A stretch of DNA of 64,000 nt, from positions 1 to 64,000 of the forward strand of contig CAIQIR010000032.1 of assembly GCA_903871875.1 (NCBI GenBank), written 5' to 3'. The notes under the pieces are model-generated. The model made no database searches and was not told the origin of the DNA. It saw nothing but the letters and a program-made list of their open reading frames with translations. The position numbers were made by a program, and so were the translations under genes. Origin of the DNA: an uncultured Schlesneria sp. GTDB lineage: Bacteria > Planctomycetota > Planctomycetia > Planctomycetales > Planctomycetaceae. This document shows positions 1-64,000 of this stretch, one piece after another (position 1 is the stretch's first letter; each line of letters starts with the position of its first letter).

Positions 1-48
1 CATTTATTCAGCGGCCCGTCACCAGATAAGCCGCTCGGTTGTCTCACT
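1..48 (-). promoter_or_regulatory. Partial copy of the repeated GTGAGA-hairpin leader at the window edge
   Basis: On the minus strand this stretch holds the box GTGAGACAACC, then a stem AGCGGC/GCCGCT, and ends at an ATG (positions 3-1). Box and stem order match the leaders in front of seven virion genes further right, best the copy at 57429. No U-run is visible inside the window and no clear Shine-Dalgarno precedes the ATG, so the gene it would lead into, outside the window, is inferred. Confidence 0.4.
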
Positions 49-89
49 TCTCCCATTCCGGGATTGGCGTTGAACGCTGCAACCGTGTT

Positions 90-305
90 CTATTTCCCGC
101 ACGTACAACCACGGCGGCCACACCCACATTGACACTTCGCCAGTGGTGCCTTCGCCGCGACAACGCCGGCTGAACTCGTCGACTTGGTCACTGTCACAAC
201 CCGGTTCTTCCCGTGGCGATGGCGGACAACCGACGATGAGGCTTCGCCGGCATTGGCGACTTGGCAGACGTAAATGAACAACAGGCAGAGGGCGAACAGA
301 CGCAT
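90..305 (-). CDS. Small secreted Cys-rich protein, function unknown
   Basis: Encodes 71 residues. The N-terminus is a typical signal peptide: MRLFALCLLFIYV followed by an A-x-A-like cleavage region near VANAG. The mature part is basic, and the last 20 residues carry six cysteines in the pattern CQCGCGRRGCTC, which suggests metal binding or disulfides. The start is supported by AAGGAG nine bases upstream. It is the last gene of the leftward secreted/lysis group. I do not recognise a family; export is well supported, function is not. Confidence 0.6.
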   Translation of the reverse strand: MRLFALCLLFIYVCQVANAGEASSSVVRHRHGKNRVVTVTKSTSSAGVVAAKAPLAKCQCGCGRRGCTCGK

Positions 306-321
306 TTGAGAGACTCCTTGA

Positions 322-1635
322 TTATTGAACTGCGAAGTCGCGAGACTTCACTAAACGGCTACCGGTGAAATCGACATGAACATTCTTTTCGGTGATAACA
401 ACCCGCTTGACTGTGAGTTGGAACGTGAATAGTGCGACCAACTTGATGGACGGGCATTGAGAGAACTCGACCGTTATCGCATCGCTAGCGAGAACTGCCG
501 TCGCTTCGACGAATCCGCCCAACTGTAGGTCACATGATGGGTGGAGCAGACTCCAAACATCGCGAACAACTGCGAAGATCGTCCATAGCGACATCAGGCC
601 GAATTGGGCTGGCTGAGCCGCGCCAACCGCGTTTGGTCGCTGCGAACTGAAAAGATTGGCCGCACCTTTCAGTATGATTCGATCGGCATCAATCCCAATG
701 TCTTCACCGTCAACGATGTACCCGACTCCCGCCTCTTGAATCGGCAGATTTTTGGCGCCGATCGCCGATACCTGGAAGTGACCGTACTTGCCGAAAATCG
801 CTTCGGCTGAGAAATCGCCCTTAGCCAATAAAGGGAACGCCTGTGCCCCGGATCGGTCCCACCGGAGTGACGCTGTGACGCCTTCGCCGACATACTGCCG
901 GAACCATCCAATAGCCTGGCGAATCTGCCCACTCGCCTGGATCGCGCCTGCCGGACCAGATGCCGAGATTGTCTTCGGATGCTCGCCAGCCTCGTTCCAC
1001 GCCTTAAGCAACGCATGGGATAACATTCCCGGTTCTTCGTATCCGACCCACCGTTGGATCTCGGTTCCGTTTTGATAGAGGACCGACTGCGGAGCCGACT
1101 TTGTTTGCGGGATGTGCACGAACTTGATCTGGCAATCGTCACCGTCGCCGATCTTCCATCCTTTTCGAGTCAGCACGCGGATAATGTCGCGCTCTTGGAG
1201 TTCGCAAGCTATGCAGCCGCTATCCCAGACTTCGATGACGAGTTGAGCCGGTAAGACTTCCGAGACAACTGCAACTTTCGGGAACGATATCGACATCGGT
1301 TGAAGAACCCCGCCGACTCCGTGACTTTTCTCGACGCTGACTGGAGGGATAGAAGGCTCGCGGAGATCGGAGTCGGCGGGAGTTTCGTTAAGAAACAAGG
1401 CTTCTGGTTCGAGATCCTGAATCGGACCCTGGAACTGTTCTGGCTCAACTCGCGGCTGAACAACTTCCGGCTCGGCCTGCAAGAAATGGCTTTGAGAATC
1501 TTTTAGTTGCGCACGTTGCATGAAGATCTGAATCTGAGCTTTGGCAACGTCAACCGCAGCGATCGCTTTCTGTCGTGGAGTGCCAGCGAAGGCGACTGAC
1601 GACATCAAAATAAAGCACAGCACAATTCTCGACAT
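322..1635 (-). CDS. Secreted protein with a thioredoxin-like domain
   Basis: Encodes 437 residues from the ATG at 1635, which begins a clear signal peptide (MSRIVLCFILMSSVAFAG); an in-frame start further upstream would bury it. After a Pro/Glu-rich linker, the middle third reads like a thioredoxin fold: a strand LVIEVWDSGC, a CIAC motif in the redox-centre position, and a later FVHIP strand followed by a glycine loop. The C-terminal third looks like strands with one hydrophobic helix and matches nothing I know. The start overlaps the stop of the upstream peptidase-like gene (TGATG), so the two are probably translationally coupled. A thiol-redox or protein-folding role in the envelope is inferred. 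Confidence 0.6.
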   Translation of the reverse strand: MSRIVLCFILMSSVAFAGTPRQKAIAAVDVAKAQIQIFMQRAQLKDSQSHFLQAEPEVVQPRVEPEQFQGPIQDLEPEALFLNETPADSDLREPSIPPVSVEKSHGVGGVLQPMSISFPKVAVVSEVLPAQLVIEVWDSGCIACELQERDIIRVLTRKGWKIGDGDDCQIKFVHIPQTKSAPQSVLYQNGTEIQRWVGYEEPGMLSHALLKAWNEAGEHPKTISASGPAGAIQASGQIRQAIGWFRQYVGEGVTASLRWDRSGAQAFPLLAKGDFSAEAIFGKYGHFQVSAIGAKNLPIQEAGVGYIVDGEDIGIDADRIILKGAANLFSSQRPNAVGAAQPAQFGLMSLWTIFAVVRDVWSLLHPSCDLQLGGFVEATAVLASDAITVEFSQCPSIKLVALFTFQLTVKRVVITEKNVHVDFTGSRLVKSRDFAVQ

Positions 1636-2651
1636 CAGGCCACCTGAACCTTTCGAACCAGATCGGCAACGCCTTGAGCCTGGAATTGCGGAGCGCCCAC
1701 AGCCCATGCCTCGCCACCGCTCTGGATCTGTGCGTAGAACCGTTTGGCGTTCACGCCGACATCGCCGGGAGCGAGTTGTTTTTCTCCGCCCGCGTACTTA
1801 ATCGTAATCCGCGGTATCTGTTCGACTGGGCACGTTTGGTCAGTGTCCATCGGCTGGCCGGCAGGGAATCGACCCCATGATTCCGACGACTCCAATTGCG
1901 TCTCGCCGTTCTCGTCAAGGAACACCCCAACGAAACACCGACAGTGCGGGCCGTACGATCCAAGATCGCTGATTCCGCTGGAGTTGGGATCGCCCGTGAC
2001 ATAGTTCATGGCGTACGGAACCGCATAGCCAGCCGCGAGACAATCGAAGAGAAGATCGAGTGTTTCAGGCCAGAACGTTACGCACGTGTGGGTTTTACAA
2101 GCTTGAATCCAACTCGACGGAGTTTGCTGGCCTGGCGTTGCGTACTTGCAGGCAAGCTTCTCGACGTCGTCTTCCGATGTACCTGGAAACAATGCGGTGG
2201 TTGCAACGCCATAATCGTGAACCGCTCGCGCAGCATCCGCGAGAATCGCACCGTCGCCAGACCCGCACCGGTTCTTTCCGACTTCGACGCGAGCGAGTGA
2301 ATAGATCGGAGCAAAAGAAACATCGACCGACTTCAGCAACGAAGAATTGGAAGCAACGTCAACATCGAGCGACGTTTGAACACCCCGAAACATTCCTCGA
2401 CTCACGCACGTACCGCGACGTTGAAGACATGGCCGACGATATCCGCCGCGAACAACCAGCTCTTTATCTCGAAGGAAAATTCCCTTGTGGCCGGCAGCCT
2501 GCATTCTCTTCCACGTACCGGGAAGATCATTGGCATGCAACGACGTGAACGTCGCACCCATGACGGCATCGCCACGACTCGCACGATCAAGAATCGAATC
2601 CTGAACCGCTGCCGGATCGCTGCGCCAACCACTGACGAATTGGGGAATCAT
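1635..2651 (-). CDS. Papain-like (C1-type) cysteine peptidase-like protein
   Basis: Encodes 338 residues. The order of motifs fits the papain fold: a RRGTCVS segment with Cys82 as candidate nucleophile, a helix ARAVHDYGVA like the left-domain helix of C1A enzymes, His236 in YGPHCRCFVG, and SSESWG at 255-260 where papains have NSWG. The Asn of the triad would therefore be replaced by Glu or Ser. No signal peptide is seen. Its position between a lipoprotein gene and a secreted protein suggests envelope or lysis work, perhaps as a peptidoglycan or protein-cleaving lysin; that is inference. Start and upstream stop overlap as ATGA. Confidence 0.55.
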   Translation of the reverse strand: MIPQFVSGWRSDPAAVQDSILDRASRGDAVMGATFTSLHANDLPGTWKRMQAAGHKGIFLRDKELVVRGGYRRPCLQRRGTCVSRGMFRGVQTSLDVDVASNSSLLKSVDVSFAPIYSLARVEVGKNRCGSGDGAILADAARAVHDYGVATTALFPGTSEDDVEKLACKYATPGQQTPSSWIQACKTHTCVTFWPETLDLLFDCLAAGYAVPYAMNYVTGDPNSSGISDLGSYGPHCRCFVGVFLDENGETQLESSESWGRFPAGQPMDTDQTCPVEQIPRITIKYAGGEKQLAPGDVGVNAKRFYAQIQSGGEAWAVGAPQFQAQGVADLVRKVQVA

Positions 2652-2983
2652 TTGAGCCCCTTCAGTGTGGCGACATCGGCGGACGTCAAATCACGAGCGG
2701 TGGTCGTCGATCCCGGAAACGCCGAATCAAATTTCGCTGCGTCGGATTGGGTTAGATCGTCGTTGTTCATCAATGTGGTTACGAACTCCGCCAGTTCTGT
2801 CGTCGTCGATATCGACTTCGCCTCGACCGCATTCGCAAGCGATCGAAAGATCTCTTCGGCGGGCGCACGCTCCACTATTGGAGTGACGTTGTCTGGTTTC
2901 GACGGATTGACAGGAACGGTTGATGGTCCGCATCCGATGCAGAACACTCCGATCGCCAAGACCAAGGCAAGGATTCGACCCAT
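2648..2983 (-). CDS. Small lipoprotein, possible spanin or lysis accessory
   Basis: Encodes 111 residues with a type II signal: MGRILALVLAIGVFCIGC ends in a lipobox-like IGC, which predicts lipidation of Cys18. The mature part is short, acidic and helical with no known domain. The start is preceded by GAGG eight bases upstream. Small lipoproteins beside holin and lysin genes are often outer-membrane spanins, but no partner inner-membrane spanin is evident, so this role is only possible. Confidence 0.55.
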   Translation of the reverse strand: MGRILALVLAIGVFCIGCGPSTVPVNPSKPDNVTPIVERAPAEEIFRSLANAVEAKSISTTTELAEFVTTLMNNDDLTQSDAAKFDSAFPGSTTTARDLTSADVATLKGLK

Positions 2984-3041
2984 TTTTCCGCCTCATGCAA
3001 AACCGTTTGATAAGCTTCATCGCTTCGGCCGTCTCTTCCAC

Positions 3042-3467
3042 TCACGCAGTCCCGTCAATCGCTGGATCAATCGGATAATCCGCATTGAACTTAGATGTTT
3101 GATATCCCTGTGCCGCGGTTCTCAATGACTTGCGGACAATCGGGTCTTTCGATGCGTTGTATAGTTTCGCGAGCAACACCTGTTCGCTGGCATTAACCGC
3201 AGCACTCGCGGCATCTTGCCCCAATCCCTTCGGCATCAACGCAACCCAGTTTTTCAGGATCGTGAACACACTGGCGATTGAGAAACCGCCCGCGCCAAGA
3301 GCCGACAGAAGTAATTGCAACCAGCCGCTTCCAGTGACTTGAACGCCACCAGGACCAGCGCCACGTGCAACCATCGGAACGACCGTTGTTTCGGCCATGT
3401 AATAGAACGCCCCGCCGCAAACGAGCGCGAGCACAACCAGAACGAGAACCTCAACTCGCTTCGACAT
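3042..3467 (-). CDS. Holin-like membrane protein
   Basis: Encodes 141 residues from the ATG at 3467. Two hydrophobic segments are visible: residues about 6-23 (VLVLVVLALVCGGAFYY) and a Gly/Ala/Leu-rich one around 48-70. A soluble, mildly basic C-terminal half follows. Two membrane segments, small size and the neighbouring lipoprotein and peptidase genes fit a holin, but holins share little sequence and this remains a contextual call. Confidence 0.5.
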   Translation of the reverse strand: MSKRVEVLVLVVLALVCGGAFYYMAETTVVPMVARGAGPGGVQVTGSGWLQLLLSALGAGGFSIASVFTILKNWVALMPKGLGQDAASAAVNASEQVLLAKLYNASKDPIVRKSLRTAAQGYQTSKFNADYPIDPAIDGTA

Positions 3468-3478
3468 GGAAACACCTT

Positions 3479-3679
3479 TCACGCCGATGGGGATGCTGTC
3501 GGGTTTAAGAACGCTTCGATTGCCAAAAAAGTTGCGAGGCACTCCTCAATCTGCGCTCGATATGGTTCGAGTTTCGCAAGAGGAAATGTGAGAGGCCCAG
3601 CCTTCAGGCGAGCGTCCAGTTTTGTGAGGAACTTGTCCGACACACCGGCGAGAAATTTTTCGATATCAGCTTCTGACAT
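3479..3679 (-). CDS. Small hypothetical protein
   Basis: Encodes 66 residues, mostly amphipathic helix (DIEKFLAGVSDKFLTKLDARL). No membrane segment, no cysteine motif, no recognised domain. It lies 11 bases upstream of the holin-like gene and downstream of a cluster of ACAG/CTGT dyads at 3751-3791, so it may be the first gene of the lysis transcript. Confidence 0.5.
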   Translation of the reverse strand: MSEADIEKFLAGVSDKFLTKLDARLKAGPLTFPLAKLEPYRAQIEECLATFLAIEAFLNPTASPSA

Positions 3680-3750
3680 TCCGTGCCACCTGAAAGAGAA
3701 CGAATCATTTCGTTACTCGAAAAGGTAGCGAGCGGATTTTGAATTGCGAT

Positions 3751-3791
3751 ATCTGTTAGTAGTGGATGTTACAGATTCTGTAATAACAGAT
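3751..3791. promoter_or_regulatory. Nested inverted repeats, operator-like
   Basis: A 15-bp dyad TTACAGATTCTGTAA (3769-3783) is bracketed by an inverted pair ATCTGTTA (3751-3758) and TAACAGAT (3784-3791). The surrounding DNA is AT-rich and lies between the zinc-ribbon gene and the start of the lysis group. This looks like a multi-site operator; no convincing -10/-35 pair was found. Confidence 0.5.
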
Positions 3792-3797
3792 CGATAT

Positions 3798-4007
3798 TTA
3801 TTCTGGCGGCTTTAGTGGAGCGTCGATCGATTTGAAGTTGTGCCCGCAATCCTGACACTTGTGCCAACGAACGCGACCAGGGGATGACGTGACCGGGCAA
3901 TTCGTCGAGCGACACTTTTTAACGGGACACTGGACAACAAACCAATAGACTATCGGTTCGACATCCAAGTCCTCGTCGCCAAACAATAATCGTTGCCCGG
4001 TTGACAC
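3798..4007 (-). CDS. Small zinc-ribbon protein
   Basis: Encodes 69 residues with a GTG start at 4007 and no strong Shine-Dalgarno, so the start is uncertain. Two cysteine knuckles are visible: CPVKKCRSTNCP near residue 28 and CQDCGHNF near 55. This is a zinc-ribbon pattern common in small phage and planctomycete proteins. The partner (DNA, RNA or protein) cannot be told from sequence. Confidence 0.5.
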   Translation of the reverse strand: MSTGQRLLFGDEDLDVEPIVYWFVVQCPVKKCRSTNCPVTSSPGRVRWHKCQDCGHNFKSIDAPLKPPE

Positions 4008-4059
4008 TGGCGTTTTTTACTCCATTCAGGCTGTCCGCGATCCGTCGCGGGGGAATGCC

Positions 4060-4311
4060 TTACTTCGGCTCGTGTGATTTTCGCCACTCAATGAATTCCT
4101 CGTCCGAGTACGGCCATCCCTGACCATAGAGTTCAAACTCCGGATGCTCAAGTTTCTTGACGCGATAGCTCAATGCCACAACCGAATCTCGATACATCAT
4201 CCCCATGAATTCAAGGGAATGAAGTCGACTAGCGGTTCGCCAATGATCGCAGAACCAACCTGCGGCGAGCGCGGCAATGACGACCGATAGCGCGACTGTT
4301 TTTCTGTTCAT
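4060..4311 (-). CDS. Small single-pass membrane protein
   Basis: Encodes 83 residues. Residues about 5-20 (TVALSVVIAALAAGWF) form one membrane anchor after a positive MNRK start, giving an N-in topology with a charged C-terminal tail outside or in the periplasm. Strong GAGGAG lies just upstream of the ATG. No family recognised. Confidence 0.55.
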   Translation of the reverse strand: MNRKTVALSVVIAALAAGWFCDHWRTASRLHSLEFMGMMYRDSVVALSYRVKKLEHPEFELYGQGWPYSDEEFIEWRKSHEPK

Positions 4312-4366
4312 ATTCTCCTCAATCCTCTCTCTTCCTCCCCCTCATTTGACGGGCGTGGTGCCGGTA

Positions 4367-4675
4367 TCAAACGCCTTCTTGAACTCGTGATGCTCCGCCA
4401 GTTCGTGTTCCAGTATTATTTATCAACGCACCCTTGGCCCATGCTGCACGCATTGCCCGTTCATTGCGAAATGATTCCAACTCTTTCTCCAGTTCCGCGA
4501 TGCGATCGAGGAGAGGTTGGCGGACTGCGAGGGCCGTCGCTTCCCAACCCGCCTTGAACGCATCCTCCCACCCATGCCATGACTGGTCGGCAATGTTTGG
4601 AATGCGTGCCCTCAGAGCCTTCTGATGGGCCTCATACGCCACTTGCCCCGGCGTTTTTTCGTTGGTCGATGTCAT
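4367..4675 (-). CDS. Hypothetical coiled-coil protein with a suspected frameshift near its end
   Basis: Encodes 102 residues as read. The N-terminal half (WHGWEDAFKAGWEA) is followed by a coiled coil (RIAELEKELESFRNERA). The last 20 residues (NNTGTRTGGASR...) are unlike the rest. Another minus-strand frame from about 4416 to a TGA at 4342-4344 encodes LEHELAEHHEFKKAFDTG..., which looks like the natural coiled-coil continuation. A small indel near 4417-4425 (in ATAAATAATA) would join them. Either a real frameshift mutation, a sequencing error or two overlapping reading frames. The start overlaps the upstream stop as ATGA. Confidence 0.5.
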   Translation of the reverse strand: MTSTNEKTPGQVAYEAHQKALRARIPNIADQSWHGWEDAFKAGWEATALAVRQPLLDRIAELEKELESFRNERAMRAAWAKGALINNTGTRTGGASRVQEGV

Positions 4676-5709
4676 TTCCAGATTTCTCCGTTAGGCCCGA
4701 TGCGAAAGTTTTCCACGTTAAATCCGCCAACTGAATCCACGTCGACAAACGCCGCGCCCCAGTTCCATCGATTGCCCATTCTCCAATATGGAGGATTCAG
4801 TTCGCACAGGCATCCTGTTGACCATGTCGACGTCTGCTTGTGACGCCAATCTGTCTCCGAGTGTTGGCTCGTTCGATGGCCATGCGATGCTAACATCGTC
4901 GATAATGTTTTTAGAAACAGTCCACGAGCTGCATTCACACTAGACGTTAACCCCGCTTTCCCGCTTTCATGACCGTGAAGAACCGGCAAATGCCCAAGCA
5001 TCACAGGCCGCTGATCCTTTACTGTCTCAATGCCATGATTTTTGCATTCCAAGACGTGCTCCATCAGTCCAACAAGACACTCATATGCAATGATCCGCAT
5101 CTTCTTTGGAAGCTTTTCAAGAAGCGGTGCATTGTTGAATACCCAGATTTTCCAACGCTCATCATGATTACCAAACTTGTAGATAATTCGACAATTTGGA
5201 AAAACGCTTCTCATCCACGCAAGGAACTCTGATCCTGAATCAATCTCCGCATTGAAATCGACCTTCGACGGATCTTTCTGATACCGACTCAGTCCGTACC
5301 AGTCCATCAAGTCGCCGTTAATTAGAACATTGTCGGGCTTAAGTTTTTTGAAGTATTTAACTGTCGCCTGAAGTGCGATCGGTGAATGATATGGAAGATG
5401 GATGTCTGACAGTATAACCGTACGATGACCATTCCCGAGATCAAACGGAAGCCACGGCTCCGCCAAGGATTTTGGCATTTCTGGCGTGAATCCCGCTGGT
5501 TGCGGAGGACGATAAGAATCTTTCCCTGTCGTTTGTCTCCGCGCCTTGTCGCCAGTGTTTCCGCGAATGATTCGAAGCAATGACCTAGCGGTCTCGATTG
5601 TTTTCTTGTGCGACTTCGCAAGCTTCTTGGCCAGCGTCATCGTCGGAACTGCTGGAAACCTCTTGCATAATCGCTCGGCCTCAATTCTCGCTGGGCTCTT
5701 CACTGTCAT
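4672..5709 (-). CDS. Calcineurin-like metallophosphoesterase
   Basis: Encodes 345 residues. The dinuclear metal-site motifs of the calcineurin-like superfamily appear in order: SDIH (about residue 102), GDLMDW (about 131), GNHDER (about 178), and later HGHE and HGHR histidines. A helical N-terminal extension of about 75 residues resembles a small HTH-type domain (LAKKLAKSHKKTIETARSLL). The start is the ATG at 5709, preceded by AAGGAG. Phage members of this family act as nucleases, phosphodiesterases or nucleotide phosphatases; the substrate here is unknown. It sits downstream of nucleotide-metabolism genes. Confidence 0.8.
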   Translation of the reverse strand: MTVKSPARIEAERLCKRFPAVPTMTLAKKLAKSHKKTIETARSLLRIIRGNTGDKARRQTTGKDSYRPPQPAGFTPEMPKSLAEPWLPFDLGNGHRTVILSDIHLPYHSPIALQATVKYFKKLKPDNVLINGDLMDWYGLSRYQKDPSKVDFNAEIDSGSEFLAWMRSVFPNCRIIYKFGNHDERWKIWVFNNAPLLEKLPKKMRIIAYECLVGLMEHVLECKNHGIETVKDQRPVMLGHLPVLHGHESGKAGLTSSVNAARGLFLKTLSTMLASHGHRTSQHSETDWRHKQTSTWSTGCLCELNPPYWRMGNRWNWGAAFVDVDSVGGFNVENFRIGPNGEIWK

Positions 5710-6190
5710 TTTGTCGCTCCTTCGGTTTGTCGTGCTTCGATCCGTTGAAATTGTTGGATGGATACTGACTTGGCGATTCTGCTCTCTGTTTCTCAATCGC
5801 GTCAGTCGCACAGATGGCGAAGATACCACCCCATGCAATAGCCGCCGCATCGTCATCCTCGAATGGCAAGTTCTTCGCAATTTTGTCTCGGAGTTTCAAC
5901 ACGTGGGCGATGACATGGCCAAGTCGATTTAGAATGAACGCCTTATTCAAAAGACAGTCTTGATTCTCCGACATGGCGTTCCATGCCTTCTCGCCCTTAC
6001 GAACTTCACCCAACGAGAATCGTTCAGCCAGCCTTACAAGACCAACCGTCGGAATCAGTTCGAACTCTGGACCGGGTGTTGTCAATGCCCCTGCAATATC
6101 AATCTGCGCCGGATGCCCTTCAGTTTGGAATACTGGTTTCTCTTCCCGTGGCCCGCTCCGCGCCCGAACTCTGCCCTCTAGCCCACTCAT
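5681..6190 (-). CDS. DUF5664-like protein, putative dATP/dGTP diphosphohydrolase
   Basis: Encodes 169 residues. The central part (FELIPTVGLVRLAERFSLG, then NKAFILNRLGHVIAHVLKL and DDAAAIAWGGIFA) follows the pattern of DUF5664-type phage proteins, which have been linked to deoxynucleotide diphosphohydrolase activity. The C-terminus is acidic and disordered. The ATG at 6190 has an excellent AGGAGG upstream although it overlaps the previous gene by 71 bases. Neighbouring deoxyribosyltransferase-like genes support a role in nucleotide pools. Family assignment is by pattern only. Confidence 0.55.
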   Translation of the reverse strand: MSGLEGRVRARSGPREEKPVFQTEGHPAQIDIAGALTTPGPEFELIPTVGLVRLAERFSLGEVRKGEKAWNAMSENQDCLLNKAFILNRLGHVIAHVLKLRDKIAKNLPFEDDDAAAIAWGGIFAICATDAIEKQRAESPSQYPSNNFNGSKHDKPKERQNDSEEPSEN

Positions 6191-6530
6191 ACAATTCCTC
6201 CTTTGAATAAAACACAGGGATTCCATTCGTCTCACAAAACGCAACTTCCAAATCTGCGCCGGTCGAGTCGTACTGGTAGTAGTCTTGCTCAAGGCATCTC
6301 GCTGGCATCCGAAGCAAGCAGTCAGACTTCGAGATCATCACGTAGCTGTGGTCCATCCAGCTCTTCCATGATCGTGGATTGACGAACTGAGCGAAGTGCG
6401 ACAACAGCGGCGCGTATGGCATCACCACGCCATCGTCCATCAGTTCGTTCATGAGTTCGATCTGGCTCCTCACGTTGTAGGCTTGGTCGCCTTTAGTATA
6501 CGGGCCACACAGGTAGACAAGCGGCTTCAC
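6120..6530 (-). CDS. Nucleoside 2-deoxyribosyltransferase-like protein (DUF4406-type)
   Basis: Encodes 136 residues with a GTG start supported by AAGGAG. VYLCGPYTKG at the N-terminus is the nucleotide-binding loop typical of nucleoside 2-deoxyribosyltransferase-fold proteins. STGADLEVAFCETNGIPVF contains the conserved acidic catalytic region and the final strand. The middle has MDHSYVMISKSDCLL, matching the usual D-hh-h-xCDhh segment. It may exchange or hydrolyse nucleobases on deoxynucleosides. The last 24 codons overlap the next gene. Confidence 0.65.
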   Translation of the reverse strand: MKPLVYLCGPYTKGDQAYNVRSQIELMNELMDDGVVMPYAPLLSHFAQFVNPRSWKSWMDHSYVMISKSDCLLRMPARCLEQDYYQYDSTGADLEVAFCETNGIPVFYSKEELYEWARGQSSGAERATGRETSIPN

Positions 6531-6533
6531 GTC

Positions 6534-6953
6534 TCACTCCTTAAAGTTATCGATACACCGTTGGTAGATCCGTCCGTATGCTGCGAAGTATTTCTGAGTG
6601 TGCTCTTTACGCTTCGGCGGCCATTCGAGCACATGCGCGAATTCATGGAACAAAGTGTCGGCCATGAAACTCGCGTCAGCGTGATATGCGACGTAGATCA
6701 CGAATCGCTTTTTGTAATTTGGTGGACCATCGCAACAACCGTATAGCCGTCGCCATCCCCACGATTCAGCCCGATAGTTGCAAGTCATCTGGTCTGTTTG
6801 CGGATTCCAAAATAGATGCTCACGTCGGTAAACCCGAAACGGATATTTCGTTTTGAACTCAGTTCTAAGAATCCTGACGTACTTATCCAGAATCTCGAAC
6901 TTGTTCGGCAACTTTCGGTTGTTGTGTGCTGCGCACGGCAATGACGATTCCAT
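6534..6953 (-). CDS. SprT-like zinc metallopeptidase-fold protein
   Basis: Encodes 139 residues. HEFAH at 103-107 is an HExxH zinc site, with a third candidate ligand His118 eleven residues later, as in SprT/Spartan-like and related minigluzincins. Upstream hydrophobic strand FVIYVAYH also fits. It lacks the zinc-ribbon tail of true SprT. It probably acts on DNA-bound or other proteins, or is a catalytically restrained phage accessory factor; the target is unknown. Confidence 0.6.
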   Translation of the reverse strand: MESSLPCAAHNNRKLPNKFEILDKYVRILRTEFKTKYPFRVYRREHLFWNPQTDQMTCNYRAESWGWRRLYGCCDGPPNYKKRFVIYVAYHADASFMADTLFHEFAHVLEWPPKRKEHTQKYFAAYGRIYQRCIDNFKE

Positions 6954-6994
6954 TCGTCGGTTCCTATCTTCAAAACGCTAGTAGGTGATTGCCA

Positions 6995-7243
6995 TCAATA
7001 TTCGACTTCGTTCGGCTCTCCGGCATACAGTGGGTAGATACTCCACGACGACGTCCCATCCTCTGACTCTTCCATTTGATCCATCGCGAATTCTTCCGCA
7101 TCCTTGTAAGACTCGAAGTGGCATGCGTTTCCGCCATCATCAAACACGAGGTAGGCCGCAGCCGACCCAAGTTCGTCGATAGACTTCACTGCGTCTTGCG
7201 TGATGTCTGTCGTTAAAGTCACTGATTGCATTGTTTTCGCCAT
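6995..7243 (-). CDS. Hypothetical acidic protein
   Basis: Encodes 82 residues from the ATG at 7243, chosen because GGAGGGG lies nine bases upstream. Strand-rich and strongly acidic near the end (DQMEESEDGTSS). It ends in a tyrosine-rich tail. A small DNA-mimic or regulator is possible but nothing identifies it. Confidence 0.45.
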   Translation of the reverse strand: MAKTMQSVTLTTDITQDAVKSIDELGSAAAYLVFDDGGNACHFESYKDAEEFAMDQMEESEDGTSSWSIYPLYAGEPNEVEY

Positions 7244-7410
7244 ACTGCTCATCCCCTCCCTGACGGTATCCAACATTGTGAGTGAGTTACCGTCGAACGT
7301 TTTCAAACGACCGGCCGCAAATGGCCTCTACGCGCAACCGTGAACGTCGACTGCGATACCCTCCAAACCCTCACCCGGTAATCGTCCACGTACCCGTTTT
7401 TGACGCTCAG

Positions 7411-7869
7411 TTATCGATTGACCATCTCGCCAACGAGGTACGCAGCCACTTCGAACGTTTCGACGAATTCAACCTCGTCCAGCCAGCAGAAGATATTTTC
7501 GCGATGACCCACGACGATGATTCGTTTGTCCATTCCGATCGCGATCCCAAGTTCCACATGACGGCCACCGCGTGAGAACCCAGACCGTGGAGCCTCTGTG
7601 AAAGCAATTAATGTGTCGCATTGCTCGACGTCGGATAGATCGTCGTACGCGAATTGCCTTCGAAGCGAGGCGGAACGATCATCAGACCCGCCGTCGTCGC
7701 CTTCGACCAGGGCTTCACCGTTCTCTCCAATCGGTTTTCCCTCATTGCTGATTTGATGCTCGCCGTCGAGCCATCGAGCGCGGACATCATGGCCCGCAGC
7801 AATCAATCGATCACGATATCCGCACAATTCGAGCCTTCGCGAATAACGTGCCGCCAAGTAGATTCTCAT
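7411..7869 (-). CDS. Nucleoside 2-deoxyribosyltransferase family protein
   Basis: Encodes 152 residues. IYLAARYSRR opens the substrate loop of the family. GHDVRARWL, CDTLIAFTEAP and GGRHVELGIAIGM with its glutamate nucleophile position, then KRIIVVGHRENIFC, complete the canonical pattern of phage and actinobacterial NDT-like proteins. Start ATG at 7869 with AGGGAA upstream. It is a second member of this fold within 1.4 kb. It may salvage or alter deoxynucleosides for replication or for making unusual bases. Confidence 0.75.
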   Translation of the reverse strand: MRIYLAARYSRRLELCGYRDRLIAAGHDVRARWLDGEHQISNEGKPIGENGEALVEGDDGGSDDRSASLRRQFAYDDLSDVEQCDTLIAFTEAPRSGFSRGGRHVELGIAIGMDKRIIVVGHRENIFCWLDEVEFVETFEVAAYLVGEMVNR

Positions 7870-7951
7870 CAAATTTCCCTAACAGTATGCGGTTTTGTTC
7901 CGTCACAACCCCTGACGGTATAAGGGGAACGTAGCAGTCGTCGGGTTTCAA

Positions 7952-9277
7952 TTACCCGGCACATTCGATGATTCGTCGACCGATCCAGACAGCACATGGG
8001 ACCGCAACGGCATTCCCACAAAGTCGATACTTCTGAGAATCGCTCAGCCCAACCCCGTCTAACCAATCGTCGGGAAATCCTTGAAGCCGCAAGCATTCCT
8101 TTGGCGTCAGTCGTCGAACTCCAAAATCTGCTTGTAGGTACGTCTGTTGTTTCACACCTGGTTCGGCGGCCAACGCTCCGGCAACCGCCATCGTGCGAAC
8201 CTCATCACGTTGGTTTTGAGCGAATGCAATCACGTGACTAGTTGGATCAGTCGACGTCGTTAAAGAATCAGTTCGATCGCCCATTTCGTAGGCACCGTCG
8301 TTTCCCGTGGTTCTGTACGCACAGGGGACAATCGGTGTACCTCTCCCGGTTCCGTCTTCAGAGGCATCAAATCCATTCCCGGTAAGCGTGTGAGCAATTG
8401 GCGGAATCGCGATGCTTTGCGGGCGATGTCTCGCCTCAAGCGTGAACGCGATTCCGTCGTCACTCCAACCTTTTCCACCCGGACCATGGTTTGGATTTTC
8501 CGATTCCATTCTTTCTTGCATGGCGATCAGCCTCCCCGTGTAGGCGTCTTGACCGGAATAACTGCCAGGATGCGAGTCAGCGCACAACGTTCCAACCACC
8601 TCAACTATGTGGCCTGCACAGGCGCCGTCTGTTCCTGGGAAACCACCTGCTGAAGTGCGAGCCTCAAGCGTTCCGGCAATTCTTTTCCCCGGTTCGCGGC
8701 TCGGCGCAGGATTCCCTCGCAAGCCTTCGCGGAGAGAAAGTATTTCCGCGGCACGTTTGGCTCCAGAATTTCCACGAGCGAACACGCCGAACCACCTTCT
8801 TCGACGCTGGGCCACTCCGAAGTATTGAGCGTCCACAAGCCTTCCGCATCCGAAATAACCGCGCTCTCGAAACGAAATGAGAACTCTGGCGAAATCTCTT
8901 CCATTGTCTGAACTTGATAATCCGGCCACATTTTCCCAGACAACAAACTCGGGCTGAAGTTCTTCAATGACACGCAACATCTCCCAAAACAGGCCAGATC
9001 GTTCACCAGCCACCAAGCCAGCTCGTTTGCCGGCAACAGACAAGTCCTGACACGGAAACCCGCCACAGATGACGTCGACCGATGAAAGATTGTGGCTTCC
9101 GACAGTCCTAATATCTGAATGACGGGAAACGCTCGGCCATCGATGCGACAGAACTTTCGTCGCTGACTCATCAATTTCAACTTGCCATTCGCAGGACATT
9201 TCAGACCTTTCGAACCCCAAATCAAAACCACCAATCCCCGCGAACAAGCTTCCGAACGTCAGTTTTGCAGTAGCCAC
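7952..9277 (-). CDS. dcm: C5-cytosine DNA methyltransferase
   Basis: Encodes about 441 residues. All main motifs are present: FAGIGGFDLGF (I, AdoMet binding), GGFPCQDLS with the catalytic Cys (IV), WENVAGL (VI), AQRRRRWF (VIII), RRLTPKECLRLQGFPDDW (IX) and GNAVAVP (X). Between VIII and IX lies a long target-recognition region with repeated GTLEAR/TLTGN-type segments, as seen in multispecific phage methyltransferases. The GTG at 9277 has GGAAC upstream, but an in-frame GTG at 9319 is also possible. No cognate endonuclease is adjacent, so self-protection against host restriction is likely. The symbol is generic. Confidence 0.9.
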   Translation of the reverse strand: MATAKLTFGSLFAGIGGFDLGFERSEMSCEWQVEIDESATKVLSHRWPSVSRHSDIRTVGSHNLSSVDVICGGFPCQDLSVAGKRAGLVAGERSGLFWEMLRVIEELQPEFVVWENVAGLSSSDNGRDFARVLISFRERGYFGCGRLVDAQYFGVAQRRRRWFGVFARGNSGAKRAAEILSLREGLRGNPAPSREPGKRIAGTLEARTSAGGFPGTDGACAGHIVEVVGTLCADSHPGSYSGQDAYTGRLIAMQERMESENPNHGPGGKGWSDDGIAFTLEARHRPQSIAIPPIAHTLTGNGFDASEDGTGRGTPIVPCAYRTTGNDGAYEMGDRTDSLTTSTDPTSHVIAFAQNQRDEVRTMAVAGALAAEPGVKQQTYLQADFGVRRLTPKECLRLQGFPDDWLDGVGLSDSQKYRLCGNAVAVPCAVWIGRRIIECAG

Positions 9278-9325
9278 TTTTGTTCCGCGCTCCACTTTTC
9301 GTACGCCTCTAACCCACACCCATTT

Positions 9326-9508
9326 TCATCTCTTCCCCCAATCCCGAATCCGATTTTTCAACCACCGCCGCCGTGTGTAAGCCGCCCATTCCGGCAACCC
9401 GCTGTAAGTTTCTTTCGCCCCTGCAAGCCTCACCTCGTGCTCTGCGTCGTCGGACGGAACCACGCTGATCTTGCCGTCGGGGTACTGGAGGACGCTGTAG
9501 GTGGTCAT
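9326..9508 (-). CDS. Small hypothetical protein
   Basis: Encodes 60 residues from the ATG at 9508. Strand-rich start (TYSVLQYPDGKISVV) and a strongly basic C-terminus (RRRWLKNRIRDWGKR) that could bind nucleic acid. It sits between the methyltransferase and an unknown gene in the same transcript. No family recognised. Confidence 0.45.
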   Translation of the reverse strand: MTTYSVLQYPDGKISVVPSDDAEHEVRLAGAKETYSGLPEWAAYTRRRWLKNRIRDWGKR

Positions 9509-9534
9509 GGGTTCGATTCCTGAAAGCTTGGAAG

Positions 9535-9996
9535 TCAACCTTCCTGGCTGTATTCGTACTCATCACCATCGTCGTCGCCAATTTCGTTAGGTAACTCGAA
9601 ATAGACGGCCATAGCCTTGCACATTGGAAGTCCATACTGTGCGTATTTCGGAACTTCGAACGCGGGTTGTAAAATCGCGTGCCACATCCTCAAAACTGCA
9701 TTCATGCACCCTGCGGAAATTCCTCGTTTATCGAGGCCCTTAGAGAAGGCGAATGCGACATCGCGGGTTAGCTGCTTTGATACATTTTCGGCGGTCCATT
9801 CCGTCGGAATATGTTCCTCTGGTTGAACGCCATCCTTTAGGGACACGCCAATTTTCGAGAATTGATCAGCCGGAACAAATTCCGCCAATCTTGATGCGTC
9901 TCGGCCATCGAGGCATTTAGAATCATTAACTCCACATCGCCGGATTGCTTCTTCCAGCGTTGGAATGTGCTTCTGGACTACATCGATTGTTGCCAT
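9535..9996 (-). CDS. Hypothetical protein
   Basis: Encodes 153 residues, mainly helical, with an acidic tail (EIGDDDGDEYEYSQEG). Cysteines are scattered and do not form a motif. It lies directly downstream of the helicase-loader gene, so a replication-linked role is possible. I see no recognised domain. Confidence 0.5.
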   Translation of the reverse strand: MATIDVVQKHIPTLEEAIRRCGVNDSKCLDGRDASRLAEFVPADQFSKIGVSLKDGVQPEEHIPTEWTAENVSKQLTRDVAFAFSKGLDKRGISAGCMNAVLRMWHAILQPAFEVPKYAQYGLPMCKAMAVYFELPNEIGDDDGDEYEYSQEG

Positions 9997-10065
9997 AGTT
10001 AATCAATCTTTTCTAAAACTTTCCCCGCCCCTCTACGTTTGGGGAACTGGGGGAGGGTGATGGGG

Positions 10066-10722
10066 CTAAGACTTCTTTCCGATTTTGACGAAACGTCGTT
10101 CAACTTCAGACTTGTCGTTAAGCCAGTTGGAACGCTGATCGACTCCGTCAAGTTCAACGAGCGACCCGGCAATGATTCGTGATGCGATCCGAGCATCGAA
10201 ATGTTTCGCCAATTCACCAGGCGTCAGGTTCCCGGTTAGCAACAGAGGCTTGTCGCGGCGAACCTCCAGAAGCTTCCACATGATTTCGTTCTTCCAGTCG
10301 TTCGGAACACCGACCCCGATTTCGTCGACTGTAAAAATCCCCTTCAATTCCCGAAGCCTCTCCCACGGGGCGTATCCATTGCCTTTTGAGGCTTGGATCG
10401 TTTCCTCGATGAAATCTCCATAACTTTCGAACCTGGGCCAGAGAGGGGCCGCTATGTGAACCCTGGCCGCAAGGAAAGACTTTCCCCTGCCAGTTGGCCC
10501 ATAGAGATAAATTGGAAATAGCTTTTCGTTGTAAAGCCGCTTGATTTCTTCGAGCGCGTCCATGTTGATCTTGTCGTCAGACAGCGACTCGTAACCTCGA
10601 GGAGGCTTACGCTTCCAACCGTCAGGTAATTCCGGCTCGGCTGAGTAATTCGTCGTTCTCGGTTGATTCAACATGCTTTGGACGTTGGCCTGAACCACGT
10701 CCCCCAGTTTTTGCTCGTCCAT
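10066..10722 (-). CDS. DnaC/IstB-like ATPase, putative helicase loader
   Basis: Encodes 218 residues of AAA+ type. The P-loop GPTGRGKS sits at 75-82, followed by a Walker B-like IFTVDEIG, and a sensor-1-like LLTGNLTP with the Asn. A basic segment WKRKPPRGYE precedes the ATPase core as in DnaC-like loaders. It would load the host replicative helicase at the phage origin. The start at 10722 has a GGGAG ribosome site and lies 101 bases inside the previous gene, which encodes the presumed initiator. Confidence 0.75.
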   Translation of the reverse strand: MDEQKLGDVVQANVQSMLNQPRTTNYSAEPELPDGWKRKPPRGYESLSDDKINMDALEEIKRLYNEKLFPIYLYGPTGRGKSFLAARVHIAAPLWPRFESYGDFIEETIQASKGNGYAPWERLRELKGIFTVDEIGVGVPNDWKNEIMWKLLEVRRDKPLLLTGNLTPGELAKHFDARIASRIIAGSLVELDGVDQRSNWLNDKSEVERRFVKIGKKS

Positions 10723-11557
10723 TTGGTGTTCTCTCCCAACTTTCTACAGCGTCGTCGTAGTGCCCGTCCTTCAAAAATGTCGTCGGAGACCAGCGGTATT
10801 CCTCGGTCTTGCCGCGAGGCGAATTTGCAAACAGCCGCGTTCGCTGAATTAGGTGAACCACGGCCTCGGATTCCTGGCATCGAATCTTGGCCTGGATCTC
10901 TATCAGGATCTTCGGCCAGAGTGCCCATGCGGCACGTTGCCCCTGCCTCATCCCCATTGGCAGGACGTCCCACCATTCCAAGAACTCTTTCGATTCGCCT
11001 TCAATCCACGAAAGGTCGGTCGCGGGCGCAGTAAGTAATTCTGTATTAGTACCAGCAATAGCAATAGGTGTATTAGTTCGACCTTTGCCAAGCCCTATCG
11101 TCGCCGTTTCGTTGCCATTGCTAGGCGGATCTGTCGCCGTTTCGACGTCTTTTTCTATTCGCATCGGCGTAGCATCTTCCTCAACTGGGTCATGCCCTTC
11201 GTCTGTTGGGGATTGATCTAGGCCCTTTGCGTGAACTGGGACGGTTGTCCAATACCTACCAGCAACACCTTTGCGGCCGTGCTCGTAATGAATCCATCCA
11301 GCTTGAACGCACTTCTCTCGGGCGTTCGCGAGTGCCTTCTGGCTCGTCAGTCCAAGCAGCGGCAGAAGCTGTCCGTCAAAGTAGGTCACCGCGCGCCGGT
11401 ATCCAGCAGCGTCTTCGGTAGTCGCAATAACCGTCGCCAGCAACACACCGACAGCCCCGATATCCTGTGCAGCGCAGGTTTTCGTCATCAGTCGAATCAA
11501 TTTCATCGCCCAGAATCGTTCTCTGGTAGGGTAGTCCCGATACTCCTTTGGCTTCAC
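10622..11557 (-). CDS. Putative replication initiator (winged-helix, DnaD/gpO-like)
   Basis: Encodes 311 residues. The N-terminal 110 residues look like a winged helix: two helices, LLPLLGLTSQKALANAREKCVQAGW as turn and recognition helix, then a wing with HYEHGRKGVAGRYW. A polar linker leads to a C-terminal region with WSPTTFLKDGHYDDAV, resembling the short DnaD-like tail motif of phage initiators. Position immediately before the loader gene is typical of initiator-loader pairs. The last 33 codons overlap the loader gene and are low-complexity. Confidence 0.6.
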   Translation of the reverse strand: MKPKEYRDYPTRERFWAMKLIRLMTKTCAAQDIGAVGVLLATVIATTEDAAGYRRAVTYFDGQLLPLLGLTSQKALANAREKCVQAGWIHYEHGRKGVAGRYWTTVPVHAKGLDQSPTDEGHDPVEEDATPMRIEKDVETATDPPSNGNETATIGLGKGRTNTPIAIAGTNTELLTAPATDLSWIEGESKEFLEWWDVLPMGMRQGQRAAWALWPKILIEIQAKIRCQESEAVVHLIQRTRLFANSPRGKTEEYRWSPTTFLKDGHYDDAVESWERTPNGRAKTGGRGSGQRPKHVESTENDELLSRAGIT

Positions 11558-12372
11558 TCGACGTCCTCCCCGGAATCATCCTGAGAGTTTTCGTCGATGT
11601 AACACTGCATTGATGATCGCCACGCGGACCAGCTTTTCGCGGATCTAGCCAAATCGTCGAGGCTATCTAAACTCGCGTTCAGATCAATCGCCTGCTTCAA
11701 AAGCCGCAACGCAATCACGGCATCACAATAATTGAAACGATTTCGCACGATTCCTCGGATGTAATACATCCTCCTCAAATCTGGATCTTCCTTATCCAAC
11801 CTTGCGAGCCTGCAAATTCCACCAATCTTTTTGAATGCCATATTTACTGAATCGGCAGTCGGATTTTTTCCGTCATCTGATTCCAAATATTGATCTGCGG
11901 AAACGTGAATCGCCGCAAGAACTTCCGACACCGAGAACTGCTTGATCAATCGAACAAACGATTTCCTTCCGTGTTCCGTGACCGCGAACGGTTTGACTCG
12001 CTCATTCCACACGTCGCAAACACGAGACGCGGCACTTTTCGACATATCCGCAAGGTCTTGCTGCCACTGAAACATCAGGTCGAGTTGCTCTCGCCTGGCC
12101 TGTAGTTCCTCCAGTTGCGCCCGCTGTTTGTCAATCACCGCGTCATCTGAAAGCAATCTGTCAGACTTCCCCGCATTGCATTCGAAGCAACTCGTGATCA
12201 GATTCAGGATGTCATTTGTGCCACCCTTTGCGACCGGGTGAATATGGTCAATCCGCATTAGGGCATCAGGTGCCTTCGCGCCGCAATATTGGCATGTGAA
12301 CGAATCCCTTTTCAGGACTTCGAACCGCATCTTTTTTGTGAGTGCTTTTCTCGCCACAATCCCCGCCTCCAT
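11554..12372 (-). CDS. HNH endonuclease-domain protein
   Basis: Encodes 272 residues. The N-terminal 70 residues are a standard HNH module: CQYC (27-30), DHIHP (42-46), NLITSCFECNAGKS with the Asn and second Cys pair. After it come coiled-coil and helical regions with no known domain; the C-terminus is acidic. It may nick or cut DNA in replication, recombination or as a homing-type enzyme. Its tail overlaps the initiator start by four bases, so it belongs to the replication operon. Confidence 0.75.
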   Translation of the reverse strand: MEAGIVARKALTKKMRFEVLKRDSFTCQYCGAKAPDALMRIDHIHPVAKGGTNDILNLITSCFECNAGKSDRLLSDDAVIDKQRAQLEELQARREQLDLMFQWQQDLADMSKSAASRVCDVWNERVKPFAVTEHGRKSFVRLIKQFSVSEVLAAIHVSADQYLESDDGKNPTADSVNMAFKKIGGICRLARLDKEDPDLRRMYYIRGIVRNRFNYCDAVIALRLLKQAIDLNASLDSLDDLARSAKSWSAWRSSMQCYIDENSQDDSGEDVE

Positions 12373-12394
12373 GCAGACCGAAAATTCTTAACAA

Positions 12395-13144
12395 TCAATC
12401 GCACAATGTTTTCTGCTTCAGAACTGGTTCCGGCTCGAAAGGCAATTCCGAACACTTCAGCCGCCAAGCCTGCTCGATTCGCTTAACCGCGATGTCGAAA
12501 TACTTTGGTTCTTTTTCGATTCCGATGAACTGGCGCTCTTTTCGAATGCAGGCAACGCCCGTCGTCCCTGATCCCATGAATGGGTCGAGGATCAGATTCG
12601 CCGAATGACGACCACAGATGTACTCGATCAATTCAACCGGCTTTTGCGTTGGGTGTACGTAATCGGCACCATTCATTCGCGGAAACCGAAAGATGTCTCT
12701 ATCCCGACTTCCAACCAGCGGGGCCTTCGATGTCACTGCGAAAACGATCGCTTCCCATTGTTTCCCATAGCTGCATTCAAGATCACCGGCAGTGCAGTTT
12801 CCTTTGTCCCATGCAATCACGTTGATAACTTGCCACCGCTTCAGAATCGGCAAAACCATGTCTAAGCGATCAGGGGCGGCGAACCAATAAACGGCGGCCA
12901 CGTCATTTAGCAACGGCTCCAAAACGGCGGCCACGTCATTTAGCAACGGCTCTGATAGGATATCCCCCGTGATCCGCGTTGACGGTCTATAGATTCCAAG
13001 CCTCCGCTCAGTCGAATAGTTGTTGCCATACGGCGGGTCAGTGATCACGGCATCGACCTTGCCAATCGTAGGCAGAACTTCCAGGCAATCTCCAAGAATC
13101 AACCGACATGGCCCGATCGTTACTTCTCGTTGGATTGGATTCAT
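12395..13144 (-). CDS. DNA N4-cytosine/N6-adenine methyltransferase
   Basis: Encodes 249 residues. DPPYGN at 36-41 is the catalytic motif IV and DPFMGSGTTG near the end is motif I, so the order is beta-class. HPTQKPVELIEYI just before motif I is also typical. An in-frame 33-bp tandem duplication repeats LLNDVAAV in the region between the two motifs. Start overlaps the previous stop as ATGA. Together with the C5 enzyme it gives the phage two different DNA methylation activities. Confidence 0.85.
   Translation of the reverse strand: MNPIQREVTIGPCRLILGDCLEVLPTIGKVDAVITDPPYGNNYSTERRLGIYRPSTRITGDILSEPLLNDVAAVLEPLLNDVAAVYWFAAPDRLDMVLPILKRWQVINVIAWDKGNCTAGDLECSYGKQWEAIVFAVTSKAPLVGSRDRDIFRFPRMNGADYVHPTQKPVELIEYICGRHSANLILDPFMGSGTTGVACIRKERQFIGIEKEPKYFDIAVKRIEQAWRLKCSELPFEPEPVLKQKTLCD
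12890..12952. repeat. 33-bp in-frame tandem duplication
   Basis: Two copies with period 33 (12890-12919 and 12923-12952) are identical over 30 bases. They repeat eleven codons of the methyltransferase, giving EPLLNDVAAV twice. Perfect identity indicates a recent event or a very recent assembly artefact. Confidence 0.85.
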
Positions 13145-13653
13145 TGCGAATCCCCCAAAACTTTCAACAACTCGTTTCCAAACTTCGCATAGATCGAGCC
13201 TGCGTCAACCTTCCACAGCAAATAGGAGATCCGACCGGCCAACCCGTTTTGCTCCGTCAATTCACTCATCACCGTCGGATTCCAAAACAGTCTCGACTCG
13301 TCGCTGATCGGCAACATTTTCGCCGCTTTCCGAGATGCGATCTGATCTAGATGACGTTGATACTTGGCCCAGTAGCATGCCAGTTCACCTTCGCTCGGGC
13401 TGACGTCGTGAAGCCATTTGTGAAACGGCCTCGACGCTTGAATCAGGTTGCACCAGTATTCGAATTTCGGTTCTCGACCACGGCCTAAAATGTGATGGAT
13501 TTCGTATCCTGGCAGAGTGCTGTTCGACATCCACTTGATTGCGTCTCGATCGTCTGTGAGATACCGAGTCACTTCGCAACCGTCAGGCGTTGCAAGTCGG
13601 TAGTCGTAACAGGCGTTTTTTCGAGTTCTGTTTTGTGCGGCTGTCCGTGCCAT
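13141..13653 (-). CDS. HNH-like protein
   Basis: Encodes 170 residues. YEIHHILGRG, then WCNLIQASRPFHKWLHD, gives the H-H...N...H...H spacing of the beta-beta-alpha-metal nuclease fold without zinc cysteine knuckles. The basic N-terminus (ARTAAQNRTRKNA) suits DNA binding. The C-terminal half is helical and unknown. It may process recombination intermediates, given the RusA-like gene next to it. Confidence 0.55.
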   Translation of the reverse strand: MARTAAQNRTRKNACYDYRLATPDGCEVTRYLTDDRDAIKWMSNSTLPGYEIHHILGRGREPKFEYWCNLIQASRPFHKWLHDVSPSEGELACYWAKYQRHLDQIASRKAAKMLPISDESRLFWNPTVMSELTEQNGLAGRISYLLWKVDAGSIYAKFGNELLKVLGDSQ

Positions 13654-13664
13654 CGTGTGAATCC

Positions 13665-14060
13665 TTAAACTTCAACCAAAGGTGATTCGAACACTTCCAC
13701 GATCACACTTGGCGATCCACGTTTCTTCGGAACCAACTGACGAAACTGAACCTCAGTGATGAACTTCGGCCCGTCGTCTTCGAACCATCCGAGAACTACC
13801 AGGGCGTCTTCAATCTCTTTCCAGTTTCCGCGTAGTCCGCTTGAGTAATCCCAAAGTTGTTGTCTGACACCGAGAACTCTCGTGACTCGAACAACAACGG
13901 GAACGGCGAACGGTTGCCTGATGTGGCCTGTGATCCGCAGCACGCCTTCGATTTGGTCCCTCACTTTGGCTGAGGAAAACCATTTCGAACCGCGTCCGTC
14001 GTTCCCGTTGGTTAGTTCGATCGCCATTGATGCGCGATGAAGAAGTTTCAACTCTGACAT
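13665..14060 (-). CDS. rusA: RusA-like Holliday junction resolvase
   Basis: Encodes 131 residues, the usual RusA size. VVVRVTRVLG begins the core strands, NWKEIEDALVVLGWFEDDGPKFITEVQFRQ carries the conserved D-x-G/DD segment of the family (resolvases read D-N-hh-K-hh-DAL...DD). A positively charged centre is present. It would cleave four-way junctions made by annealing recombination and resolve them for packaging. Pairs with the annealase and YqaJ nuclease downstream. Confidence 0.65.
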   Translation of the reverse strand: MSELKLLHRASMAIELTNGNDGRGSKWFSSAKVRDQIEGVLRITGHIRQPFAVPVVVRVTRVLGVRQQLWDYSSGLRGNWKEIEDALVVLGWFEDDGPKFITEVQFRQLVPKKRGSPSVIVEVFESPLVEV

Positions 14061-14083
14061 TTGGAATCCGTTCCAATTGATAT

Positions 14084-14872
14084 TTACGCGGCGGTCGCAG
14101 TTTCAGGATTCTTCTCGGCTTCAGATGCGGTCTGTTCGGCCAACTTTTCAAGAACCGTTGGCGTTTTCTCTTCCAAGGGATGAACCTTGCGGAATGCCAG
14201 CAGAGAGGAAATGACACGCTGAATGATTGCGGCCTGTGGATTCTTCGCGACCTTGGCATGCCACCATGAATCTTCGCGCATCTTCTTTTCGAGATCATTG
14301 ATTGTGGCGAACTCGGCGGCTTCGAGAGATTCAAGCTGCTTGTCACTTAGACCGATCGGATCGTCGATGTCTTTCTGCTTGTCGAACGCTTCAGCGCCGC
14401 AGATGACCTTCAACCGTTTCACTCCAAGTTCACTGATTGGCCAGTTTTCTGAACTGCCTACGGCGAGCACCGCGGATGTTGCTTCGACCGTCGTGGCGCC
14501 TGCTGCTGGTGTCTCTTCCATTCCAGGCAACCAGCCTTGACCGGTTCCGAGATCGTCAACGAGCCTCTGAAGTTCGATGACCGCTTTGTCACGCGCACCG
14601 ATGTCCGATTTCAGTTGGGCTTCTGATTGCTTTTTCTGCTGTGTGCTTTGAGCAACTTTGTTTTGCCACTTCTTGAGATTTTTCTCAGCACGCTTAACGA
14701 CATCCATTCGACCGACGATCTTGTCGTACTTCTTTTGCAGGTCTTCTTCGGGCACCACTGGAACAGTTGGAGTTTCTGCTACAGAAGCGTCGGCCTCGAC
14801 TTCAAGGGCCTTCGTGTCATCAACCGGCGCTTCCTTGGGGGATGCCTTCGATTTGCTCGCCTTCTTTTTCAT
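14084..14872 (-). CDS. Hypothetical coiled-coil protein
   Basis: Encodes 262 residues from the ATG at 14872 (AAAGGA upstream). Lysine- and proline-rich N-terminus, a coiled coil about 45-115 (KYDKIVGRMDVVKRAEKNLKKW), an Ala/Thr linker, then a helical region with LSDKQLESLEAAEFATINDLEKK resembling a helix-hairpin-helix DNA-binding repeat. This repeat often appears in phage proteins near recombination genes. Function unknown. Confidence 0.55.
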   Translation of the reverse strand: MKKKASKSKASPKEAPVDDTKALEVEADASVAETPTVPVVPEEDLQKKYDKIVGRMDVVKRAEKNLKKWQNKVAQSTQQKKQSEAQLKSDIGARDKAVIELQRLVDDLGTGQGWLPGMEETPAAGATTVEATSAVLAVGSSENWPISELGVKRLKVICGAEAFDKQKDIDDPIGLSDKQLESLEAAEFATINDLEKKMREDSWWHAKVAKNPQAAIIQRVISSLLAFRKVHPLEEKTPTVLEKLAEQTASEAEKNPETATAA

Positions 14873-14963
14873 GGTCAATCCTTTAGTCGTTAGAGGTTTC
14901 GATCAGTCAAATAGAGCGTTGTGTCAGTCATTTGCGTGATTCCGTTCACGAGGTTCAGTCAGT

Positions 14964-15248
14964 TCACCACATCAGGGCTTCACAGCAGATTCGCACGACG
15001 TCGCTTCGGTCGCGACTCAGCACGTCTTCCATTGTTGATATCCCATTTCTCGCCAAAGCCTGTACCGCGAGATTCGCATCGTTTAGGCTTCCGAACTTGA
15101 TAATCGTCGTTCTATCTTCTCGCCCGAGTACGCCCTTGCAGGTCCCGCCTTCGTACGCGCCGATAGTCCATCCATTAACCACATCACGAGTCGCGGTATT
15201 GATCCCCGTCCATCGCGACTGAAGTGTTGATTCCATGCTAATAATCAT
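14964..15248 (-). CDS. Hypothetical protein
   Basis: Encodes 94 residues. ATGA overlap with the previous stop supports a start at 15248; an in-frame ATG at 15236 is also possible. Mixed alpha/beta: WTIGAYEGGTC strand region, then DANLAVQALARNGISTMEDVLS helix. No recognised family. It belongs to the recombination operon by spacing. Confidence 0.5.
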   Translation of the reverse strand: MIISMESTLQSRWTGINTATRDVVNGWTIGAYEGGTCKGVLGREDRTTIIKFGSLNDANLAVQALARNGISTMEDVLSRDRSDVVRICCEALMW

Positions 15249-15544
15249 TCGAACAGCCCTTTCTGCACAGCAGTCTTCTTGGACACAGTTCCCAACGTCG
15301 CCCGCGGCAGCCCAACTGCATCCCGCCCAAGTTCGGTAAGCACCATGTCCCGCTTGTAAATCTCGATGCTGCCGACGACTGGCTTGTCTCCGTCCACTGG
15401 GATCAACAGGCCGTCTTTAACTGCGGAGACGATCACTTCTGGAATGCCAAGTCGCTTCGTCTGCTTGAAGACTTCCTGACACGCCACCTGCACGAATTGC
15501 GGCAAGTCGAATTCTTTCAGCAGTCGTGTCAGTTCAGCATCCAT
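15245..15544 (-). CDS. Hypothetical protein
   Basis: Encodes 99 residues. Helical N-terminus, then a small domain DGLLIPVDGDKPVVGSIEIYKRD with alternating strands. It lies 11 bases downstream of the annealase gene and overlaps the next gene by four bases. A small partner of the recombinase is possible; nothing more can be said. Confidence 0.5.
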   Translation of the reverse strand: MDAELTRLLKEFDLPQFVQVACQEVFKQTKRLGIPEVIVSAVKDGLLIPVDGDKPVVGSIEIYKRDMVLTELGRDAVGLPRATLGTVSKKTAVQKGLFE

Positions 15545-15555
15545 GCCGGTGAGTC

Positions 15556-16629
15556 CTATTTCCTAACTTTACTTGCTCGCTCGACCACGTTCTTCAACTG
15601 TTCGAACGCACCTGGATCTAGGCAATCAACAACGTCTGTTGCCTCGTCGCTTGACGGGATGCTTCCAGTCTCACCGACGATCAGTAGCTTTCGGTTTGGC
15701 AAGTACCATTCGCCGTATGTGTCCGATTCTCTGGCGTCTTGATTAACCGTCACGCCTGGCTGGATGCCGACCCACTCCGCGAGCTTGGCGAAGTTGCTTG
15801 GTTGTGATTGTTCTTCAGCCGTTTCGGTTTCATCAGATTGCGATTGCGCGGACTGATCCTGATGCGACTCTTCTGGTTCACGCTGTTCAGTTCGGCTTGC
15901 GAGGATCGAAACGAGGGCCGCTGATTTCGTCGCTGGCGGAGCCTGTGCGGATGATTCGAGTCGTGGCGATGCGTCTCGGTCTCCGTGCTCTATATTCCGT
16001 TCCATCTCTTCTCGGCAGTACATTTGCGCCAACGTTGACGGGAACGCCTTTCGCAATGCGGATGCTTCAGCGCACTTCACGATCATGCCGGACGGGTCAG
16101 CATTCCACCGAGATTTCCCGGTCGAGAACGTCGACAAGTTCAGACTGTCGTATGATGGCACGCCACGGTCGCGACGGTAGACTCGCGCCCAACCACCGAC
16201 AAGTGTTTCGCCTTTGACAACTAGATCACCTTGCCGCTCGTGGACGCTGCCGTCCTTTTGCAGAACGCAGACACCCGATTCCATGCCGTTGTACTCAGCA
16301 GACAATTCGGCCCGCTTCAACAAGGCCTGATGCGCACTGATGAGTTGAAACTTTGGTCCATCGTTCGAGTCGTATCCAACAAGATAGGCGTCATTCACCC
16401 ACGGGTTTAGCCCCTGTGCTTTGCAAAGCATCATGAACTTTACGATATCCTCGTGGCTGGCAATCTTTCCCGATCGCGTCTTCACGCAGAGGAACTTTGA
16501 CACGAGCGAAACTGTGAGTTGAATCGATTCCTTCTCTCCAATCGGGATGTAGGAGATTGATCGCTCTTCCAGTTGTTGTGGCGGTTGCGCCTGACCGTTC
16601 TGTTTCTTTTCCGCGACTGCTGTACTCAT
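15556..16629 (-). CDS. recT: RecT/Bet-family single-strand annealing recombinase
   Basis: Encodes 357 residues. The core about 45-215 shows the family pattern: LCKAQGLNPWVNDAYLVGY, PKFQLISAHQALLKRAEL, a central strand set with VGGWARVYRRDRG, and SGMIVKCAEASALRKAFP. A Gln/Glu/Ser-rich linker leads to a short C-terminal domain. The protein would anneal complementary single strands exposed by the YqaJ nuclease. Start has GAGGA seven to eight bases upstream. Confidence 0.85.
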   Translation of the reverse strand: MSTAVAEKKQNGQAQPPQQLEERSISYIPIGEKESIQLTVSLVSKFLCVKTRSGKIASHEDIVKFMMLCKAQGLNPWVNDAYLVGYDSNDGPKFQLISAHQALLKRAELSAEYNGMESGVCVLQKDGSVHERQGDLVVKGETLVGGWARVYRRDRGVPSYDSLNLSTFSTGKSRWNADPSGMIVKCAEASALRKAFPSTLAQMYCREEMERNIEHGDRDASPRLESSAQAPPATKSAALVSILASRTEQREPEESHQDQSAQSQSDETETAEEQSQPSNFAKLAEWVGIQPGVTVNQDARESDTYGEWYLPNRKLLIVGETGSIPSSDEATDVVDCLDPGAFEQLKNVVERASKVRK

Positions 16630-16667
16630 TTGACTATCCTCACTGACTGACGAATGTTTGAACTCAA

Positions 16668-18203
16668 TTACGCTGCGGTTGCTGATTCAATCTCGGCACG
16701 AAGGACGCCACTAGTCGACTCGGCCGTCATGATCACCACGCCGTTACCGGTAACTCGATCGATCACCTTTTGACGGTTGTCTGGATCAAGGGCCTCATAC
16801 GCTGGTTGCGGGATGTAAAGAATCCCGTCAGTCCCGACCGCTTCGATTGCGATATCAAGAGCGATCTTCCATCGTTCCCCTTCAGACAGTTCGGCGTATA
16901 GTGTTCCTGCCCCTCGTTTCGTCTGCGTGACCAGTCGACCGGCCTTCACCTGCAAGGCAACGCCGAGCTTCGCGATCTGTTCCGAAAGAACGTCATCAAC
17001 ACGCTTTGCCGCTTCTCGAAGCGTGTTCGCTTTGGCCAGTGCTTTATCTTCGGCCTTGGCGTGAATCTTCGCCTTTTCCAATTGCTCGTTCGCACGTCTG
17101 GCGAGAACGCCAGCCTCGATCGATGCTCGCGAGTTTGCGACAGCATCCGCAGCGTCAGAGATTTCTTGTTCTGTGGGCCCAACGAGTTCACCGGCGTCGA
17201 TCGTCGATGTCAGTTCCGCAACCGTCTCATCGAATCTCTGTGATTGAGCCAATTCGCGAGTCAATCCAGACCATCGTTCATCGGCCAAGGCCGACTCAGA
17301 CGCGAGAACCGCCAATTCTTCGTTCATGCGTTCGATAGCGGCGCGAATCTCTTTCCGTTTCTTGTCGACGGCGTCCTGTGCGGACATCATCGATTCATGA
17401 GCCACATTGACAAGCTCCTGAATCTCTTCTGTCGACAACGACTCGGAGCTTCCACGGGCTTCGGCAATCTTTTCTTTCGCGGCACTGATCTCGGCGTTGC
17501 GTCGGATAGCCTCTACCGATTTGGATCGGAGGTTCTGTTCATGACGAATCGCGTCTTCAAGAATCTTCTGAAGTTTCGCGTCGTCAGTCTCAACATTCAG
17601 GGCGATGCCATTGGCCGATTCTTTGCACGCTGCCGACTTCGATTTCTCGATGTTGGCTTGGCCTTCCGCGTTTCGTGCCGCTTCATCAATCGCTCGCTTG
17701 ATGCGATCCGCCAACACGAGGATGTCATCAGTATCCAGATTCTTACCTTTGACCACTTCGTCGAAGTCTTTTCGTTCGTCGAGTAGATCCGCGAAAATGT
17801 TGACGTCTGGTGTCACACCCGCCAATTGAACGAGCGCCCGAATTCGCTTGGCGTCGGCTTCCAGTTCGCCCTTCAAACCGGGGTCAACCAATTCGGCGAC
17901 TGATAACCGGCCGTCCAGTGATTCGCGGTCGTATTCACCGGTTCTCGTGACTGACTTTCCAACACGAAGAGTCACGCCGAAGCCTGAAATTTCGCCCCTT
18001 TGAACGCCATCGCGAGCAGTGATCGCCAAATCTTTCCTGCCAGTCGCCAGTCGCTGAAGCGATCGGAGGATCGAGCTTTTGCCGCTACCATTTGGCCCGC
18101 GAAGCACGACAACGCCACCATTTTTCGGAATGCGGATCGAAAGATGGCCAACGGCACAAACATCATCGATTTCAATTGTTTCGTCGGCGGTTGCTGCAAT
18201 CAT
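16668..18203 (-). CDS. SMC/RecF-like coiled-coil ATPase
   Basis: Encodes 511 residues. Walker A GPNGSGKS at 36-43, a long coiled coil (about 140-400), then an ABC signature-like LSEGER near the end. Where SMC and Rad50 proteins have IDEP, this one reads LYIPQPAYEALD, so the Walker B Asp-Glu pair is Pro-Gln while the D-loop ALD remains. It overlaps the YqaJ gene by four bases (ATGA), suggesting a Rad50-Mre11-like or SbcC-like partnership for DNA end handling. ATPase competence is in question. Confidence 0.7.
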   Translation of the reverse strand: MIAATADETIEIDDVCAVGHLSIRIPKNGGVVVLRGPNGSGKSSILRSLQRLATGRKDLAITARDGVQRGEISGFGVTLRVGKSVTRTGEYDRESLDGRLSVAELVDPGLKGELEADAKRIRALVQLAGVTPDVNIFADLLDERKDFDEVVKGKNLDTDDILVLADRIKRAIDEAARNAEGQANIEKSKSAACKESANGIALNVETDDAKLQKILEDAIRHEQNLRSKSVEAIRRNAEISAAKEKIAEARGSSESLSTEEIQELVNVAHESMMSAQDAVDKKRKEIRAAIERMNEELAVLASESALADERWSGLTRELAQSQRFDETVAELTSTIDAGELVGPTEQEISDAADAVANSRASIEAGVLARRANEQLEKAKIHAKAEDKALAKANTLREAAKRVDDVLSEQIAKLGVALQVKAGRLVTQTKRGAGTLYAELSEGERWKIALDIAIEAVGTDGILYIPQPAYEALDPDNRQKVIDRVTGNGVVIMTAESTSGVLRAEIESATAA

Positions 18204-19150
18204 GCTGTTGCTCCAGCGGTTAGAAGTTCGGTTCGTTCAACAATTCGTCCGTCGTCGGCTTTGACCATCCGAACGTCAACGTAAGCCTTCTTGTCGACGG
18301 TGTAGGACGTTGCAGGAATCTCCTTGCGGCGAATCATTTTTCCGTCGTCGAGAATCCCGGCGAAGTTGTCACCGATGGCATGTAGGACGCGAGCCTTGCA
18401 TTCTTGCTGCTTGAGTTCGAGTCGCTTGATCAACTCGCCTGCACGCTGGTACTTCCGCCAATATGCAATCTCGGTTTCGTCCAACTCAATCCGCGTGTCC
18501 TCGATCGTGCCGTGGATCTGACGAATCAGGCTTGGCGTCGATGAGTGTTCCCAGTCTGGCTCAGGCGGATTGCCATCCTGGATTCGTTCCCACAGTTCAT
18601 TCGCAGCAGCGATCAACAGTGCGATCAGGTCGTCATTTCGAAGCACTTTGAACGTTTTGAGTTGAGCACCATCGAACAAAACAGCGAGGTGAACGACTGC
18701 CGCGTTCATGACAGCCATTTGCTGCTGACATTGACAAAGATAGTGAGTAGGGACGTCGTCTGAATCTTGTTCACCCCACGATGATTTCATTCTCCATGAA
18801 GCTGTTTTTGCTTCGAGCAATGTCATATCGTCGATGATCGCATCGGGCGTTGCTGTGATAATCTCATGGACAGCATGCCGGTACATTGGCGGATTCGGAT
18901 CAATGAACGTCATCCCGGTCGTACGTGCGAATTCAGACTTCACAACTGGTTCAAGCAATCGCCCCATACGCATCGGGTCGTTATCTTCGATCGGCGGAAG
19001 TTCACCTCGCTTTCGTTGGTACAGTTCAAGTGGAGTCTGGTAGGGAGACAATCCGGCAGCAGCGGCCACCTCACTTGCGCCGATACTTTTCGATCGAGCG
19101 GAGAACCACTCTGGCGACATGGATTCAGCAACTTTGATTGGACTACTCAC
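18200..19150 (-). CDS. YqaJ-family exonuclease
   Basis: Encodes about 316 residues. WFSARSKSIGASEVAAAAG is the family's N-terminal motif. TPDAIIDD and LLEAKTAS supply the D...ExK metal-binding residues of the lambda-exonuclease-like PD-(D/E)xK fold, and HYLCQCQQQMAV is the Gln motif. The GTG at 19150 is chosen because GAGGAA lies nearby and it overlaps the upstream stop by eight bases. It would resect double-strand ends to feed the annealase encoded two genes downstream. Confidence 0.85.
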   Translation of the reverse strand: MSSPIKVAESMSPEWFSARSKSIGASEVAAAAGLSPYQTPLELYQRKRGELPPIEDNDPMRMGRLLEPVVKSEFARTTGMTFIDPNPPMYRHAVHEIITATPDAIIDDMTLLEAKTASWRMKSSWGEQDSDDVPTHYLCQCQQQMAVMNAAVVHLAVLFDGAQLKTFKVLRNDDLIALLIAAANELWERIQDGNPPEPDWEHSSTPSLIRQIHGTIEDTRIELDETEIAYWRKYQRAGELIKRLELKQQECKARVLHAIGDNFAGILDDGKMIRRKEIPATSYTVDKKAYVDVRMVKADDGRIVERTELLTAGATA

Positions 19151-19364
19151 AGCACAATTCCTCTCGTTCAAAAGATTCAACGCGAACTCTCAGACTTATG
19201 GCCTCGTGCGTTAGTGACGCGATTTTCTCAAAGCTTTCCGTCAATGCTTGCGAACGCCGATCAAGCAAAAGACGTTGCTGGCAAATGATCGCAACGAGTT
19301 GATCTCGATCCTTGTTGACCATGTCTTCTGGCTCGGACCATGTGTGCGGAAATGGTCTTGTCAT
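19143..19364 (-). CDS. Hypothetical helical protein
   Basis: Encodes 73 residues, nearly all helix (DQLVAIICQQRLLLDRRSQALTES), with heptad-like leucines suggesting a coiled-coil dimer. It lies between csrA and the YqaJ gene and overlaps both by a few bases, so it is translated from the same message. No known domain. Confidence 0.5.
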   Translation of the reverse strand: MTRPFPHTWSEPEDMVNKDRDQLVAIICQQRLLLDRRSQALTESFEKIASLTHEAISLRVRVESFEREELCCE

Positions 19365-19567
19365 CAGTCTTTCCCCTTCTCACTTCTCGGCCTGTCATCC
19401 CGGCAATCGTCGGGCGGATCTAATTCCTCGCGGCGAATGTTCGTTGACCTATCGCACTCGAAGTGAAGTTTCACAGTGCTTCCGCGAACTGATGTCACGG
19501 TGATTGCCAATCCATCACCTACGAATACTCGTTGCCCAACTTTTCTCGACAAAACCAATCCGGCCAT
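19364..19567 (-). CDS. csrA: CsrA-family post-transcriptional regulator
   Basis: Encodes 67 residues, the normal CsrA size. LVLSRKVGQRVFVGDG, then ITVTSVRGSTVKLHFEC, matches the beta1-beta3 core; the usual IRREEL helix start is present as TNIRREELD. Most CsrA proteins have Met-Leu-hh at the start; here it is Met-Ala-Gly-Leu. CsrA dimers bind GGA-containing hairpins near ribosome binding sites to block or stabilise mRNAs. As the first gene of the recombination and replication operon it could regulate phage or host messages. Confidence 0.85.
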   Translation of the reverse strand: MAGLVLSRKVGQRVFVGDGLAITVTSVRGSTVKLHFECDRSTNIRREELDPPDDCRDDRPRSEKGKD

Positions 19568-19576
19568 GTTTCGTTT

Positions 19577-19588
19577 TCCTCATCCTTG
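19577..19588 (-). promoter_or_regulatory. CsrA-like site overlapping the csrA Shine-Dalgarno
   Basis: The csrA leader reads CAAGGATGAGGA immediately before the start. CAAGGATG equals the core of the CsrA consensus (ACARGGAUG), and the overlapping GAGGA is the ribosome binding site nine bases from the ATG. CsrA binding here would block its own translation. Autoregulation is inference. Confidence 0.5.
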
Positions 19589-19688
19589 AGTTTGTGTCCG
19601 AGCGCACCGCGATCCCGAACACTTGGTGTTGTTTCACGCCGAATCCGTTTCGACGCGGTTTAGATGTGGGGTAGAAACATATTCAAAA

Positions 19689-19806
19689 TGGAACTGGGAA
19701 GAGTCGAACTTCCACGGGTGGTGTTTTCACTTGTGCTTTACGATCGATAGTCACACAAAGCCCATAAGGGAGCCCCTTACGCGTCTGCCAATTTCGCCAC
19801 AGTTCC
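19689..19806 (-). tRNA. tRNA-Leu/Ser-like gene with an abnormal anticodon and variable region
   Basis: Acceptor GGAACTG/CAGTTCC pairs perfectly over 7 bp with discriminator A. The D arm (GCG, AAATTGGCAGA, CGC) is class II tRNA-like, and the T arm GGAAG-TTCGACT-CTTCC is canonical. Between D and T arms lie 67 bases instead of about 35. The first hairpin there, TAAGG-GGCTC-CCTTA, has only five loop bases and no U33; forcing a 7-base loop gives anticodon GCT without U33. A second hairpin TTGTG/CACAA and a small GTG/CAC stem follow. It may be a decoding-dead tRNA mimic, contain a small insertion, or be a decayed tRNA. CCA is not encoded. Confidence 0.55.
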
Positions 19807-20037
19807 GAGTGGCTCATCCTTGAGCCGATTAACCGCGACTCCAGTCACGGGTTGCTCTGACTTAACCACCTGCTTCAACCCGAACGCCAGAATCTCGTTG
19901 AACCTCTCTTCGGAGACCTCGTACATCAGAGCTACGAGCATCACTGATCGCACATTTGACTGCTGTTCATTTGTTAGCGATTCAGTTCTCTGATGAAACT
20001 TTTCAATTCGATTTTCTGGCGGCGATTTTTGTTTCAT
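19777..20037 (-). CDS. Small hypothetical protein running into the tRNA-like gene
   Basis: Encodes 86 residues, hydrophilic at the start, helical in the middle (SEERFNEILAFGLKQVV). Its last nine codons lie inside the tRNA-like element, giving GTVAKLADA, a tail often produced when tRNA sequence is read as protein. The start overlaps the stop of the small membrane protein upstream (ATGA), which supports real translation. Either the C-terminus is an accident or the two features share DNA. Confidence 0.4.
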   Translation of the reverse strand: MKQKSPPENRIEKFHQRTESLTNEQQSNVRSVMLVALMYEVSEERFNEILAFGLKQVVKSEQPVTGVAVNRLKDEPLGTVAKLADA

Positions 20038-20168
20038 TGGGCTTCCCTCAACTCATCCTGAACCAAACCCATGCGATCGAACATTCGATAACCGTCGAAC
20101 AAAAACCACAGGCAGTAAGCCCCCAACGAGCAGCACAGGCCAATCACTGGTATCGCGATCCATGCCAT
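20034..20168 (-). CDS. Small single-pass membrane protein (44 residues)
   Basis: Starts MAWIAIPVIGLCCSLGAYC with a hydrophobic stretch covering about residues 3-25, then a charged tail ending DELREAQ. AAGGAAGGATC lies just upstream of the ATG, and the stop overlaps the next start as ATGA, so it fits the tight gene packing around it. No family recognised. Confidence 0.55.
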   Translation of the reverse strand: MAWIAIPVIGLCCSLGAYCLWFLFDGYRMFDRMGLVQDELREAQ

Positions 20169-20190
20169 TTTGAAGATCCTTCCTTGAACC

Positions 20191-20295
20191 TCAGTCGTGT
20201 CGATTTGTCTTCACCCAAAACCACCACCACACAAATAAGCCGACGACGCCAAGGAGGATGGAGAGGAGGCCCGTGTTGTCGTTGGGGTGCGTCAT
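20191..20295 (-). CDS. Very small membrane protein (34 residues)
   Basis: Reads MTHPNDNTGLLSILLGVV and continues with a Trp-rich membrane segment (VWWWFWV) ending in a basic tail, the pattern of a one-helix membrane miniprotein with the N-terminus outside. GGAA lies seven bases before the ATG. Small membrane proteins near lysogeny genes may serve superinfection exclusion; that is inference only. Confidence 0.45.
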   Translation of the reverse strand: MTHPNDNTGLLSILLGVVGLFVWWWFWVKTNRHD

Positions 20296-20457
20296 TGGGT
20301 TCCATCGCTGAAGATTTCTTTTTCCAGCTTCCCGAACTTCAGAAATCTTTTCGCTTGCGTTTGGCTAAAACCGAAACAATACTGTTCGATCGTTGTTCAA
20401 GAGTCGTAGTGGACAAGTTTCACTTCATGGAGCGGTTGACGGCTCACTGGATGGGCC

Positions 20458-20706
20458 TCACTCAGATTCGTTTGCACACGATTCGATCCATTGGTCGACT
20501 TCGTGAAGCTTGTAACGGACGGTCGTTCCGGATGTCTTATGAGGCTTTGGCAGACCGGGCTTTTGCTTCGATCTCCAATTCGTCAGCGTTTTGGTTGTGA
20601 TTCCAATTCGTTGGGCGGCTTCGTCGGCAGATATCCAAACGGTTGCAACAACAGTCTGCGTTGAGGGCTGTTCGGATCGTCGTGTTTTCTTGGCGTTCGT
20701 GACCAT
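20458..20706 (-). CDS. Helix-turn-helix DNA-binding protein, excisionase-like
   Basis: Encodes 82 residues from the ATG at 20706. WISADEAAQRIGITTKTLTNW is the MerR/HTH_17 type helix-turn-helix shared by excisionases and small regulators, followed by a wing and RYKLHEVDQWI. The N-terminal 25 residues are basic and disordered. It faces the plus-strand AT-hook gene across a control region with a dyad inside its own predicted promoter (20769-20796), so autoregulation or excision control fits. Confidence 0.65.
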   Translation of the reverse strand: MVTNAKKTRRSEQPSTQTVVATVWISADEAAQRIGITTKTLTNWRSKQKPGLPKPHKTSGTTVRYKLHEVDQWIESCANESE

Positions 20707-20768
20707 CGTCGTTGTCCCTGAAGTATCTTGTCGTGGGGTTGTTTGGTGCCCGCGAGTGTTGTGCAGGG

Positions 20769-20796
20769 ATAGTAGCGAATATTTGCTAGCAGTCAA
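20769..20796 (-). promoter_or_regulatory. Predicted promoter with internal operator
   Basis: On the minus strand, -35 TTGACT (20796-20791) and -10 TACTAT (20774-20769) are 16 bp apart. Between them and overlapping the -10 lies a dyad TAGC-GAATATT-TGCTA (20773-20788), so a bound repressor would block polymerase. It drives the HTH gene starting at 20706. Host sigma preferences are assumed to be standard. Confidence 0.5.
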
Positions 20797-20919
20797 CGAG
20801 AATTAAACCTACGCATCCTATTTTAGAGTGAGTTTACACACAGCTTGTGACAGAACTTCTTGCAGGAAGTATTGTTGCGTCGTTGAAAATCTTTTTCATT
20901 TTTATTTCGAGAAGTGGGA

Positions 20920-21282
20920 ATGGGTGCGAAACTAGAACGTATCAGTCGAGACGAGATCAAAACTGCCGGCGATGCTCTGAAGAAAGTTGCTGAGGCAATG
21001 ATTACGGCAGCCGCTGATATGCAGCAATTTGGCCTGGAAGAGCTTGGTTTGGCGTGGAGTCAACGCCAGTGGGATTGTCTTCAAATCATGATTACACTGG
21101 GCGTGAACATCTCAATGAACGCACCTGGGCAGATCATTGCGCATCAGTTGAAGAAGGAACCCATTCAAAAACGAGTAATGGACAGATCCGCCAAAGATCG
21201 CGCTAAGCGAGAGGCTAAGCGATCTGAATCCAACATCCCCATAAAGCCACCCGGCAGGCCACGGAAGTCGTCGACGGAGTGA
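20920..21282 (+). CDS. Hypothetical protein with an AT-hook-like tail
   Basis: Encodes 120 residues from the ATG at 20920 (GAGAAG upstream). Helical body (DALKKVAEAMITAAADM and SQRQWDCLQIMITLGVNI), a Lys/Arg-rich segment RSAKDRAKREAKR, and a C-terminal PPGRPRKSS with the GRP core of an AT-hook that binds the minor groove of AT-rich DNA. Transcribed divergently from the HTH gene and converging on the integrase. A lysogeny regulator or DNA-architecture protein is likely but not shown. Confidence 0.55.
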   Translation: MGAKLERISRDEIKTAGDALKKVAEAMITAAADMQQFGLEELGLAWSQRQWDCLQIMITLGVNISMNAPGQIIAHQLKKEPIQKRVMDRSAKDRAKREAKRSESNIPIKPPGRPRKSSTE

Positions 21283-21289
21283 ATTAGCT

Positions 21290-22480
21290 TCACTTCCCCG
21301 TTTTCTTCGGCTTCTTTCCCATCGCGGCTGCCGTCGCGCCAACCGCTTTTTTCTGAGCCTTCGTCGCCAGTCGAGCATAGATTGCTGTGGCCTTCAACGA
21401 AGAGTGCCCGAGCTGCTTTCCGATCATTTGCAGGGTGTTATCGATCGCCATCCATGAGCCGAGCGTTCTCCGCAGATCATGCGTCCTGATGTCGCTCAAC
21501 CCGGAAACCTTTCGGACCTGCGCCAATGCCGCCTTGGGATCGTTGTAGTGACCAGTCGGACCACCACCAGGCAGAACCCAATCGGAAAAGGAATCCTTGC
21601 CCCTCCGCTTCAGGATCTCCAACGCTGGCGGGGATAGAACAACGTTCATTGGTTTTTTGTTTTTCGACTTCTCTTTCGGAATCACCCAAACGCCGTCCGT
21701 CATGGAAATCTCGTCCCATCGCATCGAGCAAACGTTTTGACGCCTCGCGCCGGTCCATAAGCAAAGCATCATGAAGTCTCGCGACACTTGGCGTTTGAGC
21801 GTTTCGACGGCGGCTATCCACTTGGGAAGCTCCTCGGAATCCAAAAACCGCTCGCGTTCTTCTCGTGGAAACCGCTTGATGCCTTGCGTCGGACTTTCAC
21901 AGGGGACGGCAGTTTTATCGATCTCATGGCCTAACTTGTACATGTGTCCGAGTTGCTCAAGCATCTTGTTTGCTGCGTACGGCCCCGATTCTTCAGCGAT
22001 CGATAGGTGATACGCCTGAACTTCGATCTTCGTGATTGCCGTTACTTTTCGCTTAGCCCACCTTGTAAATCGTCTTTCCCACTGGCTTTCATCCCATTTC
22101 CAGGTGCGTTTGTACGGCTTGGAATGAGTCTCCATGTACCATTTGTAAAGTTCTTCGAGCGTCCAAACTCCCTTGTTTCCTTTTCGACGCGCGACTGTCG
22201 GGGCCCCAACGGCAGCTTGCCCGGAAAGCCTGGCCGCTTCGGTACGCGCGCCAGATACGTTCATGATCGGCCAGACGCCAAGCATCACTCGTTGCCATTC
22301 GCCGCCAGTTCTCCCCACCCAATAGAACGTCTTAGACCCCGTGTTGTAGATCCGACATGAGAGGTTTGGCGTCGATTCGTCCCACCATTCAACGACGCCT
22401 TTCGCGGGAGGTACCAACCCCTCGACCGCCTCTTTTGAAAACCGCACGACGCGTTTTGACCTGCGAGGCATAGTTGGCAT
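21290..22480 (-). CDS. int: P4-type tyrosine recombinase (integrase)
   Basis: Encodes 396 residues. The N-terminal 90 residues (TFYWVGRTGGEWQRVMLG) resemble the DUF4102 arm-binding domain of P4-family integrases; a SAM-like core-binding domain follows. Catalytic residues: Arg246 in TGARRQ, His334-Arg337 in HDLRRT, His359 in LGHSS and Tyr368 in AIYARL. A Lys-rich tail ends the protein. Starts at 22480 or 22471 both lack a strong ribosome site. Five AGGCAACA sequences around its start may be arm sites. It would insert the phage into the host chromosome. Confidence 0.9.
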   Translation of the reverse strand: MPTMPRRSKRVVRFSKEAVEGLVPPAKGVVEWWDESTPNLSCRIYNTGSKTFYWVGRTGGEWQRVMLGVWPIMNVSGARTEAARLSGQAAVGAPTVARRKGNKGVWTLEELYKWYMETHSKPYKRTWKWDESQWERRFTRWAKRKVTAITKIEVQAYHLSIAEESGPYAANKMLEQLGHMYKLGHEIDKTAVPCESPTQGIKRFPREERERFLDSEELPKWIAAVETLKRQVSRDFMMLCLWTGARRQNVCSMRWDEISMTDGVWVIPKEKSKNKKPMNVVLSPPALEILKRRGKDSFSDWVLPGGGPTGHYNDPKAALAQVRKVSGLSDIRTHDLRRTLGSWMAIDNTLQMIGKQLGHSSLKATAIYARLATKAQKKAVGATAAAMGKKPKKTGK

Positions 22481-22483
22481 TCC

Positions 22484-22569
22484 AGGCAACAACGAGGCAA
22501 CAAAGGTTTGGGACGCATCGTTATTCTGCGGGATTCGCCGGGATTTCGCAACGAACGAATTGTTGCCTG
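22484..22569. repeat. AGGCAACAA repeats upstream of int, possible arm-type or repressor sites
   Basis: AGGCAACAA occurs at 22484-22492 and 22495-22503 and inverted (TTGTTGCCT) at 22561-22569; CCAGGCAACAA and TTGTTGCCTGG are an 11-bp perfect inverted pair. Two more direct copies lie at 22702-22710 and, as AGGCAACA, 22713-22720 inside the next gene. Spacing in pairs of about one helical turn fits cooperative protein binding. Confidence 0.55.
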
Positions 22570-22671
22570 GAGACTACGATTTTATTCTAATGTCTAGGCG
22601 ATTAATGCGTTTTTTGATTCAATATCCCAAGTTCCGGTTGCTTCCGGGATTTTCGTTTTAACGGCTATTTT

Positions 22672-23142
22672 CTAGGCATGTCGCGCGAGTCTTTTTGCGC
22701 GAGGCAACAAATAGGCAACAGTTTTTGAAAACCGGTTCACAAGACGGCCATAAATCGCACCGTCCTGCCGCCCCAATCTGAACGCGACGGCTGAATCGAT
22801 ATCTTCCGTGTGGAATCGCACCTGATCGTTGATCACGACGACATAGGCTGGAGAATTGATCGGCGGTTCATACGGCTCGATCCCCACCATCGAATCCACG
22901 TAGAACGATCTTTCCGCCCCCTTATCCAAATCCTCGCCAGTGACGAGCCATCGCCCGCGAATCAACGTCGGGTTCAACTCTGCGGTACTGGCGTCCAGGG
23001 CTTCCTTTTGCAGGTCGCGGACGGAGACGACTAGTAACTTGCGGGGTTCGTACTTTCCGGGGATCCCCTTGTAATTGTGCCTTGGGTAGAGAAACGAATA
23101 GCACTTCCCAGGCAAGCATGGGCAAAAACGAGACTTCGACAT
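22672..23142 (-). CDS. Hypothetical protein
   Basis: Encodes 156 residues. N-terminal CPCLPGKCYSF has three clustered cysteines; the middle is strand-rich (KLLVVSVRDL, AYVVVINDQVRFH); the tail is basic (RAKRLARHA). It lies upstream of and in line with the integrase, across the 179-bp repeat region. No family recognised; a lysogeny-linked regulator or cargo protein is possible. Confidence 0.5.
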   Translation of the reverse strand: MSKSRFCPCLPGKCYSFLYPRHNYKGIPGKYEPRKLLVVSVRDLQKEALDASTAELNPTLIRGRWLVTGEDLDKGAERSFYVDSMVGIEPYEPPINSPAYVVVINDQVRFHTEDIDSAVAFRLGRQDGAIYGRLVNRFSKTVAYLLPRAKRLARHA

Positions 23143-23521
23143 GGTTTATCTTTCGCAAACTGTGTGGTTTCAGACGACCCGGCGTCTTTCCGGGCCCATA
23201 TCCACTGGCAACGCTGCCAAAGCTTGTTGACGCAATCCAGGGTGCAAATCGAGGGGATCGAATTTGCAGTGCGTCACCCAGCGGAGCGAGTTCGGTCTTC
23301 CAGGACGTTGTCGCTGCGGGCTTGGAATAAATGGATTCGGTTTCGTCCGAATCGGCACGGCCAGCACCGGCTGGGAATGGTTCGTCAAGTTCTCCCTGAC
23401 GACTGGGCAAGATTTAACCGCGCCAACTCAGCGAAGGCAAGACATAAAATCTTGAGATTTCAGGGGGCGGATTTGGTGCGGTTTTGTTCAGTTGAAAACT
23501 ATTTTCAAATCTTTTTCTTAC
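23143..23521. other. Non-coding divergent region
   Basis: Between the leftward gene ending at 23142 and the rightward operon. No convincing reading frame on either strand: candidate frames lack ribosome sites and are Pro/Arg/Ser-rich. The right end becomes AT-rich (near 23500) as it approaches the plus-strand promoter. It may hold promoter elements for the leftward gene, but none is clear. Confidence 0.5.
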
Positions 23522-23567
23522 AACTGTGCATACAGTTCTTGACTGTTGCCGATACTGTGTGTACAGT
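23522..23567 (+). promoter_or_regulatory. Promoter with paired AACTGT operators for the plus-strand operon
   Basis: -35 TTGACT (23539-23544) and -10 TACAGT (23562-23567) are 17 bp apart. Dyad AACTGT-gcat-ACAGTT (23522-23537) lies just upstream of the -35, and ACTGT-gtgt-ACAGT (23554-23567) covers the -10; their centres are 31 bp, about three helical turns, apart, with another ACTGT half-site between. A dimeric repressor binding both would shut the operon. The repressor is not identified. Confidence 0.65.
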
Positions 23568-23611
23568 TAGGCCAGTGACGCGAACGACTGACACGAACGG
23601 GGAACAAAAAC

Positions 23612-23959
23612 ATGACGACGACCACAACCAAACGAGCTGCTAAGGGTGGTGAATTCGGGGCCAACGGCGAATGGTACGAAGGCGGCAAGTTCATCAACAC
23701 GCTTCCTGAAAACCGAAAAAAAGAGGGGTCGCACAAAAAAGGAACCCCAGGCAAGCAAGAGATCGCCCCATACAAATGGGAGCTGCCACCCGAGGGGATG
23801 AATTCGATTTATCGTCGAATCGCTGGGATCGTGGCAAAGCTTATCAACGGCGTGATGGTCCCAGCTTACAACCCTCAAATACTGAGATACATTGGGATGA
23901 CATCAGCCGAAGCCGATCGCCTTATTAGCCTCTGGAATGCGGGTGAACGATGGCTGTAA
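23612..23959 (+). CDS. Hypothetical protein, first gene of the plus-strand operon
   Basis: Encodes 115 residues. Lys/Gly-rich start (KGGEFGANGEWYEGGKFI), a Lys-rich middle (RKKEGSHKKGTPGKQE), and a helical C-terminus. The Gly/Tyr/Trp pattern recalls short N-terminal segments of planctomycete mobile-element proteins, but I do not recognise a family. GGGGAAC precedes the ATG. Early, repressible expression is expected from the promoter at 23539. Confidence 0.5.
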   Translation: MTTTTTKRAAKGGEFGANGEWYEGGKFINTLPENRKKEGSHKKGTPGKQEIAPYKWELPPEGMNSIYRRIAGIVAKLINGVMVPAYNPQILRYIGMTSAEADRLISLWNAGERWL

Positions 23960-24255
23960 ACTTGGAGCGGCTAAGGTCGCTGGGCGTGAAGATGCTCGCG
24001 GCCAATAAAGCCTACGACACACTATTGAAGCAGGTTCTTCCCGTTGGAAAAGCAGTCGCTTGCATCACGCCGACGAACTGCGGTCCATATTCGTTTACTG
24101 GAGTTGTTACGGGGTACGTCTCACCCGATGAAGCCGAAATCGTCGTGACCCCTGACGAACAATATCGCGTTGTCATGCAAAAACTGTTGCATAGCGGTCA
24201 TCTGATTGTCTCAATCAAGAACTTGGAGTTTCCACAAGTTGGCGAGAGGAACTGA
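23950..24255 (+). CDS. Hypothetical protein
   Basis: Encodes 101 residues and overlaps the previous gene by ten bases. Helical start, then a small barrel-like region (FTGVVTGYVSPDEAEIVVTPD) that may be an SH3-like fold. No motif identifies a ligand. Translation is probably coupled within the operon. Confidence 0.5.
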   Translation: MAVNLERLRSLGVKMLAANKAYDTLLKQVLPVGKAVACITPTNCGPYSFTGVVTGYVSPDEAEIVVTPDEQYRVVMQKLLHSGHLIVSIKNLEFPQVGERN

Positions 24256-24259
24256 CCAA

Positions 24260-24622
24260 ATGAGCACAAACATTCACGAGTCCGTAAAAGAATTCGCGAT
24301 CATGCTTCAGCGGGCGAAGACGTTCGCGGAGCAGCGAGGAATCAGCAGCATCGCTTATCACGGACTGTCGCACGCCATCTTCGACATGGAGAGATTGACA
24401 GGCCTAGACATCCCCGCGTTAAGAGATGCGGACGATGCGGCGACGTTTCCCGATGCGACCTCGATCAACCTGCTGAAACAAGTTTATTCCCAAGTTGGAA
24501 ACCATATGCCAGCATCCGTCAGGCACGTCTTAACCCCAGGGTTGCGAGATGACATCAGGGATTTCCTGAAATCGCATTCTCCGGAATACTTCAATCAACA
24601 ACCACAGGAGCAGTCCCCATGA
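24260..24622 (+). CDS. Hypothetical helical protein
   Basis: Encodes 120 residues from the ATG at 24260 with AGAGGA upstream. Almost all helix (ESVKEFAIMLQRAKTFAEQRG), ending in a Gln-rich tail. No recognised domain. The stop overlaps the next start as ATGA. Confidence 0.5.
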   Translation: MSTNIHESVKEFAIMLQRAKTFAEQRGISSIAYHGLSHAIFDMERLTGLDIPALRDADDAATFPDATSINLLKQVYSQVGNHMPASVRHVLTPGLRDDIRDFLKSHSPEYFNQQPQEQSP

Positions 24623-24828
24623 TCGAACCATCAAAACTTACAGACAAAGACATTGGCAGGAACGTGATTTATCACCGCGAATTCTGCAACCGTCAGGTTG
24701 GTCAACTTTCAAGTTGGAACGATCGCTATATCTTCGTTCGCTTCAAAGGGCCGAATGGCGAAGCGTGTGAACCGGCAGACATCTCGCTTGAGATTAGTGG
24801 CGTCATGATCCGGGAGCATCGAGAATGA
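24619..24828 (+). CDS. Small hypothetical protein
   Basis: Encodes 69 residues of predominantly beta character (GRNVIYHREFCNRQVGQLSSW, IFVRFKG), consistent with a small SH3/OB-like barrel. AGGAG lies nine bases upstream. Coupled by four-base overlaps to both neighbours. Confidence 0.5.
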   Translation: MIEPSKLTDKDIGRNVIYHREFCNRQVGQLSSWNDRYIFVRFKGPNGEACEPADISLEISGVMIREHRE

Positions 24829-25070
24829 GCGTCCATGGGCAACTTAGAATCGTATGCGATCATTGCGGTGCGTCAGTCGTCGTTAGTACGACGTTCATCG
24901 TCGAGGCGTCCCAGATTCTCGGAAGACGCAATTGGGTTTTTCATGACATCACACCGCATGGGTATGAACTTCAATATTGTAACGATGCGTGTCGCGACTT
25001 AGGACTTGAGGCATTAGGAGAAACGTCAGATGAAAAAGACGATCGAAACAAAGTCGACCAGAACTGTTGA
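24825..25070 (+). CDS. Small zinc-binding protein
   Basis: Encodes 81 residues. CDHCGASV near the start and YCNDACRDLG later form a C-x2-C...C-x3-C knuckle pair, so a single zinc site is likely. The region between is strand-rich. The tail is acidic. One of two adjacent metal-binding proteins in this operon. Confidence 0.5.
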   Translation: MSVHGQLRIVCDHCGASVVVSTTFIVEASQILGRRNWVFHDITPHGYELQYCNDACRDLGLEALGETSDEKDDRNKVDQNC

Positions 25071-25395
25071 TCTGTGCGACCGGTGCAACAAACAGGTCGA
25101 CAATCCTCGTCATTGTCATATCTGCAACCGCGAAGTTGGCTATTGCTGCGGTGCGACGTTTTTCATGTACGAGAAGTCGTATACACCGAAGTTTTTGGAA
25201 ACTGGTTTTTGTGTTTGCAAGGACTGTGACTCGGCTGGCGTCGATGTCTGCGGAACGCCATTTCAAGAACTTCTAATTTCAACGTTAGCGGATGCCGATC
25301 GTAAAGTTGTGGCTCTGATCGATCAGTGGAAAACATGGTCAAAGGAACGAAGTGAAAAGATCGCAGCCGGCACTTACTCGCCTGAGTCTCACTGA
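25030..25395 (+). CDS. Zinc-finger protein with three cysteine clusters
   Basis: Encodes 121 residues. CDRCNKQVDN, HCHICNREVGYCC and FCVCKDC give at least eight cysteines and two histidines, enough for two zinc ions in a cross-brace (RING- or B-box-like) or ribbon arrangement. A helical C-terminus follows. AGGAG seven to ten bases upstream supports the start despite a 41-base overlap with the previous gene. Protein-protein rather than DNA binding seems more likely. Confidence 0.55.
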   Translation: MKKTIETKSTRTVDLCDRCNKQVDNPRHCHICNREVGYCCGATFFMYEKSYTPKFLETGFCVCKDCDSAGVDVCGTPFQELLISTLADADRKVVALIDQWKTWSKERSEKIAAGTYSPESH

Positions 25396-25567
25396 AGAAA
25401 AGCTCATGGACAAGTTGCTATCCGAGCCTTGGGACGAACAAGACTGGATGGACTTGCACATTGCGGTCGAAACCGTGAAAAGGAAAATCGCGGCAAGACA
25501 CGCACGACGTAAGATCGAAGCAAATGAACAACGTGACCTCCCAGCGGAAGAAGTCGAGCTGAAGTGA
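25352..25567 (+). CDS. Small hypothetical protein
   Basis: Encodes 71 residues from a GTG at 25352 with AAAGGAAC upstream; an internal ATG at 25406 is the alternative. LTEEKLMDKLLSEPWDEQDW then a basic helix KRKIAARHARRKIEANEQ. It may bind nucleic acid. No family recognised. Confidence 0.45.
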   Translation: MKRSQPALTRLSLTEEKLMDKLLSEPWDEQDWMDLHIAVETVKRKIAARHARRKIEANEQRDLPAEEVELK

Positions 25568-25596
25568 TGACAAACCCGCCCACAATGGTGTATTAA

Positions 25597-25788
25597 ATGC
25601 GCATGACAGAAACCCCGCCCATCAACCTGCGAATGCCCGCCGCGATCAAAACGGCTGTCGACGCGCATTGCAAAAAGAACAAGCTAAACCGGTCGCAATT
25701 CATTTTGAAGGCGATTTGCGATGCCATTGGCAAGCCAAAGTTGATGGACACGGTGAGGCCCGCGAATAGGCCGAAATCGGAAGAGTGA
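25597..25788 (+). CDS. Ribbon-helix-helix (CopG/Arc-like) DNA-binding protein
   Basis: Encodes 63 residues. PINLRMPAAIKTAVDAH gives a beta strand (INLRMP) then helix A; KLNRSQFILKAICDAI gives the N-R-S-Q turn and helix B typical of ribbon-helix-helix repressors. Such dimers bind short inverted half-sites, so it is a candidate for the AACTGT dyads at the operon promoter. ATG choice (25597 or 25603) is uncertain as no good ribosome site is seen. Confidence 0.55.
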   Translation: MRMTETPPINLRMPAAIKTAVDAHCKKNKLNRSQFILKAICDAIGKPKLMDTVRPANRPKSEE

Positions 25789-26149
25789 CGGCTACTCCAC
25801 AAACTCGCCATCCTGCAACTCGTCTCCCTCAGCGTCAAATGTTCTGGGCCACCCTCAGCGACGTCGTACGTGCGATCGCCGACGATCAGGCCGAGCGTTA
25901 CTGTGGAGGAGTGGTGGAAGCTCATTCTGGCAACTTCAGAATCGGTATGTCTCTCGTCTCGTAATCCCTGCGATTTTCGCAAAAACGTCGCAACACGATT
26001 CTGAGTCGCTGGTCCTTGGATCCATGCTGAACGGCCACGATTGAGATTGATGATAGCAGTGTGTGAGCTTTGATTACCGTTTTCATAATGTCGTCGCTCA
26101 CTTCAAACTCCGTTTCTCAACCTTGGACATCTTCCGCCAAACGCTGGGC
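25789..26149. other. Intergenic region with a possible minus-strand coding remnant
   Basis: Convergent gap between the plus operon and the leftward cargo genes. No intact gene is convincing. On the minus strand about 25800-25925 one frame reads VTLGLIVGDRTYDVAEGG and a shifted frame ends EGDELQDGEFVE-stop, like one small protein broken by an indel. No strong terminator hairpin seen. Confidence 0.35.
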
Positions 26150-26839
26150 TCAATTCGGATACATCTTCAATAGCTTTGCCGCTTCCTTCCCTATTTCTGA
26201 ATTGGGATTTTCGACGATCGCCTTTTTCAGATAATTGCGAGCTTCCGCAATCTTATTCTTCTCCAGAAGCCTCTTCGCCGAATCGAGGTAGGATTGGGCC
26301 TTTTGCGTTTTGAACCTAGCCTCTCGTGCCGTTTCCATCGCCTCGATCTTGGCCTCTTCTTCGTCGGAGATTTCGTATTTGTCGGTCGCAGTATCCGCGA
26401 TCGCGATCTCTTCCTTGTGTATTTGATCCGTCTTATTTATTTCCTCAAGTATGGGTTTGGGGCTGATCGGCGACTTTTTCCGCGATGTTTTCGCGACTCC
26501 TTTAATCTTTTCATCACGCTCTTCCACCCAAGCCTTGATGCGAGCATGCTCCTTTATCAGGTCGTCGTTTTGTTGCCGGAATTCCATATTCTGTTTCAGC
26601 AACAATCCGAGTGTTAGCAGAAAGATGGCTAATTGGATCACCGTGAAAAAGTCCATCGAACGCTTTTTCGTCGGTTTCGATCGAGGGGAGTAATCCATAT
26701 CAATGCCAGAGAATTCTTCACTGAATGTGAGGCTTGCTTGCTCTGGCAAAGAACAGTTTGAACAGGTCTTCGGCTCGGAATTTGTCGAAACTAAAAATAC
26801 CTTTCGGCATTTTGGACAGTTCCACTTCTTTCGATTCAT
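26150..26839 (-). CDS. Zinc-ribbon membrane protein with a helical-repeat tail
   Basis: Encodes 229 residues. CPKCRKVF and CSNCSLPE form an N-terminal zinc ribbon, a membrane helix lies near 66-83 (VIQLAIFLLTLGLLL), a coiled coil follows, and the C-terminal 50 residues (AQSYLDSAKRLLEKN, AEARNYLKKAIVENPNSE) look like one or two TPR units. This architecture is common in planctomycete genomes, so it may be host-derived cargo at the end of the glycan cassette. Confidence 0.55.
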   Translation of the reverse strand: MNRKKWNCPKCRKVFLVSTNSEPKTCSNCSLPEQASLTFSEEFSGIDMDYSPRSKPTKKRSMDFFTVIQLAIFLLTLGLLLKQNMEFRQQNDDLIKEHARIKAWVEERDEKIKGVAKTSRKKSPISPKPILEEINKTDQIHKEEIAIADTATDKYEISDEEEAKIEAMETAREARFKTQKAQSYLDSAKRLLEKNKIAEARNYLKKAIVENPNSEIGKEAAKLLKMYPN

Positions 26840-26883
26840 TTCGGGCCGCCGCCAATGGATAACAGAACGGTACGCGACTTAGC

Positions 26884-27636
26884 TTAGCAAAAACAACGCG
26901 TCGACTCCCTCCAAAATCGCTGGTCGGGCAAAAACACGGCGTTGGGAATCTGGTTTTTCCACATTTCCATGATCTGTCCGGGCCCGAGATAATGCTGCCA
27001 TCCATTCCCGTTGTTGACCTGCGGATTGGCGATCTTGTCCTTGATTTGCACCTTTCTGGCGATAAACCTATCGGTCATTGGGCTACAAAACAAATGGACA
27101 ACCGTTAATTCTTCGGTGTCCTCGAATTCGTTGACCCAGGCGTGTCGGCCAGGATGGTACGTCCCGAACGGGTAGCAGTGCAGAAGGCGCCGCCGGCTTC
27201 CGATAGTCCCGCCGTTGACGATACCCCAGTGCCGCTGTTTGTGGATTGGCATGTGCGGAGCCGGTTCTATTTGGTGGTCGCGTTCTTGATCGATCAGGGA
27301 AACCCCGTAGAGTCGAAGCCCTCGGTTTTCCGTCTTTCGAATCGCCGACCTCGCATCACCGCAAAAGAATTCCGTGATGTTCAATGCGATTTTCCATCCC
27401 GGCGCCTCGCGTTCATACTGATTGACTTCCAGATCGTTGGCCACTGGATCAAACCACGTCAGTTTGGTGTCGACCACTCGCCAATCCGGGCAAATCTCCG
27501 CGATGATTTCCCGGCTTCGGTCGGTTGAACCGTGATCAATCAGAATCCCATCGTCGAAGATTTCTCGGTGGAATTTCAGCCACCACGGCAAGAGGTATTC
27601 TTCGTTGTAAAAATGGGAGATCACCGTAAGTTTCAC
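26884..27636 (-). CDS. Family 2-like glycosyltransferase
   Basis: Encodes 250 residues. ISHFYNEEYLLPWWLKFH and ILIDHGSTDRSREII match the nucleotide-sugar-binding start of GT-A glycosyltransferases, with DHGSTD replacing the usual DNGSxD loop. A central VSLIDQERD may supply the metal-binding acidic residues. The acceptor is unknown. It overlaps the methyltransferase gene by four bases and ends the cassette's enzymatic part. Confidence 0.7.
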   Translation of the reverse strand: MKLTVISHFYNEEYLLPWWLKFHREIFDDGILIDHGSTDRSREIIAEICPDWRVVDTKLTWFDPVANDLEVNQYEREAPGWKIALNITEFFCGDARSAIRKTENRGLRLYGVSLIDQERDHQIEPAPHMPIHKQRHWGIVNGGTIGSRRRLLHCYPFGTYHPGRHAWVNEFEDTEELTVVHLFCSPMTDRFIARKVQIKDKIANPQVNNGNGWQHYLGPGQIMEMWKNQIPNAVFLPDQRFWRESTRCFC

Positions 27637-28775
27637 GATGAAACCTTATCGGGCAGGATGACGAAACAGGTTTCTTTTCCTTCGCGGAGTGCCCGCACTT
27701 TGGCTTTGATTTCGTCGGCGAAGTTCCAGGCGAGAATTACAACAGCGAGTTTGTGAGGATTAATCAGATGGGTTTGGTCGACAATGGGAATTGTGATACT
27801 AGGAATTGATGTACCTGGCGTAAGGCGTCCGATTTTCAACGGATTTTCATCAACAATGAAGTCGAGATACAAGTCCGTCGACTGTAGCACGACCATTGCT
27901 TTTGCTGCTGCGCCATAGCCGCAAAACTCCCAGCCAGCTTTGCGAAGTTCGTGAATCGTATCGAGTGTACTTTCTCGGAATTCCTGCGGGCGGATTTGCA
28001 TGTCGCGGTATGGGCTTCGAAGGCACGTTAAAAGACTTCCTCCATGATCTTCGACCACTTCCATCGACTCAACGACAAATCCGCATCGTTTCGCGAGTCT
28101 CGCCATGGACTCTTTTGAAAAGTAGCTTACGTGTTCGTGGTAGGCGCAATCGAATTCCTGATTTTCGATCCAGTCGACTTGGCTAGTTTGAATCCAAAGT
28201 CGAGCCCCGCTTTTCATCGCCTTGAAGCAGTTCAACATGAATTCCTGCGGCTCGGCAGTATGGGCAAGAACGTTGAAGGCGGTAATCACATCAAACTGAC
28301 CGACGGCTTCTACGGTCGATTCATCCCACATCCCAACGTGAACCGGGATTCCCAATTCTTCCGTGAAGTGCCTCAGATTCTTCGCTGGATCAACTCCGAC
28401 AACTTCGCACCCAAGCTTTTTGAACTCATTCAAAAGCGATCCATCGTTGCAAGCGATATCAAGGACCCGCAGATTATTTGTCAGATACCTTCCTGAGGAC
28501 ACAACTGACGTCGCAAATCGACAGAATGACTCACGAAGCGTTTTCGACGTTCCGCTGACGTACAAGTATTCCGAGAATAGATCTTCTGGTGGGATGACTT
28601 CATCTAATTGGGCATGCGTGCAATCGCCACAAAAATTCACTAGGAGGCGAATTCGTTTTGGCTGCAATTGACCGGGCAGGCGAAATGCGTTTGCTGGAAA
28701 TTGATATCCAAGATCCAGAAACGTTTTTAGGCTGGAAGATCCGCAGACCACACAGTTCGTAAGTGTTTTCGACAT
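27633..28775 (-). CDS. Sugar C-methyltransferase-like SAM-dependent enzyme
   Basis: Encodes 380 residues in three parts: an N-terminal zinc-binding segment (CVVCGSS...FCGDCTH), a class I SAM domain (RVLDIACNDGSLLNEFKKLG, VGVDPAKNL), and a C-terminal domain with a GYGAAAKAMVVLQ motif and IVDENPLKIGRLTPG. This is the layout of TylCIII/NovU-type sugar C-methyltransferases. It would methylate a nucleotide-linked sugar made with the neighbouring epimerase. It follows that gene by one base. Confidence 0.8.
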   Translation of the reverse strand: MSKTLTNCVVCGSSSLKTFLDLGYQFPANAFRLPGQLQPKRIRLLVNFCGDCTHAQLDEVIPPEDLFSEYLYVSGTSKTLRESFCRFATSVVSSGRYLTNNLRVLDIACNDGSLLNEFKKLGCEVVGVDPAKNLRHFTEELGIPVHVGMWDESTVEAVGQFDVITAFNVLAHTAEPQEFMLNCFKAMKSGARLWIQTSQVDWIENQEFDCAYHEHVSYFSKESMARLAKRCGFVVESMEVVEDHGGSLLTCLRSPYRDMQIRPQEFRESTLDTIHELRKAGWEFCGYGAAAKAMVVLQSTDLYLDFIVDENPLKIGRLTPGTSIPSITIPIVDQTHLINPHKLAVVILAWNFADEIKAKVRALREGKETCFVILPDKVSS

Positions 28776-29600
28776 TCAAATCGTCCCATCAATAAACGTC
28801 CGACAAATCGACTCAACAGTTTGCCGCGGCTCGAACCCGAAAACGTTGCGCATCTTGTCGAGGTTCATACCCCAATCATAATGAGGCGTGGGTGTCGGAT
28901 TCTCTTCAACTTCCGCATTGAAAATCTCCGCGACAGTTCTGGCAATCGTCGCGATATTCACTTGGACGCTGCCGACGTTGTAAACCCCATGCGGTGCGTC
29001 AGTGTTTTCTAGGATTTGACCTATCGCGAAACAAAGATCGCCGATTCCAAGAATTGTTCTCGTCGCCAATCCGTTTTGAAGCCGGATTTTACCAGTGTTC
29101 TGGGCATCCCTGACCATCGCATTGACGACCAGATCAAACCGCGTATTCGGTGACCACCCGGAAACGGTCCCGAATCTCAATCCAAACGTTCTCGGGCGAT
29201 TTCTCACAGCAACAACATGATCGGCCGCGAACTTCGTGACGTCGTAAACGGACATCGGATGCACGCACTTGAAGTCCTCTTTGGCGTTGAATCCGCAACC
29301 GTTGTAGACGCTCGCGCTGCTGGCGTAGATCAGGGTTTGGGAAGGTTTCAGGCAATCCATCAGGTGGACAATTCCAGTGACGTTGTTGTCCACCGCTCCA
29401 TATTCATCGTCGTTACATTTTTTCACCGATGAGTGGGCGGCAAGGTGAATTACTGCATCGAATTCGCCAATCGAATCCCGAATAATCCAACGATAGTCAC
29501 TCGGACGATCGAGGCCGGTGACGGTATGTCCAGAAATCTTCAGAAATGGCACGAGCGCACTTCCAACGTACCCATCAGCCCCCGTCACAAGGATACGCAT
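28776..29600 (-). CDS. NAD-dependent nucleotide-sugar epimerase/dehydratase
   Basis: Encodes 274 residues from the ATG at 29600. TGADGYVGSAL is the Rossmann G-x-x-G-x-x-G loop, VIHLAAHSSV is typical, and the catalytic set is SSASVYNG plus YDVTK (Tyr-x3-Lys). RFGTVSGWSPNTRFD binds the nucleotide part. Family members epimerise, dehydrate or reduce NDP-sugars; the exact reaction cannot be told. The start overlaps the GT25-like gene. Confidence 0.8.
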   Translation of the reverse strand: MRILVTGADGYVGSALVPFLKISGHTVTGLDRPSDYRWIIRDSIGEFDAVIHLAAHSSVKKCNDDEYGAVDNNVTGIVHLMDCLKPSQTLIYASSASVYNGCGFNAKEDFKCVHPMSVYDVTKFAADHVVAVRNRPRTFGLRFGTVSGWSPNTRFDLVVNAMVRDAQNTGKIRLQNGLATRTILGIGDLCFAIGQILENTDAPHGVYNVGSVQVNIATIARTVAEIFNAEVEENPTPTPHYDWGMNLDKMRNVFGFEPRQTVESICRTFIDGTI

Positions 29601-31315
29601 TCCGGCTCCCTCCGTCGATTTTTCCAACTGTCCATCCATCCCTTGATGTGATCTAAAACATTCTGATCATAGATGTGGTCGCAGTGCTGTCCGAAGATGC
29701 ACGCCGCCTGATCGAGCGGAAAGAGGTTGCCAGGCCACAGTTCGACGCCCCAGCGATCCTTCTTGATGTCTTTCCAGTTCTCAGCCGTGAACACGTCGTG
29801 GTTTCGGAACCAGAAAAACGCCCCGGAAAAATACCACTCGTGCCGATTGCATCCCGGCCACCGCCCTCGCGTGAATGGTCCCGCTATCGGATTTTGCTTC
29901 AAACAGGCGTCAACGTGCTTTGGATCGTCCAGGCAGACTTCGTACAACATCGACGTCCAATCTCGGGTTTTATTCGGATCGTCGTAGGACGTGCCCTTGG
30001 CGTGACCGTAAAACGTGATGCTCGATGGATCTCGCGGAAGGGTTTCAAGCATCTGCTTGAACGTCGCGACTTCGCCGAGTTCCGGATCGTTCTTCGCTGT
30101 GATGAACATATCGATTCGGACGTTTTCAAAAGCTTTTCGAACGTCCTCAATCGTGTCCGTGGTTTCGTCAGTCGCGATTCCGATCGTTCGCATCCCGTCG
30201 AACATGTCGATTCGTTTGATGAGTTCAGCAACGTTCCACTGCCAAGTCCCGTTCCCCTTTTTCGGATAGATGTGATAGATCAAATGTTTGTAGGGCAAGC
30301 CTTGTTCTTCGGGATTGTTGTGCGCCGCGATGTGTTTCTTGAGTTGTTCTTCCGCATCGTCGGCGGAACTCGCTTTGATTTTCACGAGATCTTTCAACGG
30401 CAGGCCTTTGACGCATTCCCATGACAAATGCGGGTGGAACAGGCAAACGCATTTGAGACCCTCGCGCACGGCTTCGGGTGCGACGCTCTTGAACCACTGC
30501 ATCAGGCCGGGTTTCAGATCTGACGATGCAATCGCGTCACAAATCCCACGGTCCAAGCGTTCCTCGTTTTGCCAGTGTCCACGGTGCCAGCCTCGTCGCT
30601 CAAGTTCGATCGCGACTTCCATCGTGGCTTGGAGGAACACGCAAGGCATGTACTCATTTTGCCAGTTCGCGCGACTGGTAATCTTCTCGGGATCGACCCA
30701 GAAGCACGCCTGATTGATTTGTCCACTGATGTTGGAAGCGCCGCCGTCCTGACCAACGAGCCATTTGTTCGGGCAGTAGAGCTTCAATCGCCCCGATTCG
30801 TGAAGCCGCCCCAAATGGTGGTCGATGTGCTCGCGAGGCTGCATCAAGTCATGGAGATGCTTGTAGATCGTCTCGTACCCGCGTTTGTGAACCGCGAATG
30901 CGTGTGTTCGATTGATGTTGTACGGAATGTAAACCCGTTCGGAAACTTGTTGCGGAGGATGCTGAATCTCGTGGAGCAACTGGCCACCGAGATAGATCAT
31001 TTCCCAATCGTCGGGCAGTTCATTGATGAATGCTGTGTAGTCCGCGTCGAAGTTCTTTGAGAACAACGCGTCATCTTCGAAAACCAGGTATGACTCGATC
31101 CCTTGTTGATAGCAGTGCTCAAGGATTTGCAGGTGAGATCGATAGCACCCCCACGCGCCAGCCCCAGATTGCCACCAGTCCGGGTGACGAATGGAATCGC
31201 CGTGAACGGCTGGCCAGACTTCGATATCGCCGAAGAGCTTCGGGACGTCCTTTTGGAACTTCTCCAAACGGTCGGTCTTAAACGGAAGGTTGATGACGTA
31301 TTTTCGCTCGAACAT
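29585..31315 (-). CDS. Two-domain glycosyltransferase (GT25-like N-terminal domain)
   Basis: Encodes 576 residues. The first 220 match family 25 (LPS/collagen-type) enzymes: YVINLPFKTDRLEKF, GAWGCYRSHLQILEHC, YLVFEDDALFSKNF and DWEMIYLGGQLL. The rest (from about 340) begins YHIYPKKGNGTWQWNVAELI and contains FYGHAKGTSY and FSGAFFWFRN, a second transferase-like domain of unknown class. A GTG at 31330 is an alternative start; ATG 31315 has GGATG upstream. It is the first enzyme gene after the tail genes, in the same direction. Confidence 0.75.
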   Translation of the reverse strand: MFERKYVINLPFKTDRLEKFQKDVPKLFGDIEVWPAVHGDSIRHPDWWQSGAGAWGCYRSHLQILEHCYQQGIESYLVFEDDALFSKNFDADYTAFINELPDDWEMIYLGGQLLHEIQHPPQQVSERVYIPYNINRTHAFAVHKRGYETIYKHLHDLMQPREHIDHHLGRLHESGRLKLYCPNKWLVGQDGGASNISGQINQACFWVDPEKITSRANWQNEYMPCVFLQATMEVAIELERRGWHRGHWQNEERLDRGICDAIASSDLKPGLMQWFKSVAPEAVREGLKCVCLFHPHLSWECVKGLPLKDLVKIKASSADDAEEQLKKHIAAHNNPEEQGLPYKHLIYHIYPKKGNGTWQWNVAELIKRIDMFDGMRTIGIATDETTDTIEDVRKAFENVRIDMFITAKNDPELGEVATFKQMLETLPRDPSSITFYGHAKGTSYDDPNKTRDWTSMLYEVCLDDPKHVDACLKQNPIAGPFTRGRWPGCNRHEWYFSGAFFWFRNHDVFTAENWKDIKKDRWGVELWPGNLFPLDQAACIFGQHCDHIYDQNVLDHIKGWMDSWKNRRREPECVSL

Positions 31316-31330
31316 TCCGTGTTCATCCAC

Positions 31331-31600
31331 TTACTGATTGACTGGCTTATTGACTTCTGACTCTTCCTTTGGCCGATCGCCTTCCGATTTCAGCTTCTTC
31401 AAATTGTCGATAAGCAGGCTGATCGCCAAATCCATTTCCGCAATCGGAAAGTTCAATACCGTGCGATCAAGGATCACTTGGTTGTTTTCGATTCGCCACA
31501 CCCCGACCATCCATTGGCCGGATTTCTTTGCTTTACCAAATGCAGCGTCAACATCACCGGATAATGCCGGGCGTACGATCGCCTTTTTCTGTTTCGCCAT
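31331..31600 (-). CDS. Hypothetical protein
   Basis: Encodes 89 residues from the ATG at 31600; an upstream in-frame ATG at 31639 is possible but overlaps the previous gene. KSGQWMVGVWRIENNQVILDRTVLNFP is strand-rich, followed by a helix LAISLLIDNLKKL. Basic N-terminus. It links the tail operon to the glycan cassette. No family recognised. Confidence 0.5.
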   Translation of the reverse strand: MAKQKKAIVRPALSGDVDAAFGKAKKSGQWMVGVWRIENNQVILDRTVLNFPIAEMDLAISLLIDNLKKLKSEGDRPKEESEVNKPVNQ

Positions 31601-31617
31601 CGCTGGCGTCTTCTCTC

Positions 31618-32175
31618 TCACCACTTTCCGAGGGGGCATTTTTCACTTTCTAACGCGAGTTTATTCAGAAGAATGTTTTCCGCCACGCAGGCACAGCCGC
31701 AGAGCCTACAGTGATCGTTTTCGAGTTCTGGGCATGCTTGGCATTGAGCGAGGCGGGTTTCGAGAAGTTCGGTGGATACTCGTTTGAAGCCATTCCCGGC
31801 GTAACGGGCCATTGCTGTGGCGAAGTTCCAGCCGAGAACCATGATCGAAGGCAATGTCGATTCGGCTGTTGGTGCGGGAATTGGCTTCGGTCTCCCCATG
31901 CTCGACTGACCGTCATCACCAGACGTACTTTTTTCGGAAATCAAGCGGCATTGCTCTTGAAGTTCATCCTTGTGGGGTTGCTCGTTCGCATCAGGTCTCG
32001 AATACGTTCTCGAAAGAATGTCCTTCGCAAGTTCGAACTCGCCCGACTGTCGGCAGCAATCCACGATGTCGATTGCTTCACTCGTTTTTCCGAGTTCCAT
32101 CATTAGTGACGGTCGGTCGATAATTTGCGTCGCAACATAGCGTAATGTTGCGCAATGGAAACATGGAATTCTCAT
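31618..32175 (-). CDS. Cys-rich protein with a C-terminal metal-binding domain
   Basis: Encodes 185 residues from the ATG at 32175, which overlaps the upstream stop as ATGA. CFHC near the start and CQACPELENDHCRLCGC...CPLGKW at the end give a multi-cysteine zinc or iron-sulfur site. Between lies a hydrophobic PSIMVLGWNFATAMARYA. Similar Cys tails occur in planctomycete phage proteins placed beside tail genes. The role is unknown, possibly virion assembly. Confidence 0.5.
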   Translation of the reverse strand: MRIPCFHCATLRYVATQIIDRPSLMMELGKTSEAIDIVDCCRQSGEFELAKDILSRTYSRPDANEQPHKDELQEQCRLISEKSTSGDDGQSSMGRPKPIPAPTAESTLPSIMVLGWNFATAMARYAGNGFKRVSTELLETRLAQCQACPELENDHCRLCGCACVAENILLNKLALESEKCPLGKW

Positions 32176-33623
32176 ATTGCCGCCAGCGTAAAGGTTGTTG
32201 GCCACGTTGACGCCCCGGTCGGTGGAAATCCTGTAAAATTACAGCAATTACACTGACAGCTTCCCGTGGGGTATTGGCTTCCACCGTTCATCGTTGCCCC
32301 GGTACAATCTGAACTTACTCCATTCCAGATAACGCAATCTGGGGATGCGCCAGTGGTTGAGACTAAGCTAATTGAATAAAAGAATACTGTTGGTGATGAC
32401 TTGTGAATGTTTAATACGAACGTCCAATCCAGGCCGCCAAGAATGTACCCTGGGTTATGCACGTCCCAATAACATCTCGTTAATCCGGGACCGTCCGGCT
32501 CCTCGTCTCGAAACGAAAGAGTCCATGTTGTATTAAATGTTCCGCACCCAATCCCGTCGTTAGGAACTCCGCCGACCGTTCTCGTGATTCCAGAAAGGGA
32601 AAACTGATACTGCCGCTGAGTCCCGCAAGGGCACGCGTGATAGAATGATGACGAACTCGACGAACTTTTGCTGCTGCTCGAACTACCATTAGAACTACCG
32701 CTGCTACTCAACACACTGCTCGACGAACTACTCGAACTACTCGTCGAACACGCCGCACAATTATCCACCGTCATCGTTTCGCCGTTACGATGGCCGATCG
32801 TGAAGTTCACCGTAGTGATCGCGCACGTAAACGCGATGTTCCCGAGGTCAGTCATCGTGATTTCACCATCAATCCAACTTGAGTCCGGATCGCTGGCCAG
32901 AATCCCGTCACTGATTTGCGCCCCATCGCTTAACCGCGTAATCGTCAGAGTGATGATTCCGCAATTCATATCCATAACAGCTTGATGCGTGACTTGGCCC
33001 GTTGCTGTAGTGCAAAACCCGCCTGACCATTGGGCCGCCGTGACATCACCGTTGACGTCGTACGTTGAACTGACGATCGATAAGACTGCCGACGTCGTGC
33101 ATGGTGCGTATGAACATCTCGCAGGCCAAGAGATTTCCACAGCCTGCGGAAGCGTGTCAGGGCCAAACGTTTTTGAACCATTTACCAACGTGATTGTCGT
33201 TGGCCAAGTCGCGTCTAAAACACCGTCGCCTTGGTGGTCAAACACATATGTCCCAAGCGGGCACGCCCCAGGCGTCGCCGCCCCATAAACGGCCATCGGG
33301 TTCAGCAATCCGCGATCAGGCTGATAATCCCACACGATCAGCGTCCCGGCGATGGTGTCGACTTCCATATGAAGCACCAAATCCGAGTCGAAGTAGTAGT
33401 CCATTGAGTACTTCGTGCATCCGCTGTTCGTCGGGTAGAACGTAAGGTAAAGACCGGCGTAGTAAGTTCCGGTGTAATCGGGATCATCATAGGTGACCCC
33501 CTCAAACTTCGTGACGACGCAGTTTTGACACGCCGGGCATGACCCCGAACTGCTGCTGCTACTGGAAGATCCAGCACAGCATTGACAGCCTGTCAGGTAT
33601 ACGACGTCGCCAGCTTGCGGCAT
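32172..33623 (-). CDS. Serine-rich, Cys-rich virion protein, probable tail adhesin
   Basis: Encodes 483 residues. It is modular: CQCCAG, then a run of eight serines, CPACQNC, a strand-rich domain (residues about 35-290), CAAC, a 35-residue Ser-rich linker (S-run, Ser-Gly, Ser-Lys), and a second strand-rich domain ending CQCNCC. The Ser-linkers with Cys knuckles at the ends are typical of planctomycete surface proteins. Its position after the tail genes suggests a tail tip or receptor-binding part; the linkers could be O-glycosylated by the downstream transferases. Confidence 0.6.
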   Translation of the reverse strand: MPQAGDVVYLTGCQCCAGSSSSSSSSGSCPACQNCVVTKFEGVTYDDPDYTGTYYAGLYLTFYPTNSGCTKYSMDYYFDSDLVLHMEVDTIAGTLIVWDYQPDRGLLNPMAVYGAATPGACPLGTYVFDHQGDGVLDATWPTTITLVNGSKTFGPDTLPQAVEISWPARCSYAPCTTSAVLSIVSSTYDVNGDVTAAQWSGGFCTTATGQVTHQAVMDMNCGIITLTITRLSDGAQISDGILASDPDSSWIDGEITMTDLGNIAFTCAITTVNFTIGHRNGETMTVDNCAACSTSSSSSSSSSVLSSSGSSNGSSSSSKSSSSSSSFYHACPCGTQRQYQFSLSGITRTVGGVPNDGIGCGTFNTTWTLSFRDEEPDGPGLTRCYWDVHNPGYILGGLDWTFVLNIHKSSPTVFFYSISLVSTTGASPDCVIWNGVSSDCTGATMNGGSQYPTGSCQCNCCNFTGFPPTGASTWPTTFTLAAI

Positions 33624-33648
33624 GGTTAAGTTTTGCCCTTTTCTATGA

Positions 33649-35226
33649 TCAGCCGGACGTCGAGCTAGTTACGCTACAACACGCCGCAACCGCCCCATAC
33701 GTCACCTTGAACGTGCCGTTTGAGCAAACGATGTCTTTCACCACGACGACGCAACCGCACCCGCTTGAGGAACTGCCGGATCCAGAGGCTGAGCCAGATC
33801 CAGATCCGCTTCCTGATCCACTGCCAGACGCGGACCCGCTTCCCGATCCACTCGACGACCCCGATGGATTACCGCTCGTTGGTGCGCTGGATGATGCACT
33901 TCCAGCACTCGATTGAGACTGTGGAGACGACGACGATGAGGATTTCATGCTACTCGACGTTGATGACGACGAACTCGAACTGCTCGCGGCATCCACCGGC
34001 AAATTCGTGATTCCAAAATTATAAGGAAACGTCTGCGCTCTCGTTTGCGCTACGGTCTTTTTTCTCTTCGTAACCCCATATTCCCACAACACAAAATCGT
34101 CATAACCGCTCATCTGCCACGGGACGATTCCGGCTAAGTCATAGTCATATCGCGTGGTTGCCCAGCCGTAGAAATCGGTCGCGACCGCCGCCGTTAAACT
34201 GATCGCGCCACCATTTGAATACTTCATCGTCGAATGGTAGGTCTTAACCGTCGATGGATCGTAAATCGAACCCGCAATGCTTTGGCCGTAATACCCTGCG
34301 ATTTCAGAGCCAACGTCGTTTCGAAACGTAACTTCGACGGCTTCCGGCATGAGGGCGCTCGGTGCCGCTATGGAAAAATCACCTCCTGCGACAACCTTCC
34401 AATTGGCGACTCGAGTACTCACCATTGAGGATTGATTAACCGCATAATCGAATGTCGCAGTTCCGAAACTGCAAACACGAACGTTCCCGGTTCCAATATC
34501 TCGAACAATCCGCATACCGACACAATGGGCCGCCGCATCAAGCAGCATCGCCGCGTTTTCTCCGTCCCGTTTCCATTCCGTCGCGTCAGGAATACCGTAG
34601 GCGGACGGGATTGGATCGACGTCAATCGCCGCGTTAATGGCTGTGCCGAGTTGCGTAAAGCAATCCGTCCAAGATCTCGGGGTAAATGATGGAGTTCCTA
34701 AAATCGTACGGGAGGGATTCAAAATCGATACCGTTCTCCCCTGCCAGAAATAGCGGTCGTCAACAATCGGCAAGAGCCAAAGACGATCGTTTTCAGCCAC
34801 ACCCACCGGAGAAACCGGCCTTGGCGGCAAGAGGTACATATCGGTCGTGATCGTCGAGCTAGTTTCCGGCGTTCCAATGACGAGCGGCTGAGGCGTATTC
34901 CGATTTCCAACGGCCGCAAGAATTGCCGTCAGATTGGCCCCATTGATCAAGAAAAGCCCATGGGCATATCTCGTGGCCCCCGTCGGCCAGTACAGCGAAT
35001 TGATTCTTGGTTGTGGCGGTGGAGGATAATTCGGAACCGGCAATCCGACGGCTTGGACCGACGGCTGATTGTTGTTCAACCTTGGTTGTTGTCGGCCTTC
35101 ATTGATGGCAATCGGTTCATCACAGAAAATCGAGGCCATTCGTTCGTCAATAAACCGACGAATAAACCGATTCGCTTCTCCTTGCGGATCTTCGAGCAAC
35201 AAGTTGATACCGGCGAAACTCAGCAT
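33649..35226 (-). CDS. Tail protein with a Ser/Gly-rich C-terminal linker
   Basis: Encodes 525 residues. Residues 1-400 form a mixed domain (RFIRRFIDERMASIF, then many strands, with FYGWATTRYDYDLAGI) consistent with a tail-tip or baseplate protein. About 85 residues of Ser/Gly repeats (SGSGSAS type) follow and end in CGCVVVVKDIVCSNG. The linker and Cys cap resemble those of the next gene, so both may share assembly or glycosylation. Confidence 0.6.
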   Translation of the reverse strand: MLSFAGINLLLEDPQGEANRFIRRFIDERMASIFCDEPIAINEGRQQPRLNNNQPSVQAVGLPVPNYPPPPQPRINSLYWPTGATRYAHGLFLINGANLTAILAAVGNRNTPQPLVIGTPETSSTITTDMYLLPPRPVSPVGVAENDRLWLLPIVDDRYFWQGRTVSILNPSRTILGTPSFTPRSWTDCFTQLGTAINAAIDVDPIPSAYGIPDATEWKRDGENAAMLLDAAAHCVGMRIVRDIGTGNVRVCSFGTATFDYAVNQSSMVSTRVANWKVVAGGDFSIAAPSALMPEAVEVTFRNDVGSEIAGYYGQSIAGSIYDPSTVKTYHSTMKYSNGGAISLTAAVATDFYGWATTRYDYDLAGIVPWQMSGYDDFVLWEYGVTKRKKTVAQTRAQTFPYNFGITNLPVDAASSSSSSSSTSSSMKSSSSSSPQSQSSAGSASSSAPTSGNPSGSSSGSGSGSASGSGSGSGSGSGSASGSGSSSSGCGCVVVVKDIVCSNGTFKVTYGAVAACCSVTSSTSG

Positions 35227-35237
35227 CGAGGACTCGC

Positions 35238-35801
35238 TTAAAATACGTTGCTCGTGCCGCCGAGATCCCAGGTAAACTTCACTCGAAACGCGAGAGAGAA
35301 TGAGGCGAATTCGTCGCTTTTGTCGTTTCGAGATTTGTGTCCGGCTCGCGCTGGTCGCATGCCCTCGTGAAGCAACATCGAGCCATCGCCTTGATACGTT
35401 CCGCCGTCGAGATTCTTGCCTGCGAGTGCCGTAAGTAACTGCTGTTTCAGCGTGAGCAGGCCTCTCTCGGAATCGACCATTCCTTGCAAGAAATGCTCAG
35501 TTTGATCGGTGTCAATTCGCGAGTACACGGTCACCTGAACGAACGTTTCTTCGGCGACCCCGACGTTGCCAGCGCCGTCAATCAATCCATCGTCGAATTG
35601 GCCATCAGCGGGCGCGACCGTGCAAAACAAGTTGTCGCTGACTTCCACGCCAGGCCATGGCGAATCAGAAATGAAACAAGTCCCATCGGTCGAAAAACTG
35701 GGAACCAAAAACTGGATCTTGGAAACGACTGCCAGCAAGACTTCCGCGTGTGTTGTGGGCCGAACGTTGGCCGTTTGAGTGAAGCCGCCGGATATCGTCA
35801 T
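35238..35801 (-). CDS. Tail terminator/minor tail-like protein
   Basis: Encodes 187 residues. Size, alpha/beta pattern (HAEVLLAVVSKIQFLV, ETFVQVTVYSRIDTDQ, ASFSLAFRVKFTW) and location among tail genes fit a tail terminator or completion protein. Similarity is by pattern, not by a signature motif. It is preceded by a copy of the conserved hairpin leader. Confidence 0.5.
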   Translation of the reverse strand: MTISGGFTQTANVRPTTHAEVLLAVVSKIQFLVPSFSTDGTCFISDSPWPGVEVSDNLFCTVAPADGQFDDGLIDGAGNVGVAEETFVQVTVYSRIDTDQTEHFLQGMVDSERGLLTLKQQLLTALAGKNLDGGTYQGDGSMLLHEGMRPARAGHKSRNDKSDEFASFSLAFRVKFTWDLGGTSNVF

Positions 35802-35831
35802 TTTGATGGTGTTCCCGAACTCAAAAACGAC

Positions 35832-35884
35832 AAAAGCCGCAAGACCACCGGTTGGTGATTTTGCGGCTCGATGTTCTCGCAGCC
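35832..35884 (-). promoter_or_regulatory. Conserved hairpin leader, copy 1
   Basis: Minus-strand order: GGCTGCGAGAACATC box, stem GAGCCGCA/TGCGGCTT, inner stem CACC/GGTG around aacc, then TTTT, then 30 bases to the ATG at 35801. The inner pair differs from other copies (CUCC/GGGG) yet still pairs. Confidence 0.75.
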
Positions 35885-35949
35885 TGATTTATTGGATTGT
35901 CGGACGCGGGTATAGTTTGATGCGAGAATCCCAATTGTCAAGGCGAGTT

Positions 35950-37881
35950 CTATGCCGTCCAACTGGAATTGGTCAGAGTGGCATCGGCATCAGTCAACAA
36001 TGGGCCGTACGTCGTCCATTTCTCATTGCCGATTGCCAGTTGCTCTTCCGGCAGTGGAGCTCGCGAAAGCCCGATTCGACATTCGAGATACCCGCTGTAA
36101 AGATCTTCGCCGAGCGCGGTTCTCACGGGGGAATTCGGGAATAATTGCGAACTCAATAAATACTGACGAATTGGACTCGTTGGTGCGTACGATGGAGCCA
36201 CAAACCCCGGCACGTTTTCGCCGTCGGGAAATTCTGGCCACTTCCCGACGCGCTCGGCATGCACCCGAAGAATCCGGATGACCTGCGGCGCACTCAACTG
36301 GACAAACACCGAACCGTCACCCAAAAGCGTGTTGGGCGTCGTTGGCATTTGGCATCGCGTCGTCCGCTTTTTGTAAACGTTCGTGATTTTGTAGAACGTG
36401 TACGGTGCGATGTTTTGTGAAATCGAGTGCTCGGGCGGTGGAACGATAGTCGAAACAACATTAACCCTGACCGGGTAATCCACCCGCGGCTGGTTATCTA
36501 GTTGCGTGTAGTTCTGGTTCGGCCCATCGTTCGGCAGTGTTTGGCCTTGGTAGTAAAGCGAGTGTTGATCGTTGCACGGATCTTGGAGGTAACACGAGAA
36601 GATCCCCGCCAGCGTCGCCGGTCCCTGAAGTTCTGGCATCTGGCCAGCATATCCGCCCCACGACGTCGATTGGTTATAGGCCGGATCGGTCCCATCGGGA
36701 ACCGGCAAATCCGCCGCTGAAATCGGTTGCCCCAATTCCGTGAATTGCAGTACCGCCGCTTGCTTGGACGTCAAGTTTTGTCGTTGGATCGTCATCCTCG
36801 CGGAAATCGCATTGACGTCACCGATACGATCGACGAACGCCAGAGACTTCACGAGGAATTGCGACTCGAATGCGATCTTCGCGTTTATCGGTTTCGCTTG
36901 AAGCTCCACTGGAGTTACGCCAAACGCTTTCGCGTACAAGATCCACCACGCCAATGTGATCAACTTGGATTTGTCCACGAGGCTATCGCCGGTCAAATCC
37001 ACTTCGATCGAGGCTGAGCCAATCAAGCCTTGCTGAATCTCTTCGGTATGCACGACGTTCCAGGTTCTCGCGGGCCATGGTGCGGCCGAAGCAATCTCCT
37101 TGTGAATCACCATCCAATTCATCCGCAATCCGTCAGAACTGACGTCGAAGCTCATTCCTTCGATTCGCATCAATGGCTGAAGTGGCGGAATTGTCATCCA
37201 TCGGAACGAATTGATATTGATATTGTTTGAAGCGCACACGAGTTGCCCGGTATACGTGCGCGTGACCTGCAAATTCACGTCGAGACTGTCGACCGATGAC
37301 CAGCGATTTGAAAGCACCCCGTAATTATTCCCCGTCGTCGGGTTGTAATCGCAATCCAAATGGCACAGTTCGAACTCGGCCACGATTGGGAAAACTTCAT
37401 TCCCCGTCGGATGCGAGATTTTCAGTGACAAACACTTTGGCCCATTCGCAACATCGATTCCCTTGAGGCCTTGCAACGTCTGCCATGACGAAGAGCCTGG
37501 CTGACCCTTGGGAACCAACTGATTTTTCGGTGGAGGGGGATTGATATTGAAAATCAGCGTTCCATCGGGAACCTGACCTTCTCCGCTGCAACCAACCCAC
37601 ATCTTGAACGGTTGGCGAGGCTCTAGTTTTCGTCGGAACTCGTTTTCCGCGAGCGCCGCGTTTCCACCGTAATTGACGCCCGTCCCCACGTCTTGCGTCT
37701 TGTACGTCCAATCGCCTGGAACCGCATGCCCATGGATAAATCCAGATACGCGGATCTTTGACCGAACGTACAGTAAATCCGTATTCGTCTCGTCGAAGAC
37801 CTGTTCTTGAAACACGTCCTCTGTCGTCACCCGAAATAGAGTGATCGATCCATATTGGACAATGGTATGACCGGCTGACAT
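35950..37881 (-). CDS. Large tail protein, function unknown
   Basis: Encodes 643 residues, strand-rich throughout (LFRVTTEDVFQEQVFDE, SLDVNLQVTRTYTGQLVC). It lies directly after the putative tape-measure gene, where distal-tail, baseplate-hub or tail-tip proteins are encoded, and 12 bases separate the two genes. No enzymatic motif is visible. The gene is long for a distal tail protein, so a fused hub is possible. Confidence 0.55.
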   Translation of the reverse strand: MSAGHTIVQYGSITLFRVTTEDVFQEQVFDETNTDLLYVRSKIRVSGFIHGHAVPGDWTYKTQDVGTGVNYGGNAALAENEFRRKLEPRQPFKMWVGCSGEGQVPDGTLIFNINPPPPKNQLVPKGQPGSSSWQTLQGLKGIDVANGPKCLSLKISHPTGNEVFPIVAEFELCHLDCDYNPTTGNNYGVLSNRWSSVDSLDVNLQVTRTYTGQLVCASNNININSFRWMTIPPLQPLMRIEGMSFDVSSDGLRMNWMVIHKEIASAAPWPARTWNVVHTEEIQQGLIGSASIEVDLTGDSLVDKSKLITLAWWILYAKAFGVTPVELQAKPINAKIAFESQFLVKSLAFVDRIGDVNAISARMTIQRQNLTSKQAAVLQFTELGQPISAADLPVPDGTDPAYNQSTSWGGYAGQMPELQGPATLAGIFSCYLQDPCNDQHSLYYQGQTLPNDGPNQNYTQLDNQPRVDYPVRVNVVSTIVPPPEHSISQNIAPYTFYKITNVYKKRTTRCQMPTTPNTLLGDGSVFVQLSAPQVIRILRVHAERVGKWPEFPDGENVPGFVAPSYAPTSPIRQYLLSSQLFPNSPVRTALGEDLYSGYLECRIGLSRAPLPEEQLAIGNEKWTTYGPLLTDADATLTNSSWTA

Positions 37882-37893
37882 TGGAACTCGTCC

Positions 37894-39330
37894 TTATTTC
37901 TTCGGCGGCAGCGGTGAGTTTTGCGGCTTCGGCGTATTCTTGTTGGCATTCATCGCAGCCTCAAATGTGACGAACGGAGGCAGGCCTTCTGCATTGGGTC
38001 TCGTGTTTTTCTCGATCGCTCGGAGTGGAATACCAAACGCAGTTAACGTTGATCGCAATAATTCAACGCCCATCTGAACCGCAGGCGTGAAAATATCGAC
38101 TGCTGCGACAATGTCAGAGATGGCCGTCGCGACATCCAGTGACGTGGCCAGCAATCGATTTCCAATGTCTTCCCATGCTTCCGAGCGTCCCTGATTCGAT
38201 TCTCTTAAAGCCATCGTCGACTTCACAACCCCGGACCCGGAATTCGAAGTGGCCTGCGAACTTCGCTGCTCGAGGTTAATCGACTGCATGTCGTATTGTT
38301 GGGTCGCCGCGTTGATCGAATTCGAGAACTGGGAGCGATTTCCCTTCAGTTCGGAAGTTCTCTGGTTCCCCAGGGCCAATTGGCGATTAATGAAAGCGAC
38401 CGCGCTCACGGCCGTTGCTGTCACCACGCCTAACGCGATCCCCACCGGTCCCAGGGCCGCAGCCAACCCACTTGCGGCCGCTGCAATAGACTCAACGATT
38501 CCCGCCAGTCTCGCCGCGACAGTTGCCGCTACGACAGCCTTCCCAGTCGAGAGTACCGCCGATTTCGTCTGTGCTGTCGGATTGTTTTGATGGGCCTGTT
38601 GCGCCGCCCAGTGAGCCGTTTTCGCTTTCCTGAGTCGAGCTTGTGCCTTTGCGGATCGTTTTCGTGCGGCCTTTGTGCTCAGTGCCGTTCTCGCACTAGA
38701 ACCAACGGCGCGTCGGAATTTGACCGAAGCGTATCGGACGGCATTCTGAAATTTCGTTCTCTGAACTCGATTGTCAAGACGGGGTGAATTCGAAAGCGAC
38801 GTATGGGCCTCTTCCACCAATCGCAATCGCTTTTCAGCGGTCGAAATCTCATCACTCAAACACTTCTCGAGCCGCTGATGCTTTGCCGTCACGCGCGCGA
38901 GTACAGAATCAGCTTTTTCCAGTTGCGTTCGATATCGAGTCTCGGCATCGAAAAGCTTGTCGAGATCTTTTCCGGTCAATCCCGCCGCTTGGCCTGCCTG
39001 GCGTGCAGACTTCGAGATATCCCATTGGTCGAATTTCTCTTCTCGATTCGATTGCGCCGCGTCGACACGTTCTTGAGAACTGGCAAATTGAGACTGAGCC
39101 CGATTGGCTCGATTCTGAAACAGGTCTCGCGCGCGATTCAATCTTTCGTCAGATTTCTTGATCGCTGCGGCACGGATGAGCCAACTATCGGCGCCACCGC
39201 TCGAATTGCCGCCGGAAATGGCCGACGAATTATCTGCCGTTGCCCGTCGAATTCGCTCAGACAGATTGGCTGTCACGCGGGCGGAAACGAGTGTCGCGAT
39301 GGTTTGGATGACACCAGCGAGATTCAGCAT
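37894..39330 (-). CDS. Putative short tape measure protein
   Basis: Encodes 478 residues. The first 270 are coiled coil rich in Ala, Arg, Lys and Gln (RARDLFQNRANRAQSQFA). A Gly/Ala hydrophobic region about 275-315 (VAARLAGIVESIAAAASGLAAALG) resembles the membrane-active part of tape measures, and a further helical region follows. It begins seven bases after the frameshift extension of the tail chaperone, the standard position. If it is the only tape measure, the usual 0.15 nm per residue gives a tail near 70 nm. Confidence 0.6.
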   Translation of the reverse strand: MLNLAGVIQTIATLVSARVTANLSERIRRATADNSSAISGGNSSGGADSWLIRAAAIKKSDERLNRARDLFQNRANRAQSQFASSQERVDAAQSNREEKFDQWDISKSARQAGQAAGLTGKDLDKLFDAETRYRTQLEKADSVLARVTAKHQRLEKCLSDEISTAEKRLRLVEEAHTSLSNSPRLDNRVQRTKFQNAVRYASVKFRRAVGSSARTALSTKAARKRSAKAQARLRKAKTAHWAAQQAHQNNPTAQTKSAVLSTGKAVVAATVAARLAGIVESIAAAASGLAAALGPVGIALGVVTATAVSAVAFINRQLALGNQRTSELKGNRSQFSNSINAATQQYDMQSINLEQRSSQATSNSGSGVVKSTMALRESNQGRSEAWEDIGNRLLATSLDVATAISDIVAAVDIFTPAVQMGVELLRSTLTAFGIPLRAIEKNTRPNAEGLPPFVTFEAAMNANKNTPKPQNSPLPPKK

Positions 39331-39336
39331 GGTCTA

Positions 39337-39591
39337 TCATCCTCCTGCGTTTCGTTGTCGATGACTCAGTCGCCAATGTTCCAGTACACCATCTTGTGGG
39401 TTGTCGTGCGTGGCGATGCACATTTCTTCCGTGGGATCGTTTTTTACGGCGACTCCAAGCCCGATGATTCTGGCTGTCCGGAGTTGCTGTCGGTCGATGT
39501 TGAGCCAGAGTCCGATTCGCTGCTCGTGGCTGACTCTTCCGCTGGGATCGAATCCGTACTGGGCGACGAAATCGGCTTTCCACTGCCATTT
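39337..39591 (-). CDS. Minus-one frame extension of the tail assembly chaperone
   Basis: This 84-codon frame has no start codon of its own at its 5' end but is open from the A9 run at 39589-39597 to a TGA at 39339-39337. It reads WQWKADFVAQYGFDPSG and onward like a real protein, including LWLNIDRQQLRTARIIGLG. A -1 slip on AAA-AAA would fuse it to the first 124 residues of the chaperone, giving 208 residues. This mirrors lambda gpG-gpGT. It ends just before the tape measure gene. Confidence 0.75.
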   Translation of the reverse strand, partial: KWQWKADFVAQYGFDPSGRVSHEQRIGLWLNIDRQQLRTARIIGLGVAVKNDPTEEMCIATHDNPQDGVLEHWRLSHRQRNAGG

Positions 39592-39962
39592 TTTTTTACA
39601 TCACCGAGATATGTATTGAACTTTCCCAGAAGTTCGTCGCACTCGATTTCCGTCAATCCACCTTGCTCAAGATCGGGGATTTGAAAGGCCTCGCGCACGG
39701 CTTGGGAAATCTCCGCATATCCCTGTTGAATCTGCGATCCAATGCCCGACGCGATGAGTTTCCGCGACGTATCCATATCGAAGGCAACGTCGGGCGAAGT
39801 CAGGCCTGGAATTTCCGCTTGCTTGACGGAAACTGACCAAAGTCGACGTGCCACAACCATCGGATCGACGCGTCGCCATCGGAAACCGTCGTGAAACGAA
39901 AAGATGCCTCGGGGGTCAAACCCGAGGCACTGGAGAATCCAGATCCAAAGCGTTCGAAGCAT
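39444..39962 (-). CDS. Tail assembly chaperone (short, zero-frame product)
   Basis: Encodes 172 residues from the ATG at 39962 (AGAGGG upstream). Helical body with QQGYAEISQAVREAF and LTEIECDELLGKF. After the Lys-Lys of the slippery run the zero frame becomes Ser/Thr/Glu/Pro-rich, as expected where the other frame carries the constrained protein. Located between the tail tube-like and tape measure genes. It would coat and guide the tape measure during tail assembly. Confidence 0.7.
   Translation of the reverse strand: MLRTLWIWILQCLGFDPRGIFSFHDGFRWRRVDPMVVARRLWSVSVKQAEIPGLTSPDVAFDMDTSRKLIASGIGSQIQQGYAEISQAVREAFQIPDLEQGGLTEIECDELLGKFNTYLGDVKKNGSGKPISSPSTDSIPAEESATSSESDSGSTSTDSNSGQPESSGLESP
39589..39597 (-). 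promoter_or_regulatory. Slippery A9 run for -1 ribosomal frameshifting
   Basis: On the coding strand the codons are GTA-AAA-AAA-AAT, containing the heptamer A-AAA-AAA. This is the most efficient bacterial -1 slip site. Both frames around it are open and protein-like. Confidence 0.75.
39905..39929 (-). terminator. Terminator-like hairpin inside the tail chaperone gene
   Basis: A perfect 9-bp stem TGCCTCGGG/CCCGAGGCA with a 7-base loop is followed on the minus strand by TCTTTTC. It lies 33-58 bases after the start codon, in coding sequence. It could attenuate transcription of the tail genes or pace translation. Confidence 0.45.
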
Positions 39963-39991
39963 CAGTCCCTCTAATCTGCGGTCTGCGTCGT

Positions 39992-40561
39992 TTACGTGAT
40001 TCCGCCAGTGTTGCCAGCCGAACCAGCCGTATACGTCGTGTTCCAAGGCGAAGAATCTGTGTTTGCTGGATCTTCGAGACAGGTGAATCCGACTCGCGGA
40101 AACGTCACTGCGGTCCCAATGGGAGCCATATTGATTGGATCCGTGACGTAGACCTTAGTGTAATTCCTGATGAAGTTCACGCCCAATAGAACCATTCGGA
40201 ATTGACCGGCCGCACAGCCAATCAACAATCCCTTGGTTCTGGAGGTGACGCTGGCATTCACGCGACGAGCCAATTTGGCGAGAACGGTTTGGCTGTATTG
40301 GCCCAATTCGGCAACAACTGAATGAACTTCACCCAGGTATTGGAAATCGGCCGGCGTGCCTTCGTTGCCACCCGACAAGTCCGACGTCAACGGAACCTGA
40401 ATCACGTTTTCCGAGATTTCAACCCCGTTTCGCGTCCAGCCGAGAAGTTCCATGACTGCGACGCCTGCCGTCACCGTACCGGTCCCCACCCAAATTTGGA
40501 GCGGGCCGCCGTTCGTAAAGCACGGCACCGTGAGATTCGTCGGCATTGAGTTCGCTGTCAT
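39992..40561 (-). CDS. Putative major tail (tube) protein
   Basis: Encodes 189 residues, strand-rich (QIWVGTGTVTAGVAVMELLGW, NGVEISENVIQVPLTSD), ending in a Gly/Ser/Thr-rich tail. Size, fold character and position between head-tail connector and tail chaperone fit a tube protein. Start at 40561 has AAGGGA upstream. Confidence 0.6.
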   Translation of the reverse strand: MTANSMPTNLTVPCFTNGGPLQIWVGTGTVTAGVAVMELLGWTRNGVEISENVIQVPLTSDLSGGNEGTPADFQYLGEVHSVVAELGQYSQTVLAKLARRVNASVTSRTKGLLIGCAAGQFRMVLLGVNFIRNYTKVYVTDPINMAPIGTAVTFPRVGFTCLEDPANTDSSPWNTTYTAGSAGNTGGIT

Positions 40562-40585
40562 GTCATTCCCTTATCTCAATCACGC

Positions 40586-41128
40586 CTATTCCTGCGTGTA
40601 TTGCTGGCGTTTTCCGTTGTAGGGATACTGCGTTGGGTAGTAGTTCCGCGTGTTGAATCGGATCGTGTTTCGCTTCTCAATGGGAATCAGTTCAGGCTGA
40701 GCCATGCCGATCGTGGACGCCTGAGCGTTCGCATCAAGAGCCCCGAGCAACATGGATTCGCCCGACTTCAGATCTTTCAATTGAAGTTGGGTTTCTTTCA
40801 GAAGTTGAGCGTCTTTCTCTGCGTCGAATTTGCCACGACGTCGCTTGATGAAAATCAACGCGAGATCGCAATTCAGTCGCCGCAAAACGGACAGGGCCAT
40901 CACCGAAAGATTCGCTGGATCCAACTGAGCCAGCGTGTACCGATTCCCGTAAACCACTGCGGACACGATTTGTCCATACCCATCAGAGAGAGCTGCCAGC
41001 AAGTTTTCATTGTTCGGCAAACTTGCGGCAGACTCCTGCGTCCCATCATCGCGAACGAGGTCGCCGATCAATCTCGCGTCATATCGAGAGAGAAAGTCGT
41101 CCCCGGTCGCGAAGCTGGTTGTGGTCAT
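40586..41128 (-). CDS. Head-tail connector, Mu gp36/DUF1320-like
   Basis: Encodes 180 residues. FATGDDFLSRYDARLIGDLVRDDG and NLLAALSDGYGQIVSAVVYGNRY follow the DUF1320 pattern: an acidic helix pair that forms the ring below the portal. A Lys/Arg-rich helix (FIKRRRGKFDAEKD) and a Tyr-rich end follow. Lies between capsid and tail tube genes as expected. Confidence 0.7.
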   Translation of the reverse strand: MTTTSFATGDDFLSRYDARLIGDLVRDDGTQESAASLPNNENLLAALSDGYGQIVSAVVYGNRYTLAQLDPANLSVMALSVLRRLNCDLALIFIKRRRGKFDAEKDAQLLKETQLQLKDLKSGESMLLGALDANAQASTIGMAQPELIPIEKRNTIRFNTRNYYPTQYPYNGKRQQYTQE

Positions 41129-41185
41129 TAGTCACTCCGAATCGTTCACTAACGTTCGTTCACAAGGCCATCAGTTAGCCAATGT

Positions 41186-42247
41186 TTAGCAAACGTTCGT
41201 CAACAAGAACCCGCTGACTGGCGCGGTCATGTTCACGTCGAAGTTGTCGGTCACCGCGATCTTCTCGATTCGGTTCCAGCTATCGCTGTCGGTCTCCAAC
41301 TTGAGATCGTCTTCGCGGTAGATGTGCAACGAACACGTCGAGAACGAACGGCCGCCTTCGACGCCTTCGAGCGAGCTTGGTCGATGGACAACCAACACGG
41401 TTCCCAGTGGCAAGACGAAGCTTGCGGACTGAGTGATCAAACCGCGCTGGGTCGTGACTCGAACCGTCTCTTCGATGACATATTCCGTGTCATAGAGGCG
41501 ATCGGGCAAACCGTAGTTTTCTTTCTTGAATTCCTGTTGGTTCATCAAGAATCGAGGCCCGGCGATGTTCTGCTTGACCAGTTCGACGATTTCTTGAGAA
41601 ACCGAGATCTGGGCGGCAGTATCCGGACCCATGACGATCAGCAAGTCTTTCGACTTCACGGCGCCGCGGGTATCGAGCAGAATCAACTGCTTGATGTAGT
41701 TCAGCGTTCGCTTGATGGCCAAGCGTGCTGATGTGGACGCGGCCCAGTTCCCGACGACGCCAGAAATCGGCGTTCCCGAGAGATCCGCCACGTGTGACGA
41801 TGGCCAGTTGCCGGAAGTCGTCAAGGTGTTGAGAACGGCGATCGTTCGAGCAGTCATCGCCAATTGAGCCAGAGCCCGGCTTCGGCGATCGCGTTCGTCC
41901 CACGCCGCTTGCTCGCTGGTCATCTTGCCGATTTTGTCGGGATAACTCTTTCGCTTGCAGCGGAAACCAAGTTCGCTGAAGTATTCGGCCCCGTCGTTAG
42001 CGTCTGGTCGGTCATGACCGTCGGCCCACGCGTATTTCGCCAGATCGGAATCAACGATGCGAGCACGCTGATCGAGGCCCATTTGATACCAGATACCGAC
42101 GGCTTGCTCGACCGGCACCGGCTGAGTGTATTTCAAAACCGCGAAGTCGTTGATATTACGACTGAAGTCAACGAACAGATTTCCCGAACTCTTGGCGTTC
42201 GGCACATACGTGTTATACGGGCCGGGAAGCGCGACGTTGTTGGCCAT
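41186..42247 (-). CDS. Major capsid protein
   Basis: Encodes 353 residues. The opening LPGPYNTYVPNAKSSG also appears in part in the scaffold gene (LPGPNNSYVPGAAS). The pattern of an N-terminal arm, a long helix (DERDRRSRALAQLAMTARTIAVLN), an A-domain-like LLIVMGPDTAAQI and a C-terminal strand region suits an HK97-fold capsid. Position after protease/scaffold and decoration genes is standard. AGAGG precedes the ATG, and a hairpin leader precedes that. Confidence 0.75.
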   Translation of the reverse strand: MANNVALPGPYNTYVPNAKSSGNLFVDFSRNINDFAVLKYTQPVPVEQAVGIWYQMGLDQRARIVDSDLAKYAWADGHDRPDANDGAEYFSELGFRCKRKSYPDKIGKMTSEQAAWDERDRRSRALAQLAMTARTIAVLNTLTTSGNWPSSHVADLSGTPISGVVGNWAASTSARLAIKRTLNYIKQLILLDTRGAVKSKDLLIVMGPDTAAQISVSQEIVELVKQNIAGPRFLMNQQEFKKENYGLPDRLYDTEYVIEETVRVTTQRGLITQSASFVLPLGTVLVVHRPSSLEGVEGGRSFSTCSLHIYREDDLKLETDSDSWNRIEKIAVTDNFDVNMTAPVSGFLLTNVC

Positions 42248-42264
42248 GCTGGACCTCTTTCAAT

Positions 42265-42318
42265 AAAAAAAGGCCGCAAACCCCGTTTTGGAGCTTGCGG
42301 CCTGATGTTCTCACAGCC
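42265..42318 (-). promoter_or_regulatory. Conserved hairpin leader, copy 2 (capsid gene)
   Basis: GGCTGTGAGAACATC box, outer stem AGGCCGCAA/TTGCGGCCT, inner stem CTCC/GGGG around aaaac, U7, then 17 bases containing AGAGG to the ATG at 42247. The most regular copy. As drawn it is a strong intrinsic terminator in front of the most highly needed virion gene. Confidence 0.8.
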
Positions 42319-42372
42319 TTGGCGAAGCACTTGTCCGCCGAATAAGTTTTCAGTCAGTCGTCGAATTCGAAC

Positions 42373-42789
42373 TTAGACCTTGTATCCCACGAACACATCA
42401 ATCGGGCACAGAGCCCCGACCACTCCGGCCGTTTGGGCGCGACCGACGTAGTAATTGCCGCTGGTGGCCACGATGCCAAAACCAGAAGCGTCGGCCATGA
42501 TCAAATCGCCAGCCGCCCAGGTGGCATTGCAATAGAGATCGACCCCGGTCGCACCGTTGGTGTAAACGCCGAGATATTCACCAGCGATTGCCGCGACTTG
42601 CTGAGCCTGAGTCGTTTGGCTGAAGTCGGGATCTGGTCGAGTTCGCGCGGCGTTGGTCGCGACACCCGTTGGTACAACCGTTCCGTCAGCGGCTTTTTTG
42701 ACCGAGTTATTGTGCGTCGAGTCAGGGATGACGATGACGGAACACGGAACCGTCGCGTTCGCGTACATGCTTTGAAGTTGATTCGCCAT
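42373..42789 (-). CDS. Putative capsid decoration protein (DUF2190-like)
   Basis: Encodes 138 residues, strand-rich with VDLYCNATWAAGDLIMADASGFGIVATSGNYYVGRAQ, a sequence style of DUF2190 and phage decoration proteins that cap capsomers. Sits between scaffold and major capsid genes. The identification is by context and pattern. Confidence 0.6.
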   Translation of the reverse strand: MANQLQSMYANATVPCSVIVIPDSTHNNSVKKAADGTVVPTGVATNAARTRPDPDFSQTTQAQQVAAIAGEYLGVYTNGATGVDLYCNATWAAGDLIMADASGFGIVATSGNYYVGRAQTAGVVGALCPIDVFVGYKV

Positions 42790-42810
42790 GTCTCTTTATC
42801 CTTATGAATG

Positions 42811-42862
42811 AAAAAAGCTACCGACCCTGTTTAAGAGTTGGTGGCTTGATGTTCTCACAGCC
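42811..42862 (-). promoter_or_regulatory. Conserved hairpin leader, copy 3
   Basis: GGCTGTGAGAACATC box, stem AAGCCACC/GGTAGCTT (the last pairs have changed together relative to other copies), inner stem CTCT/AGGG around taaac, U6, then 21 bases to the ATG at 42789. Confidence 0.75.
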
Positions 42863-42904
42863 GAAAATGCAATGTTTGAGTCGATCTAACCCGAACTGAA
42901 TCGA

Positions 42905-44812
42905 TTAGATTGGAACGCCGTTCGTCTTACAGATAGCCGCGAATTCCTCATTGAAATCCGGTTTTTCACCTTTGCTGATCTTTCTCAAGCAAACGTCTTC
43001 CGCTTGGCGTTGGTACTTCTTGATCTGATCGGCGGACACGCGAGGCGAGGCGCCACCACGGCTGTATCGCTCGACTTCGACCGTCTGGTCATCAAACAAC
43101 TCGACGTTTTCCAGCGAATCACGTCGGGCGTACTTCGTGATCCCCTTCGTGGCAAATCGCTCGAACTGGTCTTCGCTCATGTCGGCGACCAGTTCCATCT
43201 CTTCGCGAGGATCAAAGGCATACTCACGAGACAGATCGACCAGCCGCGAATACTTCATCGCGTCGGATCGTTCTTGCGCGATCGCGTCGGATTGATCCTG
43301 CATTTGCTTTTCGAGGGCCTTGATTCGTTCGGCCTGGCTCGCGACAACGTTGGCCAAGCCATCATCAGCCGCACTTCCTTTGGAATAATTCGTCGTCATG
43401 GATTGGCGTCCTTTCTGAAGACCGGCGGCGTAAGCCATGCCGCATTCGGGGCTCATTGCCGCGTATTTCTTTTGATCCTCATCCGCAGCTTGCGGCGCAC
43501 TGGGGGCGGGCGAGGATTGTTTATTGGGTGCAGGAACGCCAGCGGGATTCGCACCCGGAACAGATGGCGTTGCCGGTTGATTCAGGGCGGCAGGTGGTTG
43601 TTGAGCAACTTGGCCGTTTGCTTGCGCTTGGCTTCCATTGTCAACGTCACCGCCGTCAAGTGAATCCGATGGATCAACCCCACGAGGCACATTGTCATCG
43701 TCGGGAGGAGCGTTCGGATCCATATCGTTATCCGACGGGACAGCATCGCCGTCAGTCGGGTTGTTTGCACTCAGTTTGTCTTGCACCGATTGGACAATCG
43801 ACGGCATCAACTGAGAGACAATTTCGGCCACCATCGCTGCCATTTGATCGGTGTCGCTATCGTTCGAAGGTTGGGCCTGTGTGGCGTCCATCGAATTGAA
43901 TGGCGGATTGTTTTTTTGAGCGACAGGCGGAATCATGGAATTTGCTCCGTATTTTTTCTTTTGATCAGATGCGGCGCCCGGCACATAAGAATTGTTCGGA
44001 CCCGGCAAAGCCATCGCCATTGAATACCGCATAACTTCCTGACCATCCGCAGCGCGAAGGCAGTAAAGATTCATGCCGGAATCGAGGCGAGGTGTTTCGC
44101 TTCCCAATGCGGCGATGGGATCCATCGTGCGTCGTTCGATCGGCTCTTTGTGCCAAACTTCGGGCGAACGTCGCTGGAGTTTTTGAAATCGCGCGACGTC
44201 GTCGTTATGGACCCATTCGTCGGAAAAGATGGCCCATTGTGGGTCGACGTTGCCGAAGAGCCCGAGATAGAACGGGCCGGAATAACCCAACACGTCGGCA
44301 TCAGGTTGACCAGACGACTTTTCTTCTGGCGTTGGCATATGGCCATCGGAAATCGCGGCGAATTGGCCAGCGTTCCGAATTCGGTAGTTCGCGAAATCCA
44401 CCATTTTTTGGAGGGCGACGCGGTCGTAATTCGTGCCTTCGACAGCCTTGCGGACAACTGCTCCGGACGTTGGATGCTTCAATTCGGGTGCATCGGGAAT
44501 GACGTGTTCAAGGAAGATGCACCGAGGGCCGAAATGCGTGAATCGATCGGCTGGAAACCGAGTTGCGGCGGCTTCCCGTAGATCCTGATCGTTCTGGCTT
44601 TGCTGCCAGAGTTTCAGAATCTCGATGGTTCGTTGATTGACTTGTGGGACCGATGGCTTGAGAGCGCGGAACGCTCGATCGAAGAATTGACCTTGAGTCT
44701 CGCCCAACATTGGAGCAAGAGACGCCATTGAAGCGAGTGCGTCCACCGGCTGAACAACCTTTTTTGAAGTTGTCGAATTTGCTTTCTTCGGTGGTGTTGC
44801 GGTTGCAACCAT
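42905..44812 (-). CDS. Prohead protease/scaffold-like protein
   Basis: Encodes 635 residues. An N-terminal folded region (RCIFLEHVIPDAPELKHP, GQFAAISDGHMPTPEEK, DVLGYSGPFYLGLFGN) is followed by a long Pro/Gln/Asn/Asp-rich disordered part, a coiled coil (VVASQAERIKALEKQMQD) and a C-terminal helix. This matches fused protease-scaffold proteins of Mu-like heads; the catalytic residues are not identified. The segment LPGPNNSYVPGA resembles the capsid N-terminus and could be a shared processing or binding signal. Confidence 0.6.
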   Translation of the reverse strand: MVATATPPKKANSTTSKKVVQPVDALASMASLAPMLGETQGQFFDRAFRALKPSVPQVNQRTIEILKLWQQSQNDQDLREAAATRFPADRFTHFGPRCIFLEHVIPDAPELKHPTSGAVVRKAVEGTNYDRVALQKMVDFANYRIRNAGQFAAISDGHMPTPEEKSSGQPDADVLGYSGPFYLGLFGNVDPQWAIFSDEWVHNDDVARFQKLQRRSPEVWHKEPIERRTMDPIAALGSETPRLDSGMNLYCLRAADGQEVMRYSMAMALPGPNNSYVPGAASDQKKKYGANSMIPPVAQKNNPPFNSMDATQAQPSNDSDTDQMAAMVAEIVSQLMPSIVQSVQDKLSANNPTDGDAVPSDNDMDPNAPPDDDNVPRGVDPSDSLDGGDVDNGSQAQANGQVAQQPPAALNQPATPSVPGANPAGVPAPNKQSSPAPSAPQAADEDQKKYAAMSPECGMAYAAGLQKGRQSMTTNYSKGSAADDGLANVVASQAERIKALEKQMQDQSDAIAQERSDAMKYSRLVDLSREYAFDPREEMELVADMSEDQFERFATKGITKYARRDSLENVELFDDQTVEVERYSRGGASPRVSADQIKKYQRQAEDVCLRKISKGEKPDFNEEFAAICKTNGVPI

Positions 44813-44835
44813 GCAGGTTCGTCAATTCCACAAAC

Positions 44836-44887
44836 GAAAAAAGCCGCAGCCCTGATGAAAGGATTGCGGCTTGAAGGTCTCACAGCC
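44836..44887 (-). promoter_or_regulatory. Conserved hairpin leader, copy 4
   Basis: GGCTGTGAGACCTTC box, stem AAGCCGCA/TGCGGCTT, inner CCT/AGG around ttcatc, U6, then 23 bases to the ATG at 44812. In this copy GGCT of the box can pair perfectly with AGCC of the stem's 5' strand. Confidence 0.75.
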
Positions 44888-44925
44888 AAGTGATGTGCAA
44901 TAGGTTTACGGCGTTTGAGTTATTG

Positions 44926-44988
44926 GGTCAATATCGAGAATCGGATTTTGTCAACACTATTTTTCAAAATGTTTTGATTATGGGTCAA
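44926..44988 (-). promoter_or_regulatory. Three TTGAC direct repeats, possible promoter or activator sites
   Basis: On the minus strand TTGACCCATAA (from 44988), TTGACA (from 44954) and TTGACCCAATAA (from 44931) occur within 63 bases of AT-rich DNA upstream of leader copy 4. No good -10 at the right spacing was found, so these may be activator or sigma-specific sites for late head genes. Confidence 0.35.
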
Positions 44989-45010
44989 CATGATCATTCA
45001 TCGTGAGGCA

Positions 45011-45271
45011 TCATGGTTCGTCGCCATCAAACTGACCGGTTCCCTCTTTCAAGTTTTGCCGAACAGCCTGGCTGACGAGTTCCGCAATCTCACTGAGCGC
45101 TCCACCCGGCAATCGATCATGAATTGAGATGGAAATCTTCACTCGCTCAACGACGGGGATCTTCCGCCAACATCCACGACATACTGCGACTCCCGACGGA
45201 ACGCCTTTTGCGTTCGATGCGTCGATGACTCGCGTGCAACTCAGGCACTCACTTCCAACTGCACCGACCAT
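45011..45271 (-). CDS. Small zinc-finger protein
   Basis: Encodes 86 residues. CLSCTRVID and VCRGCWRKIP form a C-x2-C...C-x2-C zinc site in the first 40 residues; the rest is a charged helix (LSEIAELVSQAVRQNL). Placed between head genes, it may be a late regulator or minor head component. GTG/ATG start context is modest. Confidence 0.5.
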   Translation of the reverse strand: MVGAVGSECLSCTRVIDASNAKGVPSGVAVCRGCWRKIPVVERVKISISIHDRLPGGALSEIAELVSQAVRQNLKEGTGQFDGDEP

Positions 45272-45300
45272 GTTTCACCGACCGTAAAAGCCTCTCGATC

Positions 45301-45330
45301 GCCTGTCGCAGTTTATCCACCACGACAGGC
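45301..45330. other. Intergenic stem-loop
   Basis: Perfect 8-bp stem GCCTGTCG/CGACAGGC with a 14-base loop between the glycine-rich protein gene and the zinc-finger gene. There is no U-run after it on the coding strand, so RNA processing or end protection is more likely than termination. Confidence 0.45.
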
Positions 45331-45356
45331 AAAAGCGAGATGCTAAATATCAGCGA

Positions 45357-46208
45357 TCAGTGATACCACAGTGTTTGAGTAGCGGACCAAATGAACGACA
45401 TTCTACCCAAGGCGGGGATGACGCAAGACACGCCGTCGGCGACTCGGGAAGTTCCCGCGGCGGCCATCGTGATGGAATTCGCTGCCGTGTTGACCAAAAT
45501 CACCTCGTCACCATCGGTTCGGCCAACGGGCATGATCACACCGGTAATTGCCCCGGCATTCGTGAGGAGCTTGGCTCGGCCAGTTGTTGGGAGAACCACG
45601 GTTCCAGCATTGGCCAGCGTCTGCGCCGCAGTAATTGGCGTCGAAACTGGCCCGGCAAAAGAGATGGTTCCAATCGCCCCAGCAGTTCCACCAGCGGAAG
45701 TTCCACCAGCCCCAGGCGTGAGCACAACGTTTCCGCCGGCGCCACCATTGCCAGTGCCGGCCGTCGCGTTTCCACCGGCGCCCCCGGCCAATGCCGAATT
45801 CCCACCAGCCCCGCCAGCATCCGTTCCAGAAGACGCAGTATTTCCACCAGCGCCACCAGTCTGAGAAGCCGTACCACCAACGCCACCGGCCGCCGCGCCA
45901 GTTGTCGCTTTGGATCCACCAGCCCCGGCAACGTCAACAAGTGAACCACCATTACCGCCCGCAGTGGTCCCGGTACCAGGAGCGCCAGCCGCACCAACGG
46001 AACCGCTCGAAACACCGTTGCCTGTCGTCGCATCAGGAACGTCCGTGATGTTTTGCATCTTCGTTCCGTTGGCCACTTCCATTCGACCCGTCGTCGTATT
46101 GAAGTAGGTTTCCCCAACCCTCATGTTTACTGGCCGATTCGTTGTGGTCCCGGCGATATCATGGCCGTTGACACTCGTGATTGTCGGATCGCTCGTTCCA
46201 AATGCCAT
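45357..46208 (-). CDS. Glycine-rich head fibre-like protein
   Basis: Encodes 283 residues. After an 85-residue N-terminal domain (TITSVNGHDIAGTTTNRPVN), residues about 85-185 are GGAGG/GGxGG repeats (GGAGGNTASSG, GGAGGNSALAGG), the composition of polyglycine-II bundles known from phage adhesins and head fibres. A compact strand domain ends the protein. Encoded among head genes, so a capsid fibre is more likely than a tail adhesin. Confidence 0.6.
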   Translation of the reverse strand: MAFGTSDPTITSVNGHDIAGTTTNRPVNMRVGETYFNTTTGRMEVANGTKMQNITDVPDATTGNGVSSGSVGAAGAPGTGTTAGGNGGSLVDVAGAGGSKATTGAAAGGVGGTASQTGGAGGNTASSGTDAGGAGGNSALAGGAGGNATAGTGNGGAGGNVVLTPGAGGTSAGGTAGAIGTISFAGPVSTPITAAQTLANAGTVVLPTTGRAKLLTNAGAITGVIMPVGRTDGDEVILVNTAANSITMAAAGTSRVADGVSCVIPALGRMSFIWSATQTLWYH

Positions 46209-46227
46209 TTTCTCGGTTCCTTAAAAC

Positions 46228-46276
46228 GAAAAAGGCCGCATGCTCGTATTGAACAGCGGCCCGATGGTCTCGCGGC
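46228..46276 (-). promoter_or_regulatory. Conserved hairpin leader, copy 5
   Basis: GCCGCGAGACCATC box, stem GGGCCGC/GCGGCCT with a mostly unpaired inner region, U5, then 19 bases to the ATG at 46208. The most divergent full copy. Upstream is a separate stem GGCGAC/GTCGCC at about 46293-46314 with an A-run on the coding strand. Confidence 0.65.
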
Positions 46277-46366
46277 AGTAATTAGTTTTTTTGTGGCGAC
46301 AGCGAAGTGAGTCGCCAAGTCGACAATTAGCTCGTCAGTTTATCGAAAGTGAATTCTGGAACAAGG

Positions 46367-49300
46367 TCAAGATCGGTTTCCATGAAATGCCAGCGAGTAT
46401 TTCATAGCGGCTTTGTCGGCACGGTCTCGGCTTTCCAAATCCTCTTTCTCGCCAGCGTCCGCGGACATATGGGCCATTCCTGGAATCGCCTCGTGCGAAC
46501 TGTCGCTGTCGCCCGCAGTCTCTTCCGGTTTGCTCGCGTCAGCCGATTTCTCGTGCCCCAGCTTTTTCAAAACGTATTCGACTGCACTTTTGCCAGAACC
46601 ATTCAAATGTCGCTGCCATGCGGATTCAGTCGGTGACCAACGGAAACCGGATGACTTCAGCGTTTCGATGGCAGATCTCTCTGGCTTCCCTGGAAAGTGA
46701 ATCCGGATTCTAGCGGCATCGGGATCTTCAGACACGCGAACGCCACCGCTGTATTCCGCTTCGGATTTCGATCCTGATTTCATTTTGGAAACCTGATCGA
46801 TCCGATCTTTGACGTTGCGGATATTTGCACTCAGATTCGACAGCGAATAAGGTGGATATGGGCTCGGTTCCCACGAGTATTGAGGTTTGTAGTTCCGAAT
46901 CGTTTCCTTCGCGGCATCCGGCAAATCACTTTTGTCCAACGATGATGGCGACTTTACGAAGGCACGATGCGCCGCGTTAATCCGCTTCCGCATGTCCTGC
47001 TCATGCTCAAGCTTTTTCAGTTTTGAATGCAGGGCTTCGACGGCATTGTCATCGGATGACTTGATCGGACCGCCCTGACCGGCTGGTGCCACTTTCTTGA
47101 TGATCGACCGCAGGGCTTTCTCGCGGAATTCCTTGAGTTCGTCGTACCTCTTCATCTCCGTATCGATTTTCTTACGGTTCGAATCGGTCGGGAATCTCGC
47201 TGGCCCGGTAATCATCGGACTCGCCGTTCTGGACGCCGCATGCAATGCCGACAGGTATTTCGAGACGTATCCTTGGCGATATCGCTCAAACTCGGCGCGA
47301 GCCTCATCGTCGGCCCCGTCCTTCATCTTGGACGCAATGAAGTTCCAATCGCCATTCATCTGCTGAACGTAGTCCTCTTGTCGCTGGCGTGCCCGACGTT
47401 CCGGAACGAATGACGTGTTTCGATGGGCGTTGTAACCGGCTTCGTAGGGGATATCGTCGCTTTTGACGTTGGGTGCGGATGCTGGAGACGCCGACGATTT
47501 GGGTTTATCGTTTTCTTTTAGCTCATCCCCCGCCAGCAAATCCTTCTGCCCAGCAATCGGCTTGCTCGCTTCCTCCCGCTCTTTTTGATCGTCACCGATC
47601 TTTTCCAACGTGCTTCCGCCAGCCGATTCGGGTTTTGACTTCGTGTCGGATTTCTTGGGCGGAACGTAGTCGAAGAGTTGCTTCTGGCCTGGCCCGTCGT
47701 CGTCGAGTAGGGATTGTTGCATTCCGGGAATGCCGGGTTTTTTGGCTTCCTTCGCGGTGGCCTCTGGTTGTTCATCCTCTTTCGATTTCGGCTTCATATC
47801 GGCGAACTCACCCAGATTTTCCGCCGTGAGCTTCGATGGATGAGCACGCTCAATCGCCTTTTGAGCATCCTTTTTCAACGCGGCTAGTCCCTGCGATAGC
47901 TTGTCTTCAAGATGCCCGACCGTTGGCGTAGGGTGTTTCTCGCCAGAGCCATGCCCACCACTCAGCGCGTAAGCGTACGTCGTCCCGGTCTGGTGCGGTC
48001 TCGGCCCGCGCATATCGTTATAAACACCGAGCTTTTCAACGAGTTCATGAACCTTTTTGCGGTACTCGTTCAGATGATTTACGGCCGCCTCACGATGAAT
48101 TTTGGACGGTCGCTTGCCTCTGCGTTCCTCGTCGCCTTTGTCGGGTTTGTCCGAACTTTGTCCGTTTGTCGTGTCCGTTTTCGGACTTTCGGCTTCCAGC
48201 TTTTTATTTCCAGATCGCTCTTCAGGGCTCTTCCCGAAGTCGCTTAGCTTGTGAATCCCCTTCTTGGCCATCCCAGCAGGCCCGGCTTCGATCCTCCCGT
48301 CGTCGCCTATCTTGACGTGAACGTAGTCGTCGGAATCATCGCCGTGTGGTTTTAGAGTGATCCAACGGCCCTGATCTCCGTGTTCTTTTGCGTACTTGAA
48401 CGCGGCGACATCCGCCCTCGAATCCCAGTTGTCCCAATCATCATCATGGGCGTATTCAGGCTCCTTGCTCTTCGCTGGCTTCTTACCCTTGGCCCATTCC
48501 TTGGCCAGCGAGTGGACTTCCGGAGAATTCTTCGTCGGTTTTGAAATCGCCCCTTCGCGGATCAATTCCCAAATCCTGGCGGGCGTATCGTGAGCGTCAG
48601 GATCGATTCCCAATTCGCCGTGTTCCATGGCCACCGTTCGCGATGACGTATCGAAGCCTTCCACCGTCGAGTGATCTCGATAGGCGTTTTCATGGCGCGC
48701 GATATCTCCTGCCGTCAAACCAGTGATTCGTCTCGCGGATTGTTTCGCCTTTTCCCGGACTTCATGCTGCTGCAAAAGGAACTCGTGAGCACGCGGAATC
48801 AGCGTCGAAGCCCGCTTGTGTTCGGCTGACAGTTCGCTGATGTGCTTGCCGTGAAGCTCCGATGGGCCTGTGATGATCTCGCCGCTTGCGGACAACTGGA
48901 CGTGAACGCCTTTGCCTTCATCGCCATGGGGCTTCAACATAATCCACGTTCCACCGCTGTCGGATGATTTGGAATATTTGGCGGCCGCGAGGTCAAACCG
49001 ACGGACATGGTTATCACCATCACCTCCACTGACCGGCTTCTTGGTATCCCCGCTCTTCAGCCAATCCTTGAAATCGCGCGAGTGCATGGCCTTGATGCCG
49101 TTGAATCCCTTCCAGTCATCCGGGTAGTTCTCGTGGTACGCGGATTTTGCGTCTTCCTTGGATTTGAAGCCGATCAGACATTTATGCTCGTCGAAATGCC
49201 CACTGCCCGGATTAACCTGATCAACCACGTAGACAATCGGATGCTCGGGATGCGGCCCAATAAACACGTCAATATGATCACCATCCGCGAGGCTTATCGT

Positions 49301-50140
49301 TCGCTTGATGTAGCCGTAATGGGACTTCATCTCACGTTCCCATGACTTGCCGTCGCGACTAACTCCGCGGCGAATTCCGCCTTTTGGAGTCTCGATCGAG
49401 ATATCCATGCCGTGAATACGAACGTGGCCTTTTCGGTAATTTCCTGCCTCAGCGTGTTCGGCGGATTTTGGCTCTGATGCTTGCTGCGCTTCCCGGTTCA
49501 GTTCATCGGCGGACATGGTTTTACCGGGATGCCATGATGTGCCGGCGGAGTAGCGATGAGCGTTCTCAGCTAATTCCGCCCGTTTCGAGAAGTTCGCAAT
49601 GCCTGCCCGAACGCGAGATTCAAAGCTCTGAATGTCACTGGCCGTCGTTTTCGTCAACCCGAGAGCTTTACGGAACGTTTCCTGAGTGTCGGAAATCAAT
49701 TGCTGAGTTTCTTCAGGCGTCATTGTCGCTTTTGAAAAAGCGATCTTTCGTCGAGCTTCTTGGAACGGTGACGCGACATCGTCGTTTTTTGTGGGTGTTG
49801 ATACGGTTGATGGTTCGACTGGAGTTTCCACCTTCTTGTTCGTCGCCAACGCTGGCTGTTGGGCCTGCTTCGGAAACCAGATCAATTTACCATCCGGGCC
49901 TTTAACGGTCTTTCCGCTGCCCTTAATGGACTCGATGACATCTTCGGGCGGCTTTTGTTTGGCCGCTTTCCCCTTGAACCATGCGGGCGCTGCTGGAGTT
50001 TCCGCAGCACTTCCGCCCGCCGTCCATTTCCCATCGTCGGCCCTCGCTTCCGATGAAACGTCGCGGCTGTATCGATCTGGGTTGAACGCACGCCGCTCCA
50101 AAACCCGTTGGATTCGCTGCTCGACTGTCAGTTCTGACAT
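46367..50140 (-). CDS. Polyvalent virion protein with an inorganic-pyrophosphatase-like domain
   Basis: Encodes 1257 residues. Residues about 233-362 carry KGGIRRGVSRDGKSWEREMK, YGYIKRTISLADGDHIDVFIGP and FDEHKCLIGFKSKEDAKSAY, the pattern of the InPase-like domain of phage and plasmid polyvalent proteins. Two repeats follow at about 389-445 and 583-640, each W-h-LKPHGD...HV...G-I-x-x-GP. Long charged linkers come next, and near 1160-1215 RIRIHFPGKPERS...GFRWSPTESAWQRHL is another polyvalent-type domain. Such proteins are thought to be injected with the DNA to counter host defences. It lies between portal and head fibre genes. Confidence 0.7.
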   Translation of the reverse strand: MSELTVEQRIQRVLERRAFNPDRYSRDVSSEARADDGKWTAGGSAAETPAAPAWFKGKAAKQKPPEDVIESIKGSGKTVKGPDGKLIWFPKQAQQPALATNKKVETPVEPSTVSTPTKNDDVASPFQEARRKIAFSKATMTPEETQQLISDTQETFRKALGLTKTTASDIQSFESRVRAGIANFSKRAELAENAHRYSAGTSWHPGKTMSADELNREAQQASEPKSAEHAEAGNYRKGHVRIHGMDISIETPKGGIRRGVSRDGKSWEREMKSHYGYIKRTISLADGDHIDVFIGPHPEHPIVYVVDQVNPGSGHFDEHKCLIGFKSKEDAKSAYHENYPDDWKGFNGIKAMHSRDFKDWLKSGDTKKPVSGGDGDNHVRRFDLAAAKYSKSSDSGGTWIMLKPHGDEGKGVHVQLSASGEIITGPSELHGKHISELSAEHKRASTLIPRAHEFLLQQHEVREKAKQSARRITGLTAGDIARHENAYRDHSTVEGFDTSSRTVAMEHGELGIDPDAHDTPARIWELIREGAISKPTKNSPEVHSLAKEWAKGKKPAKSKEPEYAHDDDWDNWDSRADVAAFKYAKEHGDQGRWITLKPHGDDSDDYVHVKIGDDGRIEAGPAGMAKKGIHKLSDFGKSPEERSGNKKLEAESPKTDTTNGQSSDKPDKGDEERRGKRPSKIHREAAVNHLNEYRKKVHELVEKLGVYNDMRGPRPHQTGTTYAYALSGGHGSGEKHPTPTVGHLEDKLSQGLAALKKDAQKAIERAHPSKLTAENLGEFADMKPKSKEDEQPEATAKEAKKPGIPGMQQSLLDDDGPGQKQLFDYVPPKKSDTKSKPESAGGSTLEKIGDDQKEREEASKPIAGQKDLLAGDELKENDKPKSSASPASAPNVKSDDIPYEAGYNAHRNTSFVPERRARQRQEDYVQQMNGDWNFIASKMKDGADDEARAEFERYRQGYVSKYLSALHAASRTASPMITGPARFPTDSNRKKIDTEMKRYDELKEFREKALRSIIKKVAPAGQGGPIKSSDDNAVEALHSKLKKLEHEQDMRKRINAAHRAFVKSPSSLDKSDLPDAAKETIRNYKPQYSWEPSPYPPYSLSNLSANIRNVKDRIDQVSKMKSGSKSEAEYSGGVRVSEDPDAARIRIHFPGKPERSAIETLKSSGFRWSPTESAWQRHLNGSGKSAVEYVLKKLGHEKSADASKPEETAGDSDSSHEAIPGMAHMSADAGEKEDLESRDRADKAAMKYSLAFHGNRS

Positions 50141-50152
50141 GGCTCGGCACCC

Positions 50153-51850
50153 TTAAATTGAGTTTGTGCGACGCTGAAGTTTTCGAAATGGGATCGCCGA
50201 CCGCTTGAACGACTGGCGTGAATACCGCTGAGTGTGGCCATCGGCATCAGGTTTCGGCGGTTGATCTGGATCGCGTGGCGCCGATTCGTCATCCGGATTC
50301 AATGACGACTGCGATGGATCGGTCTCGCCCGGTTGTGGCTGGCCTGGCATCCCCGGAATCCCCGGCGCCCCCATTCCTCCGCCCTGCGATGGTTGATCCG
50401 GATTGACTTCGTCTCCGGGCCCTGGCATCGCCATGCCGACCAACTCGTACAAATCCTTCGACCGGAACTTGATTCCACGGTCCATCAGTTGCGTGCAGGC
50501 TTCCAGCTTTTCCTTGACGTCGTCTTCTTCGGTTTCCGCGACGAATCTGGGAACAAACCCTGGATCTTCCCAAACGCCCTTTTGGACGTTGATCTTGATA
50601 ATCGATTCGACCAGCTCGCTCGTAATCGTTTCTTCGTGGTCCGTCGCATCGCTTTTGATGATTTGAAGCAACGTATCCTGATGGAATTCTGATTGACCAG
50701 ACCCGAGACCGCCCGACTCAGTTTCCGACGATCCGATCTGCCCTAAGATGTACCGCTTGATCCGGTGGTTGAAATACTCGTGAAGCATATTTTGCAGGGT
50801 CTCGACGCCCTGAAAACCCGGCTCGATGACGTCCACGCCATACTGGCTTCCGTTCTCGCCGATTGGCACGGGAACGAGCAAAATATGCTCTTGGCCCGAG
50901 TTGTAATTCTCCGCCGACGCCTTAGCTTCCGCCAATGCCTGCTGGTTCCCCATCGGGTACTTCCAGATCTGGACGCCGCCGGCCATTCGCTCGACGAATT
51001 CCATCAGGAACGCCATCGTCTCCTGCTTTTGAACCCACTCCCAATAGATGACGGACCGGATCCCAACGCCGTGAATTGCCCCCGCCTTGATCCCATCCTC
51101 ATACGGTGCATCCTCGACGTGATGCTTGTGAACCAAGATCAACCGTCGTTCGGCCGGCGACAGGAAATAGCCCAAACCGTAATCCGTTGGCTCAACTCGC
51201 CATCGCCCATTGATGACATCGCCAAGTCGGTACGTCGTGCCTACTCGAATCCCGAGTTGGCCTTCATAGCTCCCCGGCACCATGTCCGGCCGCTGCTGAC
51301 GGAAGATCAGCTTATCCCCGTGGAGCGGTCTCCAGCCCCAATCGTCTTGATGACGACCGGACGGCATAAAGACCGACTTTCCGCCGACGATCTCAGACCG
51401 CCAGCGATGTTGAATCCCCATCTTCCCGAGCCAAATCGCATTCTGGACGCAATATCGGTACTCGGTGAAATGCTTGATCCGTCGCAATACCTTTTCCATC
51501 ATCACGCAGAATGATCGCTGCGATTCAGACTTTTCCTCTTCTGGCTCGAGATGCCAGTTCAGCAAAGCGACCGACCGTTTTCGGGAGTCGATGCACTCAC
51601 GAAGCCCGACGTCGTTCCACATATACCGGGCGTTGTCGCGGTTATCCAAAAGAGCTTCGTCATAGTCCCGGTAAACTCGCGCGAGTGACGTATAACGATT
51701 GATGAACGTGTCAGAATGGCCAACCGGATACTTCCCAAGATTTGGTGCAACCCATTGTTTCGCACCGGTCGCTGGATCTCGCGTGAGCAGTTCGGCACCC
51801 GCCATCATTTTCTGATAGGGGTTTCCGTTGTTGTTGAGTCCGATGGACAT
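50153..51850 (-). CDS. Portal protein, Mu gp29-like (DUF935)
   Basis: Encodes 565 residues from the ATG at 51850. Typical features are CIDSRKRSVALLNWHLEPE, GKMGIQHRWRSEI, DDWGWRPLHGDKLIF, LILVHKHH, and the C-terminal LGQIGSSETESGGLGSGQSEFHQDTLLQIIKSDA, the DUF935 signature region. A Pro/Gly/Gln-rich tail follows. The portal forms the vertex through which DNA is packaged and is docked by the terminase encoded upstream. Confidence 0.8.
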   Translation of the reverse strand: MSIGLNNNGNPYQKMMAGAELLTRDPATGAKQWVAPNLGKYPVGHSDTFINRYTSLARVYRDYDEALLDNRDNARYMWNDVGLRECIDSRKRSVALLNWHLEPEEEKSESQRSFCVMMEKVLRRIKHFTEYRYCVQNAIWLGKMGIQHRWRSEIVGGKSVFMPSGRHQDDWGWRPLHGDKLIFRQQRPDMVPGSYEGQLGIRVGTTYRLGDVINGRWRVEPTDYGLGYFLSPAERRLILVHKHHVEDAPYEDGIKAGAIHGVGIRSVIYWEWVQKQETMAFLMEFVERMAGGVQIWKYPMGNQQALAEAKASAENYNSGQEHILLVPVPIGENGSQYGVDVIEPGFQGVETLQNMLHEYFNHRIKRYILGQIGSSETESGGLGSGQSEFHQDTLLQIIKSDATDHEETITSELVESIIKINVQKGVWEDPGFVPRFVAETEEDDVKEKLEACTQLMDRGIKFRSKDLYELVGMAMPGPGDEVNPDQPSQGGGMGAPGIPGMPGQPQPGETDPSQSSLNPDDESAPRDPDQPPKPDADGHTQRYSRQSFKRSAIPFRKLQRRTNSI

Positions 51851-51867
51851 ATTCGCGAGCCTCAAAA

Positions 51868-51921
51868 GAAAAAGGCCGCACGCCTCATTGAAGAGACGTA
51901 CGGCCTGAAGTTCTCACAGCC
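51868..51921 (-). promoter_or_regulatory. Conserved hairpin leader, copy 6 (portal gene)
   Basis: GGCTGTGAGAACTTC box, outer stem AGGCCGTACG/CGTGCGGCCT, inner stem TCTC/GAGG continuing it around ttcaat, U5, then 17 bases to the ATG at 51850. This copy makes the longest uninterrupted hairpin, with changes on both strands keeping pairing. Confidence 0.8.
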
Positions 51922-51988
51922 AAATTCCGGTGATTCGTGGCGGCAGTTTAAGCGATTTTCGATCTTGACGTTAAGGTGAGTTCAGGAT

Positions 51989-52948
51989 TTATCGACGATC
52001 GGAACGAAATTTGAGCTTGCTGGCGTTTTCATACCCAGGAAGCGACGATCGCGCGCCCCGTACTTTCTGCTCTGGAAGTGTCGATCGTTGCCCTCGCAAG
52101 GTTCTCGGCATGAAGAATTCGCCCTGTTGACCACGTTTGAACCCGGCTTGTCGCGGAACGCGAGTCAATTCGCCGATGTCCTCCAGTTGGTAGTCGAACT
52201 GGTGACCGCTGACCGTTCCGCGGACTCGCAATTCGTCCCAAACAAAAGCCCCCTTGGACGCCGCGATCTTGAAAGCCTTGAAAATCTCGTACGGGACGTG
52301 CTTGTATGAATACAACGCCCCAGGACCGACGCGGTTTTTTCCAGAACCACCGAGAAAGCGAACCAGAAGATTGCCCGGTTCCATCCCGTTCGCGAGATTC
52401 CATTGGTACGCGATCGAATGGACGTTGGACGAGACGACGTCAATCGGCCCCTCGATCGCCGGTTTGTCTTCTGGGAATTCGCGGAGTTCATCGGGAATAT
52501 TGGAGATTCGCCGCCGCGTGGGAAATTTCGTTCCCGGTTCGGCTTCTGGTTCTTGGGTTGGCGCGGCCGGCTTGCCCTTCGAGACGTCAAACCCGAATTG
52601 CTTGAGCAAATACCCAGCCGCGTCAATTTCCTGCTCGATGTCCGTGGTGACCGATTTTCCCGACGGACGCAGCAACGCCTCCACCAACTGCCCAACAGAT
52701 CCCAGGGCTTTGAAAGCGCTGTTGACGATTTTCCCTCGCACCCACGACGACATGCCGTATCGGTCAGGTTGCCCGGTGAGGTTACTGCCAACCGACGACG
52801 CGACTTGCCGGAGTTCAGCTTGTGACAGGTTTCTTCCGAGGACTCGACGCTGGCTTGCGACCGCTTTGGCCAGTTCCGTGTTCTTGTTCTGTGCCGCTGC
52901 CTGTTGTTGCTGTCGCCGGTTGCTGTTCGGGAATAATGGGGACGGCAT
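51989..52948 (-). CDS. KTSC-domain protein, minor head/virion protein
   Basis: Encodes 319 residues. A helical, Gln/Ala-rich N-terminus and a Pro/Glu linker precede a KTSC domain (about 180-260): VHSIAYQW, LLVRFLGGSG, ALYSYKHVPYEIFKAFKIAASKGAFVWDELRVRG. KTSC domains occur in phage and toxin-related proteins and are thought to bind nucleic acid. The basic tail is SLPGYENASKLKFRSDRR. Its first 134 bases overlap the upstream gene; GAGGAG ten bases before the ATG supports this. Confidence 0.6.
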   Translation of the reverse strand: MPSPLFPNSNRRQQQQAAAQNKNTELAKAVASQRRVLGRNLSQAELRQVASSVGSNLTGQPDRYGMSSWVRGKIVNSAFKALGSVGQLVEALLRPSGKSVTTDIEQEIDAAGYLLKQFGFDVSKGKPAAPTQEPEAEPGTKFPTRRRISNIPDELREFPEDKPAIEGPIDVVSSNVHSIAYQWNLANGMEPGNLLVRFLGGSGKNRVGPGALYSYKHVPYEIFKAFKIAASKGAFVWDELRVRGTVSGHQFDYQLEDIGELTRVPRQAGFKRGQQGEFFMPRTLRGQRSTLPEQKVRGARSSLPGYENASKLKFRSDRR

Positions 52949-53321
52949 TTCTTTTCAACTCCTCACTCAATGTTCGACCAAGATCCCGTTGAGACTGACT
53001 GGAACACTTCAGCGTCAATCTGGCGACTTCGGCTTCGAGTTCGGCGATTCGGATGTCTTTCGGATCTGCCGCCCGTTTCATTGTCACTACGGTTGGCACG
53101 GGCGCGAACTCGACCGGGTTGATTGACTTCTTCTCCCGAACCAATTCGTCGTAAAACCACTTCTCGATGTCATAGGACTTTTGTTCCCCATGGCATCCGT
53201 AAATGACTTTGACCGCGCCGCCCTCAAGTTCCTCGACGGTAATGTTTTCGACGAATTTGGCACATCTTCCACATTGCGGCGCCGCCATCACAACCGGTTC
53301 TTCTGCAATCGCAGTTTTCAT
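52815..53321 (-). CDS. Zinc-binding hypothetical protein
   Basis: Encodes 168 residues. CGRCAKFVEN with a later YGCHG suggests one metal site in a small strand-rich domain (TVEELEGGAVKVIYG), followed by a coiled coil (IRIAELEAEVARLTL) and a basic, Gln/Thr/Ser-rich tail that lies in the overlap with the next gene. Start overlaps the previous stop (TGATG). Function unknown. Confidence 0.5.
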   Translation of the reverse strand: MKTAIAEEPVVMAAPQCGRCAKFVENITVEELEGGAVKVIYGCHGEQKSYDIEKWFYDELVREKKSINPVEFAPVPTVVTMKRAADPKDIRIAELEAEVARLTLKCSSQSQRDLGRTLSEELKRNAVPIIPEQQPATATTGSGTEQEHGTGQSGRKPASSPRKKPVTS

Positions 53322-53830
53322 CAGTTCACCCCAAACACCATATGAATCGAACAGCCCTGTGATCCCGTACCCGCGATATCGAGAGTCTTGTGAGTGCCAT
53401 CAATGGCCGTCGCGGAATTCAGAATTTTCGTCACCAAATCGCCAGCGTTGATTTTCGACAAGACCCCCGCTTGGTCGTAGCCGTTGGATCCGCCCGTGCC
53501 GACGCTGATCGGATTGGCATTCGCGGCATCGGCGAGAACTTGGATTGCCCGCAGTTTCATTCCGGTCGCGTTCACGACTGTCGCCAGACCGACTTGCGTT
53601 AATGCCGTCAGATCCAGCGTTGCCGCGCCCGATGAAAGCGTGACATGACCGGACCAAGCCTCTTGCGCGTCGATTGGAGACGTTGCTGTGTAATTCTTCG
53701 TGAACGCCGCTGGGTTGGCCGTCTGCAAATTCAGAGAAACGGCTGGAGCGGTGGCCGTCGGATCGCTCGTGGTCTCCGTCTTTTGAGACAAAAACGAGAC
53801 AGTGAGCGTAGAATTGATAATCGATGTCAT
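53321..53830 (-). CDS. Putative virion decoration or minor structural protein
   Basis: Encodes 169 residues, nearly all strand with alternating Ser/Thr/Ala/Val (SGHVTLSSGAATLDLTALTQ, GDLVTKILNSATAIDGTHK). This is the composition of small capsid- or tail-associated beta proteins. Between terminase and portal genes. Not matched to a family. Confidence 0.5.
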   Translation of the reverse strand: MTSIINSTLTVSFLSQKTETTSDPTATAPAVSLNLQTANPAAFTKNYTATSPIDAQEAWSGHVTLSSGAATLDLTALTQVGLATVVNATGMKLRAIQVLADAANANPISVGTGGSNGYDQAGVLSKINAGDLVTKILNSATAIDGTHKTLDIAGTGSQGCSIHMVFGVN

Positions 53831-54246
53831 GTTGGCTGGCCTTCCGTTTCAGTGGGCGGTTTGTCGCTAGGTTCCGTTGGAGGATCCGCGGGTGGTTCAG
53901 GTGGGTCGGTTTTGGTGGTTGACTCCGTTGACTCTGTTGGCTCGTTTTCTTTTGGCTTTTCGATTTCGACTTCAACGTCAGCCTTGATCATTTCTTCAGC
54001 CGGCTTCGGATCATCAACCGCCGTGATTCGATCCAACAGCCAATTCACATCATCCGCCGCGATGAAGAACCGCATCCCGTGGTCAGCCCGCTGCCGGTCA
54101 TACTTTGCCGCGTAACCGGGATTCGGAACTTCCTCTAGCAACGTCGCAACGTCCGAAGCCACTTCCGAGAACGGAATATCAAACCGAGTCAGCCCCGGTG
54201 CATACTTCATCCTCAGTGCCCGAGCCTGTGATTTCGTGATTGGCAT
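53827..54246 (-). CDS. Hypothetical acidic Pro-rich protein
   Basis: Encodes 139 residues from the ATG at 54246 (GGAAG upstream). Residues 1-75 are folded (LRMKYAPGLTRFDIPFSEVASDVATLLEEV, RFFIAADDVNWLLDRI); the rest is an acidic Pro/Thr/Glu tail. It follows the large terminase gene and may be a packaging or connector accessory. No known domain. Confidence 0.5.
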   Translation of the reverse strand: MPITKSQARALRMKYAPGLTRFDIPFSEVASDVATLLEEVPNPGYAAKYDRQRADHGMRFFIAADDVNWLLDRITAVDDPKPAEEMIKADVEVEIEKPKENEPTESTESTTKTDPPEPPADPPTEPSDKPPTETEGQPT

Positions 54247-54266
54247 TTCCTGACTTCCTTTTTCCA

Positions 54267-55802
54267 TTACCGCCGAACTGTTCGCTGTCGGTTGATTTTC
54301 TTGCTTTCGATCTGCACGCCGTGCCGATTACCGGAATGCTCGTGAGCCATCGTGCTGACCGTCGTTCCCGTCTGATTCGCTTCCGAAAACACGAGATACC
54401 GCATCGCATCGACCGCATCGTCTTTGCTTTTTACGGGTGCATCTTTCGGCGCGGCGGCATTCGGTCCCGTCGAAACTTGCCGTTGCCGACGATAGCTCAC
54501 CATTTCGCGCATCAGGTTTGGACACCGCTTTCGATCGATCTTCAATCGTGGCTGCATCGGCTCGCCGGGAATCATGTTAATCGTCGGTTTGAGCAGCATT
54601 TTCACGTACTCGATCCCCTCGTCCACGTTCTTGTGAGCGAGTTGCACGTTCATTGAGTCGTAGCCTTCGGCGTACTCGGACATGCGACTCGCAATTCGAA
54701 CGCAGTCCAAGTTATGGTCGACCCAGGTTGTGCCGTAATAGGGGTTGTTTTGCGGCCACGGATGCCGATCCTGAATCTCCATATAGTGATCAACGACAGT
54801 TTTAGAGGTGTCCGTTGAATAATACTCGTCATAGATGATCCATCGACCTGAACCGTCGCGGCAGCCCCACAGGCAAACAAATGCGTGGTCGGCTGAGAAC
54901 CCGTAATCGATCGCTCGCGAGTGATAGCACGCTGGCGGGATGTCGTAATCCAACGGAGTGCAGTGGAGTTGCGAATTGAATTCCGGGTAAATCGCCCCCT
55001 CAAATCCGCCCCACAGACCGGATTCTCTCACGGGCTTCATCTGGTCCGGAACCATGCCGAAGAATGTGTTGTACCACTGCTTTGTGACGTGCCCGGCTTC
55101 CATCGCGCACCGAGTATTGGCGCGATAGATCGCCCAATCTTCGGGAAGAGACGAATTCTCTTCCATCTCCCGCAACTCCATCGACAACTCGGGATCGACC
55201 GGCGTGAACTCCGCGAGTTTGTTTCCGGTGAATGCGTATTCCCGGCAACCTCGTAAGGTTTCTTCCAAGATGCCCCACGGGAATTGCTCGACGAACAGAA
55301 ACCCGCCGATAGACTCGGCCTGCATCGCCGCTCTACCCTGTTCATAACTTTTGAACGAGATCGACCAGTTCTTGCCAGGCCTGCCCCTCCACGGTTTCAA
55401 ATGAACTGTGAACGGCCAATCGTTGTTCGGCTTGTACCATTGGATCCGCTGCCAATCGACGTCGTTGGGATGCAAGTGGCCTTGCTGGTGAAGCTTTTCC
55501 TTCCAACACGCGCCCATAACCTGCTGATACGATCCGGCGATGATCCAAAACGGCGTATCCTTCCGCGGTGGTGGCTGATCGCACGTCATGAACTTGACGG
55601 CTTTGGCGAGGCCGAGCGTGGTTGTCCCGGCCCCGTTTCCGCCTAAGAGGAAACTAACTCCCGCATGCTGCGAATTATAAAACGCAGTCTGCTGGTCATG
55701 TCTTGTCGGCTGATCCGGTCGCGGCTGAAACGAATAACACGCCAGTTCGGCCATTCGCCGCTGGAGCTTCGCAATCGACATTTCTGGCGAGAGACTAACC
55801 AT
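54267..55802 (-). CDS. terL: Terminase large subunit with a non-canonical Walker A
   Basis: Encodes 511 residues. The ATPase P-loop reads LLGGNGAGTTTLG (54-62), matching the terminase GGxxxGKTT except that Thr60 replaces Lys. The usual Walker B DE reads FLFVEQFP. The RNase H-like nuclease half looks intact: RAIDYGFSADHAFVCLW, TWVDHN and KSKDDAVDAMRYLV carry the expected Asp residues. It should cut and translocate phage DNA; ATPase activity must rely on an altered site or this copy is impaired. It overlaps the small subunit gene by eight bases. Confidence 0.85.
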   Translation of the reverse strand: MVSLSPEMSIAKLQRRMAELACYSFQPRPDQPTRHDQQTAFYNSQHAGVSFLLGGNGAGTTTLGLAKAVKFMTCDQPPPRKDTPFWIIAGSYQQVMGACWKEKLHQQGHLHPNDVDWQRIQWYKPNNDWPFTVHLKPWRGRPGKNWSISFKSYEQGRAAMQAESIGGFLFVEQFPWGILEETLRGCREYAFTGNKLAEFTPVDPELSMELREMEENSSLPEDWAIYRANTRCAMEAGHVTKQWYNTFFGMVPDQMKPVRESGLWGGFEGAIYPEFNSQLHCTPLDYDIPPACYHSRAIDYGFSADHAFVCLWGCRDGSGRWIIYDEYYSTDTSKTVVDHYMEIQDRHPWPQNNPYYGTTWVDHNLDCVRIASRMSEYAEGYDSMNVQLAHKNVDEGIEYVKMLLKPTINMIPGEPMQPRLKIDRKRCPNLMREMVSYRRQRQVSTGPNAAAPKDAPVKSKDDAVDAMRYLVFSEANQTGTTVSTMAHEHSGNRHGVQIESKKINRQRTVRR

Positions 55803-56334
55803 TGGAGAGTGCTGACCCCTCCAATTCGGCTTGATGCTTTGCGGCAGCCAAGAGAGCCCCGGCCGCTTCTTTTAGGGCATTCGCCCGCGAGCCACTTCCG
55901 CCCATTTGAGGTAGACCGGGAATCTCTTCGGAGTGCGTGAGTTCGATTTCCGATTTCGCGGGAGCATCAGCTCCCCAGATCTTCCGAATCTCAGCGAGGG
56001 CGGCACGAGTCTCGGTTGAGTATTTGGGGTCGTCCGTCAGTTTGAACTTCGACAGCGATTTCGATGCGATGAATTCGAGCGTATGCGTATGCCGCGTCCG
56101 GTATTCCATCTGAACGTCGATGCACTGAAGTTTCATGTATTCGTGAACCAGCTTCACAGCGCGAAACACCGCCACATGATTCGTGTCGACTTCAGCCGCA
56201 ATCTCCCGATAAGTCTTCAAATCGATCGACCATTTGTTGTACCAGTCTACGTGCTGCGCGGAAGGCTCCCACGGCTTACCGGGCTTCCGCACCGGCTTAC
56301 TTGGAGATCCTTTCTTGCGTTTGGCACCGGCCAT
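55795..56334 (-). CDS. terS: Terminase small subunit
   Basis: Encodes 179 residues from the ATG at 56334. Very basic N-terminus (AGAKRKKGSPSKPVRKPGK), an HTH-like helix set (LKTYREIAAEVDTNHVAVFRAVKLV), a helical oligomerisation region and an acidic C-terminus. This is the layout of small terminases, which recognise the packaging site and recruit the large subunit. Identification is mainly by position and architecture. Confidence 0.65.
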   Translation of the reverse strand: MAGAKRKKGSPSKPVRKPGKPWEPSAQHVDWYNKWSIDLKTYREIAAEVDTNHVAVFRAVKLVHEYMKLQCIDVQMEYRTRHTHTLEFIASKSLSKFKLTDDPKYSTETRAALAEIRKIWGADAPAKSEIELTHSEEIPGLPQMGGSGSRANALKEAAGALLAAAKHQAELEGSALSNG

Positions 56335-56387
56335 TTTGTTCGCTCTGGTTTGCAAGTTTTGTTACGGACTTGTGTTACGAAATTCAA

Positions 56388-57398
56388 TCAGACCGTTGCC
56401 GCCGCCTTCTTAAGCGAGTTCTTATGACCGCGAATGATGTTAGAAACCTGGACCGTCTTGACGTCGAGACCATCCGTTTTTAGGTCTGCCGCGATCTCGG
56501 CCGCACCCTTCGTTGGATCACCTTCGTAAGCCGCAATCACCATTTGACGAGTGAAGTCGTCGGGGTCGGATTGAGAGGAATCACGTGACTCGTCGGTGTG
56601 AGAGTTGTTGATCGGTGTTGCAGGTGGAAGCGGTTTGATCTCCGCGTATCCAGGCCCATCGATAGCTTGCAGGTCGAATTCCTCGGCAACCACCAAAACC
56701 TCTTCGCGAGTCACTCCCTTGCCGCGTTCGATTTGCTGGATGTAGCAACCATCTCGCAACATCTGTTCGATTGTCGCTGGGTCTTGATTTCGCTTCTGCC
56801 CGACTTCGAGAATCTTGTATGCCTCAAGACGGGCTTCAAGTTCCTTCTTTCGTGCGGCCGCAGCTTGGAATCGAGATGGATGAACCCAATCCGCTGGAAT
56901 TACGCTGTTGGGCGTCGCAGCTTCCTTTTCGATCAGTGCAACATTGCAAATCCCGTTTCCAGTGACAAACGGACCTTGACCTCGCCAGCCGTAAATGTGG
57001 AATGCGATTTGATCATGGGTGACCCCGTTTTTAATTAGGAACGCCACCGGCTCAATCGTCTCCACAAATGTTTGGTCTGAATCAATCCGAGCTTTCGCAA
57101 CCGCTCTCGCTGCAGCCCAAAACGATGGCGTTGGTGAACCATTCGGCTGACATGACCCATCAACTCCGGACTGGTACGTCTGCAATTCGACAGCGAGTTT
57201 CGGCATCACCAACGTACACAAATCGCGACACTGTTCAGGGATATCGCCTTCCGCACAAATCACCGCCGCGGACTCGATCGCGAGCATTACGTCATCAGAA
57301 AGCTTCATCGAATCGCCAGGTCTAAGTCCTGCCATCCAATTTTCAATGCGTCGGACAGCCTCGCTGGTCGCCATCAGGATGTCTTGCGTGCGTGTCAT
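56388..57398 (-). CDS. Hypothetical protein upstream of terminase, HTH-like C-terminus
   Basis: Encodes 336 residues from the ATG at 57398 (GAAGG upstream). N-terminal helical domain, a central region with GVTHDQIAFHIYGWRGQGPF and QMLRDGCYIQQIERGKGVTREEVL resembling a second small helical module, then TKGAAEIAADLKTDGLDVKTVQVSNIIRGHK, which reads like a winged or turned helix. Probably DNA binding, perhaps in packaging initiation or late control. It is led by hairpin leader copy 7. Confidence 0.5.
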   Translation of the reverse strand: MTRTQDILMATSEAVRRIENWMAGLRPGDSMKLSDDVMLAIESAAVICAEGDIPEQCRDLCTLVMPKLAVELQTYQSGVDGSCQPNGSPTPSFWAAARAVAKARIDSDQTFVETIEPVAFLIKNGVTHDQIAFHIYGWRGQGPFVTGNGICNVALIEKEAATPNSVIPADWVHPSRFQAAAARKKELEARLEAYKILEVGQKRNQDPATIEQMLRDGCYIQQIERGKGVTREEVLVVAEEFDLQAIDGPGYAEIKPLPPATPINNSHTDESRDSSQSDPDDFTRQMVIAAYEGDPTKGAAEIAADLKTDGLDVKTVQVSNIIRGHKNSLKKAAATV

Positions 57399-57428
57399 TT
57401 GTGCGTTGCCTTCTTTGAAAAATGAAAA

Positions 57429-57491
57429 CGAAAAAAGCCGCAACTAGTCCCCATTTTCGGAGATTCGTTGCGGCTTGGTTGTCCCACGGCC
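57429..57491 (-). promoter_or_regulatory. Conserved hairpin leader, copy 7
   Basis: GGCCGTGGGACAACC box, outer stem AAGCCGCAAC/GTTGCGGCTT, inner CTCC/GGGG around gaaaat, U6, then 30 bases to the ATG at 57398. The loop holds TGGGGA. First copy met by a polymerase reading the packaging and head genes. Confidence 0.75.
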
Positions 57492-57532
57492 GGTAATGAT
57501 CAGGTTGTCTTGGCGGTTTCTACTTTACCAAC

Positions 57533-57751
57533 TTATTGGAAGTTGTCATTGGCTTTTAAGACTTCGTGCGTATTTTTCTTGACCGCCGTGATCTGTCCGT
57601 TGGCGAATAGAATCTCGATGACGAACGAGCCGAAGAAATTCGATTGCCGTCGTTGCCGCACTTCCGTCTCCACCATCTTGTTGAGCTTCGTGGCGAATAA
57701 CGTAGTCTTCTCTTCCAGGGATAACTCCCGTTCAACTATGCCCCTAACCAT
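57533..57751 (-). CDS. Small hypothetical protein
   Basis: Encodes 72 residues. A helical start (ERELSLEEKTTLFATKLNKM) and a strand-rich end (GSFVIEILFANGQITAV). It overlaps the upstream gene by 16 bases and precedes leader copy 7. No recognised domain; a small virion or chaperone protein is possible. Confidence 0.5.
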   Translation of the reverse strand: MVRGIVERELSLEEKTTLFATKLNKMVETEVRQRRQSNFFGSFVIEILFANGQITAVKKNTHEVLKANDNFQ

Positions 57752-58017
57752 CGTACCGCCTGTCCAGTGCCCGCAGACACAACGTAAATTTTGCTGGCGT
57801 CATTTGTTGGAATCATCGGCGATGTGGCCCCCGCTGCGACCGGAAGACCTGTTGCAGTAGTTACCGCTGAGTCCCCGACGTAGATCGGCCCGCTATTTGT
57901 GCTCGGACAGGAGATATAAACCCCTTGCACCATTGGCGCAGAGTTCGCCGTTAACGGGAGAGCCGTTCCCGCAATTGAACCAACCGCACCGTATGAAATC
58001 GGGCCAGCTTCTTGCAT
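57736..58017 (-). CDS. Small beta-rich virion-like protein
   Basis: Encodes 93 residues, strand-rich: VQGVYISCPSTNSGPIYVGDSAV and SKIYVVSAGTGQAVRWLGA. This style (single-strand ... GPIYVGDS) is common in small phage fibre- or capsid-associated proteins. It follows the fibre gene cluster. Confidence 0.5.
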   Translation of the reverse strand: MQEAGPISYGAVGSIAGTALPLTANSAPMVQGVYISCPSTNSGPIYVGDSAVTTATGLPVAAGATSPMIPTNDASKIYVVSAGTGQAVRWLGA

Positions 58018-58047
58018 AGTTTTGAATCCCTTCAGTTGATCCGTTTG

Positions 58048-58941
58048 TCAGTTAATGGCTTGGGTGACGTCGATTGTGATGTTGAGTTGGCCTTCTTTTG
58101 GGGTGTCATTCCCACCAGAGAACGACCACTGGAAATCCCATTGCAGGGTTTGCACGCCGAGTAATAGCGATGCTTGGTTTGAAAGGTGGAGCGTCACTTC
58201 TCCCTTCGACGCATCCTCAACGGAAATACTACCCCAGGCTGCGTTGAATCCGGTAAGAGACCTATTTAGAACCCTTAGGCCAGTACCGCTGACAACTTGG
58301 ATCACCGATTGGTCATCTGAGTCAGAGGTTGGGCTTTTCTTGGCAGTAAATCGCAACGTCGTCCATGTGGAAATATCGACCCCAAGCGAAATCGGGAGGC
58401 TGATCGTATCGCCACGTTTGATCTTGAGCAGATTCGGTTTTGTTCCATCCACGGGAACGACGGTCGGGATTGTTGGGCCAACATCTTGACCGAGCCATTC
58501 GACGACGTTGACATCAAGCGTGGCGGCCTCAATCGCCAAAACGACACCCGAAACAATCGCTGACGAATCAACAGCAACCGTATGATCCGAATTGACTTTC
58601 AATTGATTCGCCACCCCATCGACGAACAGTGTGGTGGCGACTGCTGTGGCGTTCTGAAGTGGCGTTGGGCCATCAAACGTCTTGTAAGTCCCGGCCGTCT
58701 CAATCAAATCCGCGTACCAAACCCCAACGACTCCACCGCCGCGAATCAGGTTCACCGAATACGTCGTTAGCACGCCCGCAACAGCATCAGTCAGCACAAA
58801 CGTATATTTGCCTGGCTGTGACGATTCAGTGACCGTCAATGGACTCGCGTTGATTAACGTACCGTCATCGGCGTACACATTGGCCGTTAAGCCGGTTGCG
58901 CCCGAGTTGTAGCCGAGTCTGATTGTCTTACTGACGGTCAT
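58048..58941 (-). CDS. Putative baseplate or fibre-attachment protein (BppU-like region)
   Basis: Encodes 297 residues from the ATG at 58941. The second half, KIKRGDTISLPISLGVDIS then TLRFTAKKSPTSDSDDQSVIQV and LLGVQTLQWDFQW, resembles the N-terminal domain of BppU-type baseplate proteins that anchor receptor-binding proteins. The first half is another strand-rich domain. Located downstream of fibre genes, it fits a fibre-linking role. Confidence 0.55.
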   Translation of the reverse strand: MTVSKTIRLGYNSGATGLTANVYADDGTLINASPLTVTESSQPGKYTFVLTDAVAGVLTTYSVNLIRGGGVVGVWYADLIETAGTYKTFDGPTPLQNATAVATTLFVDGVANQLKVNSDHTVAVDSSAIVSGVVLAIEAATLDVNVVEWLGQDVGPTIPTVVPVDGTKPNLLKIKRGDTISLPISLGVDISTWTTLRFTAKKSPTSDSDDQSVIQVVSGTGLRVLNRSLTGFNAAWGSISVEDASKGEVTLHLSNQASLLLGVQTLQWDFQWSFSGGNDTPKEGQLNITIDVTQAIN

Positions 58942-58950
58942 TTGTTGCAC

Positions 58951-59187
58951 TTACCTTGGGACGATAACGATGTCGGCCGTGTGAATCTGATTTCCGACGA
59001 TGGTTGTTCGCGGAACAAACGTGACATTGAACTCGTTTTGGATCGCGATGAACCTATCATTCGCCGCTTGAACGCGACGTTGGACATCGGCTTGAATCGC
59101 TGCATTCGCGGCTTCTGTGGTGATTGGAGACTCTTCCACTACCGGTTGATTCACTGCAGCTTGTTTTTCTCGTCGGACTCGTGACAT
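58951..59187 (-). CDS. Small hypothetical protein
   Basis: Encodes 78 residues. Basic start (SRVRREKQ), helical middle with repeated Ala/Gln (AIQADVQRRVQAANDRFIA) and strand-rich end. It may form a trimeric coiled coil in a fibre. GGAAAT precedes the ATG. No family recognised. Confidence 0.45.
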   Translation of the reverse strand: MSRVRREKQAAVNQPVVEESPITTEAANAAIQADVQRRVQAANDRFIAIQNEFNVTFVPRTTIVGNQIHTADIVIVPR

Positions 59188-59207
59188 TCGATATTATTTC
59201 CTTGGGG

Positions 59208-59516
59208 TTATTGAACTAACGTGCCTTGCGGCCACCATTCTTGAAGCGTGATCAATGCGGCATCCACGGGAGACATGTGGGCGGTGTCTTGCAGCGTGAT
59301 TACCTTGGGTGCATTCGGATCGTTTGAGACGTCCACCGCACTTGTTCCAGGGCTCGCGAGAAAATCTTCGTACGACAAGTAATATTCCAATGCCACGATC
59401 CACGATCCGACATTCGGACCACCGCGAAACTCGCCGAGATGGACGTAGCCGTTTTCGATGATCTGCGGCGTTACGGCCGGCTGATATCGCAATGTCGCGT
59501 TTTTGATGCCTGGCAT
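59208..59516 (-). CDS. Small hypothetical protein of the fibre cluster
   Basis: Encodes 102 residues from the ATG at 59516 (GGGAAA upstream; longer in-frame starts would overlap the glycine-rich gene). VHLGEFRGGPNVGSWIVALEYYLS and the following acidic loop, ending EWWPQGTLVQ, look like one small folded domain. It might be an adhesin chaperone or cap. Not recognised. Confidence 0.5.
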   Translation of the reverse strand: MPGIKNATLRYQPAVTPQIIENGYVHLGEFRGGPNVGSWIVALEYYLSYEDFLASPGTSAVDVSNDPNAPKVITLQDTAHMSPVDAALITLQEWWPQGTLVQ

Positions 59517-59526
59517 GATTTCCCGT

Positions 59527-60165
59527 TCAAGAATAAGTGAAAACGGCAGCCGCAAGACCGCCTGAACCGCCTGGAGTTGCATCGCTCTTGCTCGCCCCAG
59601 CACCACCGCCTCCATAATTCCCACCATTGCCCGCCACGGTTCCTGCCGCACCTGCCGACCCGCCAGATGGACCTACTCCAGCGCCGCCATTCGTGCCGCC
59701 GTTCGCAGTTGCTTTTACGCCTTGATTTCCAGTTGTGTTTGTATCCCCATTTGTTGCAGTCGCTGCGGCGGAAGGAGTTCCGTTATCAATCGGCCCACCG
59801 GCCCCTCCATTTGCGGTATAGGTGGTTGCTCCGTTCACGATGCTCGTCGCCGTGCCGTCGCTGCCATTCGTGGGCGTGCTAATACCACCGGCTCCGGCCG
59901 TTCCAACGGTGTACGAATAACTGCTCAATAATCCGGTGGTCAGTGTTTTCTTGACGTATGCGCCACTGTTCCCGCCTGTCGCGCCAGCATGCGCCCCACC
60001 GGTGTCGCCGCCACCACCTCCGCCGCCCGCGCCATATCCTTCGATGACAAGCGTCGTCGTCCCAACTGGGACTGTGAACGATCTCGTTCCAGGCGTCGTA
60101 TCCGTGAACGAACCTGGTGTGAAAGTCGCTGCTGGTTTCGTCGCCAATAGTGCCTGCGTGAGCAT
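59527..60165 (-). CDS. Glycine-rich adhesin-like tail protein
   Basis: Encodes 212 residues. FTVPVGTTTLVIEGYGAGGGG is the opening of a widespread glycine-rich fibre domain, followed by GGAGG/GGxGG repeats to the end, consistent with a polyglycine-II sandwich like the receptor-binding tips of T-even-type adhesins. It starts one base after the large fibre gene, as expected for a tip protein. Likely contacts the host surface. Confidence 0.65.
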   Translation of the reverse strand: MLTQALLATKPAATFTPGSFTDTTPGTRSFTVPVGTTTLVIEGYGAGGGGGGGDTGGAHAGATGGNSGAYVKKTLTTGLLSSYSYTVGTAGAGGISTPTNGSDGTATSIVNGATTYTANGGAGGPIDNGTPSAAATATNGDTNTTGNQGVKATANGGTNGGAGVGPSGGSAGAAGTVAGNGGNYGGGGAGASKSDATPGGSGGLAAAVFTYS

Positions 60166-63033
60166 CTAGAACGGCCCCGTCATTACGGTATAAATCTTGT
60201 CCGCCGTCGAGTTATAGATTCCCGTGAAAATTTGAACTGACCCAACAGTTACGGATACCGTCGACGAACCTGAACCGAAAGCCCATTTGCTGCCGAATGC
60301 GAGCGTTTTTGCCGCTGATGCGTGTTGCGTCCATGCAAACGTATAAACCGTTCCGTTCACCAAATTCGTCGGATTGGCAAGCGTCGTGTTTTCCGTTGCG
60401 GTATGTTGGGCGTTGTTTCCGTTCACGGCATTCCATGCGATTGAGGCCGATGTGCTAGTTAATGCTTGTGGGGTCAGTGTTGCTTGACCCGTGATTGTCA
60501 CGTTGCCATCAAACTGAGACGCCCCAGCCTGTATCCAGAACGCATAAGGATTCGTGATTGTCACAGAACCGGCAGCAATTGGAGCACCACTAACTACAAA
60601 CGTACCCGCTTTGGTGATCGTCATCGCAGACCCGCACGTATATGTGGGGGCTTGGATTAACACTTCACGTTGAGTTGCAACTGTACCAGCAACCCATGTT
60701 TTGGTTGCCGACATATTGAGATTAACGCCGATGTCTTCAACCGTTGTCGCTAAGCTAGTATGTGCCGCACCTGTCACAGTGAATGCAGTCGGCGATCCAG
60801 AAATATTGATAGGCTGAGCGATTGTCGTCCCCGTTGCAGCAATCGTCACCGAGGCAACAAGAGTATTAGGCGTTGACCCTGTCGTACTTGCTGGAGCGAC
60901 ACGGAAAATATGTGAACCGCTATTGCCTGTGCCTGTCCCTTGACTCGCATCAAAAGTAGAGTTCGCACCTGCGATATTTGATGTCGCTGTGATTACGTTC
61001 TGAAAGCTGATTGTCTGTGCAACTGGTGAAGCTGCGTCCGCACCACCAAACTGTAGTTTATTATTTGCCGGGCAGGATACCTTTACTGTCGTTCCACCAC
61101 TTGAGTTAGACAGAATCAGCGAAATAGATGTCACTGTGAGATTATTTGCTGCATCAGGTGTAAAAGCACAACTACCACCATTTAACTGAATACCCCCTTG
61201 ATTCAATCCATAAATAATGACGTTAGGTGTACCTGCCGAATTGTAGATTCGAAAGCTGCCATAGTTAAGGCCACCAAGCAATGCAGCGACTTTTTGCTGA
61301 GCGTTCTGGTTAACACCCGTTGAGCCTACTGGAGCCACATTCCACTGATATCCACCGCTTGCTGCTGTGCCTGTACCTGCCGAATCCGTATAGGTAATCA
61401 ATGCACCAGCAACATTAGTGTTGGTCGTTCCACCGGCAACACCTGCAACCGAGAACGTTTGTGCCGAGGGTGCATTGGCATCTTTACCACCGTATTGAAT
61501 TTGATTGCTTGCAGGAATGTAGACGTTGAAACTCTTTGCAGTGGCATCAATCGTATTGCCGATTGTCAAGATGGCATCGCCACCCGTACCGATCAGCATT
61601 CCATTTGTGCTTGCCGAATAGACACCCGCTTGGCCACTGCCGAGTTGATAGGAAAGTGAAGCTGTCGAACTTCCCTTGAGGCTGAACGAGGACACGTTTG
61701 GGCATTGAATCAGTGATGGACCAAACTGCCAATCGATTGTCTCAGCACCGGCACCAACACGACTGCTAAACGCGAGATTCGACGTTGGAGCTGTTGTACC
61801 TTGAACCGGAATTGCTTTAATCCAATGGTCACAAGTCACTGGCCCCGCTGTCGCTGTCGTTTTGTAGCCAGATGCTTGGAAATGGGCGGCTGGCGAATAT
61901 GCCTGCGTATTGTTCACGGCCGCTGTTGTTGTCGAATAGAGAACTCCGTCGACTGTAGCCGCCGCAACTGCGTTTGAGACTGTCCACGAACTAACGCTGT
62001 TGCTCGCATTCAGTGTCAGCGTCGAGCTTCCGTTGTTGACTCCCGTACCGCCATACGTGGCGCCGACTGGCGTTCCATTCCAAACCCCGGTTGACAGTGT
62101 GCCTACTGCCGTAATCTGCGTTTGACTGGCATTAACACTGAATGTCGTTCCGGCCAGTGTCAAACCAGTCCCGGCGATATAACTCCCCGGCCCGGCCGTT
62201 TGCGTCCATGTAATCGCTGTCGATCCAATCGTGATCGTTCCTGCGGTGATCATGCACCAAGTCGTCGATGCGAGAGTTGACCCAGACGTCACAAATGTCG
62301 CATCACCAGCGAATACTTCTGTGGATTGATCGAAGTCGGTTCTGCGAGTCAGAATGTAGGGATGTGATCCGTCCCCGAGTTGCGTCAGCGTGTAAATTCC
62401 GTTGTTTGCCGTCGTCGCTTCATTGCGGACGAGGATTGGATCGTTTAACGCAGGAGAAGACGCATCGACAGTCAGAGCCCCGTTTGAGTTTGCGGTGAGT
62501 GTTGCACCGACACCGGAAGAACCATTGGCGTAAGTGTTCGCTGCGAGAGCTGCAGTTGTCGCGTATTTTACAGACGCCTTATTCGGCGCGGCAGCAAGAA
62601 CGGTATTGATCGCCGTCGCCACGAATGCCGTGTTCGCGATCTTCGTCGAACTGTCGCCCGCCGTTTGCGTTGGTGCCGTTGGATTGCCCGTGAATGCCGG
62701 GCTTGCGAGCGTGGCATAGACGGTGAGATCAGGCTTGCTCGAAAGATCGTTGTACGATCCAGTCGAAGCAACCGTCGCCAATCCGAGATTCGTGCGCGCC
62801 GTCGCTGCGTTCGCCAAATCCGAAAGATTATTCGACGGTTGAAGAAACGCCGAAAGATTCACGTAGGCCGCTGATCCGAGCGTCGGCGTTCCTGTCACTT
62901 CCGAATAGGCAACTGCGGCAAACGATCCAACGCCGGACCCGTTATCCTTCCAGACATTCGTGGCGGCTGCGTAAGCCGTTGGTGGCTTGATTCGCACTCC
63001 GTTGTTGAGTTCGGCAGGAGCGAGGATTGTCAA
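60166..63033 (-). CDS. Tail fibre protein
   Basis: Encodes 955 residues with a TTG start at 63033 preceded by AAGGA. NNLSDLANAATARTNLGLA (near residue 67) is the tail-fibre collar repeat found in many phages. The rest is strand-rich, Thr/Ser/Asn/Gly-rich repeats with three similar blocks containing NLTVTS/IQYGGKDANAP/LQFGGADAASP, then a C-terminal domain. Base composition is more AT-rich in 60.7-61.7 kb than in flanking genes. It should form the long receptor-binding fibre. Confidence 0.8.
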   Translation of the reverse strand: MTILAPAELNNGVRIKPPTAYAAATNVWKDNGSGVGSFAAVAYSEVTGTPTLGSAAYVNLSAFLQPSNNLSDLANAATARTNLGLATVASTGSYNDLSSKPDLTVYATLASPAFTGNPTAPTQTAGDSSTKIANTAFVATAINTVLAAAPNKASVKYATTAALAANTYANGSSGVGATLTANSNGALTVDASSPALNDPILVRNEATTANNGIYTLTQLGDGSHPYILTRRTDFDQSTEVFAGDATFVTSGSTLASTTWCMITAGTITIGSTAITWTQTAGPGSYIAGTGLTLAGTTFSVNASQTQITAVGTLSTGVWNGTPVGATYGGTGVNNGSSTLTLNASNSVSSWTVSNAVAAATVDGVLYSTTTAAVNNTQAYSPAAHFQASGYKTTATAGPVTCDHWIKAIPVQGTTAPTSNLAFSSRVGAGAETIDWQFGPSLIQCPNVSSFSLKGSSTASLSYQLGSGQAGVYSASTNGMLIGTGGDAILTIGNTIDATAKSFNVYIPASNQIQYGGKDANAPSAQTFSVAGVAGGTTNTNVAGALITYTDSAGTGTAASGGYQWNVAPVGSTGVNQNAQQKVAALLGGLNYGSFRIYNSAGTPNVIIYGLNQGGIQLNGGSCAFTPDAANNLTVTSISLILSNSSGGTTVKVSCPANNKLQFGGADAASPVAQTISFQNVITATSNIAGANSTFDASQGTGTGNSGSHIFRVAPASTTGSTPNTLVASVTIAATGTTIAQPINISGSPTAFTVTGAAHTSLATTVEDIGVNLNMSATKTWVAGTVATQREVLIQAPTYTCGSAMTITKAGTFVVSGAPIAAGSVTITNPYAFWIQAGASQFDGNVTITGQATLTPQALTSTSASIAWNAVNGNNAQHTATENTTLANPTNLVNGTVYTFAWTQHASAAKTLAFGSKWAFGSGSSTVSVTVGSVQIFTGIYNSTADKIYTVMTGPF

Positions 63034-63048
63034 TTGGTATCCTTACTT

Positions 63049-63079
63049 AAAAACCCGGCCCGGAACTCTCACCCGGCCC
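63049..63079 (-). terminator. Terminator-like hairpin in front of the tail fibre gene
   Basis: Minus strand: GGCCGG-gtgagagtt-CCGGGCC with one bulge, then GGGTTTTT, then AAGGA and the TTG start. The loop contains GTGAGAG, like the box of the hairpin leaders, so this may be a reduced relative of that family. Confidence 0.55.
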
Positions 63080-63138
63080 TTCGCCAAATAAACTTCAGCG
63101 ATATGCTTTGATTGCTACACCAGCCGAGTGGAGAAGAT

Positions 63139-63483
63139 TCACGATTGCGTCGGCTTTCCCTTACGAACTTCCGCCAAAATCTCTTGCAGTGACTTATGAT
63201 GCCCCTCGAGTCGTTGCCCATGCTGTTCGAGCGTTTCGCACTGTCGATCCTGAGTTTCCTGAAGCTTCTTAAGCGTTTCAGAAACCACAGGGACATGCGT
63301 CTTCATTTCGTTGACCAATCCCGTGTGCGCATCGAACATCTCATTCGCCTTGGGAGTAATCCACGCGATGAATTTTCGCCATCCCATGTAAAGTGTTCCG
63401 AGCACACTAGGGACCACAACACAGAGACCCGTCCAAATCCAATTCATAACGGCGTCGTCGATCACAATTGCAAGTATGTTCAC
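63139..63483 (-). CDS. Holin-like membrane protein with coiled coil
   Basis: Encodes 114 residues with a GTG start (AAGGA upstream). Residues about 14-34 (WIWTGLCVVVPSVLGTLYMGW) form a membrane helix, followed by a coiled coil (LKKLQETQDRQCETLEQHG) and a short basic end. Single-helix, small size and the position next to another membrane-proximal coiled-coil gene suggest a holin or antiholin. It would pair with the lysis genes at the far left if the genome is circular. Confidence 0.5.
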   Translation of the reverse strand: MNILAIVIDDAVMNWIWTGLCVVVPSVLGTLYMGWRKFIAWITPKANEMFDAHTGLVNEMKTHVPVVSETLKKLQETQDRQCETLEQHGQRLEGHHKSLQEILAEVRKGKPTQS

Positions 63484-63515
63484 TGGCGGAATCCTTTCCG
63501 TCTTGCATCAGTTCA

Positions 63516-63567
63516 AAAGTAAACCGGGAACGAGGCGCGTGACGAATCTTCTCGTCCGTTCCCGGTT
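63516..63567 (-). terminator. Terminator-like hairpin between two late genes
   Basis: Stem AACCGGGAACG/CGTTCCCGGTT, 11 bp and perfect, with a 24-base loop, followed on the minus strand by TACTTTTG. It lies between the coiled-coil gene and the holin-like gene. No GTGAGA box is present. Confidence 0.55.
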
Positions 63568-63581
63568 CAACGTCCGTGTGG

Positions 63582-63947
63582 TTAGGTTGTTGCTGGTGGA
63601 TCGGTCACCACTGGAGGGGCCAGAGCAGCGTTAGCCGCCTTGATCTCGTCCAGGTCCGCTTGCAGTGCAACGACGTCAACGCTTGGAGGCAACGCCGCCA
63701 ACTTGGCCTCCAGAGCCGCGATAGACTCAGCTTGACCTGCGATCTTGGCATCGACGTTGCCTTTGTATTCTTCGAATGCCGCCTTAATGTCCGCTTCGAT
63801 ACTCATGAGTCTGCTTTCAAACTTCTGTTCTTGTTTTCCGATGAGAGACCGCAACTCCGCGATCTCCGCTTCCTGCTTGTCACTATCGCATTTGAGCCAC
63901 TTGACCCAGTCGATAAGCCACTTTCGAAATTCAGTCGTCCACCACAA
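63582..63947 (-). CDS. Membrane-proximal coiled-coil protein
   Basis: Encodes 121 residues. A TTG at 63947 is the best start because the near-perfect ribosome site GGAGGTGA lies four bases upstream; an in-frame GTG at 63965 would put that site inside the gene. A short amphipathic Trp-rich N-terminus (MWWTTEFRKWLIDWVKW) could sit on a membrane. A long coiled coil follows (EAEIAELRSLIGKQEQKFESRLMS), then a Pro-rich end. It may work with the holin-like protein next to it. Confidence 0.55.
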   Translation of the reverse strand: MWWTTEFRKWLIDWVKWLKCDSDKQEAEIAELRSLIGKQEQKFESRLMSIEADIKAAFEEYKGNVDAKIAGQAESIAALEAKLAALPPSVDVVALQADLDEIKAANAALAPPVVTDPPATT

Positions 63948-63965
63948 CGAATCACCTCCAATCAC

Positions 63966-64000
63966 CGATTGTCATGAGGTTCGATCACTCGCCGCCAATT
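63966..64000 (-). other. Window edge, no feature seen
   Basis: Thirty-five bases upstream of the last gene. No promoter or complete reading frame is recognisable. Confidence 0.5.

Follow-up and report, generated by a model that had tools for sequence, protein, structure and literature searches.

The window analysed here, a 64,000-nt stretch of DNA from an uncultured Schlesneria sp., carries on its minus strand seven copies of a repeated leader, at 35832, 42265, 42811, 44836, 46228, 51868 and 57429, where a preliminary description had placed them. Each copy indeed comprises a box, a terminator-type hairpin and a U-run immediately 5′ of a late gene. Two predicted hairpins can be assigned to every copy, as listed below (free energies in kcal/mol) together with one further gene.

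35865..35884, minus strand: copy 1, antiterminator-type hairpin, GGCU-G-CGA-(GAACA)-UCG-AGCC, -7.7
35834..35869, minus strand: copy 1, intrinsic-terminator hairpin, -22.9; 5 nt common to both hairpins, U-run next; before the 187-aa gene 35238-35801
42299..42318, minus strand: copy 2, antiterminator-type hairpin, GGCU-G-UGA-(GAACA)-UCA-GGCC, -5.6
42271..42303, minus strand: copy 2, terminator hairpin, -26.2; before the major capsid gene 41186-42247
42843..42862, minus strand: copy 3, antiterminator-type hairpin, -5.9
42815..42847, minus strand: copy 3, weak terminator hairpin, -11.3; before the 138-aa gene 42373-42789 (PHROG head scaffolding)
44868..44887, minus strand: copy 4, antiterminator-type hairpin, loop GACCU, -5.2
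44841..44872, minus strand: copy 4, terminator hairpin, -16.8; before the 635-aa gene 42905-44812
46259..46276, minus strand: copy 5, antiterminator-type hairpin, GCC-G-CGA-(GACCA)-UCG-GGC, -6.5
46233..46262, minus strand: copy 5, terminator hairpin, -19.1; before the 283-aa gene 45357-46208
51902..51921, minus strand: copy 6, antiterminator-type hairpin, loop GAACU, -4.9
51873..51906, minus strand: copy 6, terminator hairpin, -27.3; before the portal gene (ORF 50153-51865, likely ATG 51850)
57471..57492, minus strand: copy 7, antiterminator-type hairpin, CGGC-CG-UGG-(GACAA)-CCA-A-GCCG, -8.3
57435..57476, minus strand: copy 7, terminator hairpin, -23.9; before the 351-aa gene (ORF 56388-57443, likely ATG 57398), upstream of terminase
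31331..31639, minus strand: 102-aa protein with a basic N-terminus, a speculative candidate trans factor

All seven copies have the U-run and a short distance to the start codon (22-36 bases from the terminator hairpin), and lie between co-directional genes, 43-245 nt past the preceding stop. The outer stem RGCCGC..GCGGCY is exact in five copies; in the copy at 51868 the 5′ arm reads RGCCGT, and the copy at 42811 has a weaker, mismatched stem, AAGCCAC..GGTAGCTT (-11.3 kcal/mol). The inner-stem changes that had been quoted are present in the sequence. When the seven copies were aligned, 98.0% of the cells of the outer terminator helix were paired and four cells were changed on both sides, a number reached by 2 of 500 shuffles.

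The box is not enriched as such, since GGCTGTGAGAAC at three or fewer mismatches occurs 55 times in the window versus 51.4 expected; at zero or one mismatch there are five occurrences, every one an element copy. Nor was the late region enriched overall in a simple scan for terminators (22 versus 24.5; 19 versus 18.1). Searched with a covariance model, the entire host genome gave these seven copies as its only significant matches, with E of at most 1.3e-11; the next match had 0.15. The earlier remark that no described element of this form was known agrees with the Rfam search, in which none of 4227 families matched the window at the gathering threshold and the region 35700-57600 gave nothing down to E 1; the related locus L127 gave three weak sub-threshold matches, of which two fall on its leader at 6693, with E 0.2 and 0.46. 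Mobile repeats, which had been named as an alternative, would be near-identical copies at random positions; the seven window copies are distinct, each stands before a gene, and the structure is kept while the sequence changes. Some copies in the related genomes G011 and G012 do have long flanks in common.

The second hairpin, overlooked in the preliminary description, takes in the box, a spacer and, from the terminator 5′ arm, the initial 4-6 bases. It measures about 20-26 nt and consists of an outer stem, an asymmetric 5′ bulge, an inner stem of 3-4 bp and a five-base loop. Since this upstream hairpin and the terminator have bases in common, the two folds exclude each other. Predicted free energies for the window copies are -11.3 to -27.3 kcal/mol for the terminators and -4.9 to -8.3 kcal/mol for the upstream hairpins, and in six of the seven the terminator is by far the more stable fold. 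In the copy at 42811, with its weak terminator, the upstream hairpin is favoured unaided and persists when the entire leader is folded freely. Once the shared bases are taken away, -6.8 to -15.0 kcal/mol remains in the terminators. As we have divided the hairpins into their parts, one bulge or internal loop is found in 28 of 28. Among their 15 loop types AACAA is the commonest (8/28); GACAA occurs once, and the remaining hairpins carry other five-base loops.

Compensatory change, as had been claimed, is clear across the collection. In 22 distinct hairpins, 151 of 154 cells are paired, compared with 94.6 when the 3′ sides are shuffled (maximum 121 in 5000 shuffles); with one hairpin per lineage the count is 88 of 91 against 56.3 (maximum 76). 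Copies with an identical hairpin were entered once, and the tetraloop types of G099, G100 and G005, the 7-base-loop copy C82 234487, L133, L225 and the doubtful L129/L130 matches (loop CCGUU) were omitted. Individually, several of the upstream hairpins do not exceed chance: for three window copies 93, 55 and 27 of 300 shuffles were as good, and for the other four 8-18 of 300. The corresponding figures are up to 90 of 300 for the G100/G005 type and 1-7 of 300 for the G011/G012 type. A first idea, that the box pairs with the terminator 3′ arm, was dropped, the compensatory changes being found in the upstream hairpin. A reading of the box as a linear sequence signal only was likewise rejected, because its bases covary with the terminator arm. 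The structured leader is selected and repeated, as first described, but the unit is two exclusive hairpins and not a nested hairpin behind a linear box.

The expectation that the element would occur in other phages was borne out, as distant phages carry the leader before orthologs of the same genes. A descriptor, drawn up post hoc after earlier results had been seen, gave 35 matches at a score of at least 24 in 1.98 Mb (the window and relatives), compared with a mean of 0.35 and a maximum of 3 in 40 shuffles; among these matches, those in L130 and L157 come from duplicate contigs and those at C30 50568 and in L129/L130 are doubtful, and two window copies were missed. In nine newly taken portal-derived regions it matched twice at this score or above, both times in L212 (shuffles: mean 0.04, maximum 1). 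Within 77 partly redundant loci, 16 matches (L129 still among them) lay on the capsid strand and none on the opposite strand, with 48 and 58 terminator-like sites on the respective strands.

Most relatives lack the element, which is present in 11 of 79 loci, in one of nine portal-derived regions and, before the 635-aa gene, in 7 of 23 loci. This gene is the one most frequently led in relatives, and a newly fetched locus, L225, has one element before its ortholog. The portal gene is element-led in L124, L212, C82 and C30 (tetraloop variant in G100), the major capsid gene in L123 (tetraloop variant in G099 and G100), the 138-aa and 283-aa orthologs in L124 and L127, and the 187-aa ortholog also in L127. 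In C82, loci scattered across 128 kb of a single contig, among them the portal and the 635-aa gene, have the leader in common. For the 351-aa gene, no terminator was found within 130 nt upstream in four of four orthologs examined. Exact-pattern scans of viral contigs found the window type at no locus and the L124 type in its source contig only. By tblastn the capsid proteins had no match among 50,697 public phage records, where the terminase had 21 distant matches. The placement before virion and packaging genes, as originally proposed, holds without being exclusive: in two related Schlesneria genomes the leader also precedes a small basic protein and, from farther away (up to about 200 nt), genes of 600-750 aa with variable C-termini, and so is not strictly limited to virion genes.

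Taken together, both predicted folds, their overlap, the compensatory pairing and the placement before the same late genes in divergent phages can be read from the DNA itself. Since the unit joins an antiterminator-type hairpin to an intrinsic terminator, a mechanism can be named. We consider it probable (about 0.7) that each copy is a transcription-attenuator leader, off by default and opened by a putative factor at the boxB-like hairpin. The nascent RNA would fold in one of two ways, into the upstream hairpin or into the terminator that begins within that hairpin's 3′ arm. Given the much greater stability of the terminator in most window copies, RNA polymerase is expected to halt ahead of the gene by default, that is, in lysogeny and early infection. 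The putative factor would be made late, would most probably be an RNA-binding protein of the phage, and would recognise the bulge and loop in the way that N proteins recognise boxB. By holding the first hairpin it would shorten the terminator and separate it from the U-run, so that transcription could enter the gene, and a single such factor would unlock the capsid, portal and other head genes at once.

Other explanations have to be weighed against this attenuator. Constitutive partial terminators or RNA-end elements, tuning stoichiometry or stabilising processed mRNA ends without any switch, would suit the position of the window copies between co-directional genes; they account neither for the second, exclusive hairpin of similar geometry with its compensatory changes nor for the close approach of the element to the next start codon, and we regard them as distinctly improbable. 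A protein-free switch, in which cotranscriptional folding speed or a ligand chooses the hairpin as in a riboswitch, gains something from the upstream hairpin being transcribed first and, in the copy at 42811, belonging to the most stable fold. This seems hardly probable at all for a small hairpin with a five-base loop of varying sequence, and no further conserved ligand pocket was noticed in passing.

Processive antitermination of the nut type, where the hairpin would be a boxB for an N-like protein with Nus factors and the nearby terminator merely the first of many ignored, also appears unlikely. The five-base loops recall the penta- or hexaloops of boxB, with AACAA the commonest, and that of copy 7, GACAA, is the one found in P22 boxB, where the C loops out when the N peptide is bound (PMC12550061). 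The stem, however, is bulged, and the hairpin reaches into a terminator arm and recurs ahead of many genes, neither of which a processive system needs. Upstream of 29 leaders, boxA-like sequence scored a mean of 5.03 of 8 versus 4.96, and one leader reached 7 or more versus 0.6 expected; no boxA was found.

On our best reading, the attenuator works like BglG/LicT or ANTAR leaders yet belongs to neither, as far as tested. HK022 put RNA and LoaP leader hairpins suppress termination by acting on polymerase over a distance; by this general description they resemble the phage hairpin as nascent RNA elements suppressing termination, and differ in that the latter is built into one terminator. In RAT leaders (BglG/SacY/LicT), as described in PMC9981650 and PMC3369936, the antiterminator hairpin shares its end with the foot of a rho-independent terminator, only one of the two can form at a time, and more than one gene can be preceded (nagY, hylA). 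The phage hairpin likewise overlaps the terminator 5′ arm. However, the RAT stem has two asymmetric internal loops where the phage leader has one bulge and a five-base loop, and RAT leaders precede sugar genes, whereas the phage leader precedes head genes, without a CAT_RBD protein in six of six genomes or records. ANTAR leaders (NasR, EutV) place terminators before several genes of a cluster, each overlapped by the distal stem of an upstream hairpin (PMC3369936), much as in the phages. ANTAR sites as given there consist of a pair of hairpins bearing A1 and G4 in their loops; the phage leader has one hairpin with loops such as AACAA and GAACA, and G at position 4 occurs in 0 of the 15 loop types of this hairpin.

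We have also checked the sequence upstream of the leaders. Sigma-70-like sites scored a mean of 6.54 of 12 versus 6.14 (sd 0.25), with 5 of 39 leaders at 9 or above versus 1.15 expected; a promoter directly upstream was rejected on this slight enrichment. At the -35 distance no strongly conserved block was found. A GACAAT-like box lies about 9-23 nt before the hairpin, with GACAA in 12 of 38 leaders versus 2.3 expected; in shuffled sequence, too, the commonest 5-mer reached 12 in one or more of 200 sets, and the box is retained as a lead.

The usual view is that phages turn on their late genes from a few late promoters or through one processive antiterminator. Here, several head-gene transcription units in environmental phages seem each to carry a terminator lock built to one common design. 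If this is true, the late regulator of Planctomycetota phages could be sought along a concrete and testable path, a phage would provide an example of a trans-acting RNA regulon, and a new RNA-protein pair might become available as a transcription switch. More tentatively, at somewhat less than even odds, the leaders may form a new class of phage RNA that merges both known antitermination designs, with a boxB-type site inside the terminator 5′ arm and one late factor opening head, portal and accessory locks, perhaps autoregulated through the small basic protein.

No trans factor was found by CAT_RBD, ANTAR and NusG-family searches, by Pfam on 39 window proteins or among conserved small ORFs. 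CAT_RBD gave 0 of 6 genomes or records (control positive in 4 of 14; two viral records may be fragments), ANTAR also 0 of 6 (control silent in all 14 genomes), and a NusG-family gene was absent from two viral contigs and C32. For an N-like arginine-rich protein, the small basic protein was the only candidate. This 102-aa protein is a speculative candidate for the trans factor, and its structure model is of low confidence (mean pLDDT 62.9). The window gene itself is without an element; its orthologs are element-led in G012, G011 and L124, and it is on these three genomes or contigs that the idea of autoregulation draws.

All seven copies of the leader claimed in the preliminary description (35832, 42265, 42811, 44836, 46228, 51868 and 57429) were found in the window, each on the minus strand. 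Every copy runs from the box through a short spacer to the terminator-type hairpin and its U-run, and then to the ribosome-binding region and the start codon. For four of the seven genes behind them, PHROG returned no match.

Window genes lying behind a minus-strand leader copy
35238-35801, 187-aa gene
41186-42247, capsid gene (weak PHROG major head match, E 2.9e-4)
42373-42789, 138-aa gene (PHROG head scaffolding, E 9e-10)
42905-44812, 635-aa gene
45357-46208, 283-aa gene
50153-51865, portal gene (PHROG portal, E 3e-23)
56388-57443, 351-aa gene

The contig, C32, has 65,384 bases, is part of a 7.6-Mb genome and carries an integrase gene. A 1257-aa protein of the virion region (46367-50140, minus strand) contains a Pfam InPase domain (PF18823, residues 229-362); the PHROG families that it matches are very large phage proteins annotated as DarB-like, endolysin or minor head.

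The box and the bases after it build an upstream hairpin, 5'-GGCU-G-UGA-(GAACA)-UCA-AGCC-3', and since its last 4-6 bases are the first bases of the terminator 5' arm, only one of the two hairpins can form. In the seven window copies 95.9% of its cells are paired, a level of pairing reached by 14 of 500 shuffles, and three pairs are changed on both sides; the inner stem stays paired where UGA/UCA is replaced, by CGA/UCG in two copies and by UGG/CCA in one. Single-copy shuffle tests were often unremarkable (93/300 for copy 42265, 55/300 for copy 51868). The terminator alone (-11.3 to -27.3 kcal/mol) is stronger than the upstream hairpin (-4.9 to -8.3 kcal/mol) in 7/7 copies, and -6.8 to -15.0 kcal/mol is left after removal of the shared bases; copy 42811 retains the upstream hairpin in its whole-leader minimum-energy fold. 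Across 22 distinct upstream hairpins from the window and relatives, 151 of 154 cells are paired, and 88 of 91 when each lineage is represented by a single hairpin.

A capsid search covered 99 genomes from the genus, family and class of the window and matched nine, its own genome being one of them, and the viral contigs G099 and G100 hold related loci (L005 and L056, respectively); the best 80 of 224 were retained from the alignment query for relatives. The predicted presence before late genes of other phages was borne out for orthologs of the portal, capsid and 138-aa scaffold genes. At L124, where the capsid shares 39% identity with that of the window, leaders head the orthologs of the portal, 283-aa and 138-aa genes, three of the window's own positions, and at L123 one precedes the capsid gene. 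Leaders also head a 187-aa ortholog (L127) and 635-aa orthologs (L131, L132, L156, L165, L212 and L225), and in 6/6 first-compared phages (window, G100, G099, C82, C30 and G010) the 635-aa gene follows the element or its tetraloop variant. The genomes G011 and G012 have the form GUGGC-A-CUGU-(AACCA)-ACAG-GCCGC, and another of their copies reads GUGG-A-CCGU-(AACCA)-ACGG-CCAC, with the terminator arm altered in step. G099 and G100 carry a GNRA-type tetraloop variant (GU-GAGA-AC, CGU-GAAA-ACG).

The structure was also written as a scored descriptor (outer stem of 3 or more, 1-3 bulged bases on the 5' side and 0-1 on the 3' side, inner stem of 3-4, loop of exactly five bases, and 3 or more bases shared with a U-run terminator). 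Window copies 42811 and 46228 escaped it, as did the tetraloop variants and part of the G011/G012 copies. On 1,982,527 bases it gave 42 matches, 35 at a score of at least 24 and 24 at 30 or above, against means of 3.65, 0.35 and 0 in 40 dinucleotide shuffles; the 35 are not independent (L130 repeats L129, L157 repeats L156) and include doubtful cases (C30 50568, L129/L130). Because the descriptor had been written after part of the data had been seen, it was tested on new regions. Nine portal-derived regions (L210 and L211 alike) yielded two matches of at least 24, both at L212 (100 shuffles: mean 0.04, maximum 1), and the new stretch L225, from the 635-aa search, has one at 27.5 before the 635-aa gene. 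At 77 capsid loci, 16 descriptor matches lie on the capsid strand and none on the opposite one, compared with 48 and 58 terminator-like sites from a second detector (Fisher p 6e-7, only rough given the partial redundancy among loci and the use of two different detectors).

Many relatives are without a match, which was present at 11 of 79 loci. The 635-aa search that brought L225 found one before the gene at 7 of 23 loci; there was none at L226, L231-L238, L140, L145 or L148, L222 and L228 show a terminator but not the descriptor structure, and L219 and L220 (G100 and G099) have the tetraloop variant, invisible to the descriptor. No leader was seen within 130 nt upstream of TerL in the three contigs examined, or before the portal gene of G099.

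Leaders in C82, a contig of G012
108404, before the portal gene
~115.8 kb, before the small basic protein gene
160430
183375, before the 635-aa ortholog
228130, before a 76-aa ORF
234487, before an 88-aa ORF
236052

Among the six strong terminators listed for C82, all four with a box have an ORF start codon within 40 nt, and the two without a box lack both the overlapping hairpin and a start codon at that distance. One leader common to distant genes would be the expected outcome of a trans-acting switch.

The small basic protein family (window 31331-31639, minus strand; L100 15894-16289; L113 18872-19267, minus strand; L124 19628-19798) shares an SGRWLxAVWRVE..RTAxNFP core and a mostly basic N-terminus, the latter not in G099; in G012, G011 and L124, though not in the window, the element heads its gene. 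In G011 and G012, 600-750-aa genes start ~80-210 nt past the leader hairpin. Several of these genes (L059, L061, L062, L018+L019) share an N-terminus (MSRVEWAIARYNWYRACGLL), differ in their C-termini and look like variable-effector genes.

According to PMC12550061, the pentaloop bound by P22 N is GACAA, its C being looped out, and the corresponding sequence in phi21 is CUAACC. GACAA is the loop of one window copy, and the G011/G012 loop is embedded in UAACCA; by analogy, loop and bulge suggest a putative protein site. From this likeness to N-protein sites we infer that a phage protein probably holds the upstream hairpin late in infection, a mechanism comparable with that of RAT leaders as outlined in PMC9981650. 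Promoter evidence upstream of the leaders is weak. A GACAAT-like box lies ~9-23 nt upstream of hairpins (for example, window 35885-35901), and GACAA occurs in 12 of 38 leaders versus 2.3 expected, with borderline significance.

Membership as a RAT, ANTAR site or nut site is not shown. CAT_RBD protein was absent from 6/6 genomes or records searched, the control being positive, and RAT has two loops whereas the element has one bulge; ANTAR site loops carry G4, unlike those of the element, and a search for an ANTAR protein gave 0 of 6, with a control silent in all 14 genomes; and no boxA enrichment was detected upstream of the hairpins. The earlier statement that no described element has this form was checked in part: there was no Rfam match, and among the papers listed for antitermination leaders, phage attenuators, structured RNAs of phages and planctomycete phages, from a collection poor in subscription papers, no title or abstract opening describes it.

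Another repeated terminator type has a GAGAAC box upstream and arms GAACGCC..GGCGTT or similar (G099 48550, 56036, 67501 and 114599; L057 6262, 9762 and 13069). In the 20 kb of L057, from contig C88 of G005, both strands are rich in terminator-like hairpins, and behind several of these there is no ORF of at least 60 aa. In G099 the GAGAAC-box type is mostly an inverted repeat, GGTTCTC..GAGAAC, present on both strands.
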